DNA of 64,000 bases, from positions 124,001 to 188,000 of the forward strand of contig NZ_CP009247.1 in assembly GCF_001941485.1 (NCBI RefSeq), written 5' to 3'. The first letter of the stretch is position 1, and every line of letters starts with the position of its first letter. This document shows, in pieces, positions 1 through 64,000 of this stretch. The notes below the pieces were generated by a model. The model saw only the letters and a program-made list of their open reading frames with translations, was not told the origin of the DNA and made no database searches. Origin of the DNA: Corynebacterium frankenforstense DSM 45800 (lineage in GTDB: Bacteria > Actinomycetota > Actinomycetes > Mycobacteriales > Mycobacteriaceae). The translations under genes were made by a program, and so were the position numbers.

Positions 1-179
1 TCGGCGCGCTCCCAGTACTCGTTGATCACGTCGAAGACGACGTCGCGGCCGAAGGCGCGGATGCGGTCGCGCAGCTCGATGACGTCGGCCGGGAGGTCGG
101 CGTCGAGCAGCAGGAAGTCGGGGTAGTCAGCGTCGGTGAGCTTCTTGGCCTCGGGGTGCGGGGTGGGCTGCAGGGACAT
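1..179 (-). CDS. Acyl-CoA dehydrogenase, N-terminal part (runs off the window)
   Basis: Only the first 59 codons lie inside the window. The ATG at 179 follows a strong GAGGAGG ribosome-binding site. The protein starts MSLQPTPHPEAKKL and continues into a helix of the type LRDRIRAFGRDVV, typical of the N-terminal helical domain of acyl-CoA dehydrogenases. That makes it a likely FAD-dependent alpha,beta-dehydrogenase of a CoA thioester; the substrate cannot be read from this fragment. Upstream, at 243-258, lies a palindrome similar to one in front of the acyl-CoA oxidase gene at 50729. That suggests shared control by a fatty-acid or acyl-CoA responsive repressor (inference). Confidence 0.7.
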   Translation of the reverse strand, partial: MSLQPTPHPEAKKLTDADYPDFLLLDADLPADVIELRDRIRAFGRDVVFDVINEYWERA

Positions 180-242
180 GTCGGCCTCCTCGGGTCCGGG
201 TGTGTGGGTTTCCGTGTGCGTACGGGGTTGTGCGAAGGCGAT

Positions 243-258
243 ACGAATCGCCGTTCGT
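243..258. promoter_or_regulatory. Palindromic operator candidate upstream of acyl-CoA dehydrogenase
   Basis: ACGAA and TTCGT arms flank a six-base centre. The 18-mer starting here matches the sequence starting at 50646, upstream of the acyl-CoA oxidase, at 14 of 18 positions (shared core CGAATCG..RTTCGTTT). The placement before two acyl-CoA flavoenzyme genes suggests a common TetR-like operator. The regulator is not identified. Confidence 0.45.
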
Positions 259-273
259 TTGTGATGCACGCTA

Positions 274-289
274 CATTGCCGACGTCCCG
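274..289 (+). repeat. Copy of dispersed 16-bp motif (one mismatch)
   Basis: CATTGCCGACGTCCCG, intergenic. It matches the consensus GMTTGMCGACGYCSCG at all but the first base. See the finding on this motif. Confidence 0.6.
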
Positions 290-395
290 TGCGTCCCCGT
301 TTCCGTGAGTTCTTCCGCGCTGCGATGTGTGCGACGTGGCTAATATCTCCACCATCCAGGTGGTTCACAGGGGGCGCATATGAGAGAATAAGCCC

Positions 396-1805
396 ATGAA
401 TAGTGTCCGGGGCTTGTTGGCTGCGCTTGTCTGCGCACCTCTCGTCCTGAGCCTCGCCGCGTGCGGGGGTGACACGGGGGTAGACGGGGGTGATTCCGTC
501 GGGTCCCACATCGGCGCGAAGGGACGCGACGGGCTGAAGCGGCCGAAGGTCAGCGAGAGCCCCGAGGGGCTCAGCCCCGGCGGCGCGATGGGCGAGATCT
601 CCGGCTGCGGCGACTGGCGTGCCGACGAGCTGGGCACCACCTACTTCGCCGACGGCAGCGTCGGGCTGACCGGGCGCTGCTTCAACCTGATGTGGGACGA
701 GTGGGAGGCCGAGCGCGACGGAAAGGCCCCGCGCCGCTCCTCCGCCGCGCGTCCGTCCGGGCAGACCAATATCGCGCAGGGTCGCGGCGGTGCCGCGGGC
801 TCCGCCGGTTCGGCGGGCTCTGCCGGTTCCGCCGGCTCCGCGGGTTCCCGTGTGGCCCCGGGGCGCACCGGCGGCAACGGCGCCGGGGGCTCCGGCGGTG
901 CGTCCGTCGTCGCCGGCGGCGGTGGTGCCGGCGGTAATGGCACCGGCGGTACCGGATGGGGCCGCTGGGGTGGTGGCACTCCGGCGCCGAGCCAGAACGA
1001 CAACGGCTGGGGCGGTGGCGCCCCGGCGCCGGATCAGGGCGGCCACGGCTGGGGCGGCTGGACCGTTGCTCCGGGCAACGGCGGCGGCAACGGTGGCTCC
1101 GGTAACGGCGGCAACGGTGGCAAGGGCGATTCCGGCGTGTCGGCCGGCGGGGGCGACGGCACGACCGTCATCGCCGGACCGACTCCGACCCCGCCCGGCG
1201 AGGACGCCGGTTCCGGCGGCCTCGTCCTGGTCCCGGGCAACGGTTCCGTCCCCGGCGGGATGCTCGAGCCGGTTGAGCCGGGCCAGCCCTCGAAGCCCGG
1301 GGACCCGGCCGCGCCGGGTGAGACCCCGAAGCCGGGCACGGGTGGCTCCTCCTCGGACTCCTCCGGGTCGTCGACGCAACGCGGGACGGACGAGGACGAC
1401 CCGGACAACCCGGGTACGTCCGAGCCGGGTACGTCTGAGCCTGGGCCGACCGAGCCGGGGACCACCGAGCCCGGCGGGACCGGGCACTGGGTGCCCTGGA
1501 CTCCGGTGGGCCCGTCGCAGCCCGTCGATCCGGAGGACCCGGACAAGGGCGGTGACCGGGACAAGCCGGACGACCCGGATGACCCGGACGTGCCTGATGA
1601 GCCCGGTGACACCGGTCGGCCGGGGGACTCTGACCGGCCCGATCCCGGCGAGACCGACGAGCCCGGTGACTCCGATAAGGCTGATGACTCCGGTCAGCCC
1701 GGTGACTCCGATAAGTCCGACGGCTCCGACAAGCTCGATAAGCCGGGTGGAGGTTCCGTCGTGATCGTCATCAAGCACCCGCACGGCCACCTGCACGCGG
1801 ACTAG
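396..1805 (+). CDS. Low-complexity secreted lipoprotein
   Basis: The 469-residue protein starts with a lipoprotein signal peptide whose lipobox is L20-A21-A22-C23, so it should be lipidated and anchored outside the membrane. Residues about 65-105 form the only compact segment, with cysteines at 71 and 95 that could pair. The rest is low complexity: Gly/Ala-rich with GSA repeats (about 125-260), then Pro/Gly-rich with PGTSEPG-like repeats, then Asp/Pro-rich with PGDSDK-like repeats, ending in a His-rich tail (KHPHGHLHAD). The strongly repetitive coding DNA suggests length variation by slippage. The composition resembles wall-spanning stalks, but I do not recognise the family. It is monocistronic and followed by a hairpin shared with the convergent gene. 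Confidence 0.75.
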   Translation: MNSVRGLLAALVCAPLVLSLAACGGDTGVDGGDSVGSHIGAKGRDGLKRPKVSESPEGLSPGGAMGEISGCGDWRADELGTTYFADGSVGLTGRCFNLMWDEWEAERDGKAPRRSSAARPSGQTNIAQGRGGAAGSAGSAGSAGSAGSAGSRVAPGRTGGNGAGGSGGASVVAGGGGAGGNGTGGTGWGRWGGGTPAPSQNDNGWGGGAPAPDQGGHGWGGWTVAPGNGGGNGGSGNGGNGGKGDSGVSAGGGDGTTVIAGPTPTPPGEDAGSGGLVLVPGNGSVPGGMLEPVEPGQPSKPGDPAAPGETPKPGTGGSSSDSSGSSTQRGTDEDDPDNPGTSEPGTSEPGPTEPGTTEPGGTGHWVPWTPVGPSQPVDPEDPDKGGDRDKPDDPDDPDVPDEPGDTGRPGDSDRPDPGETDEPGDSDKADDSGQPGDSDKSDGSDKLDKPGGGSVVIVIKHPHGHLHAD

Positions 1806-1842
1806 GTACGGGCGCCGCGGTTCGTCAGTGGCCCGCTTTCCG

Positions 1843-1874
1843 GATCGCCGGGGACGAGCGTGTTCCCGGCGATC
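1843..1874. terminator. Bidirectional terminator hairpin
   Basis: A perfect 10-bp stem (GATCGCCGGG / CCCGGCGATC) separated by 12 bases, lying between the convergent ends of the lipoprotein and CoA-transferase genes and touching the latter's stop codon. There is no clear T-tract. Confidence 0.5.
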
Positions 1875-3111
1875 ACCGGGGGCGGGCGGGCTCTTCCGAC
1901 GGCTGCGCCCCAGTCGACGCCCCGGCCGTCGTCGGCTCACGATCTTCCAGCCACGCGAGGATTTCCGCGCGGTGTTCGTCAACCCCGGGCGGAGCCAGCC
2001 GGTAGTCGACCGGTGTGCGGGAGAACCCCATCGGGTCGGCGACTGTGGGCACTCCGCCGGCGTCAGCCACCGGGTCGAGGCCCAGTTCCTCGGCGAACGC
2101 GACGCCCTCGCCGATGCTCATGATCGGCGCCGCCGGCACCCCCACCTCGCGCAGCCGCTGCGTCCACTCGTCGGCGGTACCGGCCGCCAGGCGCTCTTCA
2201 AGCAGCGCCTGCAGCTCCCCGCGGTGGGTGTTGCGCTGCTCCATCGTGGCGAACCGCTCGTCGGTGGCCAGCCCGGGCGCCCCGAGCGCGGCGACAAGCC
2301 GGCCGAACTGCGCGTCGTTGCCGCAGGTGATCACGACCTCGCGATCGGCGGCGGCGAACGGCCCGTAGGGAAACAACGAGGGGTGGATGTTGCCCATCCG
2401 GCGCGGCTCCACCCCGCCGGCGACCACCGCGCCGGCCGCGTTGACCAGCCCGGAGAGCGCCGAGGACTGCAGGTTCAGCGCGATGTGCTGGCCCTTCCCG
2501 GAGATCTCGCGCTCGCGCAGCGCCGCGAGGACCCCCACCGCGGCGTGCAGCCCGGTGATCACGTCGAAGATCGCCACGCCCGCCTTCTGCGGCGGGCCGT
2601 CGGCCGCGCCCGTGACCGTCATCAGTCCACTGGTCGCCTGCACCAGCATGTCGTAGCCGGGCAGGCCCGCCCCGCCGGCGGTGCCGAAACCGGTGATCGA
2701 GGCGTGCACCAGGTGGGGCCACCGCTCGGCGACCGACTCCGGGTCCAGACCGAACTTGACCAGCCCGCCGGGCTTGAAGTTCTCGATGAACACGTCCGCC
2801 GCGCCCACCAGCCGGTGCGCCGTGGCGAGATCCTCCGGGTCCTTGAGGTTCAGCGCGATGGAGCGCTTGTTGCGGTTGACGCTCAGGTAGTAGGTGCTCA
2901 CCCCGTCGCGCACCGGCGGGCGCCACTCGCGGGTGTCGTCGCCGCCGGGTGACTCGACCTTGACGACGGTCGCGCCCAGGTCCGCCAGCAGCATCGTCGC
3001 GTACGGCCCGGCGAGCACCCGGGAGAAGTCGGCGACGACCAGCCCGGCGAGCGGCCCGCTCGGTGCGGTCCTGTCTTCCTCGGCTCCGGTGTCGTGCGGC
3101 GGTCGGGTCAT
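1873..3111 (-). CDS. CaiB/BaiF (class III) CoA-transferase, probably glutarate CoA-transferase
   Basis: This 412-residue protein has the family's N-terminal motif (GLVVADFSRVLAGPYATM), the RNKRSIALNL segment, and the PGYD element whose aspartate (D154) is the expected nucleophile forming the aspartyl-CoA anhydride. Class III enzymes move CoA between carboxylic acids. The neighbours are a divergent LysR gene and a glutaryl-CoA dehydrogenase-like gene. That trio matches the known gcdG-gcdR-gcdH arrangement of Pseudomonas and the human SUGCT/GCDH pair, so activation of glutarate with succinyl-CoA is the best guess. The ATG at 3111 has a GAGGAG ribosome-binding site. Other dicarboxylates remain possible. 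Confidence 0.8.
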   Translation of the reverse strand: MTRPPHDTGAEEDRTAPSGPLAGLVVADFSRVLAGPYATMLLADLGATVVKVESPGGDDTREWRPPVRDGVSTYYLSVNRNKRSIALNLKDPEDLATAHRLVGAADVFIENFKPGGLVKFGLDPESVAERWPHLVHASITGFGTAGGAGLPGYDMLVQATSGLMTVTGAADGPPQKAGVAIFDVITGLHAAVGVLAALREREISGKGQHIALNLQSSALSGLVNAAGAVVAGGVEPRRMGNIHPSLFPYGPFAAADREVVITCGNDAQFGRLVAALGAPGLATDERFATMEQRNTHRGELQALLEERLAAGTADEWTQRLREVGVPAAPIMSIGEGVAFAEELGLDPVADAGGVPTVADPMGFSRTPVDYRLAPPGVDEHRAEILAWLEDREPTTAGASTGAQPSEEPARPR

Positions 3112-3482
3112 CGTCTCTCCTCGTCGTCGGGTCGTCGGGGTCGGGCCTCAGGCGCGCCGGGCCCTGGGCTCCGGCACCGGCGCCGCTGCCCGACACCCGG
3201 GCCGTTGCCGGTACCGGCACCGTCGCCGGCGCGGTGACCGTTTCGGGTACCGGCGCCATCTCCGGCACCTGGGGTGGTGAGGTGGACACTAAACACATGC
3301 AAAAGGTGACGTACGGCATACGGTCGGATAAGTTGGTTCCGCATTCGGTATCAATACGACCTGCGACCGCAATCCACCAGTTCACGGTCGACCCGCGACC
3401 GCAATCTCCCTGTTCACGGTCCACCCGTCCGCGAACGACCAGACCGACAGACGACCAGACCGACGACCGGAAGGAGCCCGCC
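3112..3482. promoter_or_regulatory. Divergent promoter region between CoA-transferase and LysR genes
   Basis: 371 bases without a gene. The half near the CoA-transferase is GC-rich with repeated GGTACCGGC elements. The half near the LysR gene is less GC-rich and holds two imperfect direct repeats of about 31 bases (GCGACCGCAATC followed by TTCACGGTC) at about 3363-3386 and 3394-3420. Just before them is GGTATCAATACGACC (3348-3362), which fits a LysR T-N11-A box. The elements GCGACCGC and GGTATCAA recur in inverted orientation before the acyl-CoA dehydrogenase gene (4379-4395). Confidence 0.5.
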
Positions 3483-4382
3483 GTGGAGGTTCGCGAGGCA
3501 CAGGCCTTCCTCGTCCTCGCCGAGGAACTGCACTTCGGCCACGCCGCCAAGCGCCTGCACATGGCGCAGCCGCCCCTGTCCCGCATGATCAAGCAGCTCG
3601 AGACCACCCTCGGCGCCGAGCTCTTCGCCCGCTCCACCCGGCATGTCGCCCTGACCCCCGCCGGGTCCGCGCTCGTCGACCCCGCCCGCGAGCTCGTGGC
3701 CGCCGCCGACCGCGCCGAGCAGGCCGTGCGCGACGCCGCGTCCGGGCGCACCGGGCGCATCGCCGTCGGCTTCTCCGGCACCTCCTTCCAGCGCGGGGTG
3801 GGGACACTGGCCCGCGAGCTGGCGCGCACCCACCCCGGCATCGAGCTCAACCTGCACTCCGGCCGCCTCTCGCCCGAGGGCATCGGCCAGGTCACCGAGG
3901 GCACCCTCGACGCCACCTTCGGCCGCTGGGACACCTGGCCCACCGAGATCGACTCGCTGGTCGTCGCCCGTGAGGAACTCCTCGTCGCCCTTCCCGACGA
4001 CCACCGCCTCGCCGGTCAGGACGACATCGACTTCGCCGAGCTGGCCGCCGAGAACTGGATCGTGCTGCCTGGCGGGCTCTCCGCCGGCCTGCAGAACCGC
4101 CTGAACTACCAGGCCCGCTCCGCCGGGTTCACCGCCCAGGTCGGCCAGGTCGCCCCCGACTCGATGACGCAGTTCCTCTTCGTCGGCGCGGGCATGGGCG
4201 TGGCGCTGACCCTCGACTCCATCCGCGAGAACCTCACCGCCCACGGGGTCTCCTTCTCCCGCCTGCCCGGCCGGCCCACCCTCGACCTGCGCCTGGTGTG
4301 GCGCCGCGACAACCGCAGCCAGGCGCTGAAGGTCTTCGTCGACCTCGCCCGCGAGCTCTACGCATCGCCCACGGCGCATTGA
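3483..4382 (+). CDS. LysR-family transcriptional regulator (probable glutarate regulator)
   Basis: The 299-residue protein has an N-terminal winged helix (residues 1-60; FHFGHAAKRLHMAQPPLS is the classic LysR recognition region) and a periplasmic-binding-like effector domain (about 90-295). The GTG start at 3483 is chosen because GGAAGGAG lies six to seven bases upstream and the protein begins exactly at the family's first helix. It is divergent from the CoA-transferase gene and upstream of the acyl-CoA dehydrogenase gene on the same strand, so it probably controls both. By analogy with GcdR the inducer would be glutarate or glutaryl-CoA (inference). Repeats in the intergenic region and after the gene are candidate operators. 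Confidence 0.85.
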   Translation: MEVREAQAFLVLAEELHFGHAAKRLHMAQPPLSRMIKQLETTLGAELFARSTRHVALTPAGSALVDPARELVAAADRAEQAVRDAASGRTGRIAVGFSGTSFQRGVGTLARELARTHPGIELNLHSGRLSPEGIGQVTEGTLDATFGRWDTWPTEIDSLVVAREELLVALPDDHRLAGQDDIDFAELAAENWIVLPGGLSAGLQNRLNYQARSAGFTAQVGQVAPDSMTQFLFVGAGMGVALTLDSIRENLTAHGVSFSRLPGRPTLDLRLVWRRDNRSQALKVFVDLARELYASPTAH

Positions 4383-4395
4383 TACCGCGGTCGCA
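4379..4395. promoter_or_regulatory. Candidate LysR operator before acyl-CoA dehydrogenase
   Basis: TTGATACCGCGGTCGCAA overlaps the LysR stop codon and precedes the dehydrogenase gene. Its reverse complement has TGCGACCGC next to GGTATCAA, the two elements also found at 3347-3370 in the divergent promoter. Shared placement before both catabolic genes supports a common operator. Confidence 0.4.
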
Positions 4396-4400
4396 ACAAC

Positions 4401-4416
4401 CGGGACGTCGTTAAGC
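4401..4416 (-). repeat. Copy of dispersed 16-bp motif (one mismatch)
   Basis: Minus strand GCTTAACGACGTCCCG, in the short gap between the LysR and dehydrogenase genes. Confidence 0.5.
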
Positions 4417-4512
4417 AAAACCTGCACGCCGCGGGCCCGGGCACGCCAAGATGACATGCGCCGACCTGAAACCGACCGCCCCGCCGCGGGCGCAGCCGAG
4501 AGGGAGACCGAC

Positions 4513-5733
4513 ATGCCGAGCGTGACCGACCTGATGGACATCGAATCCGAGTTCAGCGCCGAGGAGCTGGAGGTGCGCGACCGCGTCGCCGACTTCGTCG
4601 ACCGGCGCGTGCGCCCCAACATCGGCGCCTGGTTCGACGCCGCCCACCTGCCCGTCGAACTCGTCCCCGAGATGGCCGAGCTCGGCCTGTTCGGCATGCA
4701 CCTGAAGGGCCACGGCTGCCCCGGGCGCAGCGCCGTCGAGTACGGCATCGCCATGCAGGAGATGGAGGCCGGCGACTCGGGGCTGCGCACGGTGATCTCC
4801 GTGCAGGGCTCGCTCGCGATGAGCGCGATCTCCAAGCACGGCTCCGAGGCGCAGAAGGAGAAGTGGCTGCCCGGCATGGCCGCCGGTGAGCTCCTCGGCT
4901 GCTTCGGCCTGACCGAGCCCGAGGCCGGGTCCGACCCCGCCGGGATGACCACGCGCGCCCGCTTCGAGGGCGGGCGCTGGATCATCGACGGCGCCAAGCG
5001 CTGGATCGGGCTGGCAAGCATCGCCGATCTCGCGATCATCTGGGCGAAGGTGGACAACGAGTCCGCCCGTGCCGCCGGGGTGCTCGACGAGTCCCGGCTC
5101 AAGGAGGGAGTGACCGAGCAGGTGCGCGGGTTCATCGTGCCGACCGGCTCGGCGGGCTTCACCGCCACCCCGATCGAGTCGAAGCTGTCCATGCGCGCCT
5201 CGCTGCAGTGCGACATCGAGCTGCGCGGCGTGGAGCTCGACGCGGAGGCGATCCTGCCGGAGAACCCCGGCATGCGCGGGCCGTTCCTCTGCCTCAACGA
5301 GGCCCGCTACGGCATCGCCTGGGGCGCGATGGGTGCCGCGCGCGACTCGATCGAGGCCGCGCTGGACTACGCCGGTGAGCGCCGGCAGTTCGACACCCCG
5401 CTGGCCGGCTTCCAGCTGACCCAGAAGAAGCTGGTCGACATGACCGTGGCGCTCAACCAGGGCCAGCTGCTCGCGCTGCGCCTGGGCCGGGCCAAGGACG
5501 CCGGCACGCTCGAGCCGCACATGATCTCCGCGGCGAAGCTGGCCAACTGCCGCACCGCCATCGAGATCGCCCGCGAGGCGCGCACCGTCTTCGGCGGCAA
5601 CGGCATCACCACCGAGCACTCGCCGCTGCGGCACGCGGTCAACCTGGAGTCCGTGCGCACCTACGAGGGCACCGACGAGGTGCACACGCTCATCCTCGGC
5701 CGGAAGCTGACGGGGCTCGGCGCGTTCGCGTGA
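4513..5733 (+). CDS. Acyl-CoA dehydrogenase, glutaryl-CoA dehydrogenase-like
   Basis: The 406-residue flavoenzyme has the full three-domain acyl-CoA dehydrogenase fold: FAD/substrate motifs CFGLTEPEAGSDP and WIGLASIADLAIIWA, and the C-terminal TYEGTDEVHTLILGR containing the expected catalytic base E385. A YEGT glutamate, an ILGR ending and a length near 400 are typical of the glutaryl-CoA dehydrogenase branch, which oxidises and decarboxylates glutaryl-CoA to crotonyl-CoA. ATG 4513 is chosen over an ATG at 4456 because GAGAGGGAG lies just upstream and family alignment starts there. It sits 130 bases after the LysR gene, with a candidate operator between. Another short-chain acyl-CoA substrate cannot be excluded. 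Confidence 0.85.
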   Translation: MPSVTDLMDIESEFSAEELEVRDRVADFVDRRVRPNIGAWFDAAHLPVELVPEMAELGLFGMHLKGHGCPGRSAVEYGIAMQEMEAGDSGLRTVISVQGSLAMSAISKHGSEAQKEKWLPGMAAGELLGCFGLTEPEAGSDPAGMTTRARFEGGRWIIDGAKRWIGLASIADLAIIWAKVDNESARAAGVLDESRLKEGVTEQVRGFIVPTGSAGFTATPIESKLSMRASLQCDIELRGVELDAEAILPENPGMRGPFLCLNEARYGIAWGAMGAARDSIEAALDYAGERRQFDTPLAGFQLTQKKLVDMTVALNQGQLLALRLGRAKDAGTLEPHMISAAKLANCRTAIEIAREARTVFGGNGITTEHSPLRHAVNLESVRTYEGTDEVHTLILGRKLTGLGAFA

Positions 5734-5742
5734 GGGGGCGGG

Positions 5743-6195
5743 TCAGAGGCTAGACCAGCCCAGCAGGAGCTTGGCCACCCGCTTGATGTCTTCCTGGCGT
5801 GGGGCCGCCTTCGATCCGACGATCTCCTGGATCAGGTCGATCATCGCCTGCTTCGGTGCGGTCACGACCACGCCCCGGCTCTCAAGGTAGGCCAGAGCGA
5901 CGCTGAGGGATGTGCGTTTGTTTCCGTCATCGAAGGCGTGCCTTCTCGCGAGATATACGATGAGGGCCGCCGCGCGCTCGAACACGGTCGGGAAGGCCGG
6001 TTCGCCGAATATCGTCTGGAACGCAGCCCCGATCGCGGAGTCGAGGGCCTTTTCGTCCACTCCGTACCCGCGATAGTGCTCGGGGCCGTGCACGGGATCG
6101 ATGCGTTCCCCGCACCGCCGGTTGGCTGTGCGGGCCGCGCCCTTCAGCGCCTCGACCTGGCGTTTGGTCTCATCGCAATAGGAATCGTCGTTCAC
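5743..6195 (-). CDS. doc: Doc/Fic-family toxin
   Basis: The 150-residue protein carries HAFDDGNKRTSL (about residue 90), a variant of the Fic core HPFxDGNxR typical of Doc, which phosphorylates EF-Tu and halts translation. The preceding HYRGYGVDEKALDSAI region matches the Doc N-terminal helices. No inhibitory helix is visible, so inhibition must come from a partner. Its start overlaps the stop of the upstream DUF4065 gene by four bases, so the two are translationally coupled as antitoxin-toxin. The active-site His, Asp, Asn and Arg are all present, so the toxin looks intact. The exact modified target is inferred from the family. Confidence 0.85.
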   Translation of the reverse strand: MNDDSYCDETKRQVEALKGAARTANRRCGERIDPVHGPEHYRGYGVDEKALDSAIGAAFQTIFGEPAFPTVFERAAALIVYLARRHAFDDGNKRTSLSVALAYLESRGVVVTAPKQAMIDLIQEIVGSKAAPRQEDIKRVAKLLLGWSSL

Positions 6196-6770
6196 AGGTC
6201 AGCCAGCGCACGAAGCGTGTCCCAGTTCCGGCGTTCCACGCGGTCGACCGCAGTGGCGAGTCCATCCGCGCTGACGGGGGGAAATATCGCGGGAGGGGTC
6301 GGTGAATCTCCGGTCATGGAGGACGCGACGGCCTCAGCCCTCAGTGTCTTCAGGCTGAGCGGGACGTTCCCGCGGTCCGTCCGCGTCAGGCCCGCCCGGC
6401 TCTCGCGCCACGTACGAGTGCTGTGGCTCTTGTCGGAGAGGACCGTCCCCTTCAGCTTGCCGTAGTGAACCACCACGGCGTCGATGACCGCGCGCTCGTA
6501 CTCGGAGAGCCGTGCGGAATCACCGCTTCGGATGCTCTCGACGGGGGCGGAGGAGGACTGTGCATCGTTCTCGGCCAGTTTCACGGCCTTCCAGAGCCGA
6601 GGCGCGACAGGGCCGTACGTCCAACCCTGCATGTCCTCCTCGAAAAGGCGACCTCCCGCCCAGGCGAGGTGCCAGGCCTGGGAGTAGAAGCACAGCTTCT
6701 GCAGCTTCATGCGGTCGACGTCGGGCTGGTGCTCGACGATGTACTGGGCGACGTCGATGATGCGTGTCAT
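6192..6770 (-). CDS. Panacea-domain (DUF4065) antitoxin
   Basis: The 192-residue protein starts with the Panacea/SocA-like domain: MKLQKLCFYSQAWHLAW, an FEEDMQGWTYGPVAPRLW block, then a variable C-terminal half. This domain is known as a promiscuous antitoxin domain found beside many unrelated toxins, and in SocA as a ClpXP adaptor. It precedes and overlaps the doc toxin gene, the normal antitoxin-first order. GAGAGGAGG lies directly before ATG 6770, so it should be translated more strongly than the toxin. The C-terminal region (about 110-192) is probably what binds this toxin (inference). No DNA-binding domain is evident, so autoregulation is uncertain. Confidence 0.85.
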   Translation of the reverse strand: MTRIIDVAQYIVEHQPDVDRMKLQKLCFYSQAWHLAWAGGRLFEEDMQGWTYGPVAPRLWKAVKLAENDAQSSSAPVESIRSGDSARLSEYERAVIDAVVVHYGKLKGTVLSDKSHSTRTWRESRAGLTRTDRGNVPLSLKTLRAEAVASSMTGDSPTPPAIFPPVSADGLATAVDRVERRNWDTLRALADL

Positions 6771-6872
6771 GATTCCTCCTCTCGTGGCGTTGAATTACCC
6801 GGTCACTGTATCCGGGGCGTCTCTCAGAAGCCATGGTACGGACGCGTGCCCTCGAAGGATGGATTCTCGCCG

Positions 6873-7685
6873 CTAGATCAGCCGCCGCGCCCGCGCCGTC
6901 GTGATCGCCGCGGTCCGGTTGTCCACCTCGAGCTTCTGGTAGATGTGCAGCAGGTGCGTCTTGACGGTCGCCAGCGAGATGAACAGCTGGTCGGCCAGTT
7001 CCTGGTTCGACGCCCCGGTCTGCAGCGCGTCGAGGATCTCGATCTCGCGTGCTGAGAGCGCCTCCTGCGGACTCGAGAGCCGCTCCGCCAGCGCCGCCGC
7101 GACCTCGGGGGACAGCGTGCGCCGCCCCTGCGCGGTGGCCAGCACCGCCCGGTGCAGCTCCTCCTCGGGGGCGTCCTTGAGCAGGTAACCCAGCGCGCCA
7201 GCGGCCACGGCGGCGACGATGTCGGCCTCCGTGTCGTAGGTGGTCAGCACCAGCACCGGCGGCCCGCCCGCGGCCCGCAGCCGTCGGATCGCCTCGATGC
7301 CGCCGATGCCCGGCATCTGGATGTCCATGACCACCACGTCCACGCTTTCCGACGTCCCGTCGGACCCGTCGGTGTGTCCCTCGCCGTCTGCGCCGGTTGC
7401 GGTGGCACCGGCTGTGCCGGTGGTGGTGGCACCGTCTGCGCCGGTCAGACGCAGCGCGTCCTCGCCGCTGGCGCCCTCGGCGACGACCGTGATCTCCGGG
7501 AAAGACTCCAGGATCGCGTGCAGGCCCGCGCGCACGACCGGGTGGTCGTCGACGAGCACGACGCGGACGCTCGGTTCGGTGGCGGCGGTGTTGCCGGTGC
7601 CGGCGGTGTTGCCGGTGTTGCCGGTGCCGGCGGTGGCGGCGGCGTGCTCGGTGGCGGGGGAGGGGCGCTGGGCGGGAGGTGTCAT
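6873..7685 (-). CDS. NarL/LuxR-family response regulator with low-complexity inserts
   Basis: The 270-residue protein has a receiver domain (acidic pair D46-D47, phospho-acceptor D121 in VVVMDIQMPG, and a later KDAPEEE lysine) and a C-terminal LuxR-type HTH (about 205-270: LSAREIEIL, then an SNQELADQLFISLATVKTHL recognition region). Two parts are unusual: a Thr/Gly/Asn-rich N-terminal tail (about 15-37) and a 30-residue Thr/Ala/Gly/Asp insert (82-113) inside the receiver domain just before the strand carrying D121. Both are encoded by repetitive DNA. It lies downstream of the histidine kinase gene on the same strand, 281 bases away, so it may have its own promoter. A TATCCT box lies nine bases before its ATG. 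Confidence 0.88.
   Translation of the reverse strand: MTPPAQRPSPATEHAAATAGTGNTGNTAGTGNTAATEPSVRVVLVDDHPVVRAGLHAILESFPEITVVAEGASGEDALRLTGADGATTTGTAGATATGADGEGHTDGSDGTSESVDVVVMDIQMPGIGGIEAIRRLRAAGGPPVLVLTTYDTEADIVAAVAAGALGYLLKDAPEEELHRAVLATAQGRRTLSPEVAAALAERLSSPQEALSAREIEILDALQTGASNQELADQLFISLATVKTHLLHIYQKLEVDNRTAAITTARARRLI
7344..7359 (+). repeat. Copy of dispersed 16-bp motif (one mismatch)
   Basis: GCTTTCCGACGTCCCG, located in the response-regulator insert region just before the phospho-acceptor strand. Confidence 0.5.
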
Positions 7686-7966
7686 CGTGCCCCCAGGATA
7701 TGAGGCACCGGGAAATTGTGTCGTTGCAGAATTAACAGCCGGAGCCGACCTGGGGAAACGCCGGGGGTTCGGAGCCGCAGTGACACATTTTGTCGGTCCG
7801 CTCGGCCCGGATGCACCGAGCGTGGGGCCGGTGGGGCTGGAGGGGAAGGTGGGATCGGTCTGCGGCCTCGCGCCAGGCTCAGCGGCCGGTCAGCCCCGGC
7901 CCCGCACACCGGCCCAGGCGTCCCGACCCCGGTGGCCCCGACCCCGGTGGCCCTGACCCGGCCGCC

Positions 7967-9508
7967 TCACCGCGCCAGCGGGATCCGGGCGGTGATAGTC
8001 GTGCCGCGCTCCGAGGAGTCGATCGCCAGCGATCCGCCGGCCTCGGCCGCGCGGTCGCGCAGGCCGGCCAGCCCGAAGTGGCCCTCCGGGACGGCGTCCG
8101 GGTCGAAGCCGTGGCCGTCGTCGTGGATGTCGAGCGTCGCCTCGTGCTCCCAGACGCCCAGCGTGACGCGGGCCCGGTCGGCGCCGGAGTGGCGCACCGC
8201 GTTGGTCAGCGACTCGCGGGTGACCCGCTCGAGCACCTCGGCGGGCGGTCCGGTGACCTCTCCGGGCGGGTCGACGACGACCTCGACGGGCAGCCCGAAG
8301 CGCCGCGTGGTCGCCGCGGCCAGCTCCTCGAGCCGGGCGCGCAGACCGGGCCCGGCGGGCGCGGCGGCCGCCGCGCCGCCGGCACCGGAGGCTGCCGGCT
8401 GCGGACCCTTCCCGGCCTTCGCGCCAGTGCGTCCGGCCTGCGCCCCCGAGCGCCCGGCGGCGACCAGGCGGCGCGCCTCGGCCAGGTTCTCGGCGGCGAC
8501 CTCGCCGATCACGCCGAGCCGCTCGGCCGCCTTCCGGGTGTCGCCGCTGTCCAGCGCCTTGCCCGCCGCCCGGGAGAAGAGCACCACCGAGTTGAAGCCC
8601 TGGGCCAGGGTGTCGTGGATCTCGCGGGAGATGCGCTCGCGCTCGGCGAGCCGCCCGGCCTCGTTCTCGGCCGAGAGCGCCCGGGCCCGGGTCAGCGCCA
8701 GCTGGCGGGCGATCTCGCGCTGGCGTTCCAGCTCCTCGACGAGCGCGCGGTAGACGTGGCGCACCGCGACCGCGAAGGCCACGCCGATGGTCGGGCCGAT
8801 CAGCCCGCCGACGCTCCATCCCTCGGCGTCGGAGATCACGGGCAGGCCGAACGCGGGCACCGCCACTCCCACGACCAGGGTCGCCACGACCACGGCCATG
8901 CCGGGCCAGCCGTCGCCGGCGACGTGCATGATCACGAAGACCAGCGGGAAGAGCAGCCAGAGGAAGTCCGTGCTGAGCATCAGCAGCGCGAACCACAGGA
9001 CCAGCACCACCGCCAGCCACCAGCCGCGCAGCGCGCCGGGGCCGCGGGTGGTGCGTCCCATGGCCAGGCGGTGGTCCCAGGTCGTGCCCACCAGGTAGCA
9101 GGCCGCCAGCGCGGCGGTGAGGGCCAGCACCAGGCAGCGCACCGGTGTGGCGTCGTGGGGGAAGTACCCCGCGGCCTCGCCGAGGAACGGATGGGCGGGG
9201 TTCTCCGTCCACCCGCCGCCCGGCGCCTCCTGCTCCAGGTACCGGGCGCCCTGCCAGCTCAACACCGCGGCGAGCGCGAGCAGGAGGGCGAAGAGGACGT
9301 GCACGCCGACGCGCATCGCAGTCAGCAGCCGGGCCAGCGGGGTACCCGCGGCAGACCGGGCGACGGCCGAAGCGGCCGACGGAGCCGCCGAAGCGGCCGA
9401 AGCGGCCGACGGGGCCGCGGGCGGAGCGTTGGTCGTCGTACCCGCGCCCGACGGTGCGGCGGGCGCCGACGGTGCGGAAGACGCGGCGTCGGAAATCGAG
9501 GGGGCCAT
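7967..9508 (-). CDS. Sensor histidine kinase, NarL-type (HisKA_3)
   Basis: The 513-residue protein has an Ala/Ser-rich N-terminal tail (1-55), about six membrane segments between residues 62 and 250, a coiled linker, the HisKA_3 box RISREIHDTLAQGF with phospho-acceptor H298, and an HATPase domain with N-box ESLTNAVRHS and G-box DDGHGF. A Gly/Ala-rich insert lies between the dimerisation helices and the ATPase domain (about 345-375). ATG 9508 is chosen because TAGGTT sits seven bases upstream, a leaderless promoter. It pairs with the response regulator downstream and is divergent from the ABC exporter genes, so the system probably senses an envelope stress or toxic compound and controls the exporter (inference). 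Confidence 0.88.
   Translation of the reverse strand: MAPSISDAASSAPSAPAAPSGAGTTTNAPPAAPSAASAASAAPSAASAVARSAAGTPLARLLTAMRVGVHVLFALLLALAAVLSWQGARYLEQEAPGGGWTENPAHPFLGEAAGYFPHDATPVRCLVLALTAALAACYLVGTTWDHRLAMGRTTRGPGALRGWWLAVVLVLWFALLMLSTDFLWLLFPLVFVIMHVAGDGWPGMAVVVATLVVGVAVPAFGLPVISDAEGWSVGGLIGPTIGVAFAVAVRHVYRALVEELERQREIARQLALTRARALSAENEAGRLAERERISREIHDTLAQGFNSVVLFSRAAGKALDSGDTRKAAERLGVIGEVAAENLAEARRLVAAGRSGAQAGRTGAKAGKGPQPAASGAGGAAAAAPAGPGLRARLEELAAATTRRFGLPVEVVVDPPGEVTGPPAEVLERVTRESLTNAVRHSGADRARVTLGVWEHEATLDIHDDGHGFDPDAVPEGHFGLAGLRDRAAEAGGSLAIDSSERGTTITARIPLAR
9482..9497 (-). repeat. Copy of dispersed 16-bp motif (one mismatch)
   Basis: Minus strand GATTTCCGACGCCGCG, in the non-conserved N-terminal tail of the histidine kinase. 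Confidence 0.5.
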
Positions 9509-9544
9509 GGCGCCCAACCTAGCCGCCACCGCATCGGTGACGGA

Positions 9545-9560
9545 TCAACCGACCGGTTGA
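9545..9560. promoter_or_regulatory. Palindromic operator candidate between kinase and ABC exporter genes
   Basis: TCAACCGACCGGTTGA: TCAACC and GGTTGA arms around a four-base centre. It lies between the divergent starts of the histidine kinase (9508) and the ABC permease (9642). A likely binding site for the adjacent response regulator (inference). Confidence 0.5.
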
Positions 9561-9641
9561 CCGGAAAGTGAGGTCCGCGGCCGATGTGCAGGTCACAGGC
9601 TTGGACGGAGGATGAGAGTACATCGAAGAAAGGACCCGACA

Positions 9642-10673
9642 ATGTTTCTCGCACTGCGCGACATCGCACACGCCCGCGGTCGCTTCGCCCTCATCGGCAC
9701 CGTGATCGCGCTGGTCACGCTGCTCCTCGTCATGCTCACCGGGCTGACCGGCGGGCTCTCCCAGCGCAACACCTCCGCGCTCGACGCCCTCGAGCCCGAG
9801 CGCGTCGTCTTCGCCGGCGCCCCGGCCGGCGAGGAGCCCAAGATCGACTTCGCCGAATCCCACATCGAAGAGTCCACTGAGCGCGCCTGGCGCGAGGTCA
9901 CCGACGCCACCCCGCTCGGCGCCGGTCAGACCCGCGCCGACATGTCCGGCCAGGCCACGGCCGTCGCCGTCTTCGGCCTGCCCGCCGGCACCGAGGTGCC
10001 CGGCGGCACCGTGCCGGAGTCCGGCGCGCTCATCCCCGACGAGCTCGGCTCCGGCGAGCTGGTCCTCGGCGGCCAGGACGTCGCCGTGAGCGACACCGTG
10101 CCCACCGAGTACTACTCGCACCTGCCGGTCGTCTGGACCGACATGACCACCTGGCGCGAGGTCACCCACAGCGACGAGCCGACGGTGCTGCTTGCCGACG
10201 CCCCGTCCGACGACGTTGCGGACAAGGTCACCCACCAGACCGGTTCCACCGCCGTCACCCTGCGCGACTCCTACGACGGCCTGGCCGCCTACCGCTCCGA
10301 GCGCGGCTCGCTGGTGACCATGCAGGCGCTGCTCTACGGCATCTCCGCGCTGGTCATCGTCGCCTTCCTGAGCGTGTGGACCATCCAGCGCACCCGCGAC
10401 ATCGCCGTGCTGCGCGCCCTGGGCGCCTCCCGCGGCTACGTGCTGCGCGATGCGCTGGCCCAGGCCGGTGCCGTGGTGCTCGCCGGTGCCGTCGGCGGCG
10501 GCCTGGTCGGCTGGGGCCTCGGTGCCCTGGCCGCCGGCGCCGTGCCCTTCGCGCTGACGCTGGCCACCGTCGCCGGCCCGGTCGTCGGCGTGGTGGTGCT
10601 CGGCCTGATCGGCGCCGTGGTGGCCACCCGCCGCGTCGCCCGGGTCGACCCGCAGCTGGCGCTCAACGCGTGA
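9642..10673 (+). CDS. ABC transporter permease, FtsX/MacB type
   Basis: The 343-residue membrane protein has one N-terminal membrane segment (about 15-35), a large extracytoplasmic domain (about 40-225) and three C-terminal segments (about 230-335). The FtsX signature region IQRTRDIAVLRALGASRGYVLRD lies between transmembrane segments 2 and 3. This is the MacB-like topology of exporters and mechanotransducers that act on lipids, peptides or drugs. ATG 9642 follows GAAAGGA; an upstream in-frame start at 9612 lacks a site. It is followed 49 bases later by its ATPase. Control by the divergent two-component system is likely. Confidence 0.85.
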   Translation: MFLALRDIAHARGRFALIGTVIALVTLLLVMLTGLTGGLSQRNTSALDALEPERVVFAGAPAGEEPKIDFAESHIEESTERAWREVTDATPLGAGQTRADMSGQATAVAVFGLPAGTEVPGGTVPESGALIPDELGSGELVLGGQDVAVSDTVPTEYYSHLPVVWTDMTTWREVTHSDEPTVLLADAPSDDVADKVTHQTGSTAVTLRDSYDGLAAYRSERGSLVTMQALLYGISALVIVAFLSVWTIQRTRDIAVLRALGASRGYVLRDALAQAGAVVLAGAVGGGLVGWGLGALAAGAVPFALTLATVAGPVVGVVVLGLIGAVVATRRVARVDPQLALNA

Positions 10674-10722
10674 CCCGCACCTGAAGAACAACCGGACACA
10701 CCAGACGTTGAGGAGAACCACC

Positions 10723-11508
10723 ATGAACCACAAGAACACCATCCCGGCCCTGGACCTGCGCTCCGTGACCGTGACCTACCCCGACGGTGACCAGACCGTC
10801 ACCGCCCTGGACGGCATCGACTTTTCCGCTGTGCCCGGCACGCTGACCGCCGTGGTCGGCGAGTCCGGCTCGGGCAAGTCCACGCTGCTGTCCGTGGCCG
10901 CCGGCCTGGTCGTGCCGGGTTCCGGCGAGGTGCTCGTGCGCGGCCGCGCCGGGGCAGCGGGCGCCGCTGCGAACATTGGCACCGCCTCCGCGACCTCCGC
11001 CGCCTCGGCCGAGGCCGACGCCGTGGACCTGGCCGCCGTCGACGAGAACGAGCGCGCCCGCGTGCGCCGCGAGCGCGAGGGCGTGGTCTTCCAGAACCCC
11101 AACCTGCTGGCCTCGCTCAAGGTGCGCGACCAGCTGCTCATCGCCGACCACCTGCGCGGCAACCGCCTGGACCGCGGACGCGCCGACGAGCTCCTTGAGA
11201 CCGTCGGGCTGGCCGGCATGGGCGACCGCCACGTCCACCAGCTCTCCGGCGGTCAGCGCCAGCGCGTCAACATCGCCCGTGCGCTGATGAACAAGCCCTC
11301 GGTGCTGCTCGCCGACGAGCCGACCAGTGCGCTCGACCGCGAGCTCTCCCACGAGATCGCGGGACTGCTGCGCAGCGTGACCGATGAGTTGGGCACCGCC
11401 ACGGTCCTGGTCACCCACGACCGTTCGCTGCTCGAGTACGCCGACGTCGCCGTCGAGATGCGCGACGGGAAGCTGCGCTCGATCGACCCGGCTGCCGCCG
11501 CGGCCTGA
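10723..11508 (+). CDS. ABC transporter ATP-binding protein, MacB/LolD type
   Basis: The 261-residue ATPase has Walker A GESGSGKST (46-54), Q-loop VVFQNPNLLASL, signature LSGGQRQRVNIARAL, Walker B VLLADEPTSALD and switch VLVTHDRS. An unusual Ala/Gly/Thr-rich insert (about 75-100) separates the Walker A subdomain from the region before the Q-loop. It resembles inserts in neighbouring genes and is not part of the family core. ATG 10723 has AGGAG eight bases upstream. It is the energy-coupling partner of the FtsX-like permease just before it. Confidence 0.9.
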   Translation: MNHKNTIPALDLRSVTVTYPDGDQTVTALDGIDFSAVPGTLTAVVGESGSGKSTLLSVAAGLVVPGSGEVLVRGRAGAAGAAANIGTASATSAASAEADAVDLAAVDENERARVRREREGVVFQNPNLLASLKVRDQLLIADHLRGNRLDRGRADELLETVGLAGMGDRHVHQLSGGQRQRVNIARALMNKPSVLLADEPTSALDRELSHEIAGLLRSVTDELGTATVLVTHDRSLLEYADVAVEMRDGKLRSIDPAAAAA

Positions 11509-11513
11509 ACCAC

Positions 11514-11546
11514 AAAAGGCGTCCGGCCGCCAGCCGGGTGCCTTTG
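11514..11546 (+). terminator. Terminator of ABC exporter operon
   Basis: AAAAGGC and GGC arms pair with GCC and GCCTTT around a short loop a few bases after the ATPase stop codon. A plausible rho-independent terminator. Confidence 0.55.
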
Positions 11547-11652
11547 CCGTGTCGGGAGCCTTCCCCGAATATGGCGAGGACCCGGCATCTCGCCGGACCC
11601 CGGCCCGGCACCGGACCTGGCCGGGCGCAGGCCTGACGCTGACAGCCGTGAC

Positions 11653-13410
11653 CTACCCGTGCGCCTCCCGCGCGGCCGCCGCCATCGCGCGCCCGGCCGT
11701 GAGCCCGGAGAAGATGCACCCGCCCAGGAAGGTCCCCTCCAGGGCGTTGTTGCCGTGCATGCCCCCGCCGCCGAAGCCGCTGGCCTCGCCCGCGGCCCAG
11801 AGACCCGGCAGGGGGTCGCCACCCAGGGTCAGCGCGCGGCCGTCAAGGTCCGTCTCGATCCCGCCGAGCGTCTTGCGGGTCAGAAGCCGCAGCCGCACCG
11901 CGATCAGCGGGCCGTGGTCGGGGTCGAGCAGCCGGTGCGGGGCGGCGGTGCGGGCGAACTTGTCGCCCAGGTAGCGCCGCGTCGCGTTGACCACGTTGGC
12001 CTGGTAGTCCTTGGCGAAGTTGTTGGCCATCTGGGTGTCGCGCGCCTCGATCTGGGCGCGCAGCCGCTCCACGTCGAGCTCCGGGGCCTCCGGATCGGCC
12101 TCACGCGCCGTGGCGTTCATGCCGGCCACCAGCTCCTCGAGGGTGTCGGCGACCACCCAGTCCTCGCCGTTGTCCATGAACTTCTGGATCGGCTCGGCCA
12201 CCCCGGAGGTCAGCTTGCCCACGAGCTTGCGCAGGTCCTTGTCCGTCAGGTCCGGGTTCTGCTCCGAGCCGGAGAAGAGGAACTCCTTGCCCACGATGGT
12301 CTTGTCCAGCACGAACCACGAGTAGGTGTGTCCGGTGGCCAGGATGTGCGTCATCGTCTTGACGGTGTCCGCGCCCGGGATCAGCGGCACGGGCAGCCGC
12401 TCGCCCTCGGCGTCGAACCACATCGCGCTGGGCCCGGGGATGATCCGGATTCCGTGGCCCGGCCAGATCGGGTCCCAGTTCATCATGCCCTCGGTGTAGT
12501 GCCACATCCGGTCGCGGTTGACCAGGTGCGCGCCGGCGGCCTCGGCGATCTCGATGCCGCGCCCGTCGACGTGGGCGGGCACGCCGACGACCATCCGGTC
12601 GTCCGCCGGCATCGGCCCCAGCCGGTCCTCCGGCCAGCAGCGGCGCACCGCGTCCAGGTTGCCGCCGACGCCTCCCGTGGAAATAAGCACCGCCGGGGCG
12701 CGGTACTCGAAGGTGCCGATTTCCTCGCGCGGGCTGGCCACGCCGCGCTCCAGCTCGTCGCACTCGATGAGCTTCGCCCCGCGCACCCCGGCGACGCGCC
12801 CGCCCTCGACGATGACCTCGTCGACGCGGCGGCGGTGTTCGAAGCGCACGGTGCCCTGCTCCTCGGCCGCGCGCAGCGGCTCGTCGAAGACGCGCACGAC
12901 CTCCGGGCCGGTGCCCCAGGTGACGTGGAAGCGGGGCACGGAGTTGCCGTGGCCGTCGGCGGTGCCGTCGCCGCGCTCCGCCCAGCCGGCCATCGGGATG
13001 GTGCGCAGCCCCAGCTCGCGCAGGTAGGCGCGCTTCTTGTGGTGGGCGAACTCGAGGTAGGCCTCGGCCCAGCGGCGCGGCCAGTGGTCCTCGGCGCGGT
13101 CGAAGCCGGCCGAGCCGAACCAGTCGTGGCGCGCCAGCTCGAGGGAGTCGTGGATGCCCAGGCGGCGCTGCTCGGGGGTGTCGATGAGGAACAGCCCGCC
13201 GAGCGACCAGAACGCCTGGCCGCCGCGGTTGGCGGCGTTCTCCTGGTCGACGACGAGCACCCGCGCGCCGGCCTTCTGGGCCTCGAAGGCCGCGACCATG
13301 CCGGCCAGGCCCGCGCCGACGACGATCACGTCCGGCGCGAAATCGCAGGCCGGGTCGTGGTCGAAGCCGGCGTCCGCGGAGGCTTTTGCAGGGGAAGGTT
13401 TGTCCGTCAT
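11653..13410 (-). CDS. FAD-binding dehydrogenase (fumarate reductase / ketosteroid dehydrogenase-like)
   Basis: The 585-residue flavoprotein has the Rossmann motif VVGAGLAGMVAA near residue 30, followed by QENAANRGGQAFWSLGG (flavin contact), and the C-terminal GLWAAGEASGFGGGGMHGNNALEG that closes around FAD. It belongs to the predicted oxidoreductases related to 3-ketosteroid-delta1-dehydrogenase and fumarate reductase flavoproteins. The substrate of this branch is unknown. There is no signal peptide, so it should be cytoplasmic. The ATG at 13410 has TAGCTT seven bases upstream, which fits a leaderless transcript. It stands alone between convergent or unrelated neighbours. Confidence 0.85.
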   Translation of the reverse strand: MTDKPSPAKASADAGFDHDPACDFAPDVIVVGAGLAGMVAAFEAQKAGARVLVVDQENAANRGGQAFWSLGGLFLIDTPEQRRLGIHDSLELARHDWFGSAGFDRAEDHWPRRWAEAYLEFAHHKKRAYLRELGLRTIPMAGWAERGDGTADGHGNSVPRFHVTWGTGPEVVRVFDEPLRAAEEQGTVRFEHRRRVDEVIVEGGRVAGVRGAKLIECDELERGVASPREEIGTFEYRAPAVLISTGGVGGNLDAVRRCWPEDRLGPMPADDRMVVGVPAHVDGRGIEIAEAAGAHLVNRDRMWHYTEGMMNWDPIWPGHGIRIIPGPSAMWFDAEGERLPVPLIPGADTVKTMTHILATGHTYSWFVLDKTIVGKEFLFSGSEQNPDLTDKDLRKLVGKLTSGVAEPIQKFMDNGEDWVVADTLEELVAGMNATAREADPEAPELDVERLRAQIEARDTQMANNFAKDYQANVVNATRRYLGDKFARTAAPHRLLDPDHGPLIAVRLRLLTRKTLGGIETDLDGRALTLGGDPLPGLWAAGEASGFGGGGMHGNNALEGTFLGGCIFSGLTAGRAMAAAAREAHG

Positions 13411-13417
13411 GCCAACG

Positions 13418-13423
13418 AAGCTA
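13418..13423 (-). promoter_or_regulatory. Leaderless -10 box of FAD dehydrogenase gene
   Basis: TAGCTT on the minus strand, seven bases before the ATG at 13410. Confidence 0.5.
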
Positions 13424-13495
13424 ACACGCGTTCGTCGCCGCTGTCCCCGTTATGGCGCGTGCCGGCCGCGTGCCTTCCGGTGCCACGTGCGCCGC

Positions 13496-13511
13496 GATTG
13501 CCGACGCCGCG
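13496..13511 (+). repeat. Copy of dispersed 16-bp motif (exact)
   Basis: GATTGCCGACGCCGCG, intergenic, 14 bases before the end of the DUF6541 gene. Confidence 0.65.
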
Positions 13512-13524
13512 CGTGCCCCACCTC

Positions 13525-16161
13525 TCAGCGCACGCTGCGGCAGTAGCGCGGGTCCCAGCTGTCGACCTCGTAGACGAAGACGTCGTCGATCGGCTCCGCG
13601 CCGCGCTCCTCGTGGACCAGGGTGAGCCCCGGGGCGTTGGCGAGGTTCACGAAGGACCCGTAGGGCTCCAGGTTCGGCCAGAACATCGGCGGCGAGGCGA
13701 TGATGTAGCGCACGCCCAGCCGGCAGGCGGCCTCGTCCATCGGGTTGAGAGGGTCGCCGTTGATCAGGTCGGCGTGGAAGACCAGCTGGGTGGTGTCCAG
13801 CGGGTCGGTCTGGCGGTCGTTGAGGTAGTGCGAGAAGACCATCGGCAGGTCGTCGATGATGTAGCCCCAGCCCATGCCCTCCTCGGGCGCGGAGAGGATG
13901 GAGAACGGCTCCGGGGAGGCGTCCACCTGCTCGCGCAGGAAGTCGAACGCGCGCAGGTCCGCCTTCGAGATGACGCGGCCCTGCCGGTCGGCCGAGGCGG
14001 TCATGAGCTGCAGGCCGTGGTCCTCCGCGCTGGCCACCGCGGGCAGCTGCGTGGTCATCACCAGCGCGGCGGCGCCGACGACGGCCGCGGCCTGGGCCGC
14101 CTGCACCCAGCCGCCGCGGCCGGCGGCCTCCTCCGCGTCGTCCCCGGCGTCCCGCCCGGCCGGTTCGATGACCGCCGGTGCGGCGTCGACGACGGGCATG
14201 ACACCGGTCTCGGGGTCCTGGGCCGCCGCCCCCGTGACCGTCCCGCGGCCCACCGCGTGCGAGCCGCCGGGCCGTGCGGATTCCACGTCCCCGGCGGTGC
14301 GGTCCCCGTCGGCCCGGTCCGCGTCCGTCCGGTCCAGATCGGTGCGGCCCGCGTCCGTGCGGTCCATGTCGTCCACCCCGCCGACGGCGAGGTCGGTCTC
14401 GGCGTCGGCCACCGGGGCGTCGTCAATCTGCTCCCGCCCGCCACGTCGGGCGCGCGCCGCCCACAGCTGCAACGCGGCGCCGAGCGCGGCGATCAGCGCG
14501 CCGACCCCGGCCGAGACCGCCATCGCGCAGATGAGCACCACGCGGTGCGAGGCGTTGTAGTGGAAGGCGGTGAACATCTCCAGGGCGGTGCCCAGCCAGT
14601 TGTCGAAGGGCATCAGGCAGTAGACCGTGCCGCCGAAGCCGAGCGTCCACAGCGCGGTCAGCCACGTCCCGCCCGTGAACGCGAGCACGGCGAGGCCCAC
14701 CAGGCCGGCGATGATCAGGGCGTACCAGACGGTGTCGTCGCCGTACATGTCCCAGAACTTCGTCTCCATCATCAGCGCCTGGCTCAGCGAGTCGGCGCGG
14801 TCGTCGACCAGCTGCTGGTCGTAGCCGGTGACCTCGTCGACGTTGCCCAGGCCCACCAGGAACTGCGGGATGAACGGCACGGCCGTGAGCACCGCGGTGA
14901 GCACCAGGTGCCACAGCGCGCCCAGCCGAGTGGCCCCGAGCGCGGGCTTGACCAGCTGCTGGATCAGCCAGAACGCCAGGCCGGCGCCGACGACGGTGGC
15001 CGCCGAGGCGTGCGTCTGCACCGCGCCGAGGACGGCGAGCGCCGCCAGCGCCGAGGCCGCCCAGCGCGCGTCGACGGTCACGGCCGCGGCCGCCGCGACC
15101 GCCACGGCGATGCCCGCCAGCCCGATGCCGAAGCCGGCCGGCCAGGAGCCGTCGAAGAAGATGATCTGCCAGGCCGGCAGCAGCAGCGCGGAGGCCGCGG
15201 CCAGCGTGGTCGCCGCCCAGCGGGTGGCCACCGAGGCCAGGTCGAGCGGGAAGTTTCCGCTGCGGCGCAGCAGGAACCCGGCGCCGATCCAGACCAGCGC
15301 CGCGGCCGCACCGGCGGCCGCCACCGCCATCGAGACGCCCATGAACAGGTTGAGCACCTCGACGGTGTCCCACTCGCGCCCGGTGATCCGGTAGGCGACC
15401 TCGCCGGCGTAGTCGCAGGCCACGTGCCATCCGGTGGGGTAGTAGACCTCCTTGGCGTCCTCGGCGTAGCGCAGCTCGCCGGTGCGCGTCGGCGAGATCA
15501 CGCCCGTCTCGTGGACCCAGTGCACCAGCGAGGCGTGCCAGTGCATGTCCCAGCCCTGCGGGATCGAGCGCAGGCCCCGGTCGCCGGCGTCCATGATGCG
15601 CCGGGCGACGTCCGTGCCGGCCCAGACTACGAGCGCGGCGACCGTGCCCGCCGAGAGCAGCGCCTGCGCCCAGGCCCACGGCGTGGCCCCCGGGTTGCCG
15701 CCGGCGTGGCGCGCGCCCCGCTTGCCGACGTCGCGTCGCAGCGCGTGTGCGCCCCGCCCGCCGCGTGCGTGGCCGGCGCCGAGCGCGCCGGGCCGGCGCG
15801 GGTCGTACTCCCCGCCGCGTTCGGCGTCGGCACGTTCGCGCTCGCGCCGCCGCTGGGTGGCGATGACCCCGAGGGGCAGCGCCAGGGCGAGCACGAAGAC
15901 CCAGGACAGGGTGAGGCTCATCAGGTTGACCGGGACGCCCAGCCCGCCGAAGGCCCACCCGAAGAACCCGAGCACACCGACGGTGGCCGGCGCCGAGGCC
16001 GCCGCGGACAGGCCGGGGCGGCGGGTGAGCGCCAGACCGATGAGCAGACCCGGGACCACCAGCGCGGCGAGCATGAGCGCGCACAGCAGAACCAGCTCGG
16101 GGATGCCCGCGGTGGTCGCCGCGGTGCTGGCCGTCGGCGCTGCGGCGGCGGTGACCGTCAC
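13525..16161 (-). CDS. Large polytopic membrane protein, DUF6541-like
   Basis: The 878-residue protein has many membrane segments (about residues 15-600), a hydrophilic stretch (about 625-700) with short DRTDxDRTD-like repeats, one more membrane segment and a 160-residue extracytoplasmic tail. Pattern and length resemble DUF6541 proteins of corynebacteria, which look like GT-C-type polyprenyl-phosphate sugar transferases; a role in cell-wall or glycolipid glycosylation is inferred only. The GTG at 16161 is chosen because AGGAAGGA precedes it and the first membrane segment follows soon after; the frame stays open to 16260. A TAGACT box near 16230 may be the promoter. Two copies of the 16-bp motif (14413, 15720) lie in its hydrophilic segments. 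Confidence 0.65.
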   Translation of the reverse strand: MTVTAAAAPTASTAATTAGIPELVLLCALMLAALVVPGLLIGLALTRRPGLSAAASAPATVGVLGFFGWAFGGLGVPVNLMSLTLSWVFVLALALPLGVIATQRRRERERADAERGGEYDPRRPGALGAGHARGGRGAHALRRDVGKRGARHAGGNPGATPWAWAQALLSAGTVAALVVWAGTDVARRIMDAGDRGLRSIPQGWDMHWHASLVHWVHETGVISPTRTGELRYAEDAKEVYYPTGWHVACDYAGEVAYRITGREWDTVEVLNLFMGVSMAVAAAGAAAALVWIGAGFLLRRSGNFPLDLASVATRWAATTLAAASALLLPAWQIIFFDGSWPAGFGIGLAGIAVAVAAAAAVTVDARWAASALAALAVLGAVQTHASAATVVGAGLAFWLIQQLVKPALGATRLGALWHLVLTAVLTAVPFIPQFLVGLGNVDEVTGYDQQLVDDRADSLSQALMMETKFWDMYGDDTVWYALIIAGLVGLAVLAFTGGTWLTALWTLGFGGTVYCLMPFDNWLGTALEMFTAFHYNASHRVVLICAMAVSAGVGALIAALGAALQLWAARARRGGREQIDDAPVADAETDLAVGGVDDMDRTDAGRTDLDRTDADRADGDRTAGDVESARPGGSHAVGRGTVTGAAAQDPETGVMPVVDAAPAVIEPAGRDAGDDAEEAAGRGGWVQAAQAAAVVGAAALVMTTQLPAVASAEDHGLQLMTASADRQGRVISKADLRAFDFLREQVDASPEPFSILSAPEEGMGWGYIIDDLPMVFSHYLNDRQTDPLDTTQLVFHADLINGDPLNPMDEAACRLGVRYIIASPPMFWPNLEPYGSFVNLANAPGLTLVHEERGAEPIDDVFVYEVDSWDPRYCRSVR
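14413..14428 (-). repeat. Copy of dispersed 16-bp motif (exact)
   Basis: Minus strand GATTGACGACGCCCCG, in the hydrophilic linker of the DUF6541-like gene. Confidence 0.6.
15720..15735 (+). repeat. Copy of dispersed 16-bp motif (exact)
   Basis: GCTTGCCGACGTCGCG, in an Arg/Gly-rich cytoplasmic loop of the DUF6541-like gene. Confidence 0.6.
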
Positions 16162-16316
16162 GATGATTCGTGTCCTTCCTCGCGGCCGGCCCGCCCGCCG
16201 GGGCAGGGTCGGTGTTGGGGTTGTGATGCGTGCACTGAGTCTAGTGGGAGGCCGCGACACAACGGTCCCTTATCGCCCGTGGCCCGGTTTCCACCACGCG
16301 CGACACTCCGGTGCAA

Positions 16317-16335
16317 TAAAGTGAGCCACACCACA
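16317..16335 (+). promoter_or_regulatory. 19-bp element shared with the acyl-CoA oxidase promoter
   Basis: TAAAGTGAGCCACACCACA, about 95 bases before the abgT start. It matches the sequence at 50692-50710 at 18 of 19 positions. TAAAGT may be a -10 box, and the rest may be a regulator site. Confidence 0.45.
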
Positions 16336-16428
16336 AGTTGATACCGGTGCGGAGGTGACGTCGCGTCGCAGGCCCTCGGGTCCACCGTCCCGTCTCCCGC
16401 CGGCTGAATCCAGTGAAAGGCGCGGCTC

Positions 16429-18072
16429 ATGGACGACAAGACCGACCGCACCCACGAACCGACCGGGTCCGGCTCGACCGCGCAGGCCGACGCCCCGCGC
16501 TCCCGGCTGGGCCGCCTCGGCGACCGCACCCTCGACGGCATCGAGAAGGTGGGCAACAAGCTGCCCACGCCCTTCCTCCTGTTCACCTACCTCTTCCTGA
16601 TCACCGCCCTGGCCTCCTCGGTGATGGCCTGGGCAGGCGTCTCGGTCGCGGTGCCCGGCTCCGACGAGGAGCTCCACGTCAAGGGGCTGTTCACCGGCGA
16701 GGGCCTGGTGTGGCTGACCGAGAACGTCGCCGAGAACTACATCGGCTTCCCGCCCCTGGTCACCGTGCTGCCGATCATGCTCGCCGTCGGCATCGCCGAG
16801 CGCTCCGGGATGCTCTCCGCGCTGATCCGCAAGCTCTTCGGCAGCGCCAACAAGACCGTGCTGCCCTACGCCGTCGGCGTGATCGGCGTGACCGCCTCGG
16901 TGATGGCCGACGCCGCCTTCGTCGTCGTGCCGCCGCTGGCCGCCATGGTCTTCCGCGCCGCCGGCCGCCACCCGGTCGCCGGTCTGCTCGGCGGGTTCGC
17001 CGCCGTGGGCGCCGGCTACTCGACCGCGCTGGTGCCCACCAGCCTCGACGCCCTGTTCGCCGGCATCACCAACGCCGTGATGGGCACGCTGCCCGGCCAC
17101 GAGGCCACCGAGGTCAACCCGGTGTCCAACTACTTCTTCAACATCGCCTCCGCCGTGCTGCTCGGCTTCGTCGCCGGTTGGCTGATCGACCGCGTCCTCG
17201 AGCCGCGCATGTGGCGCCAGGACGTCCCCGTCGAGCGCACCGCCTCCGGCCAGCAGGAGTTCGAGACCGCCAAGGCCGACGACCACCGCCTCGACCCCGA
17301 GCTGACCGCCCGCGAGTGGGCCGCCCTGAAGGTCTCGCTCGGGGTGACCCTGCTCGTCGGCGTGGTCATCACCGCCGCGGTGCTCTGGCCCGGCTCCCCC
17401 TGGCGCAACGAGGACGGCGGCTACCTGCCGCAGTCCCCGCTGCTCAACTCGATCGTCTTCATCGTCGTGGTCTTCTTCGCGGTGATGGGCATCGCCTACG
17501 GCATGGTCGCCGGCACGATCCGCCGCTTCGAGGACGTCGTCGACATGATGGGCAAGTCCCTGGTCGACCTCTCCGGCTTCCTCGTGCTCGCGTTCATCCT
17601 GGGGCAGTTCGTCGAGCTGTTCAACTGGACCGGCATCGGCACCTGGACCGCCGTCAAGGGCGCGGCGCTGCTCGAGTCCATCGGGCTGACCGGCTTCGCG
17701 GCCATCGTCGGCTTCGCCGTCCTGGCCAGCGTGCTCAACCTGCTGATCATCTCCGGCTCCGCGATGTGGACCCTGATGGCCGCCGTCTTCGTGCCCATGT
17801 TCGCCCTGCTCGGCTACGAGCCCGGTTTCACCCAGGCCGCCTTCCGCGTGGGCGACTCGGCCACCCAGATCATCACCCCGATGAACCCGTACATGATCGT
17901 CATCCTCGGCCTGCTGCGCCGCTACGAGCCGAAGGCGGGACTCGGCACGCTGATGAGCCGGCTGGTCGTCTTCGTCGTGCCCTTCTGGATCACCTGGGTC
18001 GGCCTGCTGGCCGTCTGGTTCTACCTCGATCTCCCGTTGGGCCCCGGCCAGGGCGTCTTTTTGGCAGGGTAG
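16429..18072 (+). CDS. abgT: AbgT-family transporter
   Basis: The 547-residue membrane protein matches the AbgT family (about 510-550 residues): an N-terminal cytosolic tail, LGDRTLDGIEKVGNKLPTPF leading into the first membrane segment, two long repeats, and the conserved LNLLIISGSAMW region followed by a PMNPY motif. Members either import p-aminobenzoyl-glutamate (AbgT) or export sulfonamides (MtrF, YdaH). The direct overlap with an M20 amidohydrolase gene resembles the abgAB-abgT pairing, so uptake and cleavage of a folate breakdown product is the better guess. The ATG at 16429 follows AAAGG. Confidence 0.88.
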   Translation: MDDKTDRTHEPTGSGSTAQADAPRSRLGRLGDRTLDGIEKVGNKLPTPFLLFTYLFLITALASSVMAWAGVSVAVPGSDEELHVKGLFTGEGLVWLTENVAENYIGFPPLVTVLPIMLAVGIAERSGMLSALIRKLFGSANKTVLPYAVGVIGVTASVMADAAFVVVPPLAAMVFRAAGRHPVAGLLGGFAAVGAGYSTALVPTSLDALFAGITNAVMGTLPGHEATEVNPVSNYFFNIASAVLLGFVAGWLIDRVLEPRMWRQDVPVERTASGQQEFETAKADDHRLDPELTAREWAALKVSLGVTLLVGVVITAAVLWPGSPWRNEDGGYLPQSPLLNSIVFIVVVFFAVMGIAYGMVAGTIRRFEDVVDMMGKSLVDLSGFLVLAFILGQFVELFNWTGIGTWTAVKGAALLESIGLTGFAAIVGFAVLASVLNLLIISGSAMWTLMAAVFVPMFALLGYEPGFTQAAFRVGDSATQIITPMNPYMIVILGLLRRYEPKAGLGTLMSRLVVFVVPFWITWVGLLAVWFYLDLPLGPGQGVFLAG

Positions 18073-18077
18073 TGCCC

Positions 18078-19544
18078 ATGGACACGCCGTCGACCGCGTA
18101 CCTGGACCACACCCGAAAGCTTCTCGACGCCCGCGCCGCCCGTGCCCGTGAGCGGGCCGAGGCCGCGCGCGCCGGGGCCGCCGACGCCGGCGGTGCGCCC
18201 GCGGGAGGCGGTTCCGGGGGAGGGGCCTCATCCGAGGGAGGCGGATCCGGTTCCGGGGCCGGTGGCGACGTCGCCTCCCTGTCCTGGGAGCGCATCGCCG
18301 CCGACGCCGAGGAGCTGCGCGGCGAGCTGCGCGACCTGGCCTTCGACCTGCACGACCACCCCGAGGAGGCCTTCGAGGAGCACCACGCCGCCGCCGCGCT
18401 CGCGCAGCTGCTGCGCGCCCACGGCCACCGCGTCGAGACCGGCGTCGGGGGCCTGCCCACCGCCCTGCGGGCGGTGGCGCAGACGCCGGGCGGCGGGACG
18501 TCGGCAATCGAGGGGGACGGGGACGCCGGCGACGCCCGCGACGCCGGGCCGACCGTCGCGATCCTCGCCGAGTACGACGCGCTGCCCGGCCTCGGCCACG
18601 GCTGCGGGCACAACATCATCGCCGCCGCCGGGGTCGGCGCCTTCCTCGCCGCCGCCCGCGAACTCGAGCGGGGTGTGACCGGCCCGGGGCGGATCGTGCT
18701 GCTGGGCACCCCGGCCGAGGAGGGCCACACCGGCAAGGAACACATGATCCGCGGCGGCGCCTTCGACGGCGTCGACGCCGCCGTGATGGTCCACCCCTTC
18801 GGCTACGACCTCGCCGAACACGCCTGGGTGGGCCGGCGCACCATGACCGCGACCTTCCGCGGCATCTCCGCGCACGCCTCCTCCCAGCCGTTCATGGGGC
18901 GCAATGCGCTGGACGCCGCGACGCTGGCCTACCAGGGCTTCGGGCTGCTGCGCCAGCAGATGCCGCCGAGCGACCGGCTGCACGCCGTCATCGACTCGGG
19001 TGGGCGGCGCCCTTCGGTCATCCCGGACGAGGCGCGCTTGTCGGTCTACGTGCGCTCCCTGATCCCGGCGGCGCTGCGCGACCTGTCCGCGCGTGTCGAC
19101 GACGTGCTGCTCGGCGCCGCGCGCATGGCCGGCGTCGACGTCGAGCTGGACTGGGACATCCACCCGCCGAGCCTGCCGGTGCGCAACAACCACGTGCTCG
19201 CCCGGCGCTGGGCGCGCACCCAGGCGTTGCGCGGGCGCACGGCGCTGCCCGGCGGGATCCTGCCGGACTCGCTGGCGGCCTCCACCGACTTCGGCAACGT
19301 CTCGCACCTGGTGCCCGGCATCCACCCGATGATCAAGATCGGCCCCGACGACGCCGCGCTGCACACTGCGCGCTTCGCCGAGTGCTCCCGCAGCGGGGCG
19401 GGTGTCGACGCCGCGGTGGACGCCGCCGCGGGCCTGGCCCAGGTGGCCGTGGACATGCTCAATGAGCCGGAGCTGCTGGCCGAGGCGCGCGCCGAGTTCG
19501 AGGCGGCCGGCGGGCGCCTGGCGGTGGCCGACTACCTGGGGTGA
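18078..19544 (+). CDS. M20-family amidohydrolase, AbgB/aminoacylase-like
   Basis: The 488-residue protein has the M20 metallopeptidase signature EYDALPGLGHGCGHN (metal His and Asp), the glutamate pair TPAEEGH, the dimerisation domain with GISAHASSQP, and a late metal site near residue 415. This pattern is that of AbgB, which cleaves p-aminobenzoyl-glutamate, and related aminoacylases. The N-terminal region (about 12-68) is a non-conserved Ala/Gly/Ser-rich extension, and a second insert near residue 140 contains one exact copy of the 16-bp motif (18494). A GTG at 18072 overlaps the abgT stop as TAGTG; the ATG at 18078 is used here. Coupled to abgT. Confidence 0.85.
   Translation: MDTPSTAYLDHTRKLLDARAARARERAEAARAGAADAGGAPAGGGSGGGASSEGGGSGSGAGGDVASLSWERIAADAEELRGELRDLAFDLHDHPEEAFEEHHAAAALAQLLRAHGHRVETGVGGLPTALRAVAQTPGGGTSAIEGDGDAGDARDAGPTVAILAEYDALPGLGHGCGHNIIAAAGVGAFLAAARELERGVTGPGRIVLLGTPAEEGHTGKEHMIRGGAFDGVDAAVMVHPFGYDLAEHAWVGRRTMTATFRGISAHASSQPFMGRNALDAATLAYQGFGLLRQQMPPSDRLHAVIDSGGRRPSVIPDEARLSVYVRSLIPAALRDLSARVDDVLLGAARMAGVDVELDWDIHPPSLPVRNNHVLARRWARTQALRGRTALPGGILPDSLAASTDFGNVSHLVPGIHPMIKIGPDDAALHTARFAECSRSGAGVDAAVDAAAGLAQVAVDMLNEPELLAEARAEFEAAGGRLAVADYLG
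18494..18509 (-). repeat. Copy of dispersed 16-bp motif (exact)
   Basis: Minus strand GATTGCCGACGTCCCG, in a low-complexity insert of the M20 gene. Confidence 0.6.
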
Positions 19545-19668
19545 GGGGGCGTCCGGCCTGGGGTGAGGGGTGTCCAGCCTGGGGCGAGGGGGTGTCGCCG
19601 CGGCACGGGTTCGCGTAGGATCGCCGGGAAACGTTTACGTGTCAACTATGTGCCGAGGAGTCCCGAGA

Positions 19669-20247
19669 ATGCTCACCGTCGACGAAGCCATCCGTTCGCG
19701 CCGCGCCACCCGTAAGTACACCGACCAGGTGCCCTCCGACGAGGTCGTCGACCGCGTCGCCGAGCTCGCCCTCGAGGCGCCCAGCGCCTTCAACGCGCAG
19801 ATGCGCGACCTCGTCGTCGTGCGCGACCACGACGTCAAGCAGGCCCTCTTCGACGCCTCCGGCCAGCGGCAGTTCCTCGACGCGCCCGTCGTCTTCGTCG
19901 CCGTCGGCCGCTCCGAGGTCGAGCAGGACGACGACGAGGAGATCCTCGGCGCCGAGCGCGCGAAGAACCTGCGCGCCGGGCGGGCCAAGCGCTCCGAGGC
20001 CGTCCGCCGCGAGCACGGCCTGCGCGACGCGATGCTCGTCGCCGGCTTCCTGCTCGTCGCCGCCCAGGCCGAGGGGCTGGCGACCAGCCCGACGACCGGC
20101 TGGGACGAGGAGAAGGTCAAGGAGGCCATCGGGCTCGGCGGGCGCGCCGACCGCTCCATCGCGCTCGTCGTCGCCGCCGGCTACCCCGACGAGACCCCGG
20201 CCCATCCGGGCCGCGCGGCCAGCCGCCGCGTCAACGACCGCTACTGA
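19669..20247 (+). CDS. Nitroreductase-family FMN oxidoreductase
   Basis: The 192-residue protein begins TVDEAIRSRRATRKYTDQ, the FMN-phosphate binding RSRRxxRxY motif of the nitroreductase family, continues with the LEAPSAFNAQ flavin contact, and ends with GYPDETP. It probably reduces nitro, quinone or flavin substrates with NAD(P)H. ATG 19669 is chosen because GAGGAG precedes it by about eight bases; the frame is open further upstream to 19570 but that part has no family match. An acidic segment (VEQDDDEE) in the middle is unusual. Monocistronic. Confidence 0.88.
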   Translation: MLTVDEAIRSRRATRKYTDQVPSDEVVDRVAELALEAPSAFNAQMRDLVVVRDHDVKQALFDASGQRQFLDAPVVFVAVGRSEVEQDDDEEILGAERAKNLRAGRAKRSEAVRREHGLRDAMLVAGFLLVAAQAEGLATSPTTGWDEEKVKEAIGLGGRADRSIALVVAAGYPDETPAHPGRAASRRVNDRY

Positions 20248-20315
20248 CCGCTACTGAGGCCCCGGCGCCTCAGCGCCGGCGCCGGGGCCGGGTGGGACGC
20301 GCCGGCGCCGGCCCA

Positions 20316-20331
20316 CGCGGCGTCGGCAAGC
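20316..20331 (-). repeat. Copy of dispersed 16-bp motif (exact)
   Basis: Minus strand GCTTGCCGACGCCGCG, in the gap between the convergent nitroreductase and phage-holin-like genes. Confidence 0.65.
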
Positions 20332-20340
20332 GACCGTCAC

Positions 20341-20754
20341 TCAGCGCCGGGTCAGTCCCGCGGTGATCGGGCTGACGATGGCGTTGACCAGGCCCAGCAC
20401 GATCGAGCCGAAGACCGCGGCCCAGAAGCCCGAGACCGTCAGCCCTAGGCCCACCGACTGGGCCACCGCGGCGGCCAGCAGCAGCATCGCGGCGTTGATC
20501 ACCAGCGCGAAAAGGCCCAGCGTGAGGATGGTCAGTGGCAGGCCGAGCAGCTGGAGCACCGGCTTGACCAGCATGTTGAGCAGCACGATGATCGCGCCGA
20601 CGCCCAGGAAGACCCACAGACGGTCGTGTTCGCCGTCGCCGACCAGCGGGGTGGCCGGGACGGAGACGTCCACCCCGGGCACGAAGGCGGTGACGACGAG
20701 CAGGGCGAAGGCGGTGGCGACGGCGTGCACGAAGAGGTTCCAGATCATGCGCAT
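20341..20754 (-). CDS. Phage holin-like four-helix membrane protein (holin_4_2 family)
   Basis: The 137-residue protein has four hydrophobic segments (about 8-25, 45-65, 72-95, 105-130) and the family pattern NMLVKPVLQLLGLPLTILTLGLF. Despite the family name, such proteins are usual chromosomal membrane proteins in actinobacteria, of unknown function; nothing around suggests a prophage. The ATG at 20754 has TAGGAT seven bases upstream, so it is probably leaderless. Confidence 0.8.
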   Translation of the reverse strand: MRMIWNLFVHAVATAFALLVVTAFVPGVDVSVPATPLVGDGEHDRLWVFLGVGAIIVLLNMLVKPVLQLLGLPLTILTLGLFALVINAAMLLLAAAVAQSVGLGLTVSGFWAAVFGSIVLGLVNAIVSPITAGLTRR

Positions 20755-20813
20755 GGGCCCGATCCTACGGGCTGAAAATGTACGTATCGTGGTGATCGAC
20801 GAAAGGATGCCTG

Positions 20814-21410
20814 ATGAGTAACCCCACCCTGCTGTTCGACATGTACGGCGTGCTCATGCGTCTTCCCGGCCCGAGCTTCCGCCGCGGCGTCCTCGCCGCC
20901 GCCGGCGGCAACGAGGACATCTGGCCGGTCTACGCGGAGCTGCGCCCCGCCCTGGACGCCGCCCGGGTCACCGAGGTCAACTACTGGCGCCAGGTCGCCC
21001 TGCGCGCCGGGGTCGAGGACCTCGACATCCAGGAGGCCATCGCCGCCGACTACGGCGACTGCCTCGAGGCCGACCACGAGGTCGTCGACAAGGTCCTGGC
21101 CCTGCGCGACGAGGGTTACAGGATCGGGATCCTCTCCAACATCCCGACCGGGCTGGCCGCGCGCGTGCGTCGGCGCCACTCCGGGTGGCTCGACGAGTTC
21201 GACGCGGTGACCTTCTCCTGCGACATCGGTGTGGCCAAGCCGGACACCCAGGCCTTCGCGGTGGCCGTCGACGCGCTCGGCGCCTCGCCGCGCGACACCG
21301 TCTTCTTCGACGACCGCGAGGACTACATCGCCGGCGCTGAGGCCGCGGGGCTGCGCGCGGTGCTCTTCACCGGCTGGGACTCCGTGGCCGGGGAGCTGGG
21401 GATCAAATGA
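20814..21410 (+). CDS. HAD-family hydrolase
   Basis: The 198-residue protein has HAD motif I LLFDMYGVL (the first Asp is the nucleophile; the usual second Asp is Tyr, so phosphatase chemistry may be altered), motif II ILSNIPTG, a motif III lysine in GVAKPDTQAF, and motif IV FFDDRED. It is most like the YihX/DehII-type subfamily. The stop overlaps the next start as ATGA, so it is coupled to the gamma-carbonic anhydrase gene. AAAGGATG precedes the start. Substrate unknown. Confidence 0.85.
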   Translation: MSNPTLLFDMYGVLMRLPGPSFRRGVLAAAGGNEDIWPVYAELRPALDAARVTEVNYWRQVALRAGVEDLDIQEAIAADYGDCLEADHEVVDKVLALRDEGYRIGILSNIPTGLAARVRRRHSGWLDEFDAVTFSCDIGVAKPDTQAFAVAVDALGASPRDTVFFDDREDYIAGAEAAGLRAVLFTGWDSVAGELGIK

Positions 21411-21943
21411 CCGGGCCCTACTTCTACGAGTACGCCGGCCGCCGGCCCACCGTGCACCCGGACGCGTGGATCGCGCCGACCGCGACCCTGATCGGCGACG
21501 TCACCGTCGCCGCCGGCGCCTCCGTCTTCTACGGGGTGGTCTTACGCGGCGACGTCGGCGCGATCCGCGTCGGCGAGCGCACCAACATCCAGGACAACTG
21601 CGTGCTGCACGTCGACACCGGCGAGGAGTGCGTGCTCGGCGACGACGTCACCGTCGGCCACCTGGCCCTGGTGCACAGCGCGCACGTGGCCGACGGCTGC
21701 CTGATCGGCATGGGCTCGAAGGTGCTCTCGCGCTCGCGGATCGGCGAGGGCTCGCTGATCGCCGCCGGCGCGGTCGTCCTCGAGGGCGCGGAGATCCCGC
21801 CGCGCTCGCTGGCCGCCGGGGTGCCCGCGAAGGTGCGCCGGGAGCTGACGGCCGAGGAGTCCCAGGCCTTCATCCCGCACGCCGCGAACTACGTGGAGAC
21901 CGCGCAGAAGCAGGGCGCGCGCGTCGAGCCGGACCGGCCGTAG
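21407..21943 (+). CDS. Gamma-carbonic anhydrase family protein
   Basis: The 178-residue left-handed beta-helix protein consists of hexapeptide repeats. It has the three metal histidines expected for the family, in CVLHVDT and VGHLALVHSA, and a C-terminal helix. Members are zinc or iron carbonic anhydrases or related acyltransferase-like proteins; activity in actinobacteria is mostly undemonstrated. It starts inside the stop codon of the HAD gene (ATGA), which implies co-translation. Confidence 0.88.
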   Translation: MTGPYFYEYAGRRPTVHPDAWIAPTATLIGDVTVAAGASVFYGVVLRGDVGAIRVGERTNIQDNCVLHVDTGEECVLGDDVTVGHLALVHSAHVADGCLIGMGSKVLSRSRIGEGSLIAAGAVVLEGAEIPPRSLAAGVPAKVRRELTAEESQAFIPHAANYVETAQKQGARVEPDRP

Positions 21944-22016
21944 GGGACGCCCGGCGCGGCGGTGCTGCGCCCGGGTGCGGCCATCCCGCACGCCCGGCAT
22001 CGGGCGCGGCGGCCGC

Positions 22017-23093
22017 TCAGCGCGCGACCGGCACCGTCGGGTTACCCGGGAAGAGCCGTGGGCCCGCCCACAGCGCGACGTAGACCAGGCCCACGAGGAC
22101 GGGGATCTCGATCAGCGGGCCGATCGTGCCCGCCAGCGCGGGGGCGGAGGCCGCGCCGAACGTGCCGATGCACACCGCGATGGCCAGCTCGAAGTTGTTG
22201 CCCGCGGCGGTGAAGGCCACCGAGGTCGACCGCGCGTAGTTCAGCCCGGCCGCCCGCGCGGTGAACAACGCCAGGGCGAACATGAGCAGGAAGTAGGCCA
22301 GCAGCGGCAGCGCCACCCGCGCGACCGTCAGCGGCTGCGCGGTGATCTTCTCGCCCTGCAGGGAGAACAGCAGCACGATCGTGTAGAGCAGGCCGATCAG
22401 CGCCAGCGGGCTGACCGCCGGCAGGAACCGCTCCTCGTACCACCGCCGGCCCCGGGTCCGTTCGCCGATCACGCGCGAGGCGGCGCCCGCGGCGAGCGGC
22501 ACGCCCAGGAACACCAGCACCGCACCGACGATCGCGCCGAGCGAGAAGTCGACGGGGGAGCCGGGCAGCCCGAGCCAACCGGGCAACGCCTCGAGGTAGA
22601 ACCAGCCCAGCACGCCGAACATGAGCACCTGGAAGACGGCGTTGACGGCCACGAGCACCGCCGTGACCTCGCGGTCGGCGCAGGAGAGGTCGCTCCACAC
22701 CAGGACCATCGCGATGCACCGCGCCAGCCCGACAATGATCACGCCCGTGCGCAGCTCGGGCTGGTCGAAGAGGAAGAGCCACGCCAGGGCGAACATCAGG
22801 GCCGGGCCGACGAGCCAGTTCAGGATCAGCGAGACCACCATGACCCGCCGGTCCGCGGCCACCTGCCGCGCCTTGTCGAAGCGCACCTTGGCCAGCGGCG
22901 GGTACATCATCACCATCAACCCGACGGCGATCGGCAGGGAGATGCCGTTGACCTTGAGGTCGCCGAGGGCCTCGCCGAGGCCGGGCACGAGGCGGCCCAG
23001 GGCGAGTCCGGCCGCCATGGCCACGAGGATCCACACCGGCAGAAACCGGTCGAGCAGTGACATGCGGGGGCGGTGGGCGGGTGCGTCGGGCAC
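22017..23093 (-). CDS. acr3: Arsenite efflux permease, ACR3 family
   Basis: The 358-residue protein has ten membrane segments, the conserved cysteine in LARCIAMVLVWSDLS (fourth segment) and the conserved glutamate in AAGNNFELAIAV (ninth segment); both are essential in studied ACR3 proteins. It exports arsenite using the proton gradient. The start is the GTG at 23093 because GAGAGGAG lies eight bases upstream; earlier in-frame codons have no site. It is divergent from arsR with a palindrome between them (23139-23160), so arsenite-relieved repression of both is expected. Confidence 0.92.
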   Translation of the reverse strand: MPDAPAHRPRMSLLDRFLPVWILVAMAAGLALGRLVPGLGEALGDLKVNGISLPIAVGLMVMMYPPLAKVRFDKARQVAADRRVMVVSLILNWLVGPALMFALAWLFLFDQPELRTGVIIVGLARCIAMVLVWSDLSCADREVTAVLVAVNAVFQVLMFGVLGWFYLEALPGWLGLPGSPVDFSLGAIVGAVLVFLGVPLAAGAASRVIGERTRGRRWYEERFLPAVSPLALIGLLYTIVLLFSLQGEKITAQPLTVARVALPLLAYFLLMFALALFTARAAGLNYARSTSVAFTAAGNNFELAIAVCIGTFGAASAPALAGTIGPLIEIPVLVGLVYVALWAGPRLFPGNPTVPVAR

Positions 23094-23138
23094 GGGGCAT
23101 TCTCCTCTCGGGGCGGTGGGCACGATCCTAGGCTTAAT

Positions 23139-23160
23139 ATAGACAGGTGTAAATATCTAT
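23139..23160. promoter_or_regulatory. ArsR operator candidate
   Basis: ATAGA and TCTAT arms with a 12-base AT-rich centre, in the divergent acr3/arsR promoter. Size and position suit an ArsR/SmtB-type dimer site. Confidence 0.65.
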
Positions 23161-23186
23161 GCACTGACATGCGATAGTGTGGAGAC

Positions 23187-23516
23187 ATGCAGGAGAACCA
23201 GACCGCCGGGTGCTGCTCGTTGGGCAGTGGCCCGCTCGACGACGCCCAGGCGACGCGCTACGCGGGACTCTTCAAGGTCCTCGCCGAACCGAACCGGCTG
23301 CGCATTCTCGCGCAGCTGGCCGCCGAGGGGTGCGCGCCGCTCAGCGTCAACGACCTGACGGCGATGCTCGGGCTGAGTCAGCCGACGGTCTCGCACCACC
23401 TGCAGAAGCTCACCGCCGCCGGCCTTCTTGAGCGCCGCCGTCGGGGGCGCCACGTCGTGCACACCGTCTGCCCCGGACCGTTCGCCGAGCTGCGCACGGT
23501 CCTCCAGATGGACTGA
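23187..23516 (+). CDS. arsR: Arsenite-responsive repressor ArsR
   Basis: The 109-residue winged-helix repressor has the recognition helix LGLSQPTVSHHLQKL. Cysteines at 9, 10 and 49 give the same spacing (39 residues between the second and third) as C15, C16 and C55 of C. glutamicum ArsR, whose As(III) site is formed by these three. It lacks the CVC site of the E. coli type. It therefore binds As(III) at the corynebacterial-type site and leaves its operator. It lies divergent from acr3 and five bases before an ArsO-like gene. Confidence 0.92.
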   Translation: MQENQTAGCCSLGSGPLDDAQATRYAGLFKVLAEPNRLRILAQLAAEGCAPLSVNDLTAMLGLSQPTVSHHLQKLTAAGLLERRRRGRHVVHTVCPGPFAELRTVLQMD

Positions 23517-23521
23517 CGCCC

Positions 23522-24595
23522 GTGGTTGCGCGCGATCTCGCCGGTCGGGAGCTCGACCACGAGGCCATCGTCGTCGGCGGCGGGCAGTCCGGCCTGGCCA
23601 CCGCCTTCTACCTGCTGCGCGCCGGGGTCGACGTGCTGGTCCTCGATGACCAGCGGGGCCCGGGCGGCGCGTGGCGGCACGCCTGGCCGTCGCTGACCCT
23701 GTTCTCCACGGCGGGGTTCTCCAACCTCCCCGGCACCCCGATGCCCGCCCACGACGGCTTCCCGCCCGCCGCGCACGTGGTCGACTACCTGGAGATGTAC
23801 GAGCGGCGCCACCGCATCCCCGTCGAGCGGCCGGTCCACGTCGAACGCGTCGAGCGCGAGGGCACGCCCGCGGGCACCGGGTTCCGGGTGCGGGCCGCCG
23901 CGGCGGCGGGGCGCGAGGGCCGGGAGTGGAGGTGCGCGCACGTCATCGCCGCGACCGGGACCTGGTCGGCGCCATTCGTGCCCGCGTACCCGGGGCGGTT
24001 CACCGGCCGGCAGTGGCACTCCGCGAACTACCCGGGCCCGGACCCCTTCGCCGGGCGGACGGTGGCGGTGGTCGGCGCGGCGAACTCGGCCGCCCAGATC
24101 GCCGCCGAGCTCATCGAGGATCCGGACGTCGGCGAGGTGACCTGGTACGCCCGGCACGCCCCGCGCTGGATGCCCGACGATGTCGACGGGCGGGTGCTCT
24201 TCCGCCGCAACCGCGAACGCTTCCGCAGCATCGCGGCCGGGCGACCCGACCCGGGTGCGGACTCACAGCTGGGCGACATCGTGGTCCTCCCGCAGGTGCG
24301 TCGCATGCGCGACGCCGGCCGCCTGAGCGCGACCCCGATGTTCAACTCTCTCTCGGAGGTCGACGCCGAGCATCTGATCTGGTGCACCGGATTCCGCCCG
24401 GCGCTCGGCCCGTTCCGCGGGTTGCTGGCGGGTGCCGCAGCGGACGCCGGCGCCGATGAGCCGGTCGCCGGCCTCCACCTGGTCGGCTACGGGGACCGCA
24501 CCGGCCCGGGCTCGGCGACGATCTTGGGGGTGGGGCCCTACGCCAAGGCCGTGGCGCGCGAGGTGGCGGCTGCGGTGGGTAAGACCGGGCGTTAA
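23522..24595 (+). CDS. Flavin-containing monooxygenase, ArsO-like
   Basis: The 357-residue protein has an FAD-binding motif (VVGGGQSGLATAF), an FMO-like GGAWRHAWPSLTLFS segment, a second Rossmann motif for NADPH (VAVVGAANSAAQIAAE) and the late WCTGFRP motif. Similar proteins are annotated ArsO in arsenic operons of actinobacteria; their reaction is not well established. The GTG start at 23522 lies five bases after the arsR stop without a clear ribosome-binding site, so coupling to arsR is likely. It is co-regulated with arsR and part of the arsenic response by position. Confidence 0.82.
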   Translation: MVARDLAGRELDHEAIVVGGGQSGLATAFYLLRAGVDVLVLDDQRGPGGAWRHAWPSLTLFSTAGFSNLPGTPMPAHDGFPPAAHVVDYLEMYERRHRIPVERPVHVERVEREGTPAGTGFRVRAAAAAGREGREWRCAHVIAATGTWSAPFVPAYPGRFTGRQWHSANYPGPDPFAGRTVAVVGAANSAAQIAAELIEDPDVGEVTWYARHAPRWMPDDVDGRVLFRRNRERFRSIAAGRPDPGADSQLGDIVVLPQVRRMRDAGRLSATPMFNSLSEVDAEHLIWCTGFRPALGPFRGLLAGAAADAGADEPVAGLHLVGYGDRTGPGSATILGVGPYAKAVAREVAAAVGKTGR

Positions 24596-24606
24596 GCGCT
24601 CAGCCC

Positions 24607-25761
24607 TCAGGCCGCGGCGGTCACACCGTCGGCGACCTCGACCGGGTCGCGCAGCAGCTTGTCCAGTGCGACGGCGCGCGCGATGGCGACCACGATCTCG
24701 CGGTGGCCGGGGATCATGCGCAGCTCGACGTCGTTGCCCACGCGGCCGCGCACCGTCTTGGCGAAGGTCCGCGGCGCGCGCGGGTCGGCCGTCAGCGCGC
24801 TGCCGGCCAGGACCAGGGTGTCCGGGTGGTGGCGCGCGATGAGTGCGGCGCACATGTCGCCGAGCAGCCGGGCGCGTTCGTCGAGCAGCGCGCGCAGCTC
24901 CCTGGAGTGCTCGGCGCGGCTCACCGCGTCCTCGAGCGACATCGTGCCCAGCCCCGCCGCGGCGACGGTCTCGAGGAAGCCCTGGGTGCTCAGCCGCTCC
25001 TCGGCGGTGGTGGGCAGCCCGGGCCCGGGTGCGGGCGCGGGCAGCGAGCTGAGCTGGGTGACCCCGGTGGCGTGGGTGACCGCGGCGCTGATCGAGTCGT
25101 CGGCGAAGAGCGCGAGCGTGCGCGGCGGCTCGTCGCCGGCCGCCGGCAGGTTGGCCGACTGGGTCTCCGAGCCGAGGATGGCGGGCACGGCCGCGGAGAC
25201 GGTCACCGGCACGTCGAAGTGGTAGCGCAGCCGCCCGGCGAAGTCGACGCCGTGCCAGCCGAGGTTGGGCGCGTCGACGATCCCGCGCTCGGTGACCCGC
25301 CCCGAGGTGGTCACACCGAGTGCGCCGAGCGGGGCGTCGACCCCGGCGGTGAGCCGGTTGATGCCGGCGACGAGGTGCTCGAGGAAGTCGGAGTCCTCGT
25401 GCTCGGAGACCTTGATCTTCAGGTCCAGGTCGCGCAGGCGGCGGCCCTCGGCGTCGTACAGTCCCAGGTACGTCGAGGAGGTGCCCACGGCCGCGCCGAC
25501 GAAGACCGCCGGGAAGTCGGCCGGCTCCAGCGGCGTGGTGGGCCTCCCCGGCCCCTCGGAGACCGCCAGGTCGGCGCGCGCCCGGATCAGGCCGGCGTTG
25601 ATCAGCGCGGTCACGGCGCGCGTGATCGTCGGCTGGGACAGTCCGGTGGCCTCGATGAGCTCGGGGCGGGTGCGTGCCCTGCGCAGACGGATCAGGTGCA
25701 GGCACTTCGCCGCAGGGGACTGCGGGCGGGCGAAAGCTGTGGTGCCTGGACGACGGTGCAT
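24607..25761 (-). CDS. ROK-family transcriptional regulator
   Basis: The 384-residue protein has an N-terminal winged helix (TRPELIEATGLSQPTITRAVTALINAGL) and a ROK sugar-kinase-like domain, with GVTTSGRV and a degenerate sugar/ATP region. The usual CxCGxxGC zinc site of ROK proteins is not visible, so it is a divergent member. Such proteins usually repress sugar uptake or amino-sugar genes in response to a sugar or sugar phosphate. No sugar gene is adjacent, so its targets lie elsewhere. The ATG at 25761 is chosen over a TTG at 25788; no ribosome-binding site is evident, but TATACG lies upstream. Confidence 0.82.
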   Translation of the reverse strand: MHRRPGTTAFARPQSPAAKCLHLIRLRRARTRPELIEATGLSQPTITRAVTALINAGLIRARADLAVSEGPGRPTTPLEPADFPAVFVGAAVGTSSTYLGLYDAEGRRLRDLDLKIKVSEHEDSDFLEHLVAGINRLTAGVDAPLGALGVTTSGRVTERGIVDAPNLGWHGVDFAGRLRYHFDVPVTVSAAVPAILGSETQSANLPAAGDEPPRTLALFADDSISAAVTHATGVTQLSSLPAPAPGPGLPTTAEERLSTQGFLETVAAAGLGTMSLEDAVSRAEHSRELRALLDERARLLGDMCAALIARHHPDTLVLAGSALTADPRAPRTFAKTVRGRVGNDVELRMIPGHREIVVAIARAVALDKLLRDPVEVADGVTAAA

Positions 25762-25907
25762 GAGTTCACAATAAACCCGTATAGACAAAGTTGTCCAAAA
25801 AATCCCCCCTGATCTGTACCGCTCGGTCTAATACGGGCGTTCCCCACCAGCTCGCACGCCCGGGGATCCACCATCGGTTTCACCCGGATCGGGGTAAAGG
25901 TACAGGA

Positions 25908-25923
25908 AATTGCCGACGTCCCG
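25908..25923 (+). repeat. Copy of dispersed 16-bp motif (one mismatch)
   Basis: AATTGCCGACGTCCCG, intergenic between the sirtuin and ROK genes. The flanking GTCCGTCCCC also resembles the bases after the copy at 274. Confidence 0.6.
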
Positions 25924-26021
25924 TCCGTCCCCCGGGTGCGGTACCCGCGCCGTCGGGCGCGTGGCGGGCGCGCGGCGGCGCGCCCGGGCCCCGCCGGCGC
26001 GGCGCGCCGACGCCGCGCGTG

Positions 26022-26888
26022 TCAGCCGACGGCGTCCCGCACGGCGTCGTAAAGCAGCGGCAGCCCGTGGGCGGCGGTGGTCGACAGCGACACCGCGGCC
26101 AGCCCGGTCAGCTCGGTCGGCTGCGGGGTGACCTCGATGATCACGGCGCCGGACTGCGCGGCGAGCACCGGCAGCCCGGCCGCGGGGTAGACCACGCCCG
26201 AGGTGCCGACGACGACCATCACGTCCGCGCGCCGCGCCCAGCGCTCGGCGGCGTCCCACTCGTCGTGGGGCAGCGCCTCGCCGAACCACACGACCCCGGG
26301 ACGGATGAGGTTGCCGCAGCGCGGGCAGGTCGGCGGGGTGGCGCGCTCCACCGGTTCGACGGGGATGTCGCCGTCGTGGATGCCGCGGTAGGGCCGCGCG
26401 CAGATGGTGCAGCGGAAGTCGAAGAGCGAGCCGTGCAGGTGGGCGACGTCGCGCGCGCCGGCACGCTCGTGCAGGTTGTCGATGTTCTGGGTGGTCACGT
26501 GCACCTGGCCGGGGCCCTCGGCCTGCCAGTCGGCCACCGCGACGTGCCCGGCGTTGGGTGCGGCGTCCAGCGACTTGCGCGCGCGCCACAGGTACCAGGC
26601 CCACATCGGCTCCGGGTCGCGCGCCCAGGCGTCGATGCTGGCCAGCGCGGTGGGGTCGACGTTCTCCCACAGGCCGGTGCCTGCGTCGCGGAAGGTGTCC
26701 AGGCCGGAGTCGGCGGACATGCCCGCCCCGGTGAAGACCTCGATACGCAGGTCGTGGTGGGGGTCGGCGGCGGGGACGGTGGCGGCCGCGTCGGTGGCGC
26801 CGGCTGTGCCGGAGTGTGCCCCGGCGGCCGCGGCGATGAGCTCCGCGGCGCGCGCGATGTCCGCGTCGAGGGTGTCTGAGTTGTGCAC
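26022..26888 (-). CDS. Sir2-family NAD-dependent protein deacylase
   Basis: The 288-residue protein contains the sirtuin core: FTGAGMSADSGLDTFR (NAD binding), TQNIDNLHERAG, catalytic histidine in HLHGSLF, two zinc cysteine pairs (CTIC and CPRC), and the GTSGVVYPAAGL loop. It has the Y-x-x-R pair (WYLWR), which in SIRT5 and bacterial CobB recognises succinyl- or malonyl-lysine, so desuccinylation is likely in addition to or instead of deacetylation. The GTG at 26888 has AAAGGAG seven bases before it. An Ala/Gly-rich N-terminal extension (about 20-45) precedes the core. Confidence 0.88.
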   Translation of the reverse strand: MHNSDTLDADIARAAELIAAAAGAHSGTAGATDAAATVPAADPHHDLRIEVFTGAGMSADSGLDTFRDAGTGLWENVDPTALASIDAWARDPEPMWAWYLWRARKSLDAAPNAGHVAVADWQAEGPGQVHVTTQNIDNLHERAGARDVAHLHGSLFDFRCTICARPYRGIHDGDIPVEPVERATPPTCPRCGNLIRPGVVWFGEALPHDEWDAAERWARRADVMVVVGTSGVVYPAAGLPVLAAQSGAVIIEVTPQPTELTGLAAVSLSTTAAHGLPLLYDAVRDAVG

Positions 26889-27020
26889 CGGTTGCTCCTT
26901 TATCTCTTCGCTGTGCCTTCGACGCTACCGGCGCCCGCGCGGGCGCGCGCGGGAACCACGCCGGAAATTCCAGGTCAGGCGCTAATTTTCCACGGGTGGC
27001 CCCGCCCCGGGGCTGGGGGC

Positions 27021-27026
27021 TAGACT
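27021..27026 (+). promoter_or_regulatory. Leaderless -10 box
   Basis: TAGACT, eight bases before the ATG at 27035. No ribosome-binding site lies between. Confidence 0.6.
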
Positions 27027-27034
27027 GTCCGCTT

Positions 27035-28711
27035 ATGAGTTCTCCGACTGCGCTGAGCTCCTCGGACGAGGCATCCCGGGAGCCTTCCCTGCTCGACGCC
27101 GCCTGTGAGGCGTTCGTGGCCGACCTCGCGGAGCTGTCTCCGACGTGGGCCACCGAGTGGGGCCTGCCCGGCCACGACGGCGAGCTGCAGGACTTCTCCC
27201 CGGAGTACTACGACGCCCTGGGCGAGCGGACCCGCGAGATGGTCATGGACGTCGACGCCTTCGACGAGGCCACCGACAGCTCCGATGACGAGGACGACTT
27301 CGACGACGTCGACCAGGTCACCGCCGCCGCGCTGCGCGACCGGCTGGGCGTCTTCCTCGACCGCCACCACCACGCCGAGGACCTGCGCGACCTCAACGTC
27401 ATCGAGTCGCCGGTGCAGACGATCCGCGACTCGTTCCTGCTCATGCCGCACGAGACGGCCGAGGACCTCGAGGCCGTGCGCGCGCGCCTGGCCAAGGTGC
27501 CCGCCGCCCTCGACGGCTACCGCACCTCGCTGGACGACGCCGCCGGCCACGGCCTGGTCGCCCCGCTGCGCCAGGTCGACGCCGTCAACACCCAGTGCGA
27601 GGAGCTGGCCGACACCGGCTCCGTCTTCGAGGGCCTGGGCCTGGACCCCGACTCGCGCGAGGTCACCGCCGCCAAGGAGGCCTTCGGCGAGTTCGCCGAC
27701 TGGCTCAACGAGCACCTCGCCCCGGTCGCCCCGCACTCCGACGCGGTGGGCCGCGACCGCTTCGAGCTGTTCTCCCACGACCACCTCGGCGACGTGGTCG
27801 ACCTCGACGAGGCCTACACCTGGTCGCTCGAGCGCATCGCGGAGCTGCGCGCCCGCCAGGAGGAGGTCGCCGCCGAGCTATACGGCGCCGGCACCACCGT
27901 GCGCCAGGCGATGCACCAGCTGAACCAGGACGAGCACTACACGATCAACGGCACCGAGGCGCTCCAGGAGTGGATGCAGGGCGTGGCCGACCAGGCCATC
28001 GTGCACCTCGACGGCACCGAGGTCGACTTGCCCGACGAGATCAAGACCATCGAGTGCCGCATCGACCCGGCCGGCACCGGCGGCATCTTCTACACCCCGC
28101 CGTCCGACGACTTCCTGCGCCCGGGGCGCATGTGGTGGTCGGTGCCGGAGGAGCAGAAGACCTTCCACATGTGGCAGGAGCTCTCGACCGTCTTCCACGA
28201 GGGCGTGCCCGGCCACCACCTGCAGATCGGCATCGGTCTGGCGGAGTCCTCGCTGAACCTGTGGCGCCGCTCGGTGACCTGGATCGCCGGCCACGGCGAG
28301 GGCTGGGCGCTCTACGCCGAGCAGCTCATGGCCGACCTGGGCTACTGCGACGACCCCGGCTTCCGCATGGGGCTTCTCGACGCCCAACGTCTGCGCGCCG
28401 CGCGCGTGGCGCTGGACATCGGCGTGCACCTGGGCAAGAAGACGCCGGACGGCGGGGTGTGGGACTCCTCCTACGCCAAGACCTTCCTGCGCGAGAACAC
28501 CGCGATGGCCGAGCCGAACCTGGTCTTCGAGCTCGACCGCCTGCTCGGCTGGCCCGGCCAGGGCTCGGCCTACGCGCTCGGCGAGCGCATGTGGCGGGAG
28601 CTGCGTGACGACGCCCTCGATCAGGGCATGACGCTGGGCCAGTTCCACAACGAGGCGCTGCGCCGCGGCTCGATCCCGATGTCCGTGCTGCGCGAGGATC
28701 TGCTGGACTGA
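27035..28711 (+). CDS. DUF885-family putative metallohydrolase
   Basis: The 558-residue protein is a full-length DUF885 member. It has the HEGVPGHHLQ motif (H388, E389 and H394 as likely metal ligands and base), the WIAGHGEGWALYAEQL segment with a further glutamate, and the RENTAMAEPNLVFELDR region. DUF885 proteins resemble gluzincin-type peptidases and are usually cytoplasmic or lipoprotein enzymes; no signal peptide is present here. A very acidic stretch lies around residues 75-95. TAGACT eight bases before the ATG suggests a leaderless mRNA. The substrate is unknown. Confidence 0.82.
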   Translation: MSSPTALSSSDEASREPSLLDAACEAFVADLAELSPTWATEWGLPGHDGELQDFSPEYYDALGERTREMVMDVDAFDEATDSSDDEDDFDDVDQVTAAALRDRLGVFLDRHHHAEDLRDLNVIESPVQTIRDSFLLMPHETAEDLEAVRARLAKVPAALDGYRTSLDDAAGHGLVAPLRQVDAVNTQCEELADTGSVFEGLGLDPDSREVTAAKEAFGEFADWLNEHLAPVAPHSDAVGRDRFELFSHDHLGDVVDLDEAYTWSLERIAELRARQEEVAAELYGAGTTVRQAMHQLNQDEHYTINGTEALQEWMQGVADQAIVHLDGTEVDLPDEIKTIECRIDPAGTGGIFYTPPSDDFLRPGRMWWSVPEEQKTFHMWQELSTVFHEGVPGHHLQIGIGLAESSLNLWRRSVTWIAGHGEGWALYAEQLMADLGYCDDPGFRMGLLDAQRLRAARVALDIGVHLGKKTPDGGVWDSSYAKTFLRENTAMAEPNLVFELDRLLGWPGQGSAYALGERMWRELRDDALDQGMTLGQFHNEALRRGSIPMSVLREDLLD

Positions 28712-28760
28712 GGCCGAGCGGCGGGGTTGCTCGGCCGGGGGATCGACGGGGCCGCGGCGT

Positions 28761-29060
28761 TTAGGGGGCGAACCCGCCCTGGACGACCATCGCGCCGGCG
28801 AACATCACCCCGAAGACGATCGGGTCGGCGAAGATCGTGGCCACCGCGGCGATACCGAGCCCGAGGCGGCGCTCCCGCACCGCGGTGAGGAGGCCGAAGA
28901 CGCCGACCGCCGCCCCGGCGATCCACATGACCACCGTCAGCCAGGAGTTGCCGTCCCGGAAGAACCAGGTGAGCACGCTGGCGGCGAACACGATGCCGAT
29001 GAGCGCCCACGCGAGGCGGGTGTGCGAGCGGGATTTTGGCTCTGGAAGCAGCGGTGCCAC
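28761..29060 (-). CDS. Small membrane protein, three hydrophobic segments
   Basis: The 99-residue protein has hydrophobic segments at about 18-33, 40-60 and 70-92. The GTG at 29060 follows GAAAGGGG by five bases. It overlaps the 3' half of an upstream lower-GC reading frame, so translation may be coupled. I do not recognise the family. Confidence 0.65.
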   Translation of the reverse strand: MAPLLPEPKSRSHTRLAWALIGIVFAASVLTWFFRDGNSWLTVVMWIAGAAVGVFGLLTAVRERRLGLGIAAVATIFADPIVFGVMFAGAMVVQGGFAP

Positions 29061-29275
29061 ACTGGAACCCCTTTCATGGCGGCTTCGAGGTAGATACGCT
29101 CTTTGGAAGCGATATTCGTGTACTCGCCACGCAATTCTTTAAGGCGCCGTGTAAAGGCGTGGTCGCAATCGCAGGTCGGGGTGTTTTTCGCCAGACACAG
29201 GTCATGCTGCTTGCAGGCTTCGTCTGGAAGCTGCAAAGCGGGCGCTTTGCTCATTGAGTGGGCAAGTATGGACAT
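28937..29275 (-). CDS. Low-GC small ORF with phospholipase A2-like Cys/His motif (possibly truncated)
   Basis: A 112-codon frame starting at ATG 29275, preceded by AAAGGTAGGG. Residues about 17-45 contain C-x2-H-D-x-C followed by CDCDHAF, the pattern of the phospholipase A2 active-site helix (catalytic His-Asp) and its second helix, also used by bacterial polymorphic-toxin PLA2 domains. No calcium loop or signal peptide is seen upstream. The part upstream of about 29060 has clearly lower GC than its surroundings, suggesting acquired DNA, while its last 40 codons overlap the next gene and look like out-of-frame translation. It may be a decayed fragment; function is unproven. Confidence 0.35.
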   Translation of the reverse strand: MSILAHSMSKAPALQLPDEACKQHDLCLAKNTPTCDCDHAFTRRLKELRGEYTNIASKERIYLEAAMKGVPVWHRCFQSQNPARTPASRGRSSASCSPPACSPGSSGTATPG

Positions 29276-29443
29276 GTTCCCTACCTTTAAGTTTCGGCAG
29301 GCAAAAGTCACTGTCTCTTATGCGTTGAACGATGTCAAGGTCTTGGTGGGGAAAATCGCCAATTATCTAAATCGCATGTAAAACATAGCAAATGTTCAGG
29401 GTAGGTTTATGGTTTGATAATCGCTTTTATGGTCACTAGTAAT

Positions 29444-30502
29444 CTATTTTCGTAGAAGCCGCAGGATCTGCGGCAGCCAAGCCGCCAGCAGCAGCACCGC
29501 GACCAGGCGCAGGATCTGAAAGGTGATCACCTCGGAGCCCGCCCCGCCTTCGGCGGAGAGCGCGAGGACCGTCTCGAGCGCGCCGGGCGTGGTGGCCAGG
29601 TAGCCCTCGAAGTGGGTGACCCCCGTCCACAGCGCGGCGAGGACGCCCGCGCCGGCGCAGACGGCCATCATGAAGACGATGTAGGCCACCGTCACCGGCA
29701 GCTGGCGGGCGAAGAGCTTCAGCGTCGGCACCGACAGCGCGCCGCCGGCGATCCAGCCGATGGACAGGAACGCCATGACCGCGAAGACCATCGGCGGCTC
29801 GAAGCTGATCGAGTCCGGGGTGACCCAGCTGCCGATCACGGCCAGCAGCATCGGGCAGAGCACGCCGGCGGCCGGGATCTTCAGCTTCTGGCCGATGGGG
29901 TCGCCGAACATGGCGGCGGAGACGATGAGCACGGCGGCCAGCAGATTGAAGTGGAAGTCCGCGCCGATGGCGTGGCCGCCCTCGGCCGGCGGGGTCAGCA
30001 GGTGCGCGACGGCCGGCAGGGTGACCGAGACGATGAGCAGGCGCAGGTACTGCACGAGGGCGACGTAGCGGTAGTCCGCGCCGATCTCGTCGGCCAGCGC
30101 GGGCATGGTCGACGCCCCGCCGGGCAGCATGGAGAGCATCGCGGTCTCGGTGGAGATCTCCTTCTCCGAGCGGCCCAGCAGGATGCCGCCGCCCACCCCG
30201 GCGCCCACGGTCACCGCCCCGAAGACGGCCGCGGGGATCAGGGTGCCGGCGATCTCGCCGAGGGAGACGCCGACGATCGGCATCGCGGCCAGGATGCCGA
30301 TGATGCCGCGGCCGAAGCGCCGGTAGTACTTGTTGACCTGCAGGTCGTGGCCGGTGCCGAGGGCCACGGTGCCGGAGACGACGATGGCGGCCAGAATCCA
30401 GCCGGCGGGCACGTTCCAGCGGTCGAAGAGCCAGCCCAGCCCGATCGAGGCCGGCACGACGAACAGCCAGCGCAAGGGGCTGTCGGGGCGGGTGAGAGCC
30501 AT
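29444..30502 (-). CDS. AbrB-family membrane protein (putative ammonia monooxygenase / transporter)
   Basis: The 352-residue protein has about ten membrane segments in two repeats, each with the AbrB-family pattern (PAGWILAAIVVSG and RGIIGILAAMPIVGV; METAMLSMLPGGAS-like centre). The family is annotated as putative ammonia monooxygenase or aromatic-acid transporter, and function is uncertain. The ATG at 30502 is near the first membrane segment. It is divergent from a TSUP transporter gene with 132 bases between. The stop lies in the edge of the low-GC patch. Confidence 0.8.
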   Translation of the reverse strand: MALTRPDSPLRWLFVVPASIGLGWLFDRWNVPAGWILAAIVVSGTVALGTGHDLQVNKYYRRFGRGIIGILAAMPIVGVSLGEIAGTLIPAAVFGAVTVGAGVGGGILLGRSEKEISTETAMLSMLPGGASTMPALADEIGADYRYVALVQYLRLLIVSVTLPAVAHLLTPPAEGGHAIGADFHFNLLAAVLIVSAAMFGDPIGQKLKIPAAGVLCPMLLAVIGSWVTPDSISFEPPMVFAVMAFLSIGWIAGGALSVPTLKLFARQLPVTVAYIVFMMAVCAGAGVLAALWTGVTHFEGYLATTPGALETVLALSAEGGAGSEVITFQILRLVAVLLLAAWLPQILRLLRK

Positions 30503-30634
30503 CGGAGTTGTGGGCCTCCTCTCTGTGGTGCGGTCCCGATCCTAGTGGGGCACCCACCGGGCCTAGGCTGAAAGGGCGGGGCACATCCTGCCCCGAGAAA
30601 AGACGCGGGACGATCAGCGAGAGGAGACCCGCGC

Positions 30635-31414
30635 GTGCTCTTCCTCGGACTCTCGGCGGAGGCGCTGGCCGTGCTCGCGGGCGGCGCGCTCGTGGCCGGC
30701 TGGGTCGACGCCGTCGTCGGCGGCGGGGGCCTGATCCTCATCCCGCTGATCATGGCCGTCGCCCCGGAGCTCGCACCGGCGGTCGCGGTGGCCACCAACA
30801 AGGTCGCCGTCATCTGCGGCACCGGCTCGGCGGCGGTGACGCTGATGCGCAAGGCCCGCCCGCCCGTGCAGCTGCTGCGCTACTACCTGCCCGTGGCGGT
30901 TATCTGCGCGATGGCGGGGGCGGCGACGACCTCGCTGGTGCCCGCCGAGGTGATGCGCCCGCTGGTCATCGTGCTCATGCTGGCCGCAGGTCTCGTCGTG
31001 GCGGCCAACCCCGCCCTGGGCCGGGAGACCTCCGCCCCCTTGCCCGGGCGGGCACGCCGGCTCCTCGCCCTGGTGGCGCTGGCCGTGCTCTGCTACTACG
31101 ACGGCATGTTCGGCCCCGGCAGCGGCGTGTTCTTCATCATGATCTTCGCCGGCATCCTCGCCCGCGACTTCCTGGCCTCGGCCGCCCTGGCCAAGACCGT
31201 CAACACGGCCACCGCGGTCGGCGGCCTGGCCGTCTTCATCGTCACCGGCCACGTCGCCTGGGGCCTGGCGCTGGTCCTCGCGGCGGCCAACGTCGTCGGA
31301 GCGCAGCTCGGCGCGCGCACCGTCATCGCCGGCGGCACCCGCTTCCTGCGCGCCGCGCTGCTGGTGGTCGTGGTGGTCATGGGCGGCTACCTGGCCTGGC
31401 AGCAGTGGGGCTGA
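30635..31414 (+). CDS. TSUP-family (TauE/SafE) sulfite/sulfonate exporter-like protein
   Basis: The 259-residue protein has eight membrane segments and both family repeats, GWVDAVVGGGGLILIPLIM and YDGMFGPGSGVFFIMIF, which line the substrate path in TauE proteins. Members move sulfite, sulfoacetate or related organosulfur anions. The GTG at 30635 has GAGAGGAG ten bases before it. Divergent from the AbrB-like gene. No sulfur-metabolism genes are adjacent. Confidence 0.85.
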   Translation: MLFLGLSAEALAVLAGGALVAGWVDAVVGGGGLILIPLIMAVAPELAPAVAVATNKVAVICGTGSAAVTLMRKARPPVQLLRYYLPVAVICAMAGAATTSLVPAEVMRPLVIVLMLAAGLVVAANPALGRETSAPLPGRARRLLALVALAVLCYYDGMFGPGSGVFFIMIFAGILARDFLASAALAKTVNTATAVGGLAVFIVTGHVAWGLALVLAAANVVGAQLGARTVIAGGTRFLRAALLVVVVVMGGYLAWQQWG

Positions 31415-31451
31415 CAGGCCGGGCCCGCTCAGCGCGCCCGCCGCGCCCGGC

Positions 31452-33959
31452 TCACATCCGCTTCTTCGTGCGCGCGGTCGCCGTCGCAGACCACGGGTCC
31501 TCCGGCCACGGGTGCTTCGGGTAGCGCCCGCGCATCTCGGCGCGCACCTGCGCGTAGGGCCCGGACCAGAAGCTCTCCAGGTCGTCGGTGACGGCCAGGT
31601 CGCGCCCGGCCGGCGAGAGCAGCCGGAACTGCACGGGCACCCCGGCGCACCGGGGCGACTCCGCCAGCCCGAAGCACTCCTGCAGCTTGACGCGCACCAC
31701 GGGCCGGCCGGTGGAGTAGTCCACCCGCGGGTGCGAGCCGCTGGGCACCTCGAGGCGCTGGGGTGCGAGCTCGTCCATGCGGGTCGCCTCGGGCCAGGGC
31801 AGCAGACGCTGCAGGGCGTCGAAGAGGTCGATCTTCCCCGGCGGGGTGCCGCGGGCGGCCTTCTGGATCTCCGGGGCCAGCCACACCTCCGGCTCCGCGG
31901 TCTCCGGGTCGGGCCACGGCTCGCCGACCCGCTCGTGCAGGAACGCCAGCCGGTCGCGCAGCGCGGCGGCCTTCTCGCCGAGGCGGAACATGCCGGTGCC
32001 CTCCTCGCGCACCGCGGCGGCGACGGCCTCGGCGGCCCGCTCCGGCGGCACGGTGGTCGGGGTGACCGCGAGCTCGATGGCCCCGGCCCGGCGCACCGCC
32101 CGCCCGCGCAGCTTCCCGTCGGCGAAGTCGGCGCGCAGCTCCTCGGTCACCCCGATGATCTCCAGGGCGTCGGCCTCGTCGATGCGCGCCGCCGAGCGGA
32201 TCGTCGCGCCGGCCCGCCCGGCCCGCCCCGGTGTACCCGATCGGGTGACCTCGCCGACGGCCAGCCACTCCGCCCCGCTCAGCCCGGTGTCCCCGGGCAG
32301 CACCGCCCGGGTTCCCGAGGCCAGCAGGTACTCCCCGCCGCCCTCGCGGCGGGCGATGCGCTCGGGGAAGGCCAGGCCCACGGCCACCCCGTCGCTTGCC
32401 GACGTCGCGCCGCGCCTGTCGCCGCCCTTCTTGCGGTGGGCGGTATCCCCGGCGTCGGCGGCTGCGCCGCCGGCGCCCCGCGCGCCGACGGCGCGCAGGC
32501 GGGCGACCTCCCGCGACGGTGCGCTCGCGCGCCCCAGGTCGCCCGACGCGCCGTCGGAAAGCGCGGCGAGCACCTCGGCCGCCGACGGCCCGGCGGTCAG
32601 CAGCGCACGGCCCAGGCGCGGGTCGAGCGGCAGGTCGGCGAGCCGGCGGCCGAGCTCGGTGGGCCGGCCCTCGGCGTCGACGGCGTGCAGGGCGCGCAGG
32701 GTCTCCTCGGCGGCGGCGATCGCGGCCGGCTGCGGCTCGCTGACCAGGGCGAGGCCCTCGCCGCGCGGGGTGCCCCAGCAGGCCATCCAGAGCGCGGCCT
32801 GGGTCAGGTCGGCGGTGTCGATCTCCGGGGTGACGTGGGCGTCGAAGTGGCGCAGGTCGTCGGAGGTGAAGGCGCGCAGCACGGTGCCGGGGCCCTCACG
32901 CCCGGCGCGGCCGGCGCGCTGCTCGGCCGTCGAGCGCGCCTCCGAGACCGTGACCAGCCCGGACATGCCGCGCCCGGAGTCGCGGCGCGGCACACGCGAC
33001 AGCCCCGAGTCGACGACGGTGCGCACCCCGGGCACGGTCACCGAGGACTCGGCGACGGCGGTGGAGACGACCACGCGCGCAGGGCCGGTGCCGTCGAGGG
33101 CGGCGTCCTGGGCGGCGCGCTCGAGGCGGCCGTGCAGGGGCAGCGCCCGGGTGCGGCAGGCGGCGACGGTCTGCTCGACCTCGCGGGCGCCGGGCACGAA
33201 GACCAGCGCGGAGTGCCCGGACTTCTCGACGGCCGCGTCCGCCAGAGCGGCCAGGTGGGCCCAGAAGGCGTCGCGGGAGCGCCGGTCGGCGGCCATGCGC
33301 CCGGGGTGCGGGTGGTAGCTGGTCTCGAGCGGGTGGGTCACCGCCGGGGTGGAGACGACCGGGGCCTCGCCGAGCAGCTCGGAGAAGCGCGTGGTGTCCA
33401 GGGTGGCGGACATGACGACCAGGTCGAGGTCCTCGCGCAGGGCGGCCAGCTCCGCGGAGAAGGCCAGCGCGAGGTCGGTGTCGAGCTCGCGCTCGTGGAC
33501 CTCGTCGATGACCACGGCGCCGACCTCGGGCAGCTCGGGGTCGGAGAGCAGCATGCGCACCAGCACCGCCGGGGTGACGAACTCGACGGCCGAGCCGGCC
33601 TGCGAGTCGCCGCGCACGCGGTGGCCGACCGCCCTGGCGTTGCCGGAGAGGTGGTGCAGACGGCGGGCGGCGGCGCGCACGGCCACGCGCCGCGGGGCGG
33701 TGACGATGGTCTTGAGCGGGGCGGTGCCGGTCCCGGCGGCCGCGGTGTCCGCGGCCTCGGCGTCGGCGTCCCCGGCGCGGCGGGCGAGCAGGTCGGCGAC
33801 CAGCGGCGGGACCAGCGTGGTCTTACCGGTGCCGGGCGGGGCCTCGACCACGGCGCGGTGGTGGGCCTCGAGGGCCTCGGCGATCTCCGGCAGCGCGCCG
33901 GTGACGGGCAGACCTGCGCCGATGGCGTCGAGATCGAAGGGGCTGGCGGGGATGTTCAT
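31452..33959 (-). CDS. hrpB: ATP-dependent RNA helicase HrpB
   Basis: The 835-residue DEAH helicase has motif I VEAPPGTGKTTLVP, motif II IDEVHERELD, motif III VMSATLD, motif VI EQRAGRAGREGPG, a winged-helix/ratchet region and the HrpB-specific C-terminal domain (about 690-835) ending near YPKHPWPEDPW. That ending is typical of HrpB, which includes the YPKHxWP motif. The insert around residues 495-530 is non-conserved, Ala/Gly/Lys-rich, and contains an exact copy of the 16-bp motif (32394). The ATG at 33959 fits the family start. The cellular role of HrpB is not settled. Confidence 0.9.
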   Translation of the reverse strand: MNIPASPFDLDAIGAGLPVTGALPEIAEALEAHHRAVVEAPPGTGKTTLVPPLVADLLARRAGDADAEAADTAAAGTGTAPLKTIVTAPRRVAVRAAARRLHHLSGNARAVGHRVRGDSQAGSAVEFVTPAVLVRMLLSDPELPEVGAVVIDEVHERELDTDLALAFSAELAALREDLDLVVMSATLDTTRFSELLGEAPVVSTPAVTHPLETSYHPHPGRMAADRRSRDAFWAHLAALADAAVEKSGHSALVFVPGAREVEQTVAACRTRALPLHGRLERAAQDAALDGTGPARVVVSTAVAESSVTVPGVRTVVDSGLSRVPRRDSGRGMSGLVTVSEARSTAEQRAGRAGREGPGTVLRAFTSDDLRHFDAHVTPEIDTADLTQAALWMACWGTPRGEGLALVSEPQPAAIAAAEETLRALHAVDAEGRPTELGRRLADLPLDPRLGRALLTAGPSAAEVLAALSDGASGDLGRASAPSREVARLRAVGARGAGGAAADAGDTAHRKKGGDRRGATSASDGVAVGLAFPERIARREGGGEYLLASGTRAVLPGDTGLSGAEWLAVGEVTRSGTPGRAGRAGATIRSAARIDEADALEIIGVTEELRADFADGKLRGRAVRRAGAIELAVTPTTVPPERAAEAVAAAVREEGTGMFRLGEKAAALRDRLAFLHERVGEPWPDPETAEPEVWLAPEIQKAARGTPPGKIDLFDALQRLLPWPEATRMDELAPQRLEVPSGSHPRVDYSTGRPVVRVKLQECFGLAESPRCAGVPVQFRLLSPAGRDLAVTDDLESFWSGPYAQVRAEMRGRYPKHPWPEDPWSATATARTKKRM
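32394..32409 (+). repeat. Copy of dispersed 16-bp motif (exact)
   Basis: GCTTGCCGACGTCGCG, in the non-conserved insert of hrpB. Confidence 0.6.
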
Positions 33960-34068
33960 GGCCTGTCCCAGGGTAGCCGGGGCGCCGCGCCTGCCGCGCA
34001 CACGGAAAGACCGGGTGCCCCGCCGCGGTGGCGGAGCGCCCGGTCAGTCGCGCAGGAAAGGTGAGGGC

Positions 34069-35667
34069 TTAGAAGATGCCCTTGTTCTTGCGGCCCATGT
34101 GGTCGAAGGTGTGCTCGCGGGAGTCGACGTCCTGGTCGTTGGACGTGGTCTCGTCACCGTCGATGCGGCCGGTCTGGGTGACCGTGATGTAGTTCTTCAG
34201 GCGACCCTCCTTGGTCTGGCCGTCGCCGAAGTTCAGGTTGGCCAGCAGGGCGGTGTCACCCGAGTTGATCGGGTTGGAGAGGGTGACCTCGAAGGAGCGG
34301 ACGCCCTTCTCGGCGTCGAAGCCCAGGTCACGGGTGTAGGCACCGTTGAACCAGCCCGGGGTGATCAGGCGGTCGACGCCCTCGGGGCCCTCGGCGGTGT
34401 GCACGTCGATGCGGAAGCGGGTGGCCATGTTGTCCTGGAAGTAGCGCTTGTCGCCGACGTTCTTGACGCGCAGGGCGACCAGGCCGGCGAAGCCGGCGGA
34501 CTTACCGGCGGCCACGGTGAAGTAGGGCTCCAGGTCGTAGTCGGCCTTGGCCTCGTTCTCGGTGGCCTCGTCCTCGGCAGCCGCCTCGTCGGTGGCGTCC
34601 TCGGTGGTCTCCTCGTCGGTCGCCTCGTTCTCGGCGGCCTCGTCCTCAGCGGCCTCCTCGTCGGCGGCCTCGTTCTCAGCGGCGTTCTCGTCCAGCACGG
34701 TCTCACCGTCGGCGGGCAGGTCGCCCTCCGGGTCGGTGGCGGTCTCCGGCTCGATCTCCGGCTCGGCGTCGGTGCCCTCCTCGACCTCCGGGTCGGCGAC
34801 GGAGGTGTCGACCTCCGGGTCGACCTCGGTGTTCCCGTCGGTGGCCACGGCATCGGCGTCGGCCTCGGCGACCTCGTCGGTCACGTCCTCGGTCTGGGTG
34901 GACTCGTCGACGCCCTCGGTCTGGGTGGACGCGTCGGCGGTCTTGTCCTCGTCAGCCTCGTCGGCGGTGCCCATCCAGGAGTCGGAGGCGTTCTTGTAGA
35001 GCTTGACCTCGACCTCGTTCTTCATCGGGGCGAAGACGCGCCACGGGGTCGGGGTGGACCAGGTGCCGTTCGGGCGGCAGTACTGCTGGGTGCCGTCCAG
35101 GTTGATGGTGCGGAAGCCGTAGGTGGCCTCACCGGTGTGGCCGGCGGGGACGTCGTACGGCCCGATCTGCTGACCGGCCTCCCAGCTCAGGGAGTAGGAG
35201 AACTCGCCGCCGATCTGCTCGGTGATGGTCTTGGCGATGCCGATGGAGCCCTCGGAGCCGTCCTGGCTGTGGGAGCCGCCGAGGTTGATGGAGGTCTCGT
35301 CGGTGCGGTCGCCCTTGATGGACAGGGAGACGGTCTGCGACTTCGACAGGTTCTGGGTCAGCGGGATGGTGTTCTTCGACTTGTTCGTCGCCGAGATGGT
35401 GCCGGCCGGCGAGAAGTCGTCGGTGACCTTGTAGACCACGGTGCGGTAGTCCTCACCGGAGTTGCACACGGGGCGCGGGTTGAGGACGTTGGCCTTGATG
35501 TGGTCCGAGCCGTGCGTGGTGTGGACGATCGGCAGGTCCGGGTTCAGGGCCGGGGTCTCGGGGTAGGTCTCGTGGAAGGTGTCGGCACCGGCGGTCGGGG
35601 CGATGATGCCCGTGGCCGCGACGGAGGCGGCAGCCAGCCACGTGCAGACGCGACGGGTCAGTTTCAT
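34069..35667 (-). CDS. Secreted protein with beta-rich domain, acidic repeat insert and C-terminal domain
   Basis: The 532-residue protein has a Sec signal peptide (cleavage likely after AGA at 27). Residues about 75-225 are rich in alternating Ser/Thr and hydrophobic residues, with an SWEAGQQIGPYDVPAGHTGE block. That pattern resembles aerolysin-like or other actinobacterial secreted beta-pore proteins, where amphipathic strands precede a V-P-A-G turn (inference, no family assigned). Residues 235-375 are very acidic, with EDEAAENEA-like repeats in repetitive DNA. Residues 376-532 form a separate folded domain (ALRVKNVGDKRYFQ, FEVTLSNPINSGDTAL). A long AT-richer upstream region with an inverted repeat suggests regulation. 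Confidence 0.7.
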   Translation of the reverse strand: MKLTRRVCTWLAAASVAATGIIAPTAGADTFHETYPETPALNPDLPIVHTTHGSDHIKANVLNPRPVCNSGEDYRTVVYKVTDDFSPAGTISATNKSKNTIPLTQNLSKSQTVSLSIKGDRTDETSINLGGSHSQDGSEGSIGIAKTITEQIGGEFSYSLSWEAGQQIGPYDVPAGHTGEATYGFRTINLDGTQQYCRPNGTWSTPTPWRVFAPMKNEVEVKLYKNASDSWMGTADEADEDKTADASTQTEGVDESTQTEDVTDEVAEADADAVATDGNTEVDPEVDTSVADPEVEEGTDAEPEIEPETATDPEGDLPADGETVLDENAAENEAADEEAAEDEAAENEATDEETTEDATDEAAAEDEATENEAKADYDLEPYFTVAAGKSAGFAGLVALRVKNVGDKRYFQDNMATRFRIDVHTAEGPEGVDRLITPGWFNGAYTRDLGFDAEKGVRSFEVTLSNPINSGDTALLANLNFGDGQTKEGRLKNYITVTQTGRIDGDETTSNDQDVDSREHTFDHMGRKNKGIF

Positions 35668-36295
35668 GGAATTTTTCTCCTGGTGTGAGAGGTGTTGCGG
35701 TGAGAGATACCGGGGGCAAAGCCACGCCGGGAATGAAAATCGAATCCGTGGGAGCTGAACAGCGTCCTACGGGCCGCTGTGAATGGTGACGCCGGGCCCG
35801 CCGCCGCGCAACAGCTTCGTCTGCGAAAGTTTTACCACCGTATGCAACTTTCGGCCCCGTAGGTAAGACCGTTCCCCCTGATAGTCGCCCCGCCGATGGA
35901 ATGAAGAGCATTCATAAGTCATGAAATGAAATACCCTAATCCAGGGGTATCTAATTCATCTACTCCGGTCGCATGTGTCACTGTGGGTGTCTGATCGGGG
36001 ACGCGTCAACCATCACCGGGGGTAGCGTACTGTCGCCCTGGAACCTTTTTGGAGAATGTTGAACGATTTCTGTATCTACCCTGTGAACTGCGGAAACGCC
36101 GGTACCCCGGGAGGGTATTCGCATTTTTCGGACCCGTCGGCCCGCCGGGCGGGGGTAGTGCGAGGCGGCGAGGCGTTGTCTCTACCTCAGATCATGCGGA
36201 TTCGCTAATCGGAGGCGGTCAGACGTCCCGCTCGCCCCGGCCGCCGCACTCATCCGCCCGCCGCGCCCCGCCTCGGCACCGGGCCACACCGCCGC
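35668..36295. promoter_or_regulatory. Long regulatory region upstream of the secreted protein gene
   Basis: 628 bases without a credible gene. The part at 35880-35970 is AT-richer than its surroundings. It contains an eight-base perfect inverted repeat (35824-35853) and a six-base stem ATACCC / GGGTAT (35931-35950). A ribosome-binding site GGAGAAAA precedes the ATG at 35667. The half near 36100-36295 is GC-rich and shows nothing recognisable. Confidence 0.5.
35824..35853. repeat. Inverted repeat, possible operator
   Basis: CGAAAGTT and AACTTTCG arms, perfect, separated by 14 bases, about 160 bases upstream of the secreted protein's start codon. Confidence 0.5.
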
Positions 36296-36934
36296 TCAGG
36301 CGAAGGGCTCGACCGGGCTGCCCTCGTCGAGCTGCACGCGCTCGCGGCGCTCCGGGTCGCACTCACGGATCACCCGGGCCGGCGTGCCGACGGCGATGCA
36401 GTTCGCCGGCAGGGAACGCGTCACCGTGGAACCCGCACCCACGGTGGTGCCGTCGCCGATCTCGACGCCGGGAAGCACCGTCACGCCCGCGCCGAGCCAC
36501 ACGTCGGAGCCGAGGCGCACCGACGCCGCACGTTCCCAGCCGCCGCGGCGCATCGCGACGTCGTCAGTCGGGTGCGTGGGCGTGATCAGCTGGCAGTTCG
36601 GCCCGATCATGGTGCGGTCGCCGACGGTGACCTCCGCCGAGGAGAGGATCGTGACCCCGAAGTTGATGAAGACGTCGCGGCCGAGGTGGACGTTCTCGCC
36701 GAACTCGATGCGCGCGGGCGCGAAGAGCGTGGTCTCGGCGTGGTCGGCGCGCGTGACCTCGCGGATGATCTCACGGCCGCGCGCGAGGTCGGTGTTGGCC
36801 AGCTCGTTGAACTCGCGCATCAGCTCGGCGGTGCGGTGCTGCTCGGCGGCGATGTCCTCGCCGTGGGTGAGGTACCAGGCGCCGGAGCGCATCCGGGCCA
36901 TCGATGAATAGGCTTGGGCGTCGAAGTCGGACAT
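36296..36934 (-). CDS. Maltose/galactoside O-acetyltransferase-like hexapeptide acetyltransferase
   Basis: The 212-residue protein has an N-terminal helical Mac domain (MRSGAWYLTHGEDIAAEQHRTAELMREFN) followed by a left-handed beta-helix with the acetyl-CoA site (QLITPTHPTD; the histidine in this block is the catalytic base in the family). It transfers acetyl from acetyl-CoA to a sugar hydroxyl. The C-terminal 20 residues after RVIRE are charged and variable. Divergent from the AlkB-like gene by about 30 bases, so their promoters overlap. Confidence 0.88.
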   Translation of the reverse strand: MSDFDAQAYSSMARMRSGAWYLTHGEDIAAEQHRTAELMREFNELANTDLARGREIIREVTRADHAETTLFAPARIEFGENVHLGRDVFINFGVTILSSAEVTVGDRTMIGPNCQLITPTHPTDDVAMRRGGWERAASVRLGSDVWLGAGVTVLPGVEIGDGTTVGAGSTVTRSLPANCIAVGTPARVIRECDPERRERVQLDEGSPVEPFA

Positions 36935-36963
36935 GACCCCATCGTGCCAGGAGGTGAGTGCCC

Positions 36964-37650
36964 GTGCCCACGCTTTTCGACGCCGCCGGCCTGCCCCGCC
37001 CGCCCCGCGAACTCGCCCCGGGCGCGGTGCACCTGCCGGGCTTCCTCGACGCGCGACAGCAGTCCGCGCTGGTCACGCAGGCGCGAGAGATCGCCCGCTC
37101 GGTCGCCGGCACCCCGGTGGCCATGGCGCGCCCGCGCACGCGCACGGGGCGGATGAGCGTGCACATCCTCTCGCTCGGGCGGCACTGGGCGACCAACCCG
37201 TACCGCTACGTGCGCGAGTTCGAGGGGGTGCCCGTGCCCCCGATTCCCGCCAACTACCAGGAGATTGTCGACGCCGTGCTGGTCGCCGCGGGCGGGCGCT
37301 CCGCGGCGTTGGCGCCCTGGGCCGGGCGCATGCGCGCCGAGGTCGCGCTGGTCAACTACTACCCGCCGGGCTCGCGGATGGGCCTGCACGTCGACGCCGA
37401 CGAGGTCGCCGAGGCGCCCGTGGTCTCGCTCTCGATCGGCGACACCGCGCTCTTCCGGCTCGGGCGGGCCGAGGAGCGCACCGGGCCCTTCGTGGACGTG
37501 CCCCTGATCAGCGGCGACGCCTTCGTCTTCGGCGGGCCGGCGCGCAGGGCCTTTCACGGCATCACACAGGTCGAGGACGGCACCGCGCCCGCGCACGCGG
37601 GACTGAAGGAGGGGCGCATCAACATCACGATCCGGCAGGTGGACTACTAG
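36964..37650 (+). CDS. alkB: AlkB-like 2-oxoglutarate/Fe(II) dioxygenase
   Basis: The 228-residue protein has the AlkB pattern: NYYPPGSRMGLHVDADE with the H-x-D iron ligands, APVVSLSIGDTALFRLG, ARRAFHGI with the distal iron histidine, and RINITIRQV with the 2-oxoglutarate-binding arginines. AlkB repairs 1-methyladenine and 3-methylcytosine by oxidative demethylation. The GTG at 36964 is preferred over a GTG at 36958 because AGGAGG then lies eight bases upstream. A second alkylation-type protein (ATL) lies 2.8 kb downstream on the same strand. Confidence 0.9.
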   Translation: MPTLFDAAGLPRPPRELAPGAVHLPGFLDARQQSALVTQAREIARSVAGTPVAMARPRTRTGRMSVHILSLGRHWATNPYRYVREFEGVPVPPIPANYQEIVDAVLVAAGGRSAALAPWAGRMRAEVALVNYYPPGSRMGLHVDADEVAEAPVVSLSIGDTALFRLGRAEERTGPFVDVPLISGDAFVFGGPARRAFHGITQVEDGTAPAHAGLKEGRINITIRQVDY

Positions 37651-37787
37651 GCGCGGGGTCGGCTGCGGTCCGGCGTCGGTGGTGCGGGCCGCGGGCCCGG
37701 GCCGCGGCAGGGGAGTGGCCCGCCCCGGATGTGGGGGCGGGGCGGATCCCGACTGCGCGGCCCCGGCGGCGCTGCCAGAATGGTCCT

Positions 37788-38522
37788 ATGGCTGACAAAG
37801 AGATTGCACAGGACGACCAGAGGGTCGCCGTGGTCACCGGCGGCTCCTCCGGCATCGGCGAGGCGACCGCGCGGGCGCTGGCCGGCGACGGCTGGTACGT
37901 GATCGTCGCCGCGCGCCGCGTGGACCGCCTGGAGAAGATCGCCGCCGAGATCGGGGGCGGGGCGGTGCGCCTGGACGTCACCGACGACGACTCGGTCGCC
38001 GAGTTCGCCGCCCGGATCGACCGGGTGGACCTGCTGGTCAACAACGCCGGCGGCGCCAAGGGCCTCGACCCGGTCAAGGAGGCCGACCTCGAGGACTGGC
38101 AGTGGATGTACGAGACGAACGTGCTCGGCACCCTGCGCGTCACCCTGGCGCTGCGCGACAAGCTCGTCGCCTCCGAGGGGCTGATCGTCAACATGGCCTC
38201 GGTCGCCGCGCTCAACCCGTACGCGGGCGGCGCCGGCTACAACGCGGCGAAGTTCGGCCTGCGAGCGATGACGCGCGTGCAGCGCATCGAGGAGGCCACC
38301 GAGGGCACGAACATCCGCGTCACCGAGATTGACCCGGGGCGGGTGAAGACGGACTTCTCGCTGGTGCGCTTCAAGGGCGACCGGGACAAGGCCGACGCCG
38401 TCTACGAGGGCCACCTCAACCTGGGCCCGGAGGACATCGCCGAGGCCGTGCGCTGGGTGGCCTCGCTGCCGGCGCACGTCAACATCGACCGCATCCACAT
38501 CATGCCGCGTGATCAGGTGTAA
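37788..38522 (+). CDS. Short-chain dehydrogenase/reductase, YdfG-like
   Basis: The 244-residue classical SDR has TGGSSGIG (cofactor), AARRVDRL (Arg following strand 2 suggests NADP), NNAGGAKG, catalytic Ser in NMASVAAL, and YNAAKFG with Tyr and Lys. Sequence and a C-terminus near RIHIMPRDQ resemble YdfG, which acts on 3-hydroxy acids and serine-like substrates. A CAGAAT box six bases before the ATG suggests a leaderless transcript. The LysE gene starts 11 bases after the stop, so they form an operon. Confidence 0.87.
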   Translation: MADKEIAQDDQRVAVVTGGSSGIGEATARALAGDGWYVIVAARRVDRLEKIAAEIGGGAVRLDVTDDDSVAEFAARIDRVDLLVNNAGGAKGLDPVKEADLEDWQWMYETNVLGTLRVTLALRDKLVASEGLIVNMASVAALNPYAGGAGYNAAKFGLRAMTRVQRIEEATEGTNIRVTEIDPGRVKTDFSLVRFKGDRDKADAVYEGHLNLGPEDIAEAVRWVASLPAHVNIDRIHIMPRDQV

Positions 38523-38533
38523 CCTGCACCACC

Positions 38534-39229
38534 ATGACAGTCGGCTCGATCCTCACCCTGCTGGGCATCTGGGTCGCGGCCATCGTGAGCCCCGGCCCCG
38601 ACGTCGTGCAGATCACTCGTCAGGGTGCGCGCTCGAAGCGCGCGGGAGTCTGGGCCGCACTCGGGGTGATGACGGGCAACGCCGGCTGGATCCTGGCGAG
38701 CCTGCTGGGCCTTTCGGCCCTGCTCACCGCGCGCCCGGCGCTGCTGGCCTGGCTGCAGCTGATCGGCGGGGCCTACCTGGCCTACCTGGGCGTCAGCTCC
38801 ATCCGCGGCGGCCTGGCCACCCGCCGCCAGGCCGCCCGGGCCGTGCACGCCGACCACCCCTCGGGGCCCCGGGACTCCGTCACGCCTGAGGCCCCGCCGA
38901 AGCGCACCGACGCGGACCCGACCGCCGGGCAGGCGTGGCGGGCCGGCTTCACCACCAACCTGGCCAACCCGAAGGCCGTCCTCTTCTTCGGCGCGGTCTT
39001 CGCGCAGTTCATCGAGCCCGGCATGAGCTGGGGGATCACGGCGTTCATCGCGGTGCTGCTCATCGCGGTGGGCCTGGCCTGGTTCGTCAGCTTCGCCCTG
39101 GCCGTGCGCGCGTTCTCGGCGCGCATCGCGGAGAACTCCGCGGTCATCGACATCGTCACCGGCGCGATCTTCTGTCTGCTCGCCGCGGTGATGATCTTCG
39201 AGGGCGCCGTCGGGCTGCTCGGCGGATAG
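38534..39229 (+). CDS. LysE/RhtB-family amino-acid exporter
   Basis: The 231-residue protein has six membrane segments and the family start WVAAIVSPGPDVVQITRQGARSKR followed by GVMTGNAGW. A hydrophilic loop (about 95-135) in the middle is longer than usual. The family exports amino acids or derivatives such as homoserine and lysine. It is 11 bases after the SDR gene, so a link between the oxidoreductase product and export is possible. Confidence 0.87.
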   Translation: MTVGSILTLLGIWVAAIVSPGPDVVQITRQGARSKRAGVWAALGVMTGNAGWILASLLGLSALLTARPALLAWLQLIGGAYLAYLGVSSIRGGLATRRQAARAVHADHPSGPRDSVTPEAPPKRTDADPTAGQAWRAGFTTNLANPKAVLFFGAVFAQFIEPGMSWGITAFIAVLLIAVGLAWFVSFALAVRAFSARIAENSAVIDIVTGAIFCLLAAVMIFEGAVGLLGG

Positions 39230-39299
39230 GCCTGCCCGCGGGCCGCACCCGCCCCACCCGTCCGCCCCGTCCGCGCGGCCGCCCGTCCCGCCCGCCCGT

Positions 39300-39305
39300 T
39301 AGACT
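39300..39305 (+). promoter_or_regulatory. Leaderless -10 box
   Basis: TAGACT, seven bases before the ATG at 39313. Confidence 0.55.
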
Positions 39306-39312
39306 CGTGCGC

Positions 39313-39603
39313 ATGCAGGACGTTGAGGTTCCCGTCTCCGGCGGGTCGATCAAACTGGGTCAGTTCATCAAGCTCGCCGGCCTCGTGGCCACGGGCGGGG
39401 AGGCCAAGGCCGTCATCTCCGAGGGCCTGGTCACCGTCAACGGCGAGACCGACACGCGCCGCGGGCGCCACCTCGCCATCGGCGACCGGGTCTGCGTGGC
39501 CGAGGCCTGCGCCGTGGTCGCCGAGGACGACGGCGAGGACGACTACTTCGACGAGGCCACCGCTGACGACGACTTCGACCCCGAGAAGTGGAGGAACATG
39601 TAG
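39313..39603 (+). CDS. S4-domain RNA-binding protein (YaaA/RlbA-like)
   Basis: The 96-residue protein is essentially one S4 RNA-binding domain (about 14-70: IKLGQFIKLAGLVATGGEAK, then GLVTVNGETDTRRGRHL), followed by a strongly acidic tail. Small stand-alone S4 proteins of this type accompany DNA replication or ribosome functions in other bacteria. TAGACT lies seven bases upstream of the ATG. The VOC gene follows directly after the stop codon, so the two are probably co-transcribed. Confidence 0.85.
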   Translation: MQDVEVPVSGGSIKLGQFIKLAGLVATGGEAKAVISEGLVTVNGETDTRRGRHLAIGDRVCVAEACAVVAEDDGEDDYFDEATADDDFDPEKWRNM

Positions 39604-40434
39604 ATGCCCGCGTTCAACGCCCAGGGCGGCATGCCCTACTGGATCGACCTGAACACCCCCGAGCCCGAGGCCGCGGCCCGCTTCTACACCGGGCTGCTGA
39701 ACTGGCAGGTCAACGAGGAGGTCGAGGGCTCCGGCTACCTCGTCGCCCGCGTGCAGGGCCTGCCGGTGGCGGGCCTGATCCCCGCCACCGGCGGCGCGAC
39801 GACGTGGGTGACCTACTTCCTCGCCGACGACCTCGAGGCGCAGCTGGACCGCATCGGCGAGCTCGGCGGCACGGTCCTCGCCGGGCCCACCGACGCCCAG
39901 ATCGGGCGCATGGGCGTCGCCGCCGACCCGAACGGCGCGCTCTTCGGCCTGGTCGAACCGCGCGGCGAGGACGCCTTCGTCGCCGGCGGCGAGCCCGGCT
40001 GCGCCGTCTGGCACGAGTTGACCTGCACCTCCGGCTTCGATAAGGCGCTCGACTTCTACACCGGCCTCTTCGGCTGGCAGTCCGCCACCGTCGGCGGCGA
40101 GGGCACCGACCTGCCGCGCTACGGCACGCTGCTCGCCGACTCCGCCCCCTTCGCCGGCCTCCGCGACGCCGCCGGCCACTTCCCCGAGGGCGTGCCCGGT
40201 TTCTGGCAGACCTTCCTGGGTGTGCTCGACGTCGACACGGCCGCCGCGCGCGTGCCCGAGCTCGGCGGCGAGGTCATCCAGGGCCCCTTCGACGCCGAGT
40301 TCGGCCGCCTGCTCATCATCGCCGACCCCACCGGCGCGACGGTGACGCTCTGCGAGGTCGAGGAGTACGAGGAGCTCGACATCCAGGAGGGCAACGACGT
40401 CTTCGAGGCCCTGCGCGCGCAGGGCCTGGGCTAG
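39604..40434 (+). CDS. VOC-family protein with two glyoxalase-like domains
   Basis: The 276-residue protein has two tandem vicinal-oxygen-chelate domains (about 8-120 and 135-265), each with a WxELxTxDxxKAxxFYxxLFGW-like start: WIDLNTPEPEAAARFYTGLL, and WHELTCTSGFDKALDFYTGLF. Proteins of this kind include hydroxylase-like and antibiotic-binding members; metal ligands and substrate cannot be assigned here. GGAGG lies 14 bases upstream, inside the S4 gene, whose stop codon directly abuts this start. Confidence 0.85.
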   Translation: MPAFNAQGGMPYWIDLNTPEPEAAARFYTGLLNWQVNEEVEGSGYLVARVQGLPVAGLIPATGGATTWVTYFLADDLEAQLDRIGELGGTVLAGPTDAQIGRMGVAADPNGALFGLVEPRGEDAFVAGGEPGCAVWHELTCTSGFDKALDFYTGLFGWQSATVGGEGTDLPRYGTLLADSAPFAGLRDAAGHFPEGVPGFWQTFLGVLDVDTAAARVPELGGEVIQGPFDAEFGRLLIIADPTGATVTLCEVEEYEELDIQEGNDVFEALRAQGLG

Positions 40435-40435
40435 T

Positions 40436-40780
40436 TTGCTTGACGACGCCGCGCCCGACTCGCCCTTGGCGTTGGACGACGTCACCGACGCCGTCCTCGC
40501 AGTAGTCGACAAGATCCCGGCAGGCCGGGTGGCCAGCTACGGCGCGGTCGGTGCGGCCGCCGGCACCACCGCGCGCCGGGCGGGCCGCGCGATGCGCACC
40601 CACGGCCACCTGACCGCCTGGTGGCGGGTGGTGCGCGCGGACGGCACCTCGCCGGTGGGGGAGCGGGCACGTGTCCACTGGGACGAGGAGGGCATCCCGT
40701 ACACGGTGACCCGCACCCGCGAGGGCGCGCGTTACCGCGTGGATATGCGTTGGGCGGGTCTGCGACCGGGAGAAATTTAG
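40436..40780 (+). CDS. Alkyltransferase-like protein (MGMT family, ATL)
   Basis: The 114-residue protein covers the MGMT DNA-binding domain: DKIPAGRVASYGAVGAAAG, the arginine-finger block RRAGRAMRTHG, then AWWRVVRADGT. In MGMT the last block is PCHRV with the acceptor cysteine; a Trp in its place is the mark of ATL proteins, which bind O6-alkylguanine, bend the DNA and recruit nucleotide excision repair. No ATG or GTG is available near the family start; TTG 40436 or TTG 40466 may be used. The exact 16-bp motif at 40438 overlaps the first codons. Confidence 0.85.
   Translation: MLDDAAPDSPLALDDVTDAVLAVVDKIPAGRVASYGAVGAAAGTTARRAGRAMRTHGHLTAWWRVVRADGTSPVGERARVHWDEEGIPYTVTRTREGARYRVDMRWAGLRPGEI
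40438..40453 (+). repeat. Copy of dispersed 16-bp motif (exact)
   Basis: GCTTGACGACGCCGCG, at the junction between the VOC and ATL genes. Confidence 0.6.
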
Positions 40781-40782
40781 CC

Positions 40783-40812
40783 TCGACATCAACATGTGCC
40801 GTCAGCTAAGTT
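40783..40812 (+). promoter_or_regulatory. Promoter candidate for a small RNA element
   Basis: TCGACA (40783-40788) and TAAGTT (40807-40812) with 18-base spacing, right after the ATL stop and before two hairpins. Confidence 0.4.
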
Positions 40813-40819
40813 AGGCATT

Positions 40820-40905
40820 GACGCCACCTGTTACGACAGGATCGGAAGGGAACCCCGGGATGCCAGCCGGACGACTGGACCCGGGGTTGCCGCATTTTAA
40901 TGTGC
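40820..40905 (+). ncRNA. Two-hairpin RNA candidate resembling a guanidine-II (mini-ykkC) element, orphan
   Basis: Two stems on the plus strand each carry ACGA in the loop region. The first is CCTGTTACGACAGG (40827-40840). The second is CCGG-ACGA-CTGG (40867-40878), nested in a longer AACCCCGGG / CCCGGGGTT stem (40851-40888). Paired hairpins with ACGR loops are the hallmark of the guanidine-II class. However, no plus-strand gene follows; the next gene is convergent. So it is either an orphan riboswitch, a small RNA or simply a structured terminator. A T-run (ATTTTAA) follows. Confidence 0.35.
40851..40888. terminator. Strong hairpin between convergent genes
   Basis: Perfect nine-base arms AACCCCGGG and CCCGGGGTT with an inner stem. 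Serves at least as a terminator between the ATL gene and the convergent gene ending at 40918. Confidence 0.55.
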
Positions 40906-40917
40906 AGGTTTAGAGCC

Positions 40918-41499
40918 TTACGAAGTCGTGATGTCTAGCACAACGGTGTCCCGGACCTGATCCCAGAACTTGGGCTCGCCGAGTTGCGCCGCATTCAGCG
41001 CCCCCAAGACGGCATCGGGGATCCATAGCAAAGGTTCGTCTTTGCCGCGTAGGTGGGAGAGCCGCAGATTCTTCGCTTGATTGCGTGCCTGGAGGGCAAC
41101 GATGTGGCGAATATCTTTCGCGTCCTGTGCCTGCTGACGACATTCGAGGGAGACATCTTGGACATCCATCGACGCAAGCTCGTAGTAGAGCCGTTCGAGA
41201 CACTTCCGGCGAGATCTCTCCTCTTTGGCAGGGACTTCGCTCCAATGAGTCACGATGGTGAGCATCGACCCGGTAGCGGCGACCTGTCGTGAAATCTGAT
41301 CGCGGCGGGGAGGACTCTCGTCTCTCCAATGAAGTTTGCTTTGGCCCGGCAGGAGAAGAGGACGAAGGACATCACGTGCTGCTTCGAGTTCAGTTGTAGC
41401 TAGGAGAGCCGCTCCGATTCGGTACGCCTGTCGACCAGAAGGCATCTGAATGATCGACTCATCTGCGAACGCGACGTAACCGGAGCCCATAGGCGGCAT
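40918..41499 (-). CDS. Hypothetical protein with DES motif, DUF3800-like
   Basis: The 193-residue protein begins near GYVAFADESII; an early Asp-Glu-Ser after a beta strand is the start of the RNase-H-like DUF3800 fold. Later blocks are KLHWRDES, ERSRRKCLERLYYEL and DEPLLWIPDAVLGALNAA, which I associate with a group of uncharacterised actinobacterial proteins. Base composition is slightly lower in GC than its neighbours and codon use is less biased, suggesting an accessory gene. The ATG at 41499 is used because the longer open frame would overlap the divergent secreted-protein gene. Function unknown. Confidence 0.6.
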   Translation of the reverse strand: MPPMGSGYVAFADESIIQMPSGRQAYRIGAALLATTELEAARDVLRPLLLPGQSKLHWRDESPPRRDQISRQVAATGSMLTIVTHWSEVPAKEERSRRKCLERLYYELASMDVQDVSLECRQQAQDAKDIRHIVALQARNQAKNLRLSHLRGKDEPLLWIPDAVLGALNAAQLGEPKFWDQVRDTVVLDITTS

Positions 41500-41558
41500 C
41501 GTAATGGGGGGGGCGCGACGAGGCGACGCGGTTGACGTGCGCGGCGACCTCGCGGGTC

Positions 41559-41564
41559 TAGACT
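41559..41564 (+). promoter_or_regulatory. Leaderless -10 box
   Basis: TAGACT, eight bases before the ATG at 41573. Confidence 0.55.
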
Positions 41565-41572
41565 GAGTTTCC

Positions 41573-42448
41573 ATGAGGAACACCCAGCGCACAGCCAGTT
41601 CCGCCGCAGCTCTCCTGCTCGCCGTGGGCGTCGCCGTCTCCGCTCAGCCTGTCGCCTCGGCCCTGCCGCTCGGGGCGACCCCGCCGCGCACCCAGGCCTC
41701 GGTCCAGGTGCAGAACGGCCCGCGCCTGGCCACCCCGAACGCCGACGAGCCGCGCCCGGCGCTCTCGCTGTCGAAGCTGTACCTCGGCCACTGGGTCCTC
41801 CACCACGGCGCGCCGGGCGACGCCGCACGCGTCGAGCAGATGATCCGCTTCTCCGACGACCGCATCGCCAGCGAACTCGACGCGCGCTACCCGCAGGCCA
41901 TCGACGAGACGGCCGACTGGTTCGGGCTGCCCAACACCCACCGCAACGGTTTCTGGGGCAACTCGGTGACCTCGGCCAATGACCTGACGCGCTTCCTCGA
42001 CGCGACCCGCAGTGACCCCGTCGCCGCTCCGATGTTCCGCGGCATGGAGACCGCCGCCCCGGTGGCCGCCGACGGCTACCGCCAGGACTACGGCACCGCG
42101 ACCGTTCCCGGCGTGACCGGCACCAAGTTCGGCTGGTCGGACGACCGCCGCAGCGTGCACGCGACCGCCTCGATCGCCCCGGGCGTGGTGCTCGCGGCCA
42201 ACACCTACGGCACCCGCGAGGCCCACACCGCAGACGTGCACGCCGCGCTGCCCGCGGGCCTGCCGCAGCTGCCCGGCGCCCCGTCCGGCCAGCTGTCGAT
42301 CGACCTGGGCTCCTCGGCGATCCCCGCGGTCAGCGGCGCCGAGCTCAAGGCGCGCCTGGCTTGCCACGACCCGTACAACCTGCGCGCCGGCATCGTCGAC
42401 GCCTGGCTGATCCCGGTCCAGATCGCCGACGCGATCCCGGCCTGCTGA
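41573..42448 (+). CDS. Secreted penicillin-recognising (beta-lactamase-fold) protein
   Basis: The 291-residue protein has a signal peptide (cleavage near ASA at 30). It then shows the serine beta-lactamase/transpeptidase motifs in order: S65-L-S-K68 (SxxK), S94-D-D (SDN-like) and K185-F-G in GTKFGW (KTG-like). The altered second and third motifs suggest a divergent serine hydrolase rather than an efficient beta-lactamase. Two cysteines (CHDPYN and the final AC) may form a disulfide at the C-terminus. TAGACT eight bases before the ATG fits a leaderless mRNA. Its role is probably in the wall or envelope. Confidence 0.75.
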   Translation: MRNTQRTASSAAALLLAVGVAVSAQPVASALPLGATPPRTQASVQVQNGPRLATPNADEPRPALSLSKLYLGHWVLHHGAPGDAARVEQMIRFSDDRIASELDARYPQAIDETADWFGLPNTHRNGFWGNSVTSANDLTRFLDATRSDPVAAPMFRGMETAAPVAADGYRQDYGTATVPGVTGTKFGWSDDRRSVHATASIAPGVVLAANTYGTREAHTADVHAALPAGLPQLPGAPSGQLSIDLGSSAIPAVSGAELKARLACHDPYNLRAGIVDAWLIPVQIADAIPAC

Positions 42449-42480
42449 TCAGGCGGCGGGAGTCCGGCCGCGATCGCCGG

Positions 42481-42497
42481 AGTGAGAAAGTCTCACT
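42481..42497. repeat. Palindrome 1
   Basis: AGTGAGAAAGTCTCACT: seven-base perfect arms around three bases. Confidence 0.6.
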
Positions 42498-42513
42498 GAG
42501 AAAGTCAGAGTGA

Positions 42514-42540
42514 AACCACAGTGAGAGTCTCATTGTGGTT
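42514..42540. repeat. Palindrome 2
   Basis: 27 bases; arms AACCACAGTGAGA and TCTCATTGTGGTT around a single G, 12 of 13 positions paired. Confidence 0.65.
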
Positions 42541-42553
42541 GCCAGAGTGCAAA

Positions 42554-42578
42554 CAGAGTGTGAAAGTTTCACACTCTG
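42554..42578. repeat. Palindrome 3
   Basis: 25 bases; arms CAGAGTGTGAAA and TTTCACACTCTG around a single G, all 12 positions paired. It shares the AGTGNGA-type half-site with palindromes 1 and 2. Confidence 0.7.
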
Positions 42579-42762
42579 GGGCGGACGACGGTGGTTTATC
42601 CGGGAGTCTCGCCTGGAGGTCGTGAAGCCGGATAGTTCCCTTGTGCAGGTACTTCCTCGGCTATTTGGTCGCCTGCCCTGAGGCTTCGTGCGGTATGGGC
42701 GCTCACTTTAAAAGTTGTACTGACTCATTGTAAAAGTATGACTCTGGTTGTACTCTGGCGAT

Positions 42763-44535
42763 ATGGACTGGACCGCGGACAAGGTGCGTGCAGCCGTCGA
42801 GGACATGCGGCGCTACGGTGACGACTTCGTCTCGGTGGAAGCCAAACGCGCAGACGGGGGACTGCCCGAGAGTCTCTCGGAGACAGTGTGCGCTTTTGCG
42901 AACATGCCGGGCGGGGGCGTCATTCTGCTCGGAGTCGACCAGCATGACGGTTTCGCCATCTCCGGTGTCCGCCAACCCAATGTGCTCGCTCAGGGCCTGG
43001 TCGACAGGACCCGTGCCACGGTGGATCCCGCGCCCCATGTAGTGACGAGCTCAGTGGAGATCGAGGGCGTCAGCGTCGTGGTCGCGGAAGTTCGACCGGT
43101 CCACCCGAGTCTGCGCCCCGCAGAGGTGGATGGTGTCGCGTACCTGCGTCAGGGCGACGGCGATTACCAGATGAACGCCAATGACCTGCGTCTTCTCGAG
43201 ATCGACAAGCTGCTGTTCAGGGAGCAGGTGCCCGGCGAGCTACGGCCGGTGGCCGGCACTTCGAGAGAAGACCTCGATGGCGACCTGACCGGCGCTTACC
43301 TGGGCAGCATCCGACGGCGCAGCAGGCGTCTCGGGGCTTTGTCCTCCGATGACGATCTTCTTCGCACAGTCGGAGTCCTGACAAAGGACGGGGAACTGAC
43401 GGTCGCCGGCCTCTACGGACTCGGCTACTACCCGCAGGGACGGTTGCCTTCGCTGTCTGTGACCGCGGCGGTGCGTCTCGATCGGGGGCGGGGACCGGCG
43501 CGAACCCGGAATCTGACTCACTTCGAGGGACCCGTGCCGCAGATGCTCACTGACGTGGTGGACTGGATCGCCGCGAACACCGGTACCGAGCAGGCCTACC
43601 GCGAGGACGGACACATGGAGCAGCGCCCGGAGTTCCCCGGGCGGGCGATCCGCGAGCTTGTGGCCAATGCCCTGGTCCACCGGGATCTCGGCCCGGCGTC
43701 CCTCGATGAGCCGGGCCGACACGTCGACGTCCGGGTCCACAACGACCGAATGGTGATCACCAGCCCGGGCGGTCTGCGTGGCGTGTCGGTTGAGCAGCTG
43801 GAGAGCACCGAGGTCCACACCGCTGAGGTCAACCAGCGTCTCTATCAGCTGATGAAGTACGCCGTCACCCCTGACGGTTCCCGCGTGGTCGAGGGAGAGG
43901 GCGGCGGAATCCGGGAGATGTTCGACTCCGTGCGTGAGGCGGGGTTGGCCAGGCCCAGGCTCTTCGACAACGGCGTGAAATTCACCGTCATGCTGCCCAG
44001 GAAACGACGGTTCACCGCCGACGACGAGAAGGCTCTGGAGCGGCGTTTCCCCGGCACTGATCTCTCGGCGATCCAGAAGACGGTCATTCTGGCCGGCGAC
44101 GCCGGAGAGACGTGGACCCCGGAGCGGGTAGTCGAGGAGTTCTCGCCGCTGGACCGGGAAAGCGCTCGAAGGGAGATCGAGTGGTTGCGGGAACACGGTT
44201 ACCTGGAGACGGCATCGACCCCGCTGAGCCCGGCAAATGACCGCGATACCGGTCCGTCTTCGAGCTTCCCGCAGGAACAGTCCGCTGGGCCTGACGAGCA
44301 GCCGGTACCGTCCTCGACCGGCCGAGGGATCGATCGGATCCCCACCAACCAGCAGCTCGTCATGGAGGCGTTGGTCGCCGGCCCGCTGAACTTCGCCGGC
44401 ATCGTGGACGGCACCGGGCTGACTCAGGGGCAGGCGCGCTACGCGGTGAACAAACTGATCGAAGCCGAAGCCATAGAAATGGTCGGCGGCCAAGGCAGCC
44501 GCCGGACCTTCTACCGGGTCAAACCCGAAAGCTGA
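42763..44535 (+). CDS. AlbA_2 (Schlafen-like) / HATPase transcriptional regulator
   Basis: The 590-residue protein has an AlbA_2 domain (about 10-130: FVSVEAKRADGGLPESLSET, then GGGVILLGVDQ), a linker, an HATPase_c_4 ATP-binding domain (about 285-420: RAIRELVANALVHRDL is the N-box; GEGGGIREM a G-box-like loop) and a C-terminal winged helix (about 529-590). Such proteins are annotated as ATP-binding or regulatory proteins and are common in accessory DNA, including defence islands. The GC content is a little lower than in the core genes. The ATG at 42763 follows a TACTCT box by six bases. The three palindromes upstream may be its own operators (inference). No obvious partner gene. Confidence 0.8.
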   Translation: MDWTADKVRAAVEDMRRYGDDFVSVEAKRADGGLPESLSETVCAFANMPGGGVILLGVDQHDGFAISGVRQPNVLAQGLVDRTRATVDPAPHVVTSSVEIEGVSVVVAEVRPVHPSLRPAEVDGVAYLRQGDGDYQMNANDLRLLEIDKLLFREQVPGELRPVAGTSREDLDGDLTGAYLGSIRRRSRRLGALSSDDDLLRTVGVLTKDGELTVAGLYGLGYYPQGRLPSLSVTAAVRLDRGRGPARTRNLTHFEGPVPQMLTDVVDWIAANTGTEQAYREDGHMEQRPEFPGRAIRELVANALVHRDLGPASLDEPGRHVDVRVHNDRMVITSPGGLRGVSVEQLESTEVHTAEVNQRLYQLMKYAVTPDGSRVVEGEGGGIREMFDSVREAGLARPRLFDNGVKFTVMLPRKRRFTADDEKALERRFPGTDLSAIQKTVILAGDAGETWTPERVVEEFSPLDRESARREIEWLREHGYLETASTPLSPANDRDTGPSSSFPQEQSAGPDEQPVPSSTGRGIDRIPTNQQLVMEALVAGPLNFAGIVDGTGLTQGQARYAVNKLIEAEAIEMVGGQGSRRTFYRVKPES

Positions 44536-44547
44536 CCCGGCTCCCGC

Positions 44548-45510
44548 CTACTTCCCCTCGCGCGGGGTGACCTCGCGCAGGTAGTCGGCGACCTGCTGCA
44601 CCTTCTTGCGCGCCACCGCCGGCGTCTGGATGCGGTGCCGGGCGACGAGCTCGCTCACGGTGATCTGCGCGGCGTCGTCAATCCCCTCCGGGCGGGCGGC
44701 GATCTCGTCCTGTAGGCCGATCTGCGCCAGCGTCGGCGCCCACTCGGACGGGGCGGGAAGCTCGGCGCCGTCACGCACGGCGTCGGGAAGCTTGGCCACG
44801 CTGCCCAGGTCCGGGAACGTCAGCACCAGGGCGTCGGCACGCGCGCCGGCGAGCACCGCCAGCGCGCCACCCGAGGAGTAACCCCACACCGTGACCGTCT
44901 TCGCGCCCTGCGCGCGGGCGTGGTCGATGCACGCCTCGACGGCGGAGACCATCTCCGGGACCGTGTGCTCGGGGGCGAGCGGGTAGTCGAGGTCGATGAT
45001 CGTCGTGCCCGAGAGCACCGCCGCGGCCGCGACCTCGGGGCGCCACTGCATCTCCATCGCCTCGCCGGCGCCGCGCCACCAGCCGCCCGAGTGCAGCGAG
45101 ACGGCCCACGCGCCCGTCGGCTCCGGCGGCACGAAGGCGGCGGCGTTCAGCTCGGGGAGCTCCTCGACCGTGGCCGGGGTGCCGAAGGCCACGCCCGGCA
45201 TCGAGTGGTCCAGGCCCGCGCCCAGCATCAGCATGCCCGCGTGGGTCAGGCGGTCCGGCAGCAGCGCGGTCCACTTGTCGGCCGGCTCCGGGTCGCCGTC
45301 GCCGCCGGCCCACGGCGGGGTGAACGGCGGCAGCGGGTAGTGCGCGTCGATGTAGGAGCCGATCTGCTCGAGCTGCTCCTCCTCGGTCGGGGTGCGGTCG
45401 ACCCCGCCGACGTGGAAGGCCGCGCGCTCGGCGGCGTCGATCTCCGCCTCCGTGCGCTGGTCAGCCTGCTTTTCGAGGTCCTGGTCGTGCTCGTGGGATG
45501 CGTCGTTCAT
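44548..45510 (-). CDS. Alpha/beta hydrolase (esterase/lipase, HSL-like)
   Basis: The 320-residue protein has an oxyanion block SLHSGGWWRG (HGGG-like), DLDYPLAPEHTVP typical of the hormone-sensitive-lipase family, and nucleophile elbow GYSSGG. The catalytic Asp and His near the C-terminus are not evident, and the C-terminal third reads ARHRIQTPAVARKKVQQ, which is unlike the usual HSL end, so the enzyme may be divergent. TAGACT lies seven bases before the ATG at 45510. An exact 16-bp motif lies at 44668 within the coding sequence. Substrate unknown. Confidence 0.78.
   Translation of the reverse strand: MNDASHEHDQDLEKQADQRTEAEIDAAERAAFHVGGVDRTPTEEEQLEQIGSYIDAHYPLPPFTPPWAGGDGDPEPADKWTALLPDRLTHAGMLMLGAGLDHSMPGVAFGTPATVEELPELNAAAFVPPEPTGAWAVSLHSGGWWRGAGEAMEMQWRPEVAAAAVLSGTTIIDLDYPLAPEHTVPEMVSAVEACIDHARAQGAKTVTVWGYSSGGALAVLAGARADALVLTFPDLGSVAKLPDAVRDGAELPAPSEWAPTLAQIGLQDEIAARPEGIDDAAQITVSELVARHRIQTPAVARKKVQQVADYLREVTPREGK
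44668..44683 (-). repeat. Copy of dispersed 16-bp motif (exact)
   Basis: GATTGACGACGCCGCG on the minus strand, in the alpha/beta hydrolase gene, encoding GIDDAAQ. Confidence 0.6.
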
Positions 45511-45566
45511 GGGCCCCAGTCTAAGTCGGCCTCACAGCCGGTTGTGGTACATAAGGAGGAGAAAGC

Positions 45567-46235
45567 GTGCTGAATCGCCTCGAAGGGCAGGAGCGAGCCA
45601 TGAGCGGAACCGCGCACATCTACGACGCCGAGCTGAACCCCACCAAGGAAGACCTGGCCCGCCGCTTCGCCGGCTTCGACGAGGTCGTCGGGTCCTGGCG
45701 GCTGGTCGACCCCGACGACCAGGTCGGCATCGAGATCCTCGTCGGCCGCGACTTCTACGGCCGCGTGCTCCAGCTGCCCGTGACCTACCGGCCGATCGAG
45801 GACGCGCTCGACGAGGGCGTGACCTTCACCGAGATGGACCACAGCGAACTCGGCCGACGCGCGGTCACCATGGCCACCGCCGACCCGGTCGCGGTGCGCG
45901 AGATGATCCGCGCGATCCTTACCGGCGACACCTCGGCGGACTTCTCGCTGGGCAGCCCCGTGCTCACCGCGCACGGCAGCGGCTGCGTGGCCGACGACCC
46001 GATCAGCGAGGTCGGCGAGGTGGAGGTGCGTGAGTGCACCCGTCAGCGCGCCTCCGGCGTGGCGCTTGTCGACGGCGCGCACAGGAACTTCGTGCTGCGT
46101 ATCGCCGCTCAGCCCGGCCCGGCCCGCCCCTCGAGCACCGGGTACCAGACGCCGAAGCTGCGGCTGACGACCACGGCGCCCGAGCTCTTCGGTGACTCCG
46201 AGGTCGTGCTGGCCGACCTGTACTGGATGGGGTAG
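45567..46235 (+). CDS. Maltokinase N-terminal cap-like domain protein
   Basis: The 222-residue protein resembles the N-terminal cap of actinobacterial maltokinases: AHIYDAELNPTKEDL, SWRLVDPDDQVGIEILVG, GRVLQLPVTYRP, then a C-terminal beta-rich part ending LLADLYWMG-like. No kinase domain is present, so it is a stand-alone version, function unknown. The GTG at 45567 has AAGGAGGAG five bases upstream; an ATG at 45600 is an alternative. It is divergent from the alpha/beta hydrolase by 56 bases. Confidence 0.6.
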   Translation: MLNRLEGQERAMSGTAHIYDAELNPTKEDLARRFAGFDEVVGSWRLVDPDDQVGIEILVGRDFYGRVLQLPVTYRPIEDALDEGVTFTEMDHSELGRRAVTMATADPVAVREMIRAILTGDTSADFSLGSPVLTAHGSGCVADDPISEVGEVEVRECTRQRASGVALVDGAHRNFVLRIAAQPGPARPSSTGYQTPKLRLTTTAPELFGDSEVVLADLYWMG

Positions 46236-46277
46236 GGGCCCAGGGGCCGGTGTGATTTCCGGGGCGCCGGCACGGTT

Positions 46278-46371
46278 TTACCGACCCAGGGTCGGTAAGC
46301 GATTTCGCCCGATTCTGTGACCTGCGGGTTTAGTGGGCCCATTTCGGGTTTACCGACCCGGACCCGGTAAA
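46278..46371. terminator. Two related hairpins between convergent genes
   Basis: The first palindrome (46278-46298) is TTACCGACCC / GGGTCGGTAA around one base. The second (46349-46371) has TTTACCG / CGGTAAA arms with ACCC and CCC inside. They share TTACCGACCC, and each is flanked by T- or A-rich bases, as expected for back-to-back terminators of the genes ending at 46235 and 46470. Confidence 0.6.
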
Positions 46372-46469
46372 ACCCCGGCGGCCCGGGTGCCCGGCGCCCT
46401 GCGGAGCGGCCGGGCGAGCGGGCTGAGCCGCCCGAACCGGCCGCTCCGTCCCCGGCGCCCCGGCCCGAC

Positions 46470-47504
46470 TCAGTTCAGCGGCTCGAGCCGCCCGACGGCG
46501 TGGATGACCTCGGGCTTCTTCGCCGAGCGCAGCTGCAGCCCCCAGCCGGAACCGGTCGCGGAGACGGCGGTCGACCCGCCGGTCGACACGCCAGCCGCCC
46601 CCGCACCGTCCGCATCCCGGTCGGCCGTGAACGCGACCTTCGAGGGCAGCCGCACCGGCTTGCTGAACTCCACCTCGAAGCGCGCGGCCTCGGGCACCAG
46701 GCCCTCCATCCCGGCGAGCATCGCGGCGGCCGACCACATGCCGTGGGCGATGGTGCTCGGGAACCCGAAGGCCTTCGCGCCCACCTTGGAGACGTGGATC
46801 GGGTTCTTGTCCCCGCTGGCCTCGGCGTACGCGGAGATCGTGTCCTGGGTGACCCGCACGAAGGCGGGGTTGGCCGCAGGCTCCCCGGCGGCCTTGACCG
46901 TGGAGTCGGCCGCGGCGGGCAGCCCCTCGGTCTTGGCGCCCTTGCCCAGGAAGCCGGAGACCTGCCGCCAGACCACCTCGTCGCCCTCGGCGGGCACGGT
47001 GATCTCGGTGACCATGTCGATGAGCATGCCCGCGCGGTGGGCGCGCGGGTTCTCGGCGCGCACGCGGATGTCGAGCGCCTCGCCGACGTGCAGCGGCCGG
47101 GTCTGCTCGATGGCGTTGGTCAGGTGGACCACGCCGACGGCGCCGAAGGGGAAGCCCTTCGAGTTCATCACCTTGATGGCCAGCGGGAACGCCAGCACGT
47201 AGGGGTAGGTCGCGGGCAGCTCCTCGCCGAAGCGCAGGCCGGTGGTGCGGCAGTACTCGGCCAGGTGCGCGGTGTCGGGGACCACGCCGTGGACCTCGAA
47301 GCGCTCGGCCGGGATCTCCCGCGCTCCGGCGCCACCGGCACCGGCGCCAGAACGGGCGCCCGAACCAGAGCCGGAACCGCCGGCACCCGATCCCTTCTTC
47401 AGCGCACCCAGCCCGGGCACCATCCCGCCGAGCGCCGCGCGGTACTCGCCCATCAGGTCGGGGACGGCAGCGAGCTTCGTGTAACCGTTGGTCGCAGCAG
47501 CCAT
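46470..47504 (-). CDS. htdX: MaoC-like (R)-3-hydroxyacyl-thioester dehydratase, HtdX-like
   Basis: The 344-residue double-hotdog protein carries the hydratase-2 motif ISAYAEASGDKNPIHVS with Asp and His, followed by STIAHGMW. It matches the mycobacterial HtdX (Rv0241c) in size and context. It dehydrates (R)-3-hydroxyacyl-CoA or -ACP in fatty-acid or mycolate-related metabolism. A Gly/Ser/Ala-rich insert (about 38-62) and an Ala/Gly insert near 305-325 are non-conserved. It begins four bases after the fabG4 stop, so the two are one operon, in the same order as Rv0242c-Rv0241c. Confidence 0.88.
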   Translation of the reverse strand: MAAATNGYTKLAAVPDLMGEYRAALGGMVPGLGALKKGSGAGGSGSGSGARSGAGAGGAGAREIPAERFEVHGVVPDTAHLAEYCRTTGLRFGEELPATYPYVLAFPLAIKVMNSKGFPFGAVGVVHLTNAIEQTRPLHVGEALDIRVRAENPRAHRAGMLIDMVTEITVPAEGDEVVWRQVSGFLGKGAKTEGLPAAADSTVKAAGEPAANPAFVRVTQDTISAYAEASGDKNPIHVSKVGAKAFGFPSTIAHGMWSAAAMLAGMEGLVPEAARFEVEFSKPVRLPSKVAFTADRDADGAGAAGVSTGGSTAVSATGSGWGLQLRSAKKPEVIHAVGRLEPLN

Positions 47505-47508
47505 GTTC

Positions 47509-48906
47509 TTACGCCCCCATCATGTTCTGGCCGCACACGCGCACGGTGTTGCCGCTGACCGCGGACGACGCCGGGGCGGCGAAGTACGCGATGGTCTCGG
47601 CGACGTCGACGGTCTGGCCGCCCTGCTGCAGCGAGTTGATGCGCCGGCCGACCTCGCGCGGGCCGAGCGGCATCGCGGCGGTCATGGCGGTCTCGATGAA
47701 GCCGGGGGCCACGGCGTTGACGGTCAGGCCGGCGCCGGTCTCGGCGAACTTGCCGGAGAGCGCGTCGACCAGCCCGATCACGCCGGCCTTGGTGGTCGCG
47801 TAGTTGGTCTGGCCGCGGTTGCCGGAGATGCCGGCCATCGAGGAGACACCGACCACGCGCGCGGAGTCGGAGAGCGCACCGGCCTCGAGCAGGGCCTCGG
47901 TGATGCGCACCGGGGCGACGAGGTTGATGTTCTGCACCATCTTCCACTGGCCCTCGTTCATGTTGGCCAACAGCTTGTCGCGGGTGACACCGGCGTTGTG
48001 CACGATGGTGTCGATCGGGGCGTCGAAGCGCTCGCGCACGTGCTCGGCGATGACCTCGGCGGCGTTGTCGGCGGTCACGTCGAGCGGCAGCGCGGTGCCC
48101 TTGACCTTGTTGGCGGTGTTGGTCAGGCCCTCACCGGCGGCGGGGATGTCGACGCAGACCACGCGCGCGCCGTCGCGGGCGAGCACCTCGGCGATGGTCG
48201 CGCCGATGCCGCGGGCGGCACCGGTGACCACGGCGACGCGCCCCTCGAGCGGGCGCTCCCAGTCGGCGGGCTCCTCGGCGGCCTGCGCGCCGACGCGGAT
48301 GACCTGCCCGTCGACGAAGGCGGACTTGCCGGAGAGCAGGAAGCGCAGCGTGGAGGCCAGCGGGGTGAGTCCGCTTGCCGACGCCGCGTGCGCCCCGCCC
48401 TCGCCGGTTCCCGCACCCGTGGCGGCGGACCCGGCGCCGAGCGCCGGGTCGGTGTAGACGAGCTGGCAGGTGGCGCCTCGGCGCAGCTCCTTGGCCAGCG
48501 AGCGGGTGAATCCCTCGAGGGCGCGCTGGGCGATGCGCTCGTCGATGTCCGCGGTGGCCTCGGGGGTGGTGCCGAGGACGACGAGGCGGGCGCAGGGGGT
48601 GACCTTGCGCAGCTGCGGGTGGAAGAAGTCGTAGAGGGCCTCGAGGTCCTCGGGGCGGGTGATGCCGGTGGCGTCGAAGACGAGGGCGGCGCGCTTGGTG
48701 TCGGCCTCGGCGGAGAGGTACTGGTAGTCGCCGCCGAGCAGGTCGCGCAGGCCGCCGGCCAGCCGGCCGTCGCCGCCGATGACGACGGGGCCGTCGAGGG
48801 CGGGCTCGCCCGGGGCGTGGCGGCGCAGCTTCTCGCCCTGCGGCACGCCGGCCTTGGCGGCGAGCGGGGAGTTGATGAACTGTTCGAGCAGTCCGGACTT
48901 CGGCAT
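47509..48906 (-). CDS. fabG4: 3-oxoacyl-ACP/CoA reductase FabG4 (high-molecular-weight FabG)
   Basis: The 465-residue protein has an N-terminal flavodoxin-like half (about 1-205) and a C-terminal SDR half: [12 protein letters not shown] (cofactor), [11 protein letters not shown], catalytic Ser in VSSMAGI, YATTKAG with Tyr and Lys, and [10 protein letters not shown]. This layout is that of mycobacterial FabG4 (Rv0242c), which reduces 3-oxoacyl-CoA with NADH. ATG 48906 follows AAGGGAG. A Gly/Ala insert (about 155-180) holds an exact 16-bp motif (48373). Divergent from fadA2, operon with htdX. Confidence 0.92.
48373..48388 (+). repeat. Copy of dispersed 16-bp motif (exact)
   Basis: GCTTGCCGACGCCGCG, in the non-conserved insert of fabG4. 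Confidence 0.6.
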
Positions 48907-49195
48907 GGTGTTGGCTCCCTTGGTCGGTGGTGCTGTACTCGTGTGGAGTCGGACCCGGCGGTCCTGGACCCAGGTGGTTTCTGTCTTGCAGGTGTCGGTG
49001 CACGGTGCAGCGTGCGGCGCCCGGGCGGGCCCGGGGCACCGGTGGCGCTGCACGGTTCGGCTACACCGTAGCAGCGGTATGTGTGGCGCAAGCCAAATCA
49101 AAAAAGAAAAGTTGCACATGCCACGTCGGAGTGTGCGATCATTCCCCGGGAACGCCCGCGGGAAAACCGCGGCCACGACAACCGAGGAGTACACC

Positions 49196-50494
49196 ATGAC
49201 CACCTCCACCCGCCGCGTCGCCGTCCTCGGCGGCAACCGCATCCCCTTCGCGCGCTCCAACCGCGAGTACGCCGACGCCTCCAACCAGGACATGCTCACG
49301 GCCGCCATCGACGGGCTCGTCGCCCGCTACGGCCTGCAGGACGAGCGCCTCGGCATGGTCGTCGCGGGCGCCGTGCTCAAGCACTCCCGCGACTTCAACC
49401 TCACCCGCGAGTGCGTGCTCGGCTCCGCGCTGAGCTCGCAGACCCCGGCCATGGACGTCCAGCAGGCCTGCGGCACCGGCCTGGCCGCCGCGGTCTCCGT
49501 GGCGGACGCGATCGCCCGCGGCCGCATCGAGGCCGGCCTGGCCGGCGGTGTGGACACCACCTCGGACGCCCCGCTGGCCGTCGGCGACGAACTGCGCCGC
49601 ACCCTGATCAAGCTGACCACCGCCAAGTCCACCGCGGACAAGCTCAAGCTCGTCGGCTCGATCCGCCCGAAGCAGCTGGCGCCCGAGCAGCCGCAGAACG
49701 GCGAGCCGCGCACCGGGCTGTCGATGGGCGAGCACGCCGCGATCACCGCCCGTGAGTTCGGCATCACCCGCCAGACCCAGGACGAGCTGGCCGTCGCCTC
49801 GCACCGCAACCTCGCCGCCGCCTACGAGGCCGGGTTCTTCTCCGACCTGCTCACCCCGTTCCTCGGCGTGCAGCGCGACACCAACCTGCGCCCGGACTCC
49901 GACACGGAGAAGCTGGCCAAGCTCAAGCCGGTCTTCGGCAAGAAGGACGCCGAGCGCCACGGCGCGCAGGCGACCATGACCGCCGGCAACTCCACCCCGC
50001 TGACCGACGGCGCCTCGGTGGCCCTGCTGGCCAGCGAGGAGTGGGCGGAGCAGCACAACATCCCGGTGCGCGCCTATCTGGTCGACACCGAGATCGCCGC
50101 GGTCGACTTCGTCCACGGCCCGGACGGCCTGCTGATGGCCCCGACCTACGCCGTGCCGCGCATGCTCGAGCGCAACGGCCTGAGCCTGCAGGACTTCGAC
50201 TTCTACGAGATCCACGAGGCCTTCGCCTCCCAGGTCCTGGCCACCCTGGCCGCCTGGGAGTCCGACGAGTACTGCCGCGGGCGCCTGGGTCTCGAGGGCG
50301 CGCTGGGCTCCATCGACCGCGCGAAGCTCAACGTCAAGGGCTCCTCGCTGGCCGCCGGCCACCCCTTCGCCGCCACCGGCGGGCGCATCCTGGCCACCGC
50401 CGCGAAGACGCTCGAGGAGAACGGCGGCGGCCGCACTCTGGTCAGCATCTGCGCCGCCGGCGGCCAGGGCATCGTCGCCATCCTGGAGCGCTGA
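49196..50494 (+). CDS. fadA2: Acetyl-CoA acetyltransferase / thiolase FadA2
   Basis: The 432-residue thiolase has catalytic Cys92 in [10 protein letters not shown], the HEAFASQ histidine, [12 protein letters not shown], and the second cysteine in SICAAGGQG. Sequence and place (divergent from fabG4-htdX) match mycobacterial FadA2 (Rv0243). It catalyses thiolytic cleavage or condensation of acyl-CoA. GAGGAG precedes ATG 49196 at about ten bases. Followed after 234 bases by the acyl-CoA oxidase-type gene on the same strand. Confidence 0.92.
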
Positions 50495-50645
50495 CCCGCG
50501 CCACCGCCCCGGCCTTCGCGCTGGCCTCGAGTGCCGGGCCGCGCCGGGCCGCGCCGGGCCGCGCCGGCCGCCTCGCGCGGCGGTGCGCCTCCGCGCCGGG
50601 CCATGCCGGGCCGCGCCGGGGCGGGGTCGGACCGGGTGCCCTCAA

Positions 50646-50661
50646 CCGAATCGTTATTCGT
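50646..50661. promoter_or_regulatory. Palindromic operator candidate upstream of acyl-CoA oxidase gene
   Basis: CGAAT-CGTT-ATTCG, perfect five-base arms, followed by TTTTT. It resembles the palindrome at 243-258 (14 of 18 bases). It may be a regulator site or a weak fadA2 terminator. Confidence 0.45.
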
Positions 50662-50691
50662 TTTTCCATGACAGGGGAGTGTCGGCTCCTT

Positions 50692-50710
50692 TAAAGTGAG
50701 CCACAGCACA
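50692..50710 (+). promoter_or_regulatory. 19-bp element shared with the abgT promoter
   Basis: TAAAGTGAGCCACAGCACA, just before the ribosome-binding site. One difference from 16317-16335. Confidence 0.45.
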
Positions 50711-50728
50711 CGAGGAAAGGACTATGTT

Positions 50729-52867
50729 ATGAGTAACAAAACAACCACGGCCAAGCCCGAGTCCGGTAGCCCGGCCGTCCTGCCCACCGAGACCGACGAC
50801 AAGATCGGCCGCGGTCTGCGCGCCATCCTCGACGGCCCCTGGGCCCGCCTGCGCCGCGAGGTGCGCGAGACCATCAACAACCCGGACCTCCTGCCGGCCC
50901 CGCATCTCAGCCTCGACGAGCAGCGCGAGCGCCTGCTCGGCCAGGTCAAGGCCATGGGGGCCACCGGCATCCAGTCCGGCGCCTTCTCCGTGGCCAACGG
51001 CGGCCAGGGCGAGAACGGCAACATGCTCACCAGCCTCGAGATGATCGGCGGGGTCAACCTGCAGCTCATGGTCAAGGCCGGCGTGCAGTGGGGCCTGTGG
51101 GGCGGTGCCGTCGACGCCCTCGGCACCGAGCGCCACCGCCAGTACGTGCAGGACACCATCGACCTGAAGCTGCTCGGCGCCTTCGCCATGACCGAGCGCG
51201 GCCACGGCTCCAACGTCCGCGACCTGGAGACCACCGCCCACTTCGACCCGGCCACCGGCGAGTTCGACATCCACTCGCCGACGCCCTCCTCGGAGAAGAC
51301 CTACCTGGGCAACGCCGCCAAGCACGGCTCCATCGCCGCCGTCTTCGCCCAGCTCTACACCCCGGAGAGCGAGGAGTCCCGCGGCGTGCACTGCTTCATC
51401 GTGCCGATCCGCGACGACTCCGGAAACCCCCTGCCCGGCGTGACCATCGAGGACAACGGCCACAAGGGCGGCCTCAACGGCGTCGACAACGGCACCCTGA
51501 AGTTCGACCACGTGCGCGTGCCGCGCGAGAATCTGCTCAACCGCTTCGGCGACGTCGACGAGAAGGGCCACTACACCTCCTCGATCGAGTCGGACGACCG
51601 CCGCTTCTTCACCATGCTCGGCACACTGATCCGCGGCCGCATCGCGGTCGGCGCCGCCGCCGGCGCCGCCACGCGCTCGGCGCTGGCCATCGCCACGAAG
51701 TACGCGACGCGACGTCGTCAATTTGAGACGGTGCCCGGCAAGGAGCGGCTCCTGATCGGCCACCGCCAGCACCGCCGCCGCCTCATCCCGCGCATCGCGC
51801 GCTCCTACGCGCTGGCGCTGCTGCAGAACCAGCTGATCAAGACCGCCGATGAGCGCCTGCGCGACACCGAGACGGTCAACCGCACCGGCGAGGACCTGTG
51901 GAAGCAGCGCGAGTTTGAGTCGCGCGCCGCGGCCGTCAAGATCGCCAACACCGCCCACGCCATGGACGCCATCCAGGAGGCCCGCGAGGCCTGCGGCGGC
52001 GCCGGCTACATGGCGGAGAACCTGCTGACCACCTTCCGCGCGGACGCCGACGTCTTCGTCACCTTCGAGGGCGACAACACGGTGCTCGCGCAGCTGGTGG
52101 GCAAGGAGATCATCACCGCCTACTCGCGCGAGATGTCCGGGCTGTCGGGCATCGACATCGTCAAGTTCGGCGTAGACAGCGTCAGTGAGATCCTGCGCAA
52201 GCGCACCCCGATCCCGCTGACCGTGCAGAACTGGGTCGAGAGCATCAGCCGCAACGACGAGAACTCGCTGTTCAACGCGTCCTACCAGCTCAAGCTCTTC
52301 CAGGAGCGCGAGCAGAACATGCTGCGCGCGCTGGGGCGCCGCCTGCGCACGGCCAAGGACCTGCCGCTGGCCGAGGCCGCCGAGGTCGTGGACAAGGCCC
52401 AGGACCACCTCATCGACTGCGCCTGGGCGCGCGTGGACACCCTGCTGCTCGAGGCGCTCCTCGAGGCCGAGGCCGACATGGACGACCTGCCGGAGGACTC
52501 CCTGCTGCGCAAGGTCTTCGAGCAGATCCGCCAGCTCTTCGCGCTGGACACCATCCTGAAGAACTCGGGCTGGTACCAGGAGAAGAACGTGCTCGCCGGC
52601 GGCCGGATCTCCGCCGCGCGCGCTGCGGTCAACGACCTGGTCGACTCGCTGGGCCCGTGGGCCGAGCAGCTCGTCGACGGCTTCGGGGTGCCGGACGTGG
52701 TCCTCGACGTGCCGATGCTGACCACCCGCGCCGGCGTCGACGGCGTGCCGGAGCGGAACCGCGAGGAGATCGCCGCGGACCTGGCCGGCAGCACCGGCGT
52801 CGCCGACCGCGTGCCCAACGGCGAGGTGTCGGGTGACGACGCCGCGGGGCGCCACGCGGCCGAGTAA
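50729..52867 (+). CDS. Acyl-CoA oxidase-type acyl-CoA dehydrogenase
   Basis: The 712-residue flavoenzyme follows the acyl-CoA oxidase layout, not that of ordinary 380-residue dehydrogenases. It has an N-terminal helical domain, FAMTERGHGSNVRDLETTA and FDIHSPTPSSEKTYLGNA (both typical ACOX), ATRRRQFE, EACGGAGYMAEN, and TFEGDNTVLAQLVGKE with the acidic base region, then a 250-residue C-terminal ACOX domain. It probably introduces the 2,3 double bond into acyl-CoA; whether electrons go to oxygen or to ETF cannot be told. ATG 50729 follows GAGGAAAGGA by about eight bases. It follows fadA2 and takes the place of fadE5 of the mycobacterial locus. Confidence 0.87.
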   Translation: MSNKTTTAKPESGSPAVLPTETDDKIGRGLRAILDGPWARLRREVRETINNPDLLPAPHLSLDEQRERLLGQVKAMGATGIQSGAFSVANGGQGENGNMLTSLEMIGGVNLQLMVKAGVQWGLWGGAVDALGTERHRQYVQDTIDLKLLGAFAMTERGHGSNVRDLETTAHFDPATGEFDIHSPTPSSEKTYLGNAAKHGSIAAVFAQLYTPESEESRGVHCFIVPIRDDSGNPLPGVTIEDNGHKGGLNGVDNGTLKFDHVRVPRENLLNRFGDVDEKGHYTSSIESDDRRFFTMLGTLIRGRIAVGAAAGAATRSALAIATKYATRRRQFETVPGKERLLIGHRQHRRRLIPRIARSYALALLQNQLIKTADERLRDTETVNRTGEDLWKQREFESRAAAVKIANTAHAMDAIQEAREACGGAGYMAENLLTTFRADADVFVTFEGDNTVLAQLVGKEIITAYSREMSGLSGIDIVKFGVDSVSEILRKRTPIPLTVQNWVESISRNDENSLFNASYQLKLFQEREQNMLRALGRRLRTAKDLPLAEAAEVVDKAQDHLIDCAWARVDTLLLEALLEAEADMDDLPEDSLLRKVFEQIRQLFALDTILKNSGWYQEKNVLAGGRISAARAAVNDLVDSLGPWAEQLVDGFGVPDVVLDVPMLTTRAGVDGVPERNREEIAADLAGSTGVADRVPNGEVSGDDAAGRHAAE
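51708..51723 (-). repeat. Copy of dispersed 16-bp motif (one mismatch)
   Basis: Minus strand AATTGACGACGTCGCG, over the conserved codons for ATRRRQF of the acyl-CoA oxidase-type gene; one of the few copies in a conserved protein block. Confidence 0.45.
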
Positions 52868-52943
52868 ACACCCGCGCAGCGGTGCTGACGCGCGGCGGTG
52901 CTGACGCGCGGCGACGCTGACGCGCCGCCGCCGGAGAACAGAC

Positions 52944-52990
52944 AAGGAGGCCGCCGGTCCCGGTTCGGGATCGGCGGCCTCCTTATCTAT
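52944..52990 (+). terminator. Rho-independent terminator after acyl-CoA oxidase gene
   Basis: Arms AAGGAGGCCGCCG and CGGCGGCCTCCTT, 13 bases and perfect, with a 15-base loop, followed by ATCTATTGG. The preceding 60 bases hold three near-copies of GCGGYGCTGACGCGC. Confidence 0.8.
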
Positions 52991-53068
52991 TGGTGATGGT
53001 GCGGAGCGCCGTCACGTGCGGAGCGCCGTCACGCGCGCGACGCCGCGCGGTGCGCACCGAGGGTGCGG

Positions 53069-53084
53069 CGCGACGTCGTCAAGC
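53069..53084 (-). repeat. Copy of dispersed 16-bp motif (exact)
   Basis: Minus strand GCTTGACGACGTCGCG, a few bases beyond the stop of the M13 peptidase gene. Confidence 0.65.
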
Positions 53085-53089
53085 GGGGG

Positions 53090-55027
53090 TCACCAAATTG
53101 TGACGCGCCGCTCGGGGGCGACGTACATAGGGTTGTCCTCGCCGACCTCGGGGAAGGCCTCGTAGAACTCGTCGATGTTGGCCGCGATGACGTTGCAGCG
53201 GAACTCCGCCGGCGAGTGCGGGTCGATGGCCAGGTACTGCGTGGCCATCTCCGGGCGGATCGCCGTGCGCCACACGCGCGCCCACGCCAGGAAGAGCCGC
53301 TGCAGGCCGTCGAAGCTGCGCCCGGTGATCTCCGGGTCCGCGTCCGAGACCTCGAAGGCCTTCTTCTCGGTCTCCTCCGGGGAGACACCCTCGGCCTTGA
53401 GATGGCGCAGGTAGGCCACCACCGCAATGCCCAGGCCGCCGAGGTCGCCGATGTTCTCGCCCAGCGTGAACGAGCCGTTGACCCCGCCGGACTCGATGCC
53501 GGCCTCCGTGAGCTCGGTGGGCACCAGCCCGTCGAACTGCTCGACCAGCCGGTCGGTCAGCTTCGTGAACGCCTCGCGGTCCTCGTCGGTCCACCAGGAG
53601 TTCAGGTTGCCGTGGCCGTCGTAGCGCGAGCCCTGGTCGTCGAAGCCGTGGCCGATCTCGTGGCCGATCACGGCACCGATCGCGCCGAAGTTCTCGGCGG
53701 CGTCGGCCTCCGGGTCGAAGAACGGCGGGCGCAGGATCGCCGCCGGGAAGGTGATGTCGTTGACCACCGGGTTGTAGAAGGCGTTGACCGTCTGCGGGGT
53801 GGTCACCCACTCGTCGCGGTCCGCCGGCTTGCCGATCTTGGCGACCTCGAAGTCGTGGTTGAACGCCGCGGCCTTGCGGGTGTTGGCCACCAGGTCAGCG
53901 CCCTTGTCCGAGAACTCCAGGCCCTCGTAGCTGCGCCAGTTGTCCGGGTAGCCGATCTTCGCGCGGAACAGCCCCAGCTTCTCCAGGGCGCGCTCGCGGG
54001 TCGCCGGGGTCATCCATTCCAGCTTGCTGATGCGCCCGCGGTAGGCGGCGACCAGCTCGTCGACCAGGCCCAGCATGCGCTCCTTCGAGGAGGCCGGGAA
54101 GTGCTCCTCGACGAACTTCTTGCCGATCTCCTGGCCGACCATCTGCTCGGCCAGGCCCGCGCCGCGCTTCCAGCGCGCGCGCTGCTCCTCCGCGCCGGAG
54201 AGCACGCGGCCGTAGAAGTCGAAGTTGGCCGCCGAGATCTCCTCGGAGAGCACCCCGGCGCTCGCGCGCAGCAGCGCCCAGCGGGCCCACAGCTTCCAGT
54301 CTTCCAGGCGCTCGTCGGTGAACAGCCCGGCGAGGTGCTCGAGGTAGCTCGGCATCATCACCACGATGCGGTGCTCGGGCAGCCCGCCGCCGGCGAGCAT
54401 CTCGCGCACGACCTCGGGCAGCTCGGCGAACTCGGTCGGGTTGTAGGTCTTGACCGCGTCGCGCGAGGCGACGACGTCCCAGTGGCCGGCCGCGATCTCG
54501 GTCTCGAGGTCCACGACGCGCTTCGCGGCTTCGGCGGCCGCGGCGTCGTCCACGTCGTCGAGGAAGCCGAGCATGCGCTCGACGTGCTCGCGGTAGCGGC
54601 GCAGCGTCTCGGCGTGCGCCTCCTCGCGGTAGTAGGCCTCGTCCGGCAGGCCGAGTCCGGCCTGCACCAGGTAGGCCAGGGCCTCCTCGCCGCCGGAGTC
54701 CTTCTCCACCCAGAAGCCGACCGGGGCGCTGCCGCCCACCCGGTCCAGCTCGCCGAGCACGCGCGCCAACGCCGGGGCCGACGCGGCGTCGTCAATCTTC
54801 TTCAGCTCCGGCGCCAGCGGCGCGACACCTGCGGCGTTGACGCCCTCGGTGTCCATGAAGGAGGCGAACAGGCGCCCCGGCAGGCCCTCGTCGGCGGTGA
54901 GGATGTCGCGGACGTCGGACTCGGCGGCGTCGCGGAGCGCGTGGAAGGTGCCGTCGACGCCGCGGTCGGCGGGGATGGTGTGCCGCGCGATCCACGGCCC
55001 GTTGACGTAGTGGTAGAGATCGTTCAT
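53090..55027 (-). CDS. M13-family metallopeptidase (neprilysin-like, PepO type)
   Basis: The 645-residue protein has the gluzincin zinc site HEIGHGFDD (H456, E457, H460), the downstream GENIGDLGG with the third ligand glutamate, NAFYNPVVNDITFPAAIL typical of neprilysins, and an N-terminal M13_N domain. No signal peptide or membrane anchor is present, so it should be a cytoplasmic oligopeptidase like PepO. The ATG at 55027 is chosen; an ATG four codons earlier is possible. The open frame continues to 55348 but that part overlaps the divergent gene. An exact 16-bp motif lies at 54782 in the coding region. Confidence 0.9.
   Translation of the reverse strand: MNDLYHYVNGPWIARHTIPADRGVDGTFHALRDAAESDVRDILTADEGLPGRLFASFMDTEGVNAAGVAPLAPELKKIDDAASAPALARVLGELDRVGGSAPVGFWVEKDSGGEEALAYLVQAGLGLPDEAYYREEAHAETLRRYREHVERMLGFLDDVDDAAAAEAAKRVVDLETEIAAGHWDVVASRDAVKTYNPTEFAELPEVVREMLAGGGLPEHRIVVMMPSYLEHLAGLFTDERLEDWKLWARWALLRASAGVLSEEISAANFDFYGRVLSGAEEQRARWKRGAGLAEQMVGQEIGKKFVEEHFPASSKERMLGLVDELVAAYRGRISKLEWMTPATRERALEKLGLFRAKIGYPDNWRSYEGLEFSDKGADLVANTRKAAAFNHDFEVAKIGKPADRDEWVTTPQTVNAFYNPVVNDITFPAAILRPPFFDPEADAAENFGAIGAVIGHEIGHGFDDQGSRYDGHGNLNSWWTDEDREAFTKLTDRLVEQFDGLVPTELTEAGIESGGVNGSFTLGENIGDLGGLGIAVVAYLRHLKAEGVSPEETEKKAFEVSDADPEITGRSFDGLQRLFLAWARVWRTAIRPEMATQYLAIDPHSPAEFRCNVIAANIDEFYEAFPEVGEDNPMYVAPERRVTIW
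54782..54797 (-). repeat. Copy of dispersed 16-bp motif (exact)
   Basis: Minus strand GATTGACGACGCCGCG, encoding KIDDAAS in the N-terminal domain of the M13 peptidase. Confidence 0.6.
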
Positions 55028-55063
55028 GGCGTCCACCATAGAGCGGGTGTTGGGGGCCTCGCG

Positions 55064-55069
55064 TAGCCT
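55064..55069 (+). promoter_or_regulatory. Leaderless -10 box
   Basis: TAGCCT, seven bases before the ATG at 55077. Confidence 0.5.
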
Positions 55070-55076
55070 GGGCGCC

Positions 55077-55934
55077 ATGCAACTGACGGCACCGCGCGTG
55101 AGCCCGGGGGAGCGGGCGGCCATAGCCGATCCGCGCGCCTGGCGGCCCGGCCCCGTACCTCCGTACCGGGCATGGTGGCTGCTGGCCGGGCTGCTGGCGC
55201 TGACCCTGATCGTCCCCTTCGTCCTCGACCTCGTCCTCCCCGAGGCCGACGCCGACGACGAGGTGGTCCTGAGCGCCGAGGGCTTCGACTGGGAGCTGCC
55301 CGTCGAGGACCCGGCCACCGGCGAGACGATGATCTGTGCGGCGGACATGGAGTCGCTGTCGGGCGCCGCCTACAACTGCGGCGGGGCGCGCATCGACGCG
55401 CTGGCCGCCGAGGGCTACCGCGACGCCGACCGGTCGGTGCGCCGCGCCATGCGGGCGCTGTCGCAGGCCGCCGTGTCCGACTTCGCGGACGTCGAGGTGC
55501 ACTGGGACGGGCGCGTGGGCGTGGCGGTCTCGCCCGAGGAGCCCGTGATCGGCGTGGCCATGATCGACCCGGACGCGCGCGGCGGGGGCGCCGGCGCCGA
55601 CGATCCGGACCCGATGCTCGTCGCCGTCGTCGAGGGTGACGACGCCGCGCGGCTCGTGGCGCCGGTCTGGCGCGCGCTCGGCGGCGGGGAGATCCCGGCC
55701 GAGGCGCGGGCGCTGCTCAGCACGGCCGGGAGGCCCGAGGTCGGCCGCGGCGGGGAGGACGCGGGGCAGCCGGGACGCCCGGACCGCTCCGAAGTGCCGG
55801 ACATCCCCGATCTCTCCGACCACTGGGGCAGTTTCTATGACGCGGCGGGCGCCGGCGTGCGCCACGCGGGGGTGAACCGCGCGGGCGTGAACCGCGCGGG
55901 CACGGCCGCCGTCGCCGGGGAGGTGCGCGCATGA
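55077..55934 (+). CDS. Membrane-anchored protein co-transcribed with a PrsW-like protease
   Basis: The 285-residue protein has one membrane segment (about 33-57, WWLLAGLLALTLIVPFVL) and then an extracytoplasmic domain (about 60-230) with two cysteines (CAADME and YNCGG) and alternating strands. The tail contains short GVNRAG repeats. It was not assigned to a family. Its stop overlaps the next start (ATGA), so it is translated together with the PrsW-like protease and might be its partner or substrate (inference). TAGCCT lies seven bases before the ATG. Confidence 0.7.
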   Translation: MQLTAPRVSPGERAAIADPRAWRPGPVPPYRAWWLLAGLLALTLIVPFVLDLVLPEADADDEVVLSAEGFDWELPVEDPATGETMICAADMESLSGAAYNCGGARIDALAAEGYRDADRSVRRAMRALSQAAVSDFADVEVHWDGRVGVAVSPEEPVIGVAMIDPDARGGGAGADDPDPMLVAVVEGDDAARLVAPVWRALGGGEIPAEARALLSTAGRPEVGRGGEDAGQPGRPDRSEVPDIPDLSDHWGSFYDAAGAGVRHAGVNRAGVNRAGTAAVAGEVRA

Positions 55935-57145
55935 GCAGGCTCTTCCAGGTCACCCTGTGGATCCTCGTGGTCGTCACGGTGCCGATCTCCGGGCTGCTGC
56001 TGGTGCCCAGCGCCTTCATGGCGCCGGTCGGGATCGGGCTGAGCCTGCCGCTCGCCGTGGTCTACGCGGCCGCGTGGATCCTGCTGCTGCGCCTGCTCGC
56101 GCAGTGGCCCGCGGCCGGCTTCGGCTGGGCGTTCGCCTGCGTGGCCGGCGGCATCGGCGTGGCCACGGCCGTGCTGCCGTGGGCCGGGCCGATCTCCTCG
56201 GTGGTCACCAAGCTGGGCTGGGACGTGGTGAACATGTCCTTCGGCGGCGCCTACCCGGAGGAGATCCTCAAGTCCGCGGCCGTGGCCGTGATCCTGCTCA
56301 GCTTCCGCGGGGTGGACCGCCCCTGGCACGGGCTGGTCACCGGCGCGCTGGTGGGCCTCGGCTTCGAGACCTACGAGAACACCCTCTACGCCGGCTTCGG
56401 TGCGATGCTCGACCCGAACACCGACGTCGAGGGCACCCTGCAGATGTGGCTGCTGCGCATCGTCTTCGGCCCCGGCCTGCACGTGATGTTCACCGGCCTG
56501 GCCGGCTGGGGCATCGGCGTGGCGCTTTTCGACGCCCGCCTGAGCACCGCCCGGCGCTGGGGCGCGGCGTGCGCGTGGGTGGGCGCCGGATTCGGCCTGC
56601 ACTTCTGCTGGAACCTCATGACCGGCTCGATTCCGGTGCAGATCGTCGTCTACATCGCCGTCGCGCTGGTGGGCTACCCGCTGTTCATCTGGCTGATGTG
56701 GCGTGGGTACCTGCTCGGTCGGGCGGACCGCCGGGCGCGCCCGTGGCACTACGACGGCAGCATGCGCCGGCGTGCGCGGCAACGGGCGCAGGTGCCGGGT
56801 GGGGTGCCCGGGGCCGGGGCCGGGTGGAGTGGCCACGGTGTTCCCGGGGCTCCGGCGGCCGGGTTCCCCGCGCCCGGGAACGGGTGGGGCGGCCAGGGCG
56901 TTCGCGCGCCGGGCGCGCAGGGCGCGCCGGGCGCGCAGGGCGCGCCGGGCGCGCAGGGCGCGCCGGGCTGGGGGACGCAGCCGACGCCGGGCCCGTCGGA
57001 AATCGGCGGCCGGCACGGCTCCCGTTGGGATACGCCGGGGCACTACCCGGCCTCCCCGTATGACCCCCAGGGCGCCTACGGGCCCTATTACCCGCAGCCG
57101 CCTGAGCAGGGCGGCTGGGCCGCGGAGTCCGAGGGCCGGATCTAG
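55931..57145 (+). CDS. PrsW-family intramembrane glutamic protease with collagen-like tail
   Basis: The 404-residue protein has about eight membrane segments (1-265) and the PrsW motifs YPEEILK (E110, E111, K114), FETYEN, and histidines in GPGLHVMFTGL and GLHFCWN. PrsW cleaves membrane-anchored anti-sigma factors in Bacillus, and homologues in actinobacteria are common. The C-terminal 130 residues are cytosolic or wall-facing, Gly/Pro/Gln-rich, with GAQGAP units in perfect 18-base DNA repeats (about 56908-56966). Coupled by ATGA to the preceding gene. Confidence 0.85.
   Translation: MSRLFQVTLWILVVVTVPISGLLLVPSAFMAPVGIGLSLPLAVVYAAAWILLLRLLAQWPAAGFGWAFACVAGGIGVATAVLPWAGPISSVVTKLGWDVVNMSFGGAYPEEILKSAAVAVILLSFRGVDRPWHGLVTGALVGLGFETYENTLYAGFGAMLDPNTDVEGTLQMWLLRIVFGPGLHVMFTGLAGWGIGVALFDARLSTARRWGAACAWVGAGFGLHFCWNLMTGSIPVQIVVYIAVALVGYPLFIWLMWRGYLLGRADRRARPWHYDGSMRRRARQRAQVPGGVPGAGAGWSGHGVPGAPAAGFPAPGNGWGGQGVRAPGAQGAPGAQGAPGAQGAPGWGTQPTPGPSEIGGRHGSRWDTPGHYPASPYDPQGAYGPYYPQPPEQGGWAAESEGRI
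56908..56966 (+). repeat. 18-bp tandem repeat in the PrsW tail
   Basis: About three copies of GGCGCGCAGGGCGCGCCG, encoding GAQGAP units. Confidence 0.7.
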
Positions 57146-57204
57146 CTGATCCCCCGTGGACAGGCGGGGCCTGTCGGCTCAGGCCGCGGGCCGGAGCCCG
57201 CGCC

Positions 57205-60200
57205 CTAGTTCTTCTCCTCGTCCTGGGTGTCGATGTTCATCTCGGAGGGCTTCCACAGCCCCGAGCGCGTGATCTCCTCGTGGTCGATCTGCGCCACCCG
57301 CGGCTCGTCGCCCTGCGAGTTCGAGCGCGGGCTGTAGATCTCCAGGGAGCCCCAGTCACGCTGCCAGTCGCCGTCGAGGTAGGCCGGCAGCTCGTAGGAC
57401 CAGTTGACCGTCTCGGCCAGGCCCAGCGCACCGCCGCCCGCGTAGTCCTGCACCGGCGAGAGCGTGCGCTTGCCCGGGCCGTCCGGCGAGACGCGGAACT
57501 CGGGGATCTCCGCCACGCCCGCGTAGTGGCCGAAGGGCCGCTGGCAGGGGAACTGCAGGCCGACCGACCAGTCGATCATGCCGGGGGCGTCGGCGTCGAG
57601 GCGGTCGCTCAGGTGCTCCAGCGTCGGCACGCGCGGCGGGGTGAAGGCCAGCCACTCGTCCTCGTCGAGCGAGGTGTCGCGGGCGTTGATGCGCACCACG
57701 TCGGCCGACTCGGGCAGCTCGTCGAGCGGCAGGCGCAGGTTGCGCCACGTCGGGGAGAGCCCGACGTCGTAGAGCTCGACGGTGCCGGTGTCGGTCACCT
57801 TGCCGTCGGCGCCGCGGGTGCCGTACTCGAGGACCAGGCGCTGGCCCTCCTGGAGCTCGCCGTTGATGTCGTGGTGCTCGATGGAGCCGGCCGCCGAGAC
57901 GACCAGCACCGGCTTGTCCTCGCTGCGCTGGGCGGGCAGCTCGTACCAGGACGTCTTGGCCATGGCGGACCCGCCGAGCTCACCCTCCGGGGTGTAGGAG
58001 CCGATGACGGGCACCCGGCGGAAGTCCAGGTTGAACGGCAGGTCCTGGGTCGAGCCGTTGACGCCGACGGCCTCGCCGCCGCGCTCGCCGCCGGTGGTGC
58101 CGGAGGTGGCGTCGTCGCCGCCCGCGTTGTTCTGCTGCTGGGAGGCCTGCTGGGCGAAGGAGCCGGCGTCGCCGGTGGCCACGTCGTCCGGGGCGATGTC
58201 GCTGGGCACGGCGTTCGGGTCGAAGCCGCGGACCTCGCCCGACTCGAGGGAGTCGCCCAGCGCGACACCGTCGACCGGGGTGAGGAAGGCGTCGTTCGTG
58301 TCGGACTCGACCAGCACGTCGCCGCCGAGCCCGCAGGTGTTGCCGCGCAGGTCGTTCAGGTTGCCCTTGCCCACGGAGTAGGCCGGGTACTGGTCGACGA
58401 AGCCCTTGGCGAAGCTGGCCACCGAGAAGGCGACCGTGACCACGCCGAGCACCGCGATCGGGGCGGCGACCAGGCGGGTCCAGGCGTTCTGCTTCGGCGC
58501 CGGGCTGGTGCCGCGCACCTCCGCGATCAGGGCCTGCACCACGCCGGCGGCCAGCACCAGGATGGCGATGAGCAGCACGATCGTGGTCGCGAAGACCGCG
58601 TGGTACTGCACCGGGCGGTCCCACCACGGCACCGCGAAGCTGGAGACGTACCACCAGCCGTTGTCACCGGCCAGGGCGAGCGCGTAGAGCAGCAGGAAGC
58701 CGCCGACGATCAGCGTGTGCGCGCGCCGCGAGCGCAGCGCGAGCTGCGAGACCGCCAGCGCGGCCACCGCCGCGAGCGCGGCGCCGATGCCCGCGTAGAC
58801 GCCGAAGTGGTGCGTCCACTTCGTCGGGGTGAACATCATGAAGAACATCGCGCCGACGACGATGCCCACCAGGCGCAGCACCGGGCCGAGGTCCGTGCCC
58901 GGGATGCGCCGCCAGCGCACCACGGCCAGGACCACGACGGCCAGGGCGACGAAGAGGATGAGCATCGGGAAGCGGCGGGTGAACGCGCCGTCGACGGTGC
59001 CGACCTCGAAGAGCGACTCGTAGCGGGCGAACTCCTGGTACCAGGGCAGCGAGGGGCCGATCTCGCCGCGCACGCGCGTCGACTCGAGCACGCCGGCCAG
59101 CGTCTGGTCGGCGAAGACGGCGATGAGGATCGCGGTGCCGGCGCCGAGGAAGGGCGCGAGCATCGGCAGCACCGAGCCGACCATGGCGCGGCGGGCGAAG
59201 AGCACGCGGAACAGCGCCGGCAGGCTGACCAGGAAGGCGGCCACGGCCATCAGGCCGGTCGGGCCGGCGCCCAGGGAGAGCGTCGCGATGATCAGGCCGA
59301 CCGCCGCGGGCAGCAGGCGCCGGGTGGCGATGGCCCGCTCGAAGCTGACCCAGGTCACCAGCGCGCCCATCGCGATGACGGGCTCGGGGCGGGTGCCGTT
59401 GTCGTAGGGCAGCCAGAAGGCCAGGAAGACCGCGGCGACGGTCCACAGCGCCACCTTGCGCGCGCCGACGGCCTCACCGAGGCGCGGCAGCACCTCACGG
59501 GAGAGCACGAACCAGATGATCAGCGCGCTGGCCAGCGCGTGCAGCCGCATCCACGCCGATGCGGTGGACACGTGCGTCATCAGGGCCAGCAGGTCGTAGT
59601 AGGGGGTGCCGAAGGGCGACTCGGGCACGCCGAACCAGCGGTAGTAGTTGGCCATGTAGCCGCTGGGCCCGGCCTCGCGGGCCATGGTCAGCAGGTAGCC
59701 GTCGTCGGCGGTGTTGGCGCCGAAGAAGTGCCAGAAGACCAGCACGCCGCCGACGATCCAGTCGAGCACCCGCGGGCGCCAGGACCCGGGCCGCACCACG
59801 GGCAGCCGGCCGCGCCCGTCGAGGCGGTCCAGGCGCCACAGGCACCACAGGGAGACGGCGGTGAGCGCCACGCCCAGCCACATCGCCAGCGACTTCCACA
59901 CCGTCGGCGAGGAGGTGAACCGGGAGTTGATCTCCACGTGCACGTCCAGGCCGGCGTCGGTCAGCGCGGCGGCGTTCTCGGGGGTGTCGGCGATCTCCGA
60001 GTAGACGCCCGTGACCATCGGGCGCAGGTCCTCGTCGGGCTCCTCGCCGGTCAGGGTGTCCTCGTCGAGGGCGCCCACGCCGGCCTTCTGGCCGGTCACG
60101 TCGACGGTCGCCGAGTCCTCGGTGACCTTGACGTCCAGCGCCGCGTCGTCGTCGAGGGCGTCGACCTCCTCGGGCGAGAGCCGGAAGAAGACGGTGCCGG

Positions 60201-60675
60201 CGCTGGCGACGCTCAGGTCGCCGTCGACGGAGCGCACGAACAGCCCGCGCTGCCCGGACTTCTCCGAGTCCGGGGGCACGGTGCCCAGAAGCAGCGTCTC
60301 GTCCTCGTTGAGCCGGTCGACGGCGCTGACGGGCACCGTGGCCTCGAGCTCCTCGGGCGCATACGACATCAGCGGCGCGTTCACGCTGGCCAGGTCGCCG
60401 TCCTGCGGCCAGTTCAGCGTCGACTGCGTCTGCTTGACCGGCAGGAACGGCACGGCCAGGAAGCACAGGAACGCCAGCACGCCGGTGACGGCGGCCAGGG
60501 TCTTCAGCCACCTCGGCGCGAGCGGGCGCTCCGGCTGCGGCAGCTCCGCGGTGTGCGTGCGCCGTGCGTCGTGGTCACCGCGCACGCTTGCCGACGCCGC
60601 GGTGGCCGCCGCGGGCGATTCCGCCGCGGGCGCGTCGGGGTGCGGGTTCTTGGGGGATCTCGACGGGTCAGTCAC
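57205..60675 (-). CDS. emb: Cell-wall arabinosyltransferase Emb
   Basis: The 1156-residue GT-C enzyme matches the single Emb of corynebacteria (about 1146 residues). It has an N-terminal membrane segment, a first extracytoplasmic domain, a GT-C acidic motif FGANTADDGYLLTMAREAG, many membrane segments to about residue 690, then a large C-terminal carbohydrate-binding part with LSPTWRNLRLP. It adds alpha-1,5 arabinose from decaprenyl-phosphoarabinose to arabinogalactan and is the ethambutol target. The GTG at 60675 has TAGACT eight bases upstream; the open frame further upstream is low-complexity. An exact 16-bp motif lies in the non-conserved N-terminal tail (60586). Confidence 0.93.
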   Translation of the reverse strand: MTDPSRSPKNPHPDAPAAESPAAATAASASVRGDHDARRTHTAELPQPERPLAPRWLKTLAAVTGVLAFLCFLAVPFLPVKQTQSTLNWPQDGDLASVNAPLMSYAPEELEATVPVSAVDRLNEDETLLLGTVPPDSEKSGQRGLFVRSVDGDLSVASAGTVFFRLSPEEVDALDDDAALDVKVTEDSATVDVTGQKAGVGALDEDTLTGEEPDEDLRPMVTGVYSEIADTPENAAALTDAGLDVHVEINSRFTSSPTVWKSLAMWLGVALTAVSLWCLWRLDRLDGRGRLPVVRPGSWRPRVLDWIVGGVLVFWHFFGANTADDGYLLTMAREAGPSGYMANYYRWFGVPESPFGTPYYDLLALMTHVSTASAWMRLHALASALIIWFVLSREVLPRLGEAVGARKVALWTVAAVFLAFWLPYDNGTRPEPVIAMGALVTWVSFERAIATRRLLPAAVGLIIATLSLGAGPTGLMAVAAFLVSLPALFRVLFARRAMVGSVLPMLAPFLGAGTAILIAVFADQTLAGVLESTRVRGEIGPSLPWYQEFARYESLFEVGTVDGAFTRRFPMLILFVALAVVVLAVVRWRRIPGTDLGPVLRLVGIVVGAMFFMMFTPTKWTHHFGVYAGIGAALAAVAALAVSQLALRSRRAHTLIVGGFLLLYALALAGDNGWWYVSSFAVPWWDRPVQYHAVFATTIVLLIAILVLAAGVVQALIAEVRGTSPAPKQNAWTRLVAAPIAVLGVVTVAFSVASFAKGFVDQYPAYSVGKGNLNDLRGNTCGLGGDVLVESDTNDAFLTPVDGVALGDSLESGEVRGFDPNAVPSDIAPDDVATGDAGSFAQQASQQQNNAGGDDATSGTTGGERGGEAVGVNGSTQDLPFNLDFRRVPVIGSYTPEGELGGSAMAKTSWYELPAQRSEDKPVLVVSAAGSIEHHDINGELQEGQRLVLEYGTRGADGKVTDTGTVELYDVGLSPTWRNLRLPLDELPESADVVRINARDTSLDEDEWLAFTPPRVPTLEHLSDRLDADAPGMIDWSVGLQFPCQRPFGHYAGVAEIPEFRVSPDGPGKRTLSPVQDYAGGGALGLAETVNWSYELPAYLDGDWQRDWGSLEIYSPRSNSQGDEPRVAQIDHEEITRSGLWKPSEMNIDTQDEEKN
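60586..60601 (+). repeat. Copy of dispersed 16-bp motif (exact)
   Basis: GCTTGCCGACGCCGCG, in the variable N-terminal tail of emb. Confidence 0.6.
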
Positions 60676-60683
60676 ACATCGTG

Positions 60684-60689
60684 AGTCTA
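60684..60689 (-). promoter_or_regulatory. Leaderless -10 box of emb
   Basis: TAGACT on the minus strand, eight bases before the GTG at 60675. Confidence 0.5.
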
Positions 60690-60878
60690 CGGCAGCCCCG
60701 GGGCGCGGCCCCAAGCCGCGCCCGGGGCGGCCGGTGGGTGCCCGCCCGGCCGACGGGCGCGCCGGGCCGGCGGGAGTGCGCTGTGCCGTGTCGGCGGGAG
60801 TGCGCCCGGCCGGGCTCCCGGCCGGAACCCGCGGCGCCCGCCGCACGCGCCACCGCCGACGGCGCTGGGCGGCGAGGC

Positions 60879-60894
60879 CGGGGCGTCGGCAATC
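60879..60894 (-). repeat. Copy of dispersed 16-bp motif (exact)
   Basis: Minus strand GATTGCCGACGCCCCG, in the gap between aftA and emb, six bases past the aftA stop. Confidence 0.65.
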
Positions 60895-60900
60895 TCTCCT

Positions 60901-63060
60901 CTAGCGGCGCACCGCGACGACGAAGGGGCCGACCTGCTCGACGGTCCACAGGTCCGCGTCGTCGAAGACCTCCGGGTTGAAGAAGACCGCGCGGTAGCGC
61001 ACGTTGGGCTGGTTGGGGTAGATGTCCTCGGCGAGGTGGACCTTGTAGGCGTCCTCGCCGGCGAGCCCGTCCTCGACGTCGCCGCGCATGACGAAGACGT
61101 CCGGGGCACGCCACGGGGTGTCCTCGAGCTTGTCGACGAAGCCTTGCGGGTCCTCCTCCCAGGAGCCGTCCGCCCACTGCTCGATGGTCTCGTTGCGGTG
61201 GTCGAACTCGCCGAGCGGGTTGGCGTAGTGGCTGGTGAAGGCCTGGAAGCCGAAGTAGGGGTAGTAGGCCATGAAGCGGACCTCGTCGGTGAAGACGACG
61301 GTGTCCTCCGGCACGCGGCCGGCCTCGCGGATCTTCCGGTCGACCTCCGCGTAGTACTGGGCGGCGTCCGGGGCGAAGCGGTCGGCGCGCTCGCCGTAGC
61401 CGTCGGTGTCCACGTAGGCGTGGTCGATGTGCTCCTCGTTGCGGCCCGGGATCTGCTGCGCGTAGGCCAGACCGGCCAGGCCGAGCAGGCAGACGAGCAC
61501 GAGGCTGATCGAGCGGCGCGCGGACGGGGTGACGCGGTCCGGGTAGAGCTTGTCCGGGCCGATCGCGCGCAGGCGGGCCAGGGCGAGCATGCCCGCGGTC
61601 GCCAGCGCCCCGGTGACCAGCACGTCCGCGCGGAAGCCCAGCAGCGTGGTGCCCAGGGCCGTGACCAGCATGCTCAGCAGGATCCAGCCGTAGAAGCACG
61701 CGGTGGCGATGGCCAGGGCGCGCGCGTCGAGGTCGCGCCACCCGGCGATCAGGTAGACCAGGCCGACCAGGCAGAGGAAGCCGGCCAGGGAGAACGCCAG
61801 GAAGGGCATCGGCAGGCGGGTGCCGTCGCCGGGCAGGTAGTGCATGGCCGTCGCGCCGGAGGCGTAGCCGCCGGTCAGCTCCTCGATCAGGTACGGCGCC
61901 CAGACGACCGCGGCGATCGCCATCGAGCCCAGGCCCGCGGCGAGCAGGTGGAACAGCGGGCGGATCGAGCGGCGCGCGGCGGCGGCCCAGAAGGCCAGGA
62001 CCACCACGGTGCCGGCGAGCAGACCCGTGTAGAGCGTGTACATCGAGGCCGAGACGCCCAGGTAGACGGCGATGCCGAGGGTGGCGAACCAGGAGCCGTC
62101 CACGGCGCGGCGGGCGATGAGGACCGCGGCGGCGGCGCCCATGGCGATGATCGTCGCGTAGGGCTCCTCGGGGTTCATCACCAGCATGATCGAGGTGGTC
62201 ACCAGCGCGATCGCCGCGCCCTGCGGCAGCGAGCCGGTCAGCCGCTGCCAGACCGGCACCAGCGCGCAGGCGGCCGCGGCGATGGAGACCAGCGCCCACG
62301 GCTGGTAGACCTCCCAGCCCGGCACGCCCAGCAGGTTGGCCAGGCGGCCGCCGCCCCAGAACCAGGCGGAGGGGTAGTAGCTGGGCAGGTCCCAGTAGTT
62401 CATGTCCGCAAGGTGCGCGGTCTGCGTCATCCGGGAGAGGAACTGGGTGCGGAAGGACTGGTCGGCCTGCAGGCCGTCCAGGTAGAGGCGGCTCGCCGAG
62501 AGCGGGACACCCGTGGAGGTGAGCACCAGGCCCGCGGGGGCCAGGTAGGTCACGACGACGGTCAGCCAGGTGCGCCAGCGGGGGCGAGGCCTGTCGGCGT
62601 CGGTGCCGGTCTTGTCAGCGTCTGCGCCGGCGTCGGTGCCGGCCTTGTCTGCGTCTGTGTCGCGGTCGGTGCCGGTCTTGTCTGCGCCTGTGTCCGCGTC
62701 TGCGTCTGCATCGCGGTCGCGGATCCACAGCGCGCAGAGCACCACCACGGCCGCCACGACGACGACCGTGCCCGCGGTGGCCAGCGCACGGGTGACCATC
62801 GAGGTGTTGAAGGCGGGCAGCGAGACCGCGCGCAGCACCAGCCAGCCGGCCAGCGTGGCCACCGCGCCGGCCAGCGCGGCCAGCAGGATTGCGGCGACGG
62901 AGGCGCCCCGGCCCCAGCGGTCCGGGCGGACCGGCGCCGGCGGCGGGGTGAGGCGGAGAGCCTCGGTGTCGGTGGTGGATCCCCCGACCACCGGGGTCGC
63001 GGAGGCGCCCACCGGGGTCTCGGAGTCGCCGGTGGGGGAGGCGGTGCTGCTGGTTGCCAT
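60901..63060 (-). CDS. aftA: Galactan 5-O-arabinofuranosyltransferase AftA
   Basis: The 719-residue GT-C enzyme lies between dprE2 and emb, as in C. glutamicum and mycobacteria. It has an N-terminal variable tail, about twelve membrane segments, the ADQSFRTQFLSRM and DMNYWDLPSYYP region of AftA, and a C-terminal extracytoplasmic domain (about 560-719: DEVRFMAYYPYFGFQAFTSHYANP). It primes arabinan by adding the first arabinose to galactan. It is longer than the usual ~670 because of the tail and a 45-residue Asp/Ala/Thr/Lys-repeat insert (about 110-155) between the second and third membrane segments. The ATG at 63060 is used; the open frame upstream crosses a tandem repeat. Confidence 0.93.
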   Translation of the reverse strand: MATSSTASPTGDSETPVGASATPVVGGSTTDTEALRLTPPPAPVRPDRWGRGASVAAILLAALAGAVATLAGWLVLRAVSLPAFNTSMVTRALATAGTVVVVAAVVVLCALWIRDRDADADADTGADKTGTDRDTDADKAGTDAGADADKTGTDADRPRPRWRTWLTVVVTYLAPAGLVLTSTGVPLSASRLYLDGLQADQSFRTQFLSRMTQTAHLADMNYWDLPSYYPSAWFWGGGRLANLLGVPGWEVYQPWALVSIAAAACALVPVWQRLTGSLPQGAAIALVTTSIMLVMNPEEPYATIIAMGAAAAVLIARRAVDGSWFATLGIAVYLGVSASMYTLYTGLLAGTVVVLAFWAAAARRSIRPLFHLLAAGLGSMAIAAVVWAPYLIEELTGGYASGATAMHYLPGDGTRLPMPFLAFSLAGFLCLVGLVYLIAGWRDLDARALAIATACFYGWILLSMLVTALGTTLLGFRADVLVTGALATAGMLALARLRAIGPDKLYPDRVTPSARRSISLVLVCLLGLAGLAYAQQIPGRNEEHIDHAYVDTDGYGERADRFAPDAAQYYAEVDRKIREAGRVPEDTVVFTDEVRFMAYYPYFGFQAFTSHYANPLGEFDHRNETIEQWADGSWEEDPQGFVDKLEDTPWRAPDVFVMRGDVEDGLAGEDAYKVHLAEDIYPNQPNVRYRAVFFNPEVFDDADLWTVEQVGPFVVAVRR
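62590..62725 (-). repeat. Repetitive coding DNA in aftA
   Basis: Imperfect tandem units of GTCKGCGTCKGTGCCGGTC type, giving DADKTGTDAD-like repeats in a loop. Confidence 0.6.
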
Positions 63061-63212
63061 GGGCCTAAGTCTTGCACACCGGTGCGCCGCGGCCCGAAAC
63101 CCCGCAGCCCGGGTCGTGTGTGGGGTTCGGCGGGGTCGGTTGGGGAACGCGGGCTGTTGCGACGCGGGGAACCTGGGGTGGATGGGGTTGGTGGGGTTTC
63201 CTGGGTGGCTCC

Positions 63213-63380
63213 GGCGGGCCGGGCGTGGACTGTGGTGGGTCGGCCGTGGGCTGTGGCGGTTCGACCGTGGGCTGTGGCGGGCCGGCCGTGGGCTGTGGCG
63301 GGCCGGCCGTGGGCTGTGGCAGGCCGCCCGAGGGCTGTGGCAGGCCGCCCGAGGGCTGTGGCGGTTCGAACGTGGGCATT
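63213..63380. repeat. Eight 21-bp tandem repeats
   Basis: Eight contiguous units of 21 bases, consensus beginning GGCGGGCCGGCCGTGGGC; units 4 and 5 are identical, as are 6 and 7. The unit keeps the reading frame (HSPRPAR heptads on the minus strand), but there is no evidence that it is translated. Confidence 0.85.
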
Positions 63381-63461
63381 TTGTGTAGGTTTGTCCGGCC
63401 GCGTCGGCGTTTCCCCAGGTCGATTTCGTGGCTCCGGCACAAAACGACACAAAATGCCCAC
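63372..63461. repeat. 15-bp perfect inverted repeat with imperfect extension
   Basis: GTGGGCATTTTGTGT (63372-63386) and ACACAAAATGCCCAC (63447-63461), 60 bases apart. Similarity continues inward for about 12 more bases (TTTGTCCGG / CCGGCACAAA). The left arm starts within the last tandem repeat. Confidence 0.75.
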
Positions 63462-63499
63462 CGATCCCGCGCCGAACCCCACCGATCCCGCGCCGAACC
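63458..63499. repeat. 21-bp direct duplication
   Basis: Two exact adjacent copies starting CCACCGATCCCGCGCC. Confidence 0.75.
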
Positions 63500-63550
63500 C
63501 TACGGGCCCCAGCCAAAACCAAGCCCACCAACCCCACCCACCCCTCAAAC

Positions 63551-63595
63551 AACAAAAACCCGGGCCCCGGCCCATGAAAGGACCGGAACCCGGGT
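63551..63595 (-). terminator. Rho-independent terminator after dprE2
   Basis: On the minus strand, ACCCGGG-TT-CCGG pairs with CCGG-GG-CCCGGGT, and the second arm runs into TTTTTGTTGTTTG. It should end the dprE2 transcript before aftA, so aftA needs its own promoter. Confidence 0.8.
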
Positions 63596-63725
63596 CTCAC
63601 CCCGCGGGGTGCGGGGGATGCGCAAGGGCGTGCGGCGCGCTACGGCGCCGCCGCCTCAAGCACCACCGCCTACAGCGGCAGGCCGTCTCACAACGGCACC
63701 GCCGCGTCAGCCTCTGACCACCGCC

Positions 63726-64000
63726 TTACAGCGGCAGGCGGTTGAAGATCTGGCGCGGGATGAAGTTGAACACGCCGGCGACGGCCTCGAAGGCCGGGTG
63801 GACGAAGATGATGTCCTTGCCCTTGAGCACGGCGTCGACGATGCGCTCGCCGACCTCCTTGGCGTCCACGGTCAGCGGGGCCTCCTTGACCCCGGCCGAC
63901 ATCTTGGTGCGCACCTGGCCCGGGCGGACGACCAGCACGTTGACGCCGGAGTCCTTCAGGGCGACGCCGAGCTGGGTGTAGAAGCCGTCCAGGCCGGCCT
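63726..64000 (-). CDS. dprE2: Decaprenylphosphoryl-2-keto-ribose reductase DprE2, C-terminal part
   Basis: The last 91 codons are in the window. They read GLDGFYTQLGVALKD (after the catalytic Tyr/Lys, outside the window), VLVVRPGQVRTKMS, and a C-terminal amphipathic tail FIPRQIFNRLPL. This matches the end of the SDR DprE2, which with DprE1 epimerises decaprenylphosphoryl-ribose to -arabinose, the donor for AftA and Emb. Its position directly upstream of aftA and emb on the same strand matches the corynebacterial gene order. Confidence 0.88.
   Translation of the reverse strand, partial: AGLDGFYTQLGVALKDSGVNVLVVRPGQVRTKMSAGVKEAPLTVDAKEVGERIVDAVLKGKDIIFVHPAFEAVAGVFNFIPRQIFNRLPL

What the first reader, a model, noticed from the sequence alone, without database searches (positions are those of the whole stretch)
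274..60894. Dispersed 16-bp motif GMTTGMCGACGYCSCG, about one per 3 kb
Seen directly. Exact copies at 10190(+), 13496(+), 14413(-), 15720(+), 18494(-), 20316(-), 32394(+), 40438(+), 44668(-), 48373(+), 53069(-), 54782(-), 60586(+), 60879(-). One-mismatch copies at 274(+), 4401(-), 7344(+), 9482(-), 25908(+), 51708(-). A rough estimate from base composition is about 0.003 exact matches per 64 kb. Eight of the 20 are intergenic or at gene junctions, although such DNA is a small part of the window. Most coding copies sit in non-conserved inserts or tails (fabG4, hrpB, M20, histidine kinase, emb, DUF6541) in different frames and on both strands, so protein function does not explain them. The pattern is like DNA-uptake sequences or a nucleoid/segregation signal. 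I know of no such element in corynebacteria.
Basis: partly seen in the sequence, partly recalled or inferred. Interest (0 to 1): 0.85.

Follow-up and report, generated by a model that had tools for sequence, protein, structure and literature searches.

The report
Corynebacterium DNA-uptake-like genome-wide signal
A short DNA word is repeated hundreds to thousands of times along the chromosomes of most Corynebacterium species examined, in slightly different "dialects", much like the tags that Neisseria and Haemophilus use to recognise DNA of their own kind when they take it up; whether it works that way here still has to be tested.

Summary
All 20 listed copies exist (a 21st was missed). The 16-mer occurs 378 times in the 2.60-Mb chromosome (191/187 by strand; reversed control 1; Markov models expect <1). 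It is one species' dialect of a genus-wide signal: GCTTNNCGACG is enriched in 171 of 242 Corynebacterium genomes (195-1964 copies, median 1090; median control 67). Thirteen others carry GCTTNNCGATG instead, and two a right-half form, YGACGCCGCG. None of 185 genomes from 30 sister genera shows comparable GCTTNNCGAYG enrichment. It acts at DNA level: both strands, several reading frames, above synonymous-codon shuffles, no replichore polarity, about tenfold scarcer on plasmid-size contigs. At aligned positions one dialect replaces the other. ComEC and a Tad-type ATPase are in 80 of 80 genomes searched, the gene set that drives transformation in Micrococcus luteus. Best explanation: a dialect-forming DNA uptake sequence. 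Uptake is untested; the receptor is unknown. Against it: some genomes without the signal keep the same genes, and in three of eight genomes sites are rare between genes. New variant of a known kind; high interest.

The parts
274..289 (+). signal copy, 1 mismatch, intergenic
4401..4416 (-). signal copy, 1 mismatch, intergenic
7344..7359 (+). signal copy, 1 mismatch, in gene 6873-7685(-), antisense
9482..9497 (-). signal copy, 1 mismatch, intergenic
10190..10205 (+). exact signal copy, in gene 9642-10673(+), sense
13496..13511 (+). exact signal copy, intergenic
14413..14428 (-). exact signal copy, in gene 13525-16161(-), sense
15720..15735 (+). exact signal copy, same gene 13525-16161(-), antisense
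18494..18509 (-). exact signal copy, in gene 18078-19544(+), antisense
20316..20331 (-). exact signal copy, intergenic, 9 nt after a stop codon and pointing away from the gene
25908..25923 (+). signal copy, 1 mismatch, intergenic
32394..32409 (+). exact signal copy, in gene 31452-33959(-), antisense
40438..40453 (+). exact signal copy, intergenic, 3 nt after a stop codon
44668..44683 (-). exact signal copy, in gene 44548-45510(-), sense
48373..48388 (+). exact signal copy, in gene 47509-48906(-), antisense
51708..51723 (-). signal copy, 1 mismatch, in gene 50729-52867(+), antisense
53069..53084 (-). exact signal copy, intergenic, 5 nt after a stop codon
54782..54797 (-). exact signal copy, in gene 53090-55039(-), sense
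60586..60601 (+). exact signal copy, intergenic
60879..60894 (-). exact signal copy, intergenic, 6 nt after a stop codon, facing the copy at 60586

Best explanation
The motif is this Corynebacterium species' dialect of a genus-wide DNA uptake sequence (DUS-like signal). Inferred mechanism: a pilus- or membrane-borne receptor of the competence apparatus (Tad/Flp pilus with its small pilins, then ComEA and the ComEC channel) binds double-stranded DNA better when it carries the signal; such DNA is taken up and recombined into the chromosome more often. Copies therefore spread and are maintained by biased uptake (molecular drive, perhaps plus selection for taking up kin DNA), are rewritten base by base when receptor specificity drifts (dialects), and hardly accumulate on plasmids and phages. 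Shown here: copy number, dialects, DNA-level enrichment, restriction to the genus within the family, lack of polarity, scarcity in mobile DNA, presence of the genes. Inferred: binding, biased uptake, recombination and the identity of the receptor.
For: 378 exact copies, 191/187 by strand, against 0.23-0.52 expected. GCTTNNCGACG enriched (>=3x control and >=150) in 171 of 242 genus genomes, median 1090 against median control 67, 91,999 forward and 92,100 reverse copies summed. GCTTNNCGATG >=490 copies in 14 genomes, 13 of them without the first dialect; the 4 of these 14 put in a tree group together. A right-half form in G012 (TGACGCCGCG) and G021 (YGACGCCGCG). None of 185 genomes from 30 other genera of the family has comparable GCTTNNCGAYG counts (highest ratio to control about 2.7). 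DNA-level: in 8 of 8 genomes tested, sense and antisense copies and most frames exceed synonymous-codon shuffles. Aligned sites: 62 of 440 CGACG-to-CGACG and 8 of 62 CGATG-to-CGATG comparisons keep the motif, and across dialects 22 of 178 and 22 of 182 show the partner's own form, never the other (comparisons not independent). Plasmid-size contigs 10 copies in 348.6 kb (reversed control 4) against 55 in 178.5 kb of chromosome; three corynephages 1 in 130.7 kb. No replichore polarity. Tad-type ATPase and ComEC in 80 of 80 genomes; a ComEA-sized HhH protein in 40 of 40; prepilin peptidase in 40 of 40 at E <= 0.001, 37 of them over Pfam's cut-off; DprA in the own genome; Flp/TadE/TadF-like ORFs in 20 of 20. 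In M. luteus tad and comEA/EC genes are needed for transformation (PMC4322843, passages). Neisseriaceae DUS show similar copy numbers and dialects that follow phylogeny (PMC3630211, abstract and one section).
Against: No uptake experiment exists here. The machinery does not track the signal: G043, G131, G029, G049 and G120 keep Tad and ComE genes but show no or only weak signal, and 58 of 242 genomes have neither main dialect at the cut-offs used (two of these, G012 and G021, have the third form). In G001, G004 and G013 sites are nearly absent between genes (1 of 47, 1 of 41, 1 of 26) and in G012 and G025 less dense there than in genes; only G000 of 8 is clearly richer between genes. The closest cross-dialect comparisons, G040 against the CGATG genomes, show no in-place replacement (0 of 10 and 0 of 21). 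Sites are not better conserved than their flanks across distant species (0.64 against 0.62; across dialects 0.59-0.61 against 0.59-0.62), only in the closer pairs G013/G031 (0.81 against 0.72) and G002/G017 (0.75 against 0.70), 14 comparisons each. Spacing is more even than random in G000 (P 0.0045) but not clearly in four others (P 0.07-0.83). No receptor was identified.
Confidence: 0.68

Rival explanations
1. Binding site of an abundant sequence-specific chromosome protein (nucleoid organiser or condensin loader) that occupies about 1000 sites per genome and whose specificity changed between clades.
For: Spread over the whole chromosome, scarcity on plasmid-size contigs and three phages, even spacing in G000. 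Would not need competence genes to track the signal.
Against: Rewriting about 1000 sites per genome to another base needs a drive; site-by-site selection for a structural protein is a weak force (inference). Density varies from 0.16 to 0.87 per kb between genomes and the signal is missing in others. No cluster at origin or terminus.
Confidence: 0.15
2. Recombination signal read by a RecBCD/AdnAB-type nuclease (Chi-like).
For: Dispersed, chromosome-enriched, species dialects, information content not far from that of Chi (the comparison is recalled).
Against: No orientation relative to replication: 61 leading and 57 lagging sites in G000 with the terminus taken as the midpoint, 58 and 60 by local GC skew, and 91,999 against 92,100 copies by strand over 171 genomes. 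A core of 11-16 bp with a further C at +21 is long for Chi (recalled).
Confidence: 0.06
3. RNA-level element: 3'-end processing or termination signal, or codon-context effect in translation.
For: In G000 22 of 50 intergenic copies sit within 30 nt after a stop codon pointing away from the gene, against 6 pointing toward it; a strong preference for one sense frame inside genes in all 8 genomes.
Against: Antisense copies and other frames also exceed synonymous-codon shuffles, though antisense offset 2 only 1.8-fold in G001 and 2.6-fold in G013; in G000 21 of 67 coding copies are antisense; the seven other genomes lack the stop-codon preference. Haemophilus re-uses its uptake signal in terminators too (PMC5217627 passage).
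Confidence: 0.05
4. Dispersed mobile repeat (MITE or REP-like).
For: A five-copy subfamily in the G000 sample shares about 25 bp, four of them right after stop codons.
Against: Outside the 16-mer only position -1 and a C at +21 stand out in the matrices, with weaker C/G preferences downstream in intergenic copies; dialect replacement at aligned positions fits substitution, not insertion (which by design dropped gapped windows).
Confidence: 0.02

Closest known systems
DNA uptake sequence (DUS) of Neisseriaceae
   Same: About a thousand to two thousand copies of a core of about 10 bp per 2-3 Mb, both strands, inside and between genes, dialects among related species sharing a small near-invariant core, sometimes two dialects in one genome (G024 here; S. 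muelleri in PMC3630211), some relatives without any.
   Different: Different sequence, Gram-positive host, Tad/Flp-type pilus genes instead of type IVa pili, no ComP-like receptor known, sites mostly inside genes in several species, uptake not shown.
Uptake signal sequence (USS) of Pasteurellaceae
   Same: High copy number, both strands, core plus outlying conserved position (+21 C here; flanking tracts of the Haemophilus USS are recalled), use near transcript ends in G000.
   Different: Sequence, host, pilus type; uptake not shown.
Tad/Flp-dependent natural transformation of Micrococcus luteus
   Same: tadA-tadB/C-flp-tadE-tadF-like genes plus comEA/comEC.
   Different: The main text of PMC4322843 holds neither 'uptake sequence' nor 'uptake signal'; whether the window's species is transformable is not known.
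Chi and KOPS sites
   Same: Dispersed, over-represented chromosomal words.
   Different: Chi and KOPS are polar along replichores (recalled); this signal is not.

Membership tests
DNA uptake sequence (DUS/USS) | Hundreds to thousands of copies of a short word, far above chance, in the chromosome | tested here: met
DNA uptake sequence (DUS/USS) | DNA-level signal, both strands, coding and non-coding | tested here: met
   intergenic copies are however rare in G001, G004, G013 (1 in each sample)
DNA uptake sequence (DUS/USS) | Dialects among related species with shared core | tested here: met
   20-genome tree with several weak nodes
DNA uptake sequence (DUS/USS) | Rare in recently acquired or mobile DNA | tested here: met
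   only 19 stretches of plasmid-size contigs from 11 genomes and 3 phages
DNA uptake sequence (DUS/USS) | Host has a DNA-uptake gene set | tested here: met
   genes, not function
DNA uptake sequence (DUS/USS) | Signal present where competence genes are kept and lost with them | tested here: inconclusive
   signal-poor genomes keep Tad and ComE genes; genomes without an obvious DUS exist in Neisseriaceae too
DNA uptake sequence (DUS/USS) | Host is naturally transformable | not testable with these tools
   no report seen in the listings (39, 45 and 73 were capped lists)
DNA uptake sequence (DUS/USS) | DNA carrying the signal is taken up or bound preferentially; receptor known | not testable with these tools
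   needs experiment
Chi / KOPS | Polarity relative to replication | tested here: not met
parS / matS | Clustered near origin or terminus | tested here: not met
   2-10 sites in each of 20 sampled 20-kb stretches around the chromosome
MITE / REP repeat | Long conserved unit, inserted as a block | tested here: not met
   one five-copy subfamily excepted

The most novel reading that the evidence does not exclude
Corynebacteria have a self-recognising natural transformation system: a Tad/Flp-pilus-based uptake machine that reads a DNA uptake sequence with clade-specific dialects, ancestral in the genus and lost several times. As far as I know (recalled; the literature seen here names only Neisseriaceae and Pasteurellaceae) it would be the first such system in a Gram-positive genus.
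Probability: 0.6. Interest if true: 0.93.

Novelty: new variant of a known kind. Interest (0 to 1): 0.87.

Why it matters
If true, a large genus of skin, animal, soil and industrial bacteria has a form of bacterial sex for which I found no report, with built-in species barriers readable from genomes. It would help to explain how genes move among corynebacteria, give a handle to introduce DNA into industrial strains that resist other methods, and offer an independently evolved case to settle how uptake sequences and their dialects arise. Presence and absence of the signal over 242 genomes makes the receptor searchable by comparative genomics.

Tried and rejected
Machinery presence as the cause of presence/absence of the signal: ComEC and a Tad-type ATPase are in 80 of 80 genomes (40 with many and 40 with few GCTTNNCGACG copies). 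In 20 loci compared, TadA, ComEA, ComEC and the neighbouring helicase were found in 20 of 20 and Flp/TadE/TadF-like ORFs in 20 of 20; other genes were patchy under the crude ORF choice. So the genes do not separate the groups. Single flags exist: comEC of signal-poor G123 and the ComEA-type frame of signal-poor G007 each show one stop inside, not followed up.

Receptor by co-variation with dialect: the four CGATG genomes in the tree fall together, with signal-free G043 among them, so there is no statistical power; not pursued. No structure was predicted.

An apparent inverse link between the signal and an HhH hit in a protein of about 1,100 residues was followed: the four proteins tested are error-prone DNA polymerase, DnaE2-type, and a genus-wide search finds strong matches (E below 1e-100) in 219 of 242 genomes by my count, with and without the signal. 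The link was an artefact of the short profile.

A second gene caller settled on wrong frames for the 72%-GC genome (coding fraction 0.80, frames inverted); its G000 figures were dropped. Searches use seeds filtered on codon-position GC. All gene calls are crude (no homology).

De novo word search in seven signal-poor genomes (G131, G029, G049, G018, G011, G043, G120) found no comparable word (best z 7.6-13.9 against 43 in G005). YGACGCCGCG was counted in 62 genomes: besides G000, strong in G012 and G021, three- to fourfold over control in a few others (e.g. G206, G113, G008, G083, G232), at or below control in many. The TadA search in plasmids was uninformative.

Papers: nine searches. No listed paper reports an uptake sequence or natural transformation in Corynebacterium; some searches listed only 15 of 79, 25 of 556 and 15 of 73 papers, and subscription journals are mostly not held. 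Passages were read of PMC5217627, PMC10526031, PMC4322843, PMC6370729 and PMC2397512, the abstract and one section of PMC3630211.
Full report
1. The observation. The window is positions 124001-188000 of a single 2,604,152-bp chromosome whose first three called genes read as dnaA, dnaN and recF (translations read by eye), so the origin is near position 1. The genome is a Corynebacterium: 58 of 59 helicase loci found in the species collection are titled Corynebacterium. The chromosome holds 378 exact copies, 191 forward and 187 reverse, against 1 for the reversed pattern. Markov models of order 1, 2, 4 and 5 expect 0.23-0.52.

2. Anatomy. A weight matrix grown at 5% FDR against an order-4 model finds 192 sites in 464 kb (0.41 per kb; extrapolated, about 1,080 per genome). 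Its consensus is G[AC]TTG[AC]CGACG[CT]C[GC]CG with C favoured at -1 and, five bases after the 16-mer, a preferred C at +21 (0.79). That C is not a codon effect alone: it is present in 44 of 50 intergenic copies of a relaxed form. So the unit spans about 22 bp, with one contact roughly a helical turn beyond the core. Intergenic copies also show weaker C/G preferences further downstream.

3. DNA, not protein or RNA. Of 118 copies of the relaxed form in 464 kb, 50 are intergenic although 13% of the sequence is non-coding by my calls, and of 67 coding ones 46 are sense and 21 antisense. Shuffling synonymous codons inside every gene leaves far fewer copies in all eight genomes tested, e.g. G000 sense offset 2: 43 against 0.4, antisense offset 2: 15 against 0.0. 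Exceptions: antisense offset 2 exceeds the shuffle only 1.8-fold in G001 and 2.6-fold in G013, and some frames hold no or one copy. One sense frame is favoured in all eight; its codons read [IL][AD]D[AV][AP] in G000.

4. The genus. GCTTNNCGACG, the common core found by word enrichment in relatives, was counted in 242 genomes of the genus: 171 are enriched at least threefold with at least 150 copies (range 195-1964, median 1090, median control 67); the other 71 have 8-134. Some of those 71 have another dialect: GCTTNNCGATG reaches 490-1337 copies in 14 genomes, 13 of which lack the first, with about 210-225 copies in three more. G024 carries both (1337 and 352). YGACGCCGCG is strong in G012 and G021 (743 and 551 against controls 49 and 62, 62 genomes); in G012 the T form dominates. 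In the matrices of the six positive genomes the G, A and G of the central YGAYG are near-invariant (0.96 or more; the weak G120 matrix set aside). Named species with samples of about 22 kb: C. striatum, C. minutissimum, C. tuberculostearicum, C. urinipleomorphum and C. senegalense carry the CGACG form (11-18 copies each); C. macginleyi and C. phoceense the CGATG form (5 and 8). Of 201 genomes drawn from the family, 185 belong to 30 other genera and none is comparable for GCTTNNCGAYG (highest ratio about 2.7); other dialects were not sought there.

5. How dialects change. In a 20-genome tree of two proteins the CGACG form is spread over the tree and the four CGATG genomes group with signal-free G043 among them (several nodes weak). 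In ungapped codon alignments a site keeps its form in 62 of 440 comparisons between CGACG genomes and 8 of 62 between CGATG genomes; across dialects the partner shows its own form in 22 of 178 and 22 of 182 comparisons and never the other form. These are comparisons, not independent events; gapped windows were dropped; and the nearest cross-dialect pairs, with G040, give 0 of 10 and 0 of 21. In the favoured frame the switched bases (positions 6 and 9) are third codon positions, so a dialect can change cheaply (inference).

6. What it is not. In G000 61 sites lie on the leading and 57 on the lagging strand (half-chromosome counts, origin, terminus taken as the midpoint; 58 and 60 by local GC skew); over 171 genomes forward and reverse copies are 91,999 and 92,100. 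This excludes KOPS-like polarity and speaks against Chi. No cluster at origin or terminus: 2-10 sites in each of 20 stretches of 20 kb. Flanks are not conserved as in a mobile repeat, one five-copy subfamily aside.

7. Mobile DNA. Nineteen stretches of plasmid-size extra contigs (4-145 kb, from 11 signal-rich genomes; not proven to be plasmids) hold 10 core copies in 348.6 kb, control 4; 178.5 kb of chromosome of four of those genomes hold 55. Corynephages BFK20, phi673 and phi674 hold 1 in 130.7 kb. Their host's own density was not measured; C. gallinarum, a near relative of C. glutamicum as far as I recall, has 12 in 22.4 kb.

8. Machinery. In G000 a locus at about 295.9-301.6 kb encodes a 541-aa protein without a Pfam match, a T2SSE ATPase, a T2SSF protein, a DUF4244 protein that I read as the Flp-like pilin, and two small proteins without Pfam match that I read as TadE and TadF by their pilin-like N-termini. 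ComEC (Competence domain) and ComEA (SLBB + HhH) lie at about 2,020-2,022 kb next to a DNA polymerase delta-subunit gene, DprA at 1,666.8 kb, a prepilin peptidase at 1,195.7 kb. In M. luteus tad, prepilin peptidase and comEA/EC genes serve transformation, and the combination is frequent in actinobacteria (PMC4322843 passages). In Neisseria the receptor is a minor pilin (PMC6370729 passage), so the small Tad pilins are my first candidates and ComEA the second (inference).

9. Mechanism and doubts. Biased uptake plus recombination is the one process I know of that writes and rewrites a thousand non-polar copies per genome in dialects (known from Neisseria and Haemophilus; inferred here). Against it stand: signal-poor genomes with the same genes; near absence between genes in G001, G004 and G013, while G000 shows the opposite; conservation no better than flanks at long distances; even spacing significant only in G000 of five tested. 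I put the uptake-sequence reading at 0.68.

10. Novelty. In the open-access library searched, no listed paper reports an uptake sequence or natural transformation in Corynebacterium (three of these lists were capped). A survey of spaced motifs that included Corynebacterium species attributes the patterns it found in them to CRISPR repeats, in the passage seen (PMC5217627). I file it as a new variant: it works like a DUS as far as sequence can tell; membership awaits an uptake test.

Noticed in passing
L011:2261, L018:11560, L022:15239 and 18592, L025:8983: Five copies share a longer unit, [AG]ATTGCCGACG[CT]CCCGTCGGTCGCC, four of them 3-9 nt after a stop codon; where CCGACG is followed by CCGTCGG a short hairpin can form. 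Possibly a terminator family grown from the signal.
   Followed up: partly
L017:12406-12440: Two signal copies face each other between convergent genes, 19 bp from start to start, and fold as a 16-bp hairpin with a 3-nt loop, as uptake signals do in Haemophilus terminators.
   Followed up: no
G024: One genome carries both dialects (1337 GCTTNNCGATG and 352 GCTTNNCGACG), perhaps caught in transition.
   Followed up: no
G049 sampled stretches: TGTGGATAAC, like a DnaA box (recalled), 12 copies against 0.3 expected in 104 kb; not checked whether clustered.
   Followed up: no
G120 sampled stretches: CTCGNCGAGG (37 against 5.4) and GGACGCCGC (47 against 11-13) are over-represented; the latter may be a decayed or distant form of the signal.
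   Followed up: partly
genus-wide: 21 genomes by my count (e.g. G034, G068, G088, G097, G121, G138, G225) show only weak matches (E about 1e-52 to 1e-60) to error-prone polymerase DnaE2 and may have lost it.
   Followed up: no
window gene 13525-16161(-): One 878-aa gene carries two exact signal copies in opposite orientation.
   Followed up: no
G123 comEC, G007 ComEA-type frame: Two signal-poor genomes show one stop codon inside a competence gene; sequencing error not excluded.
   Followed up: no
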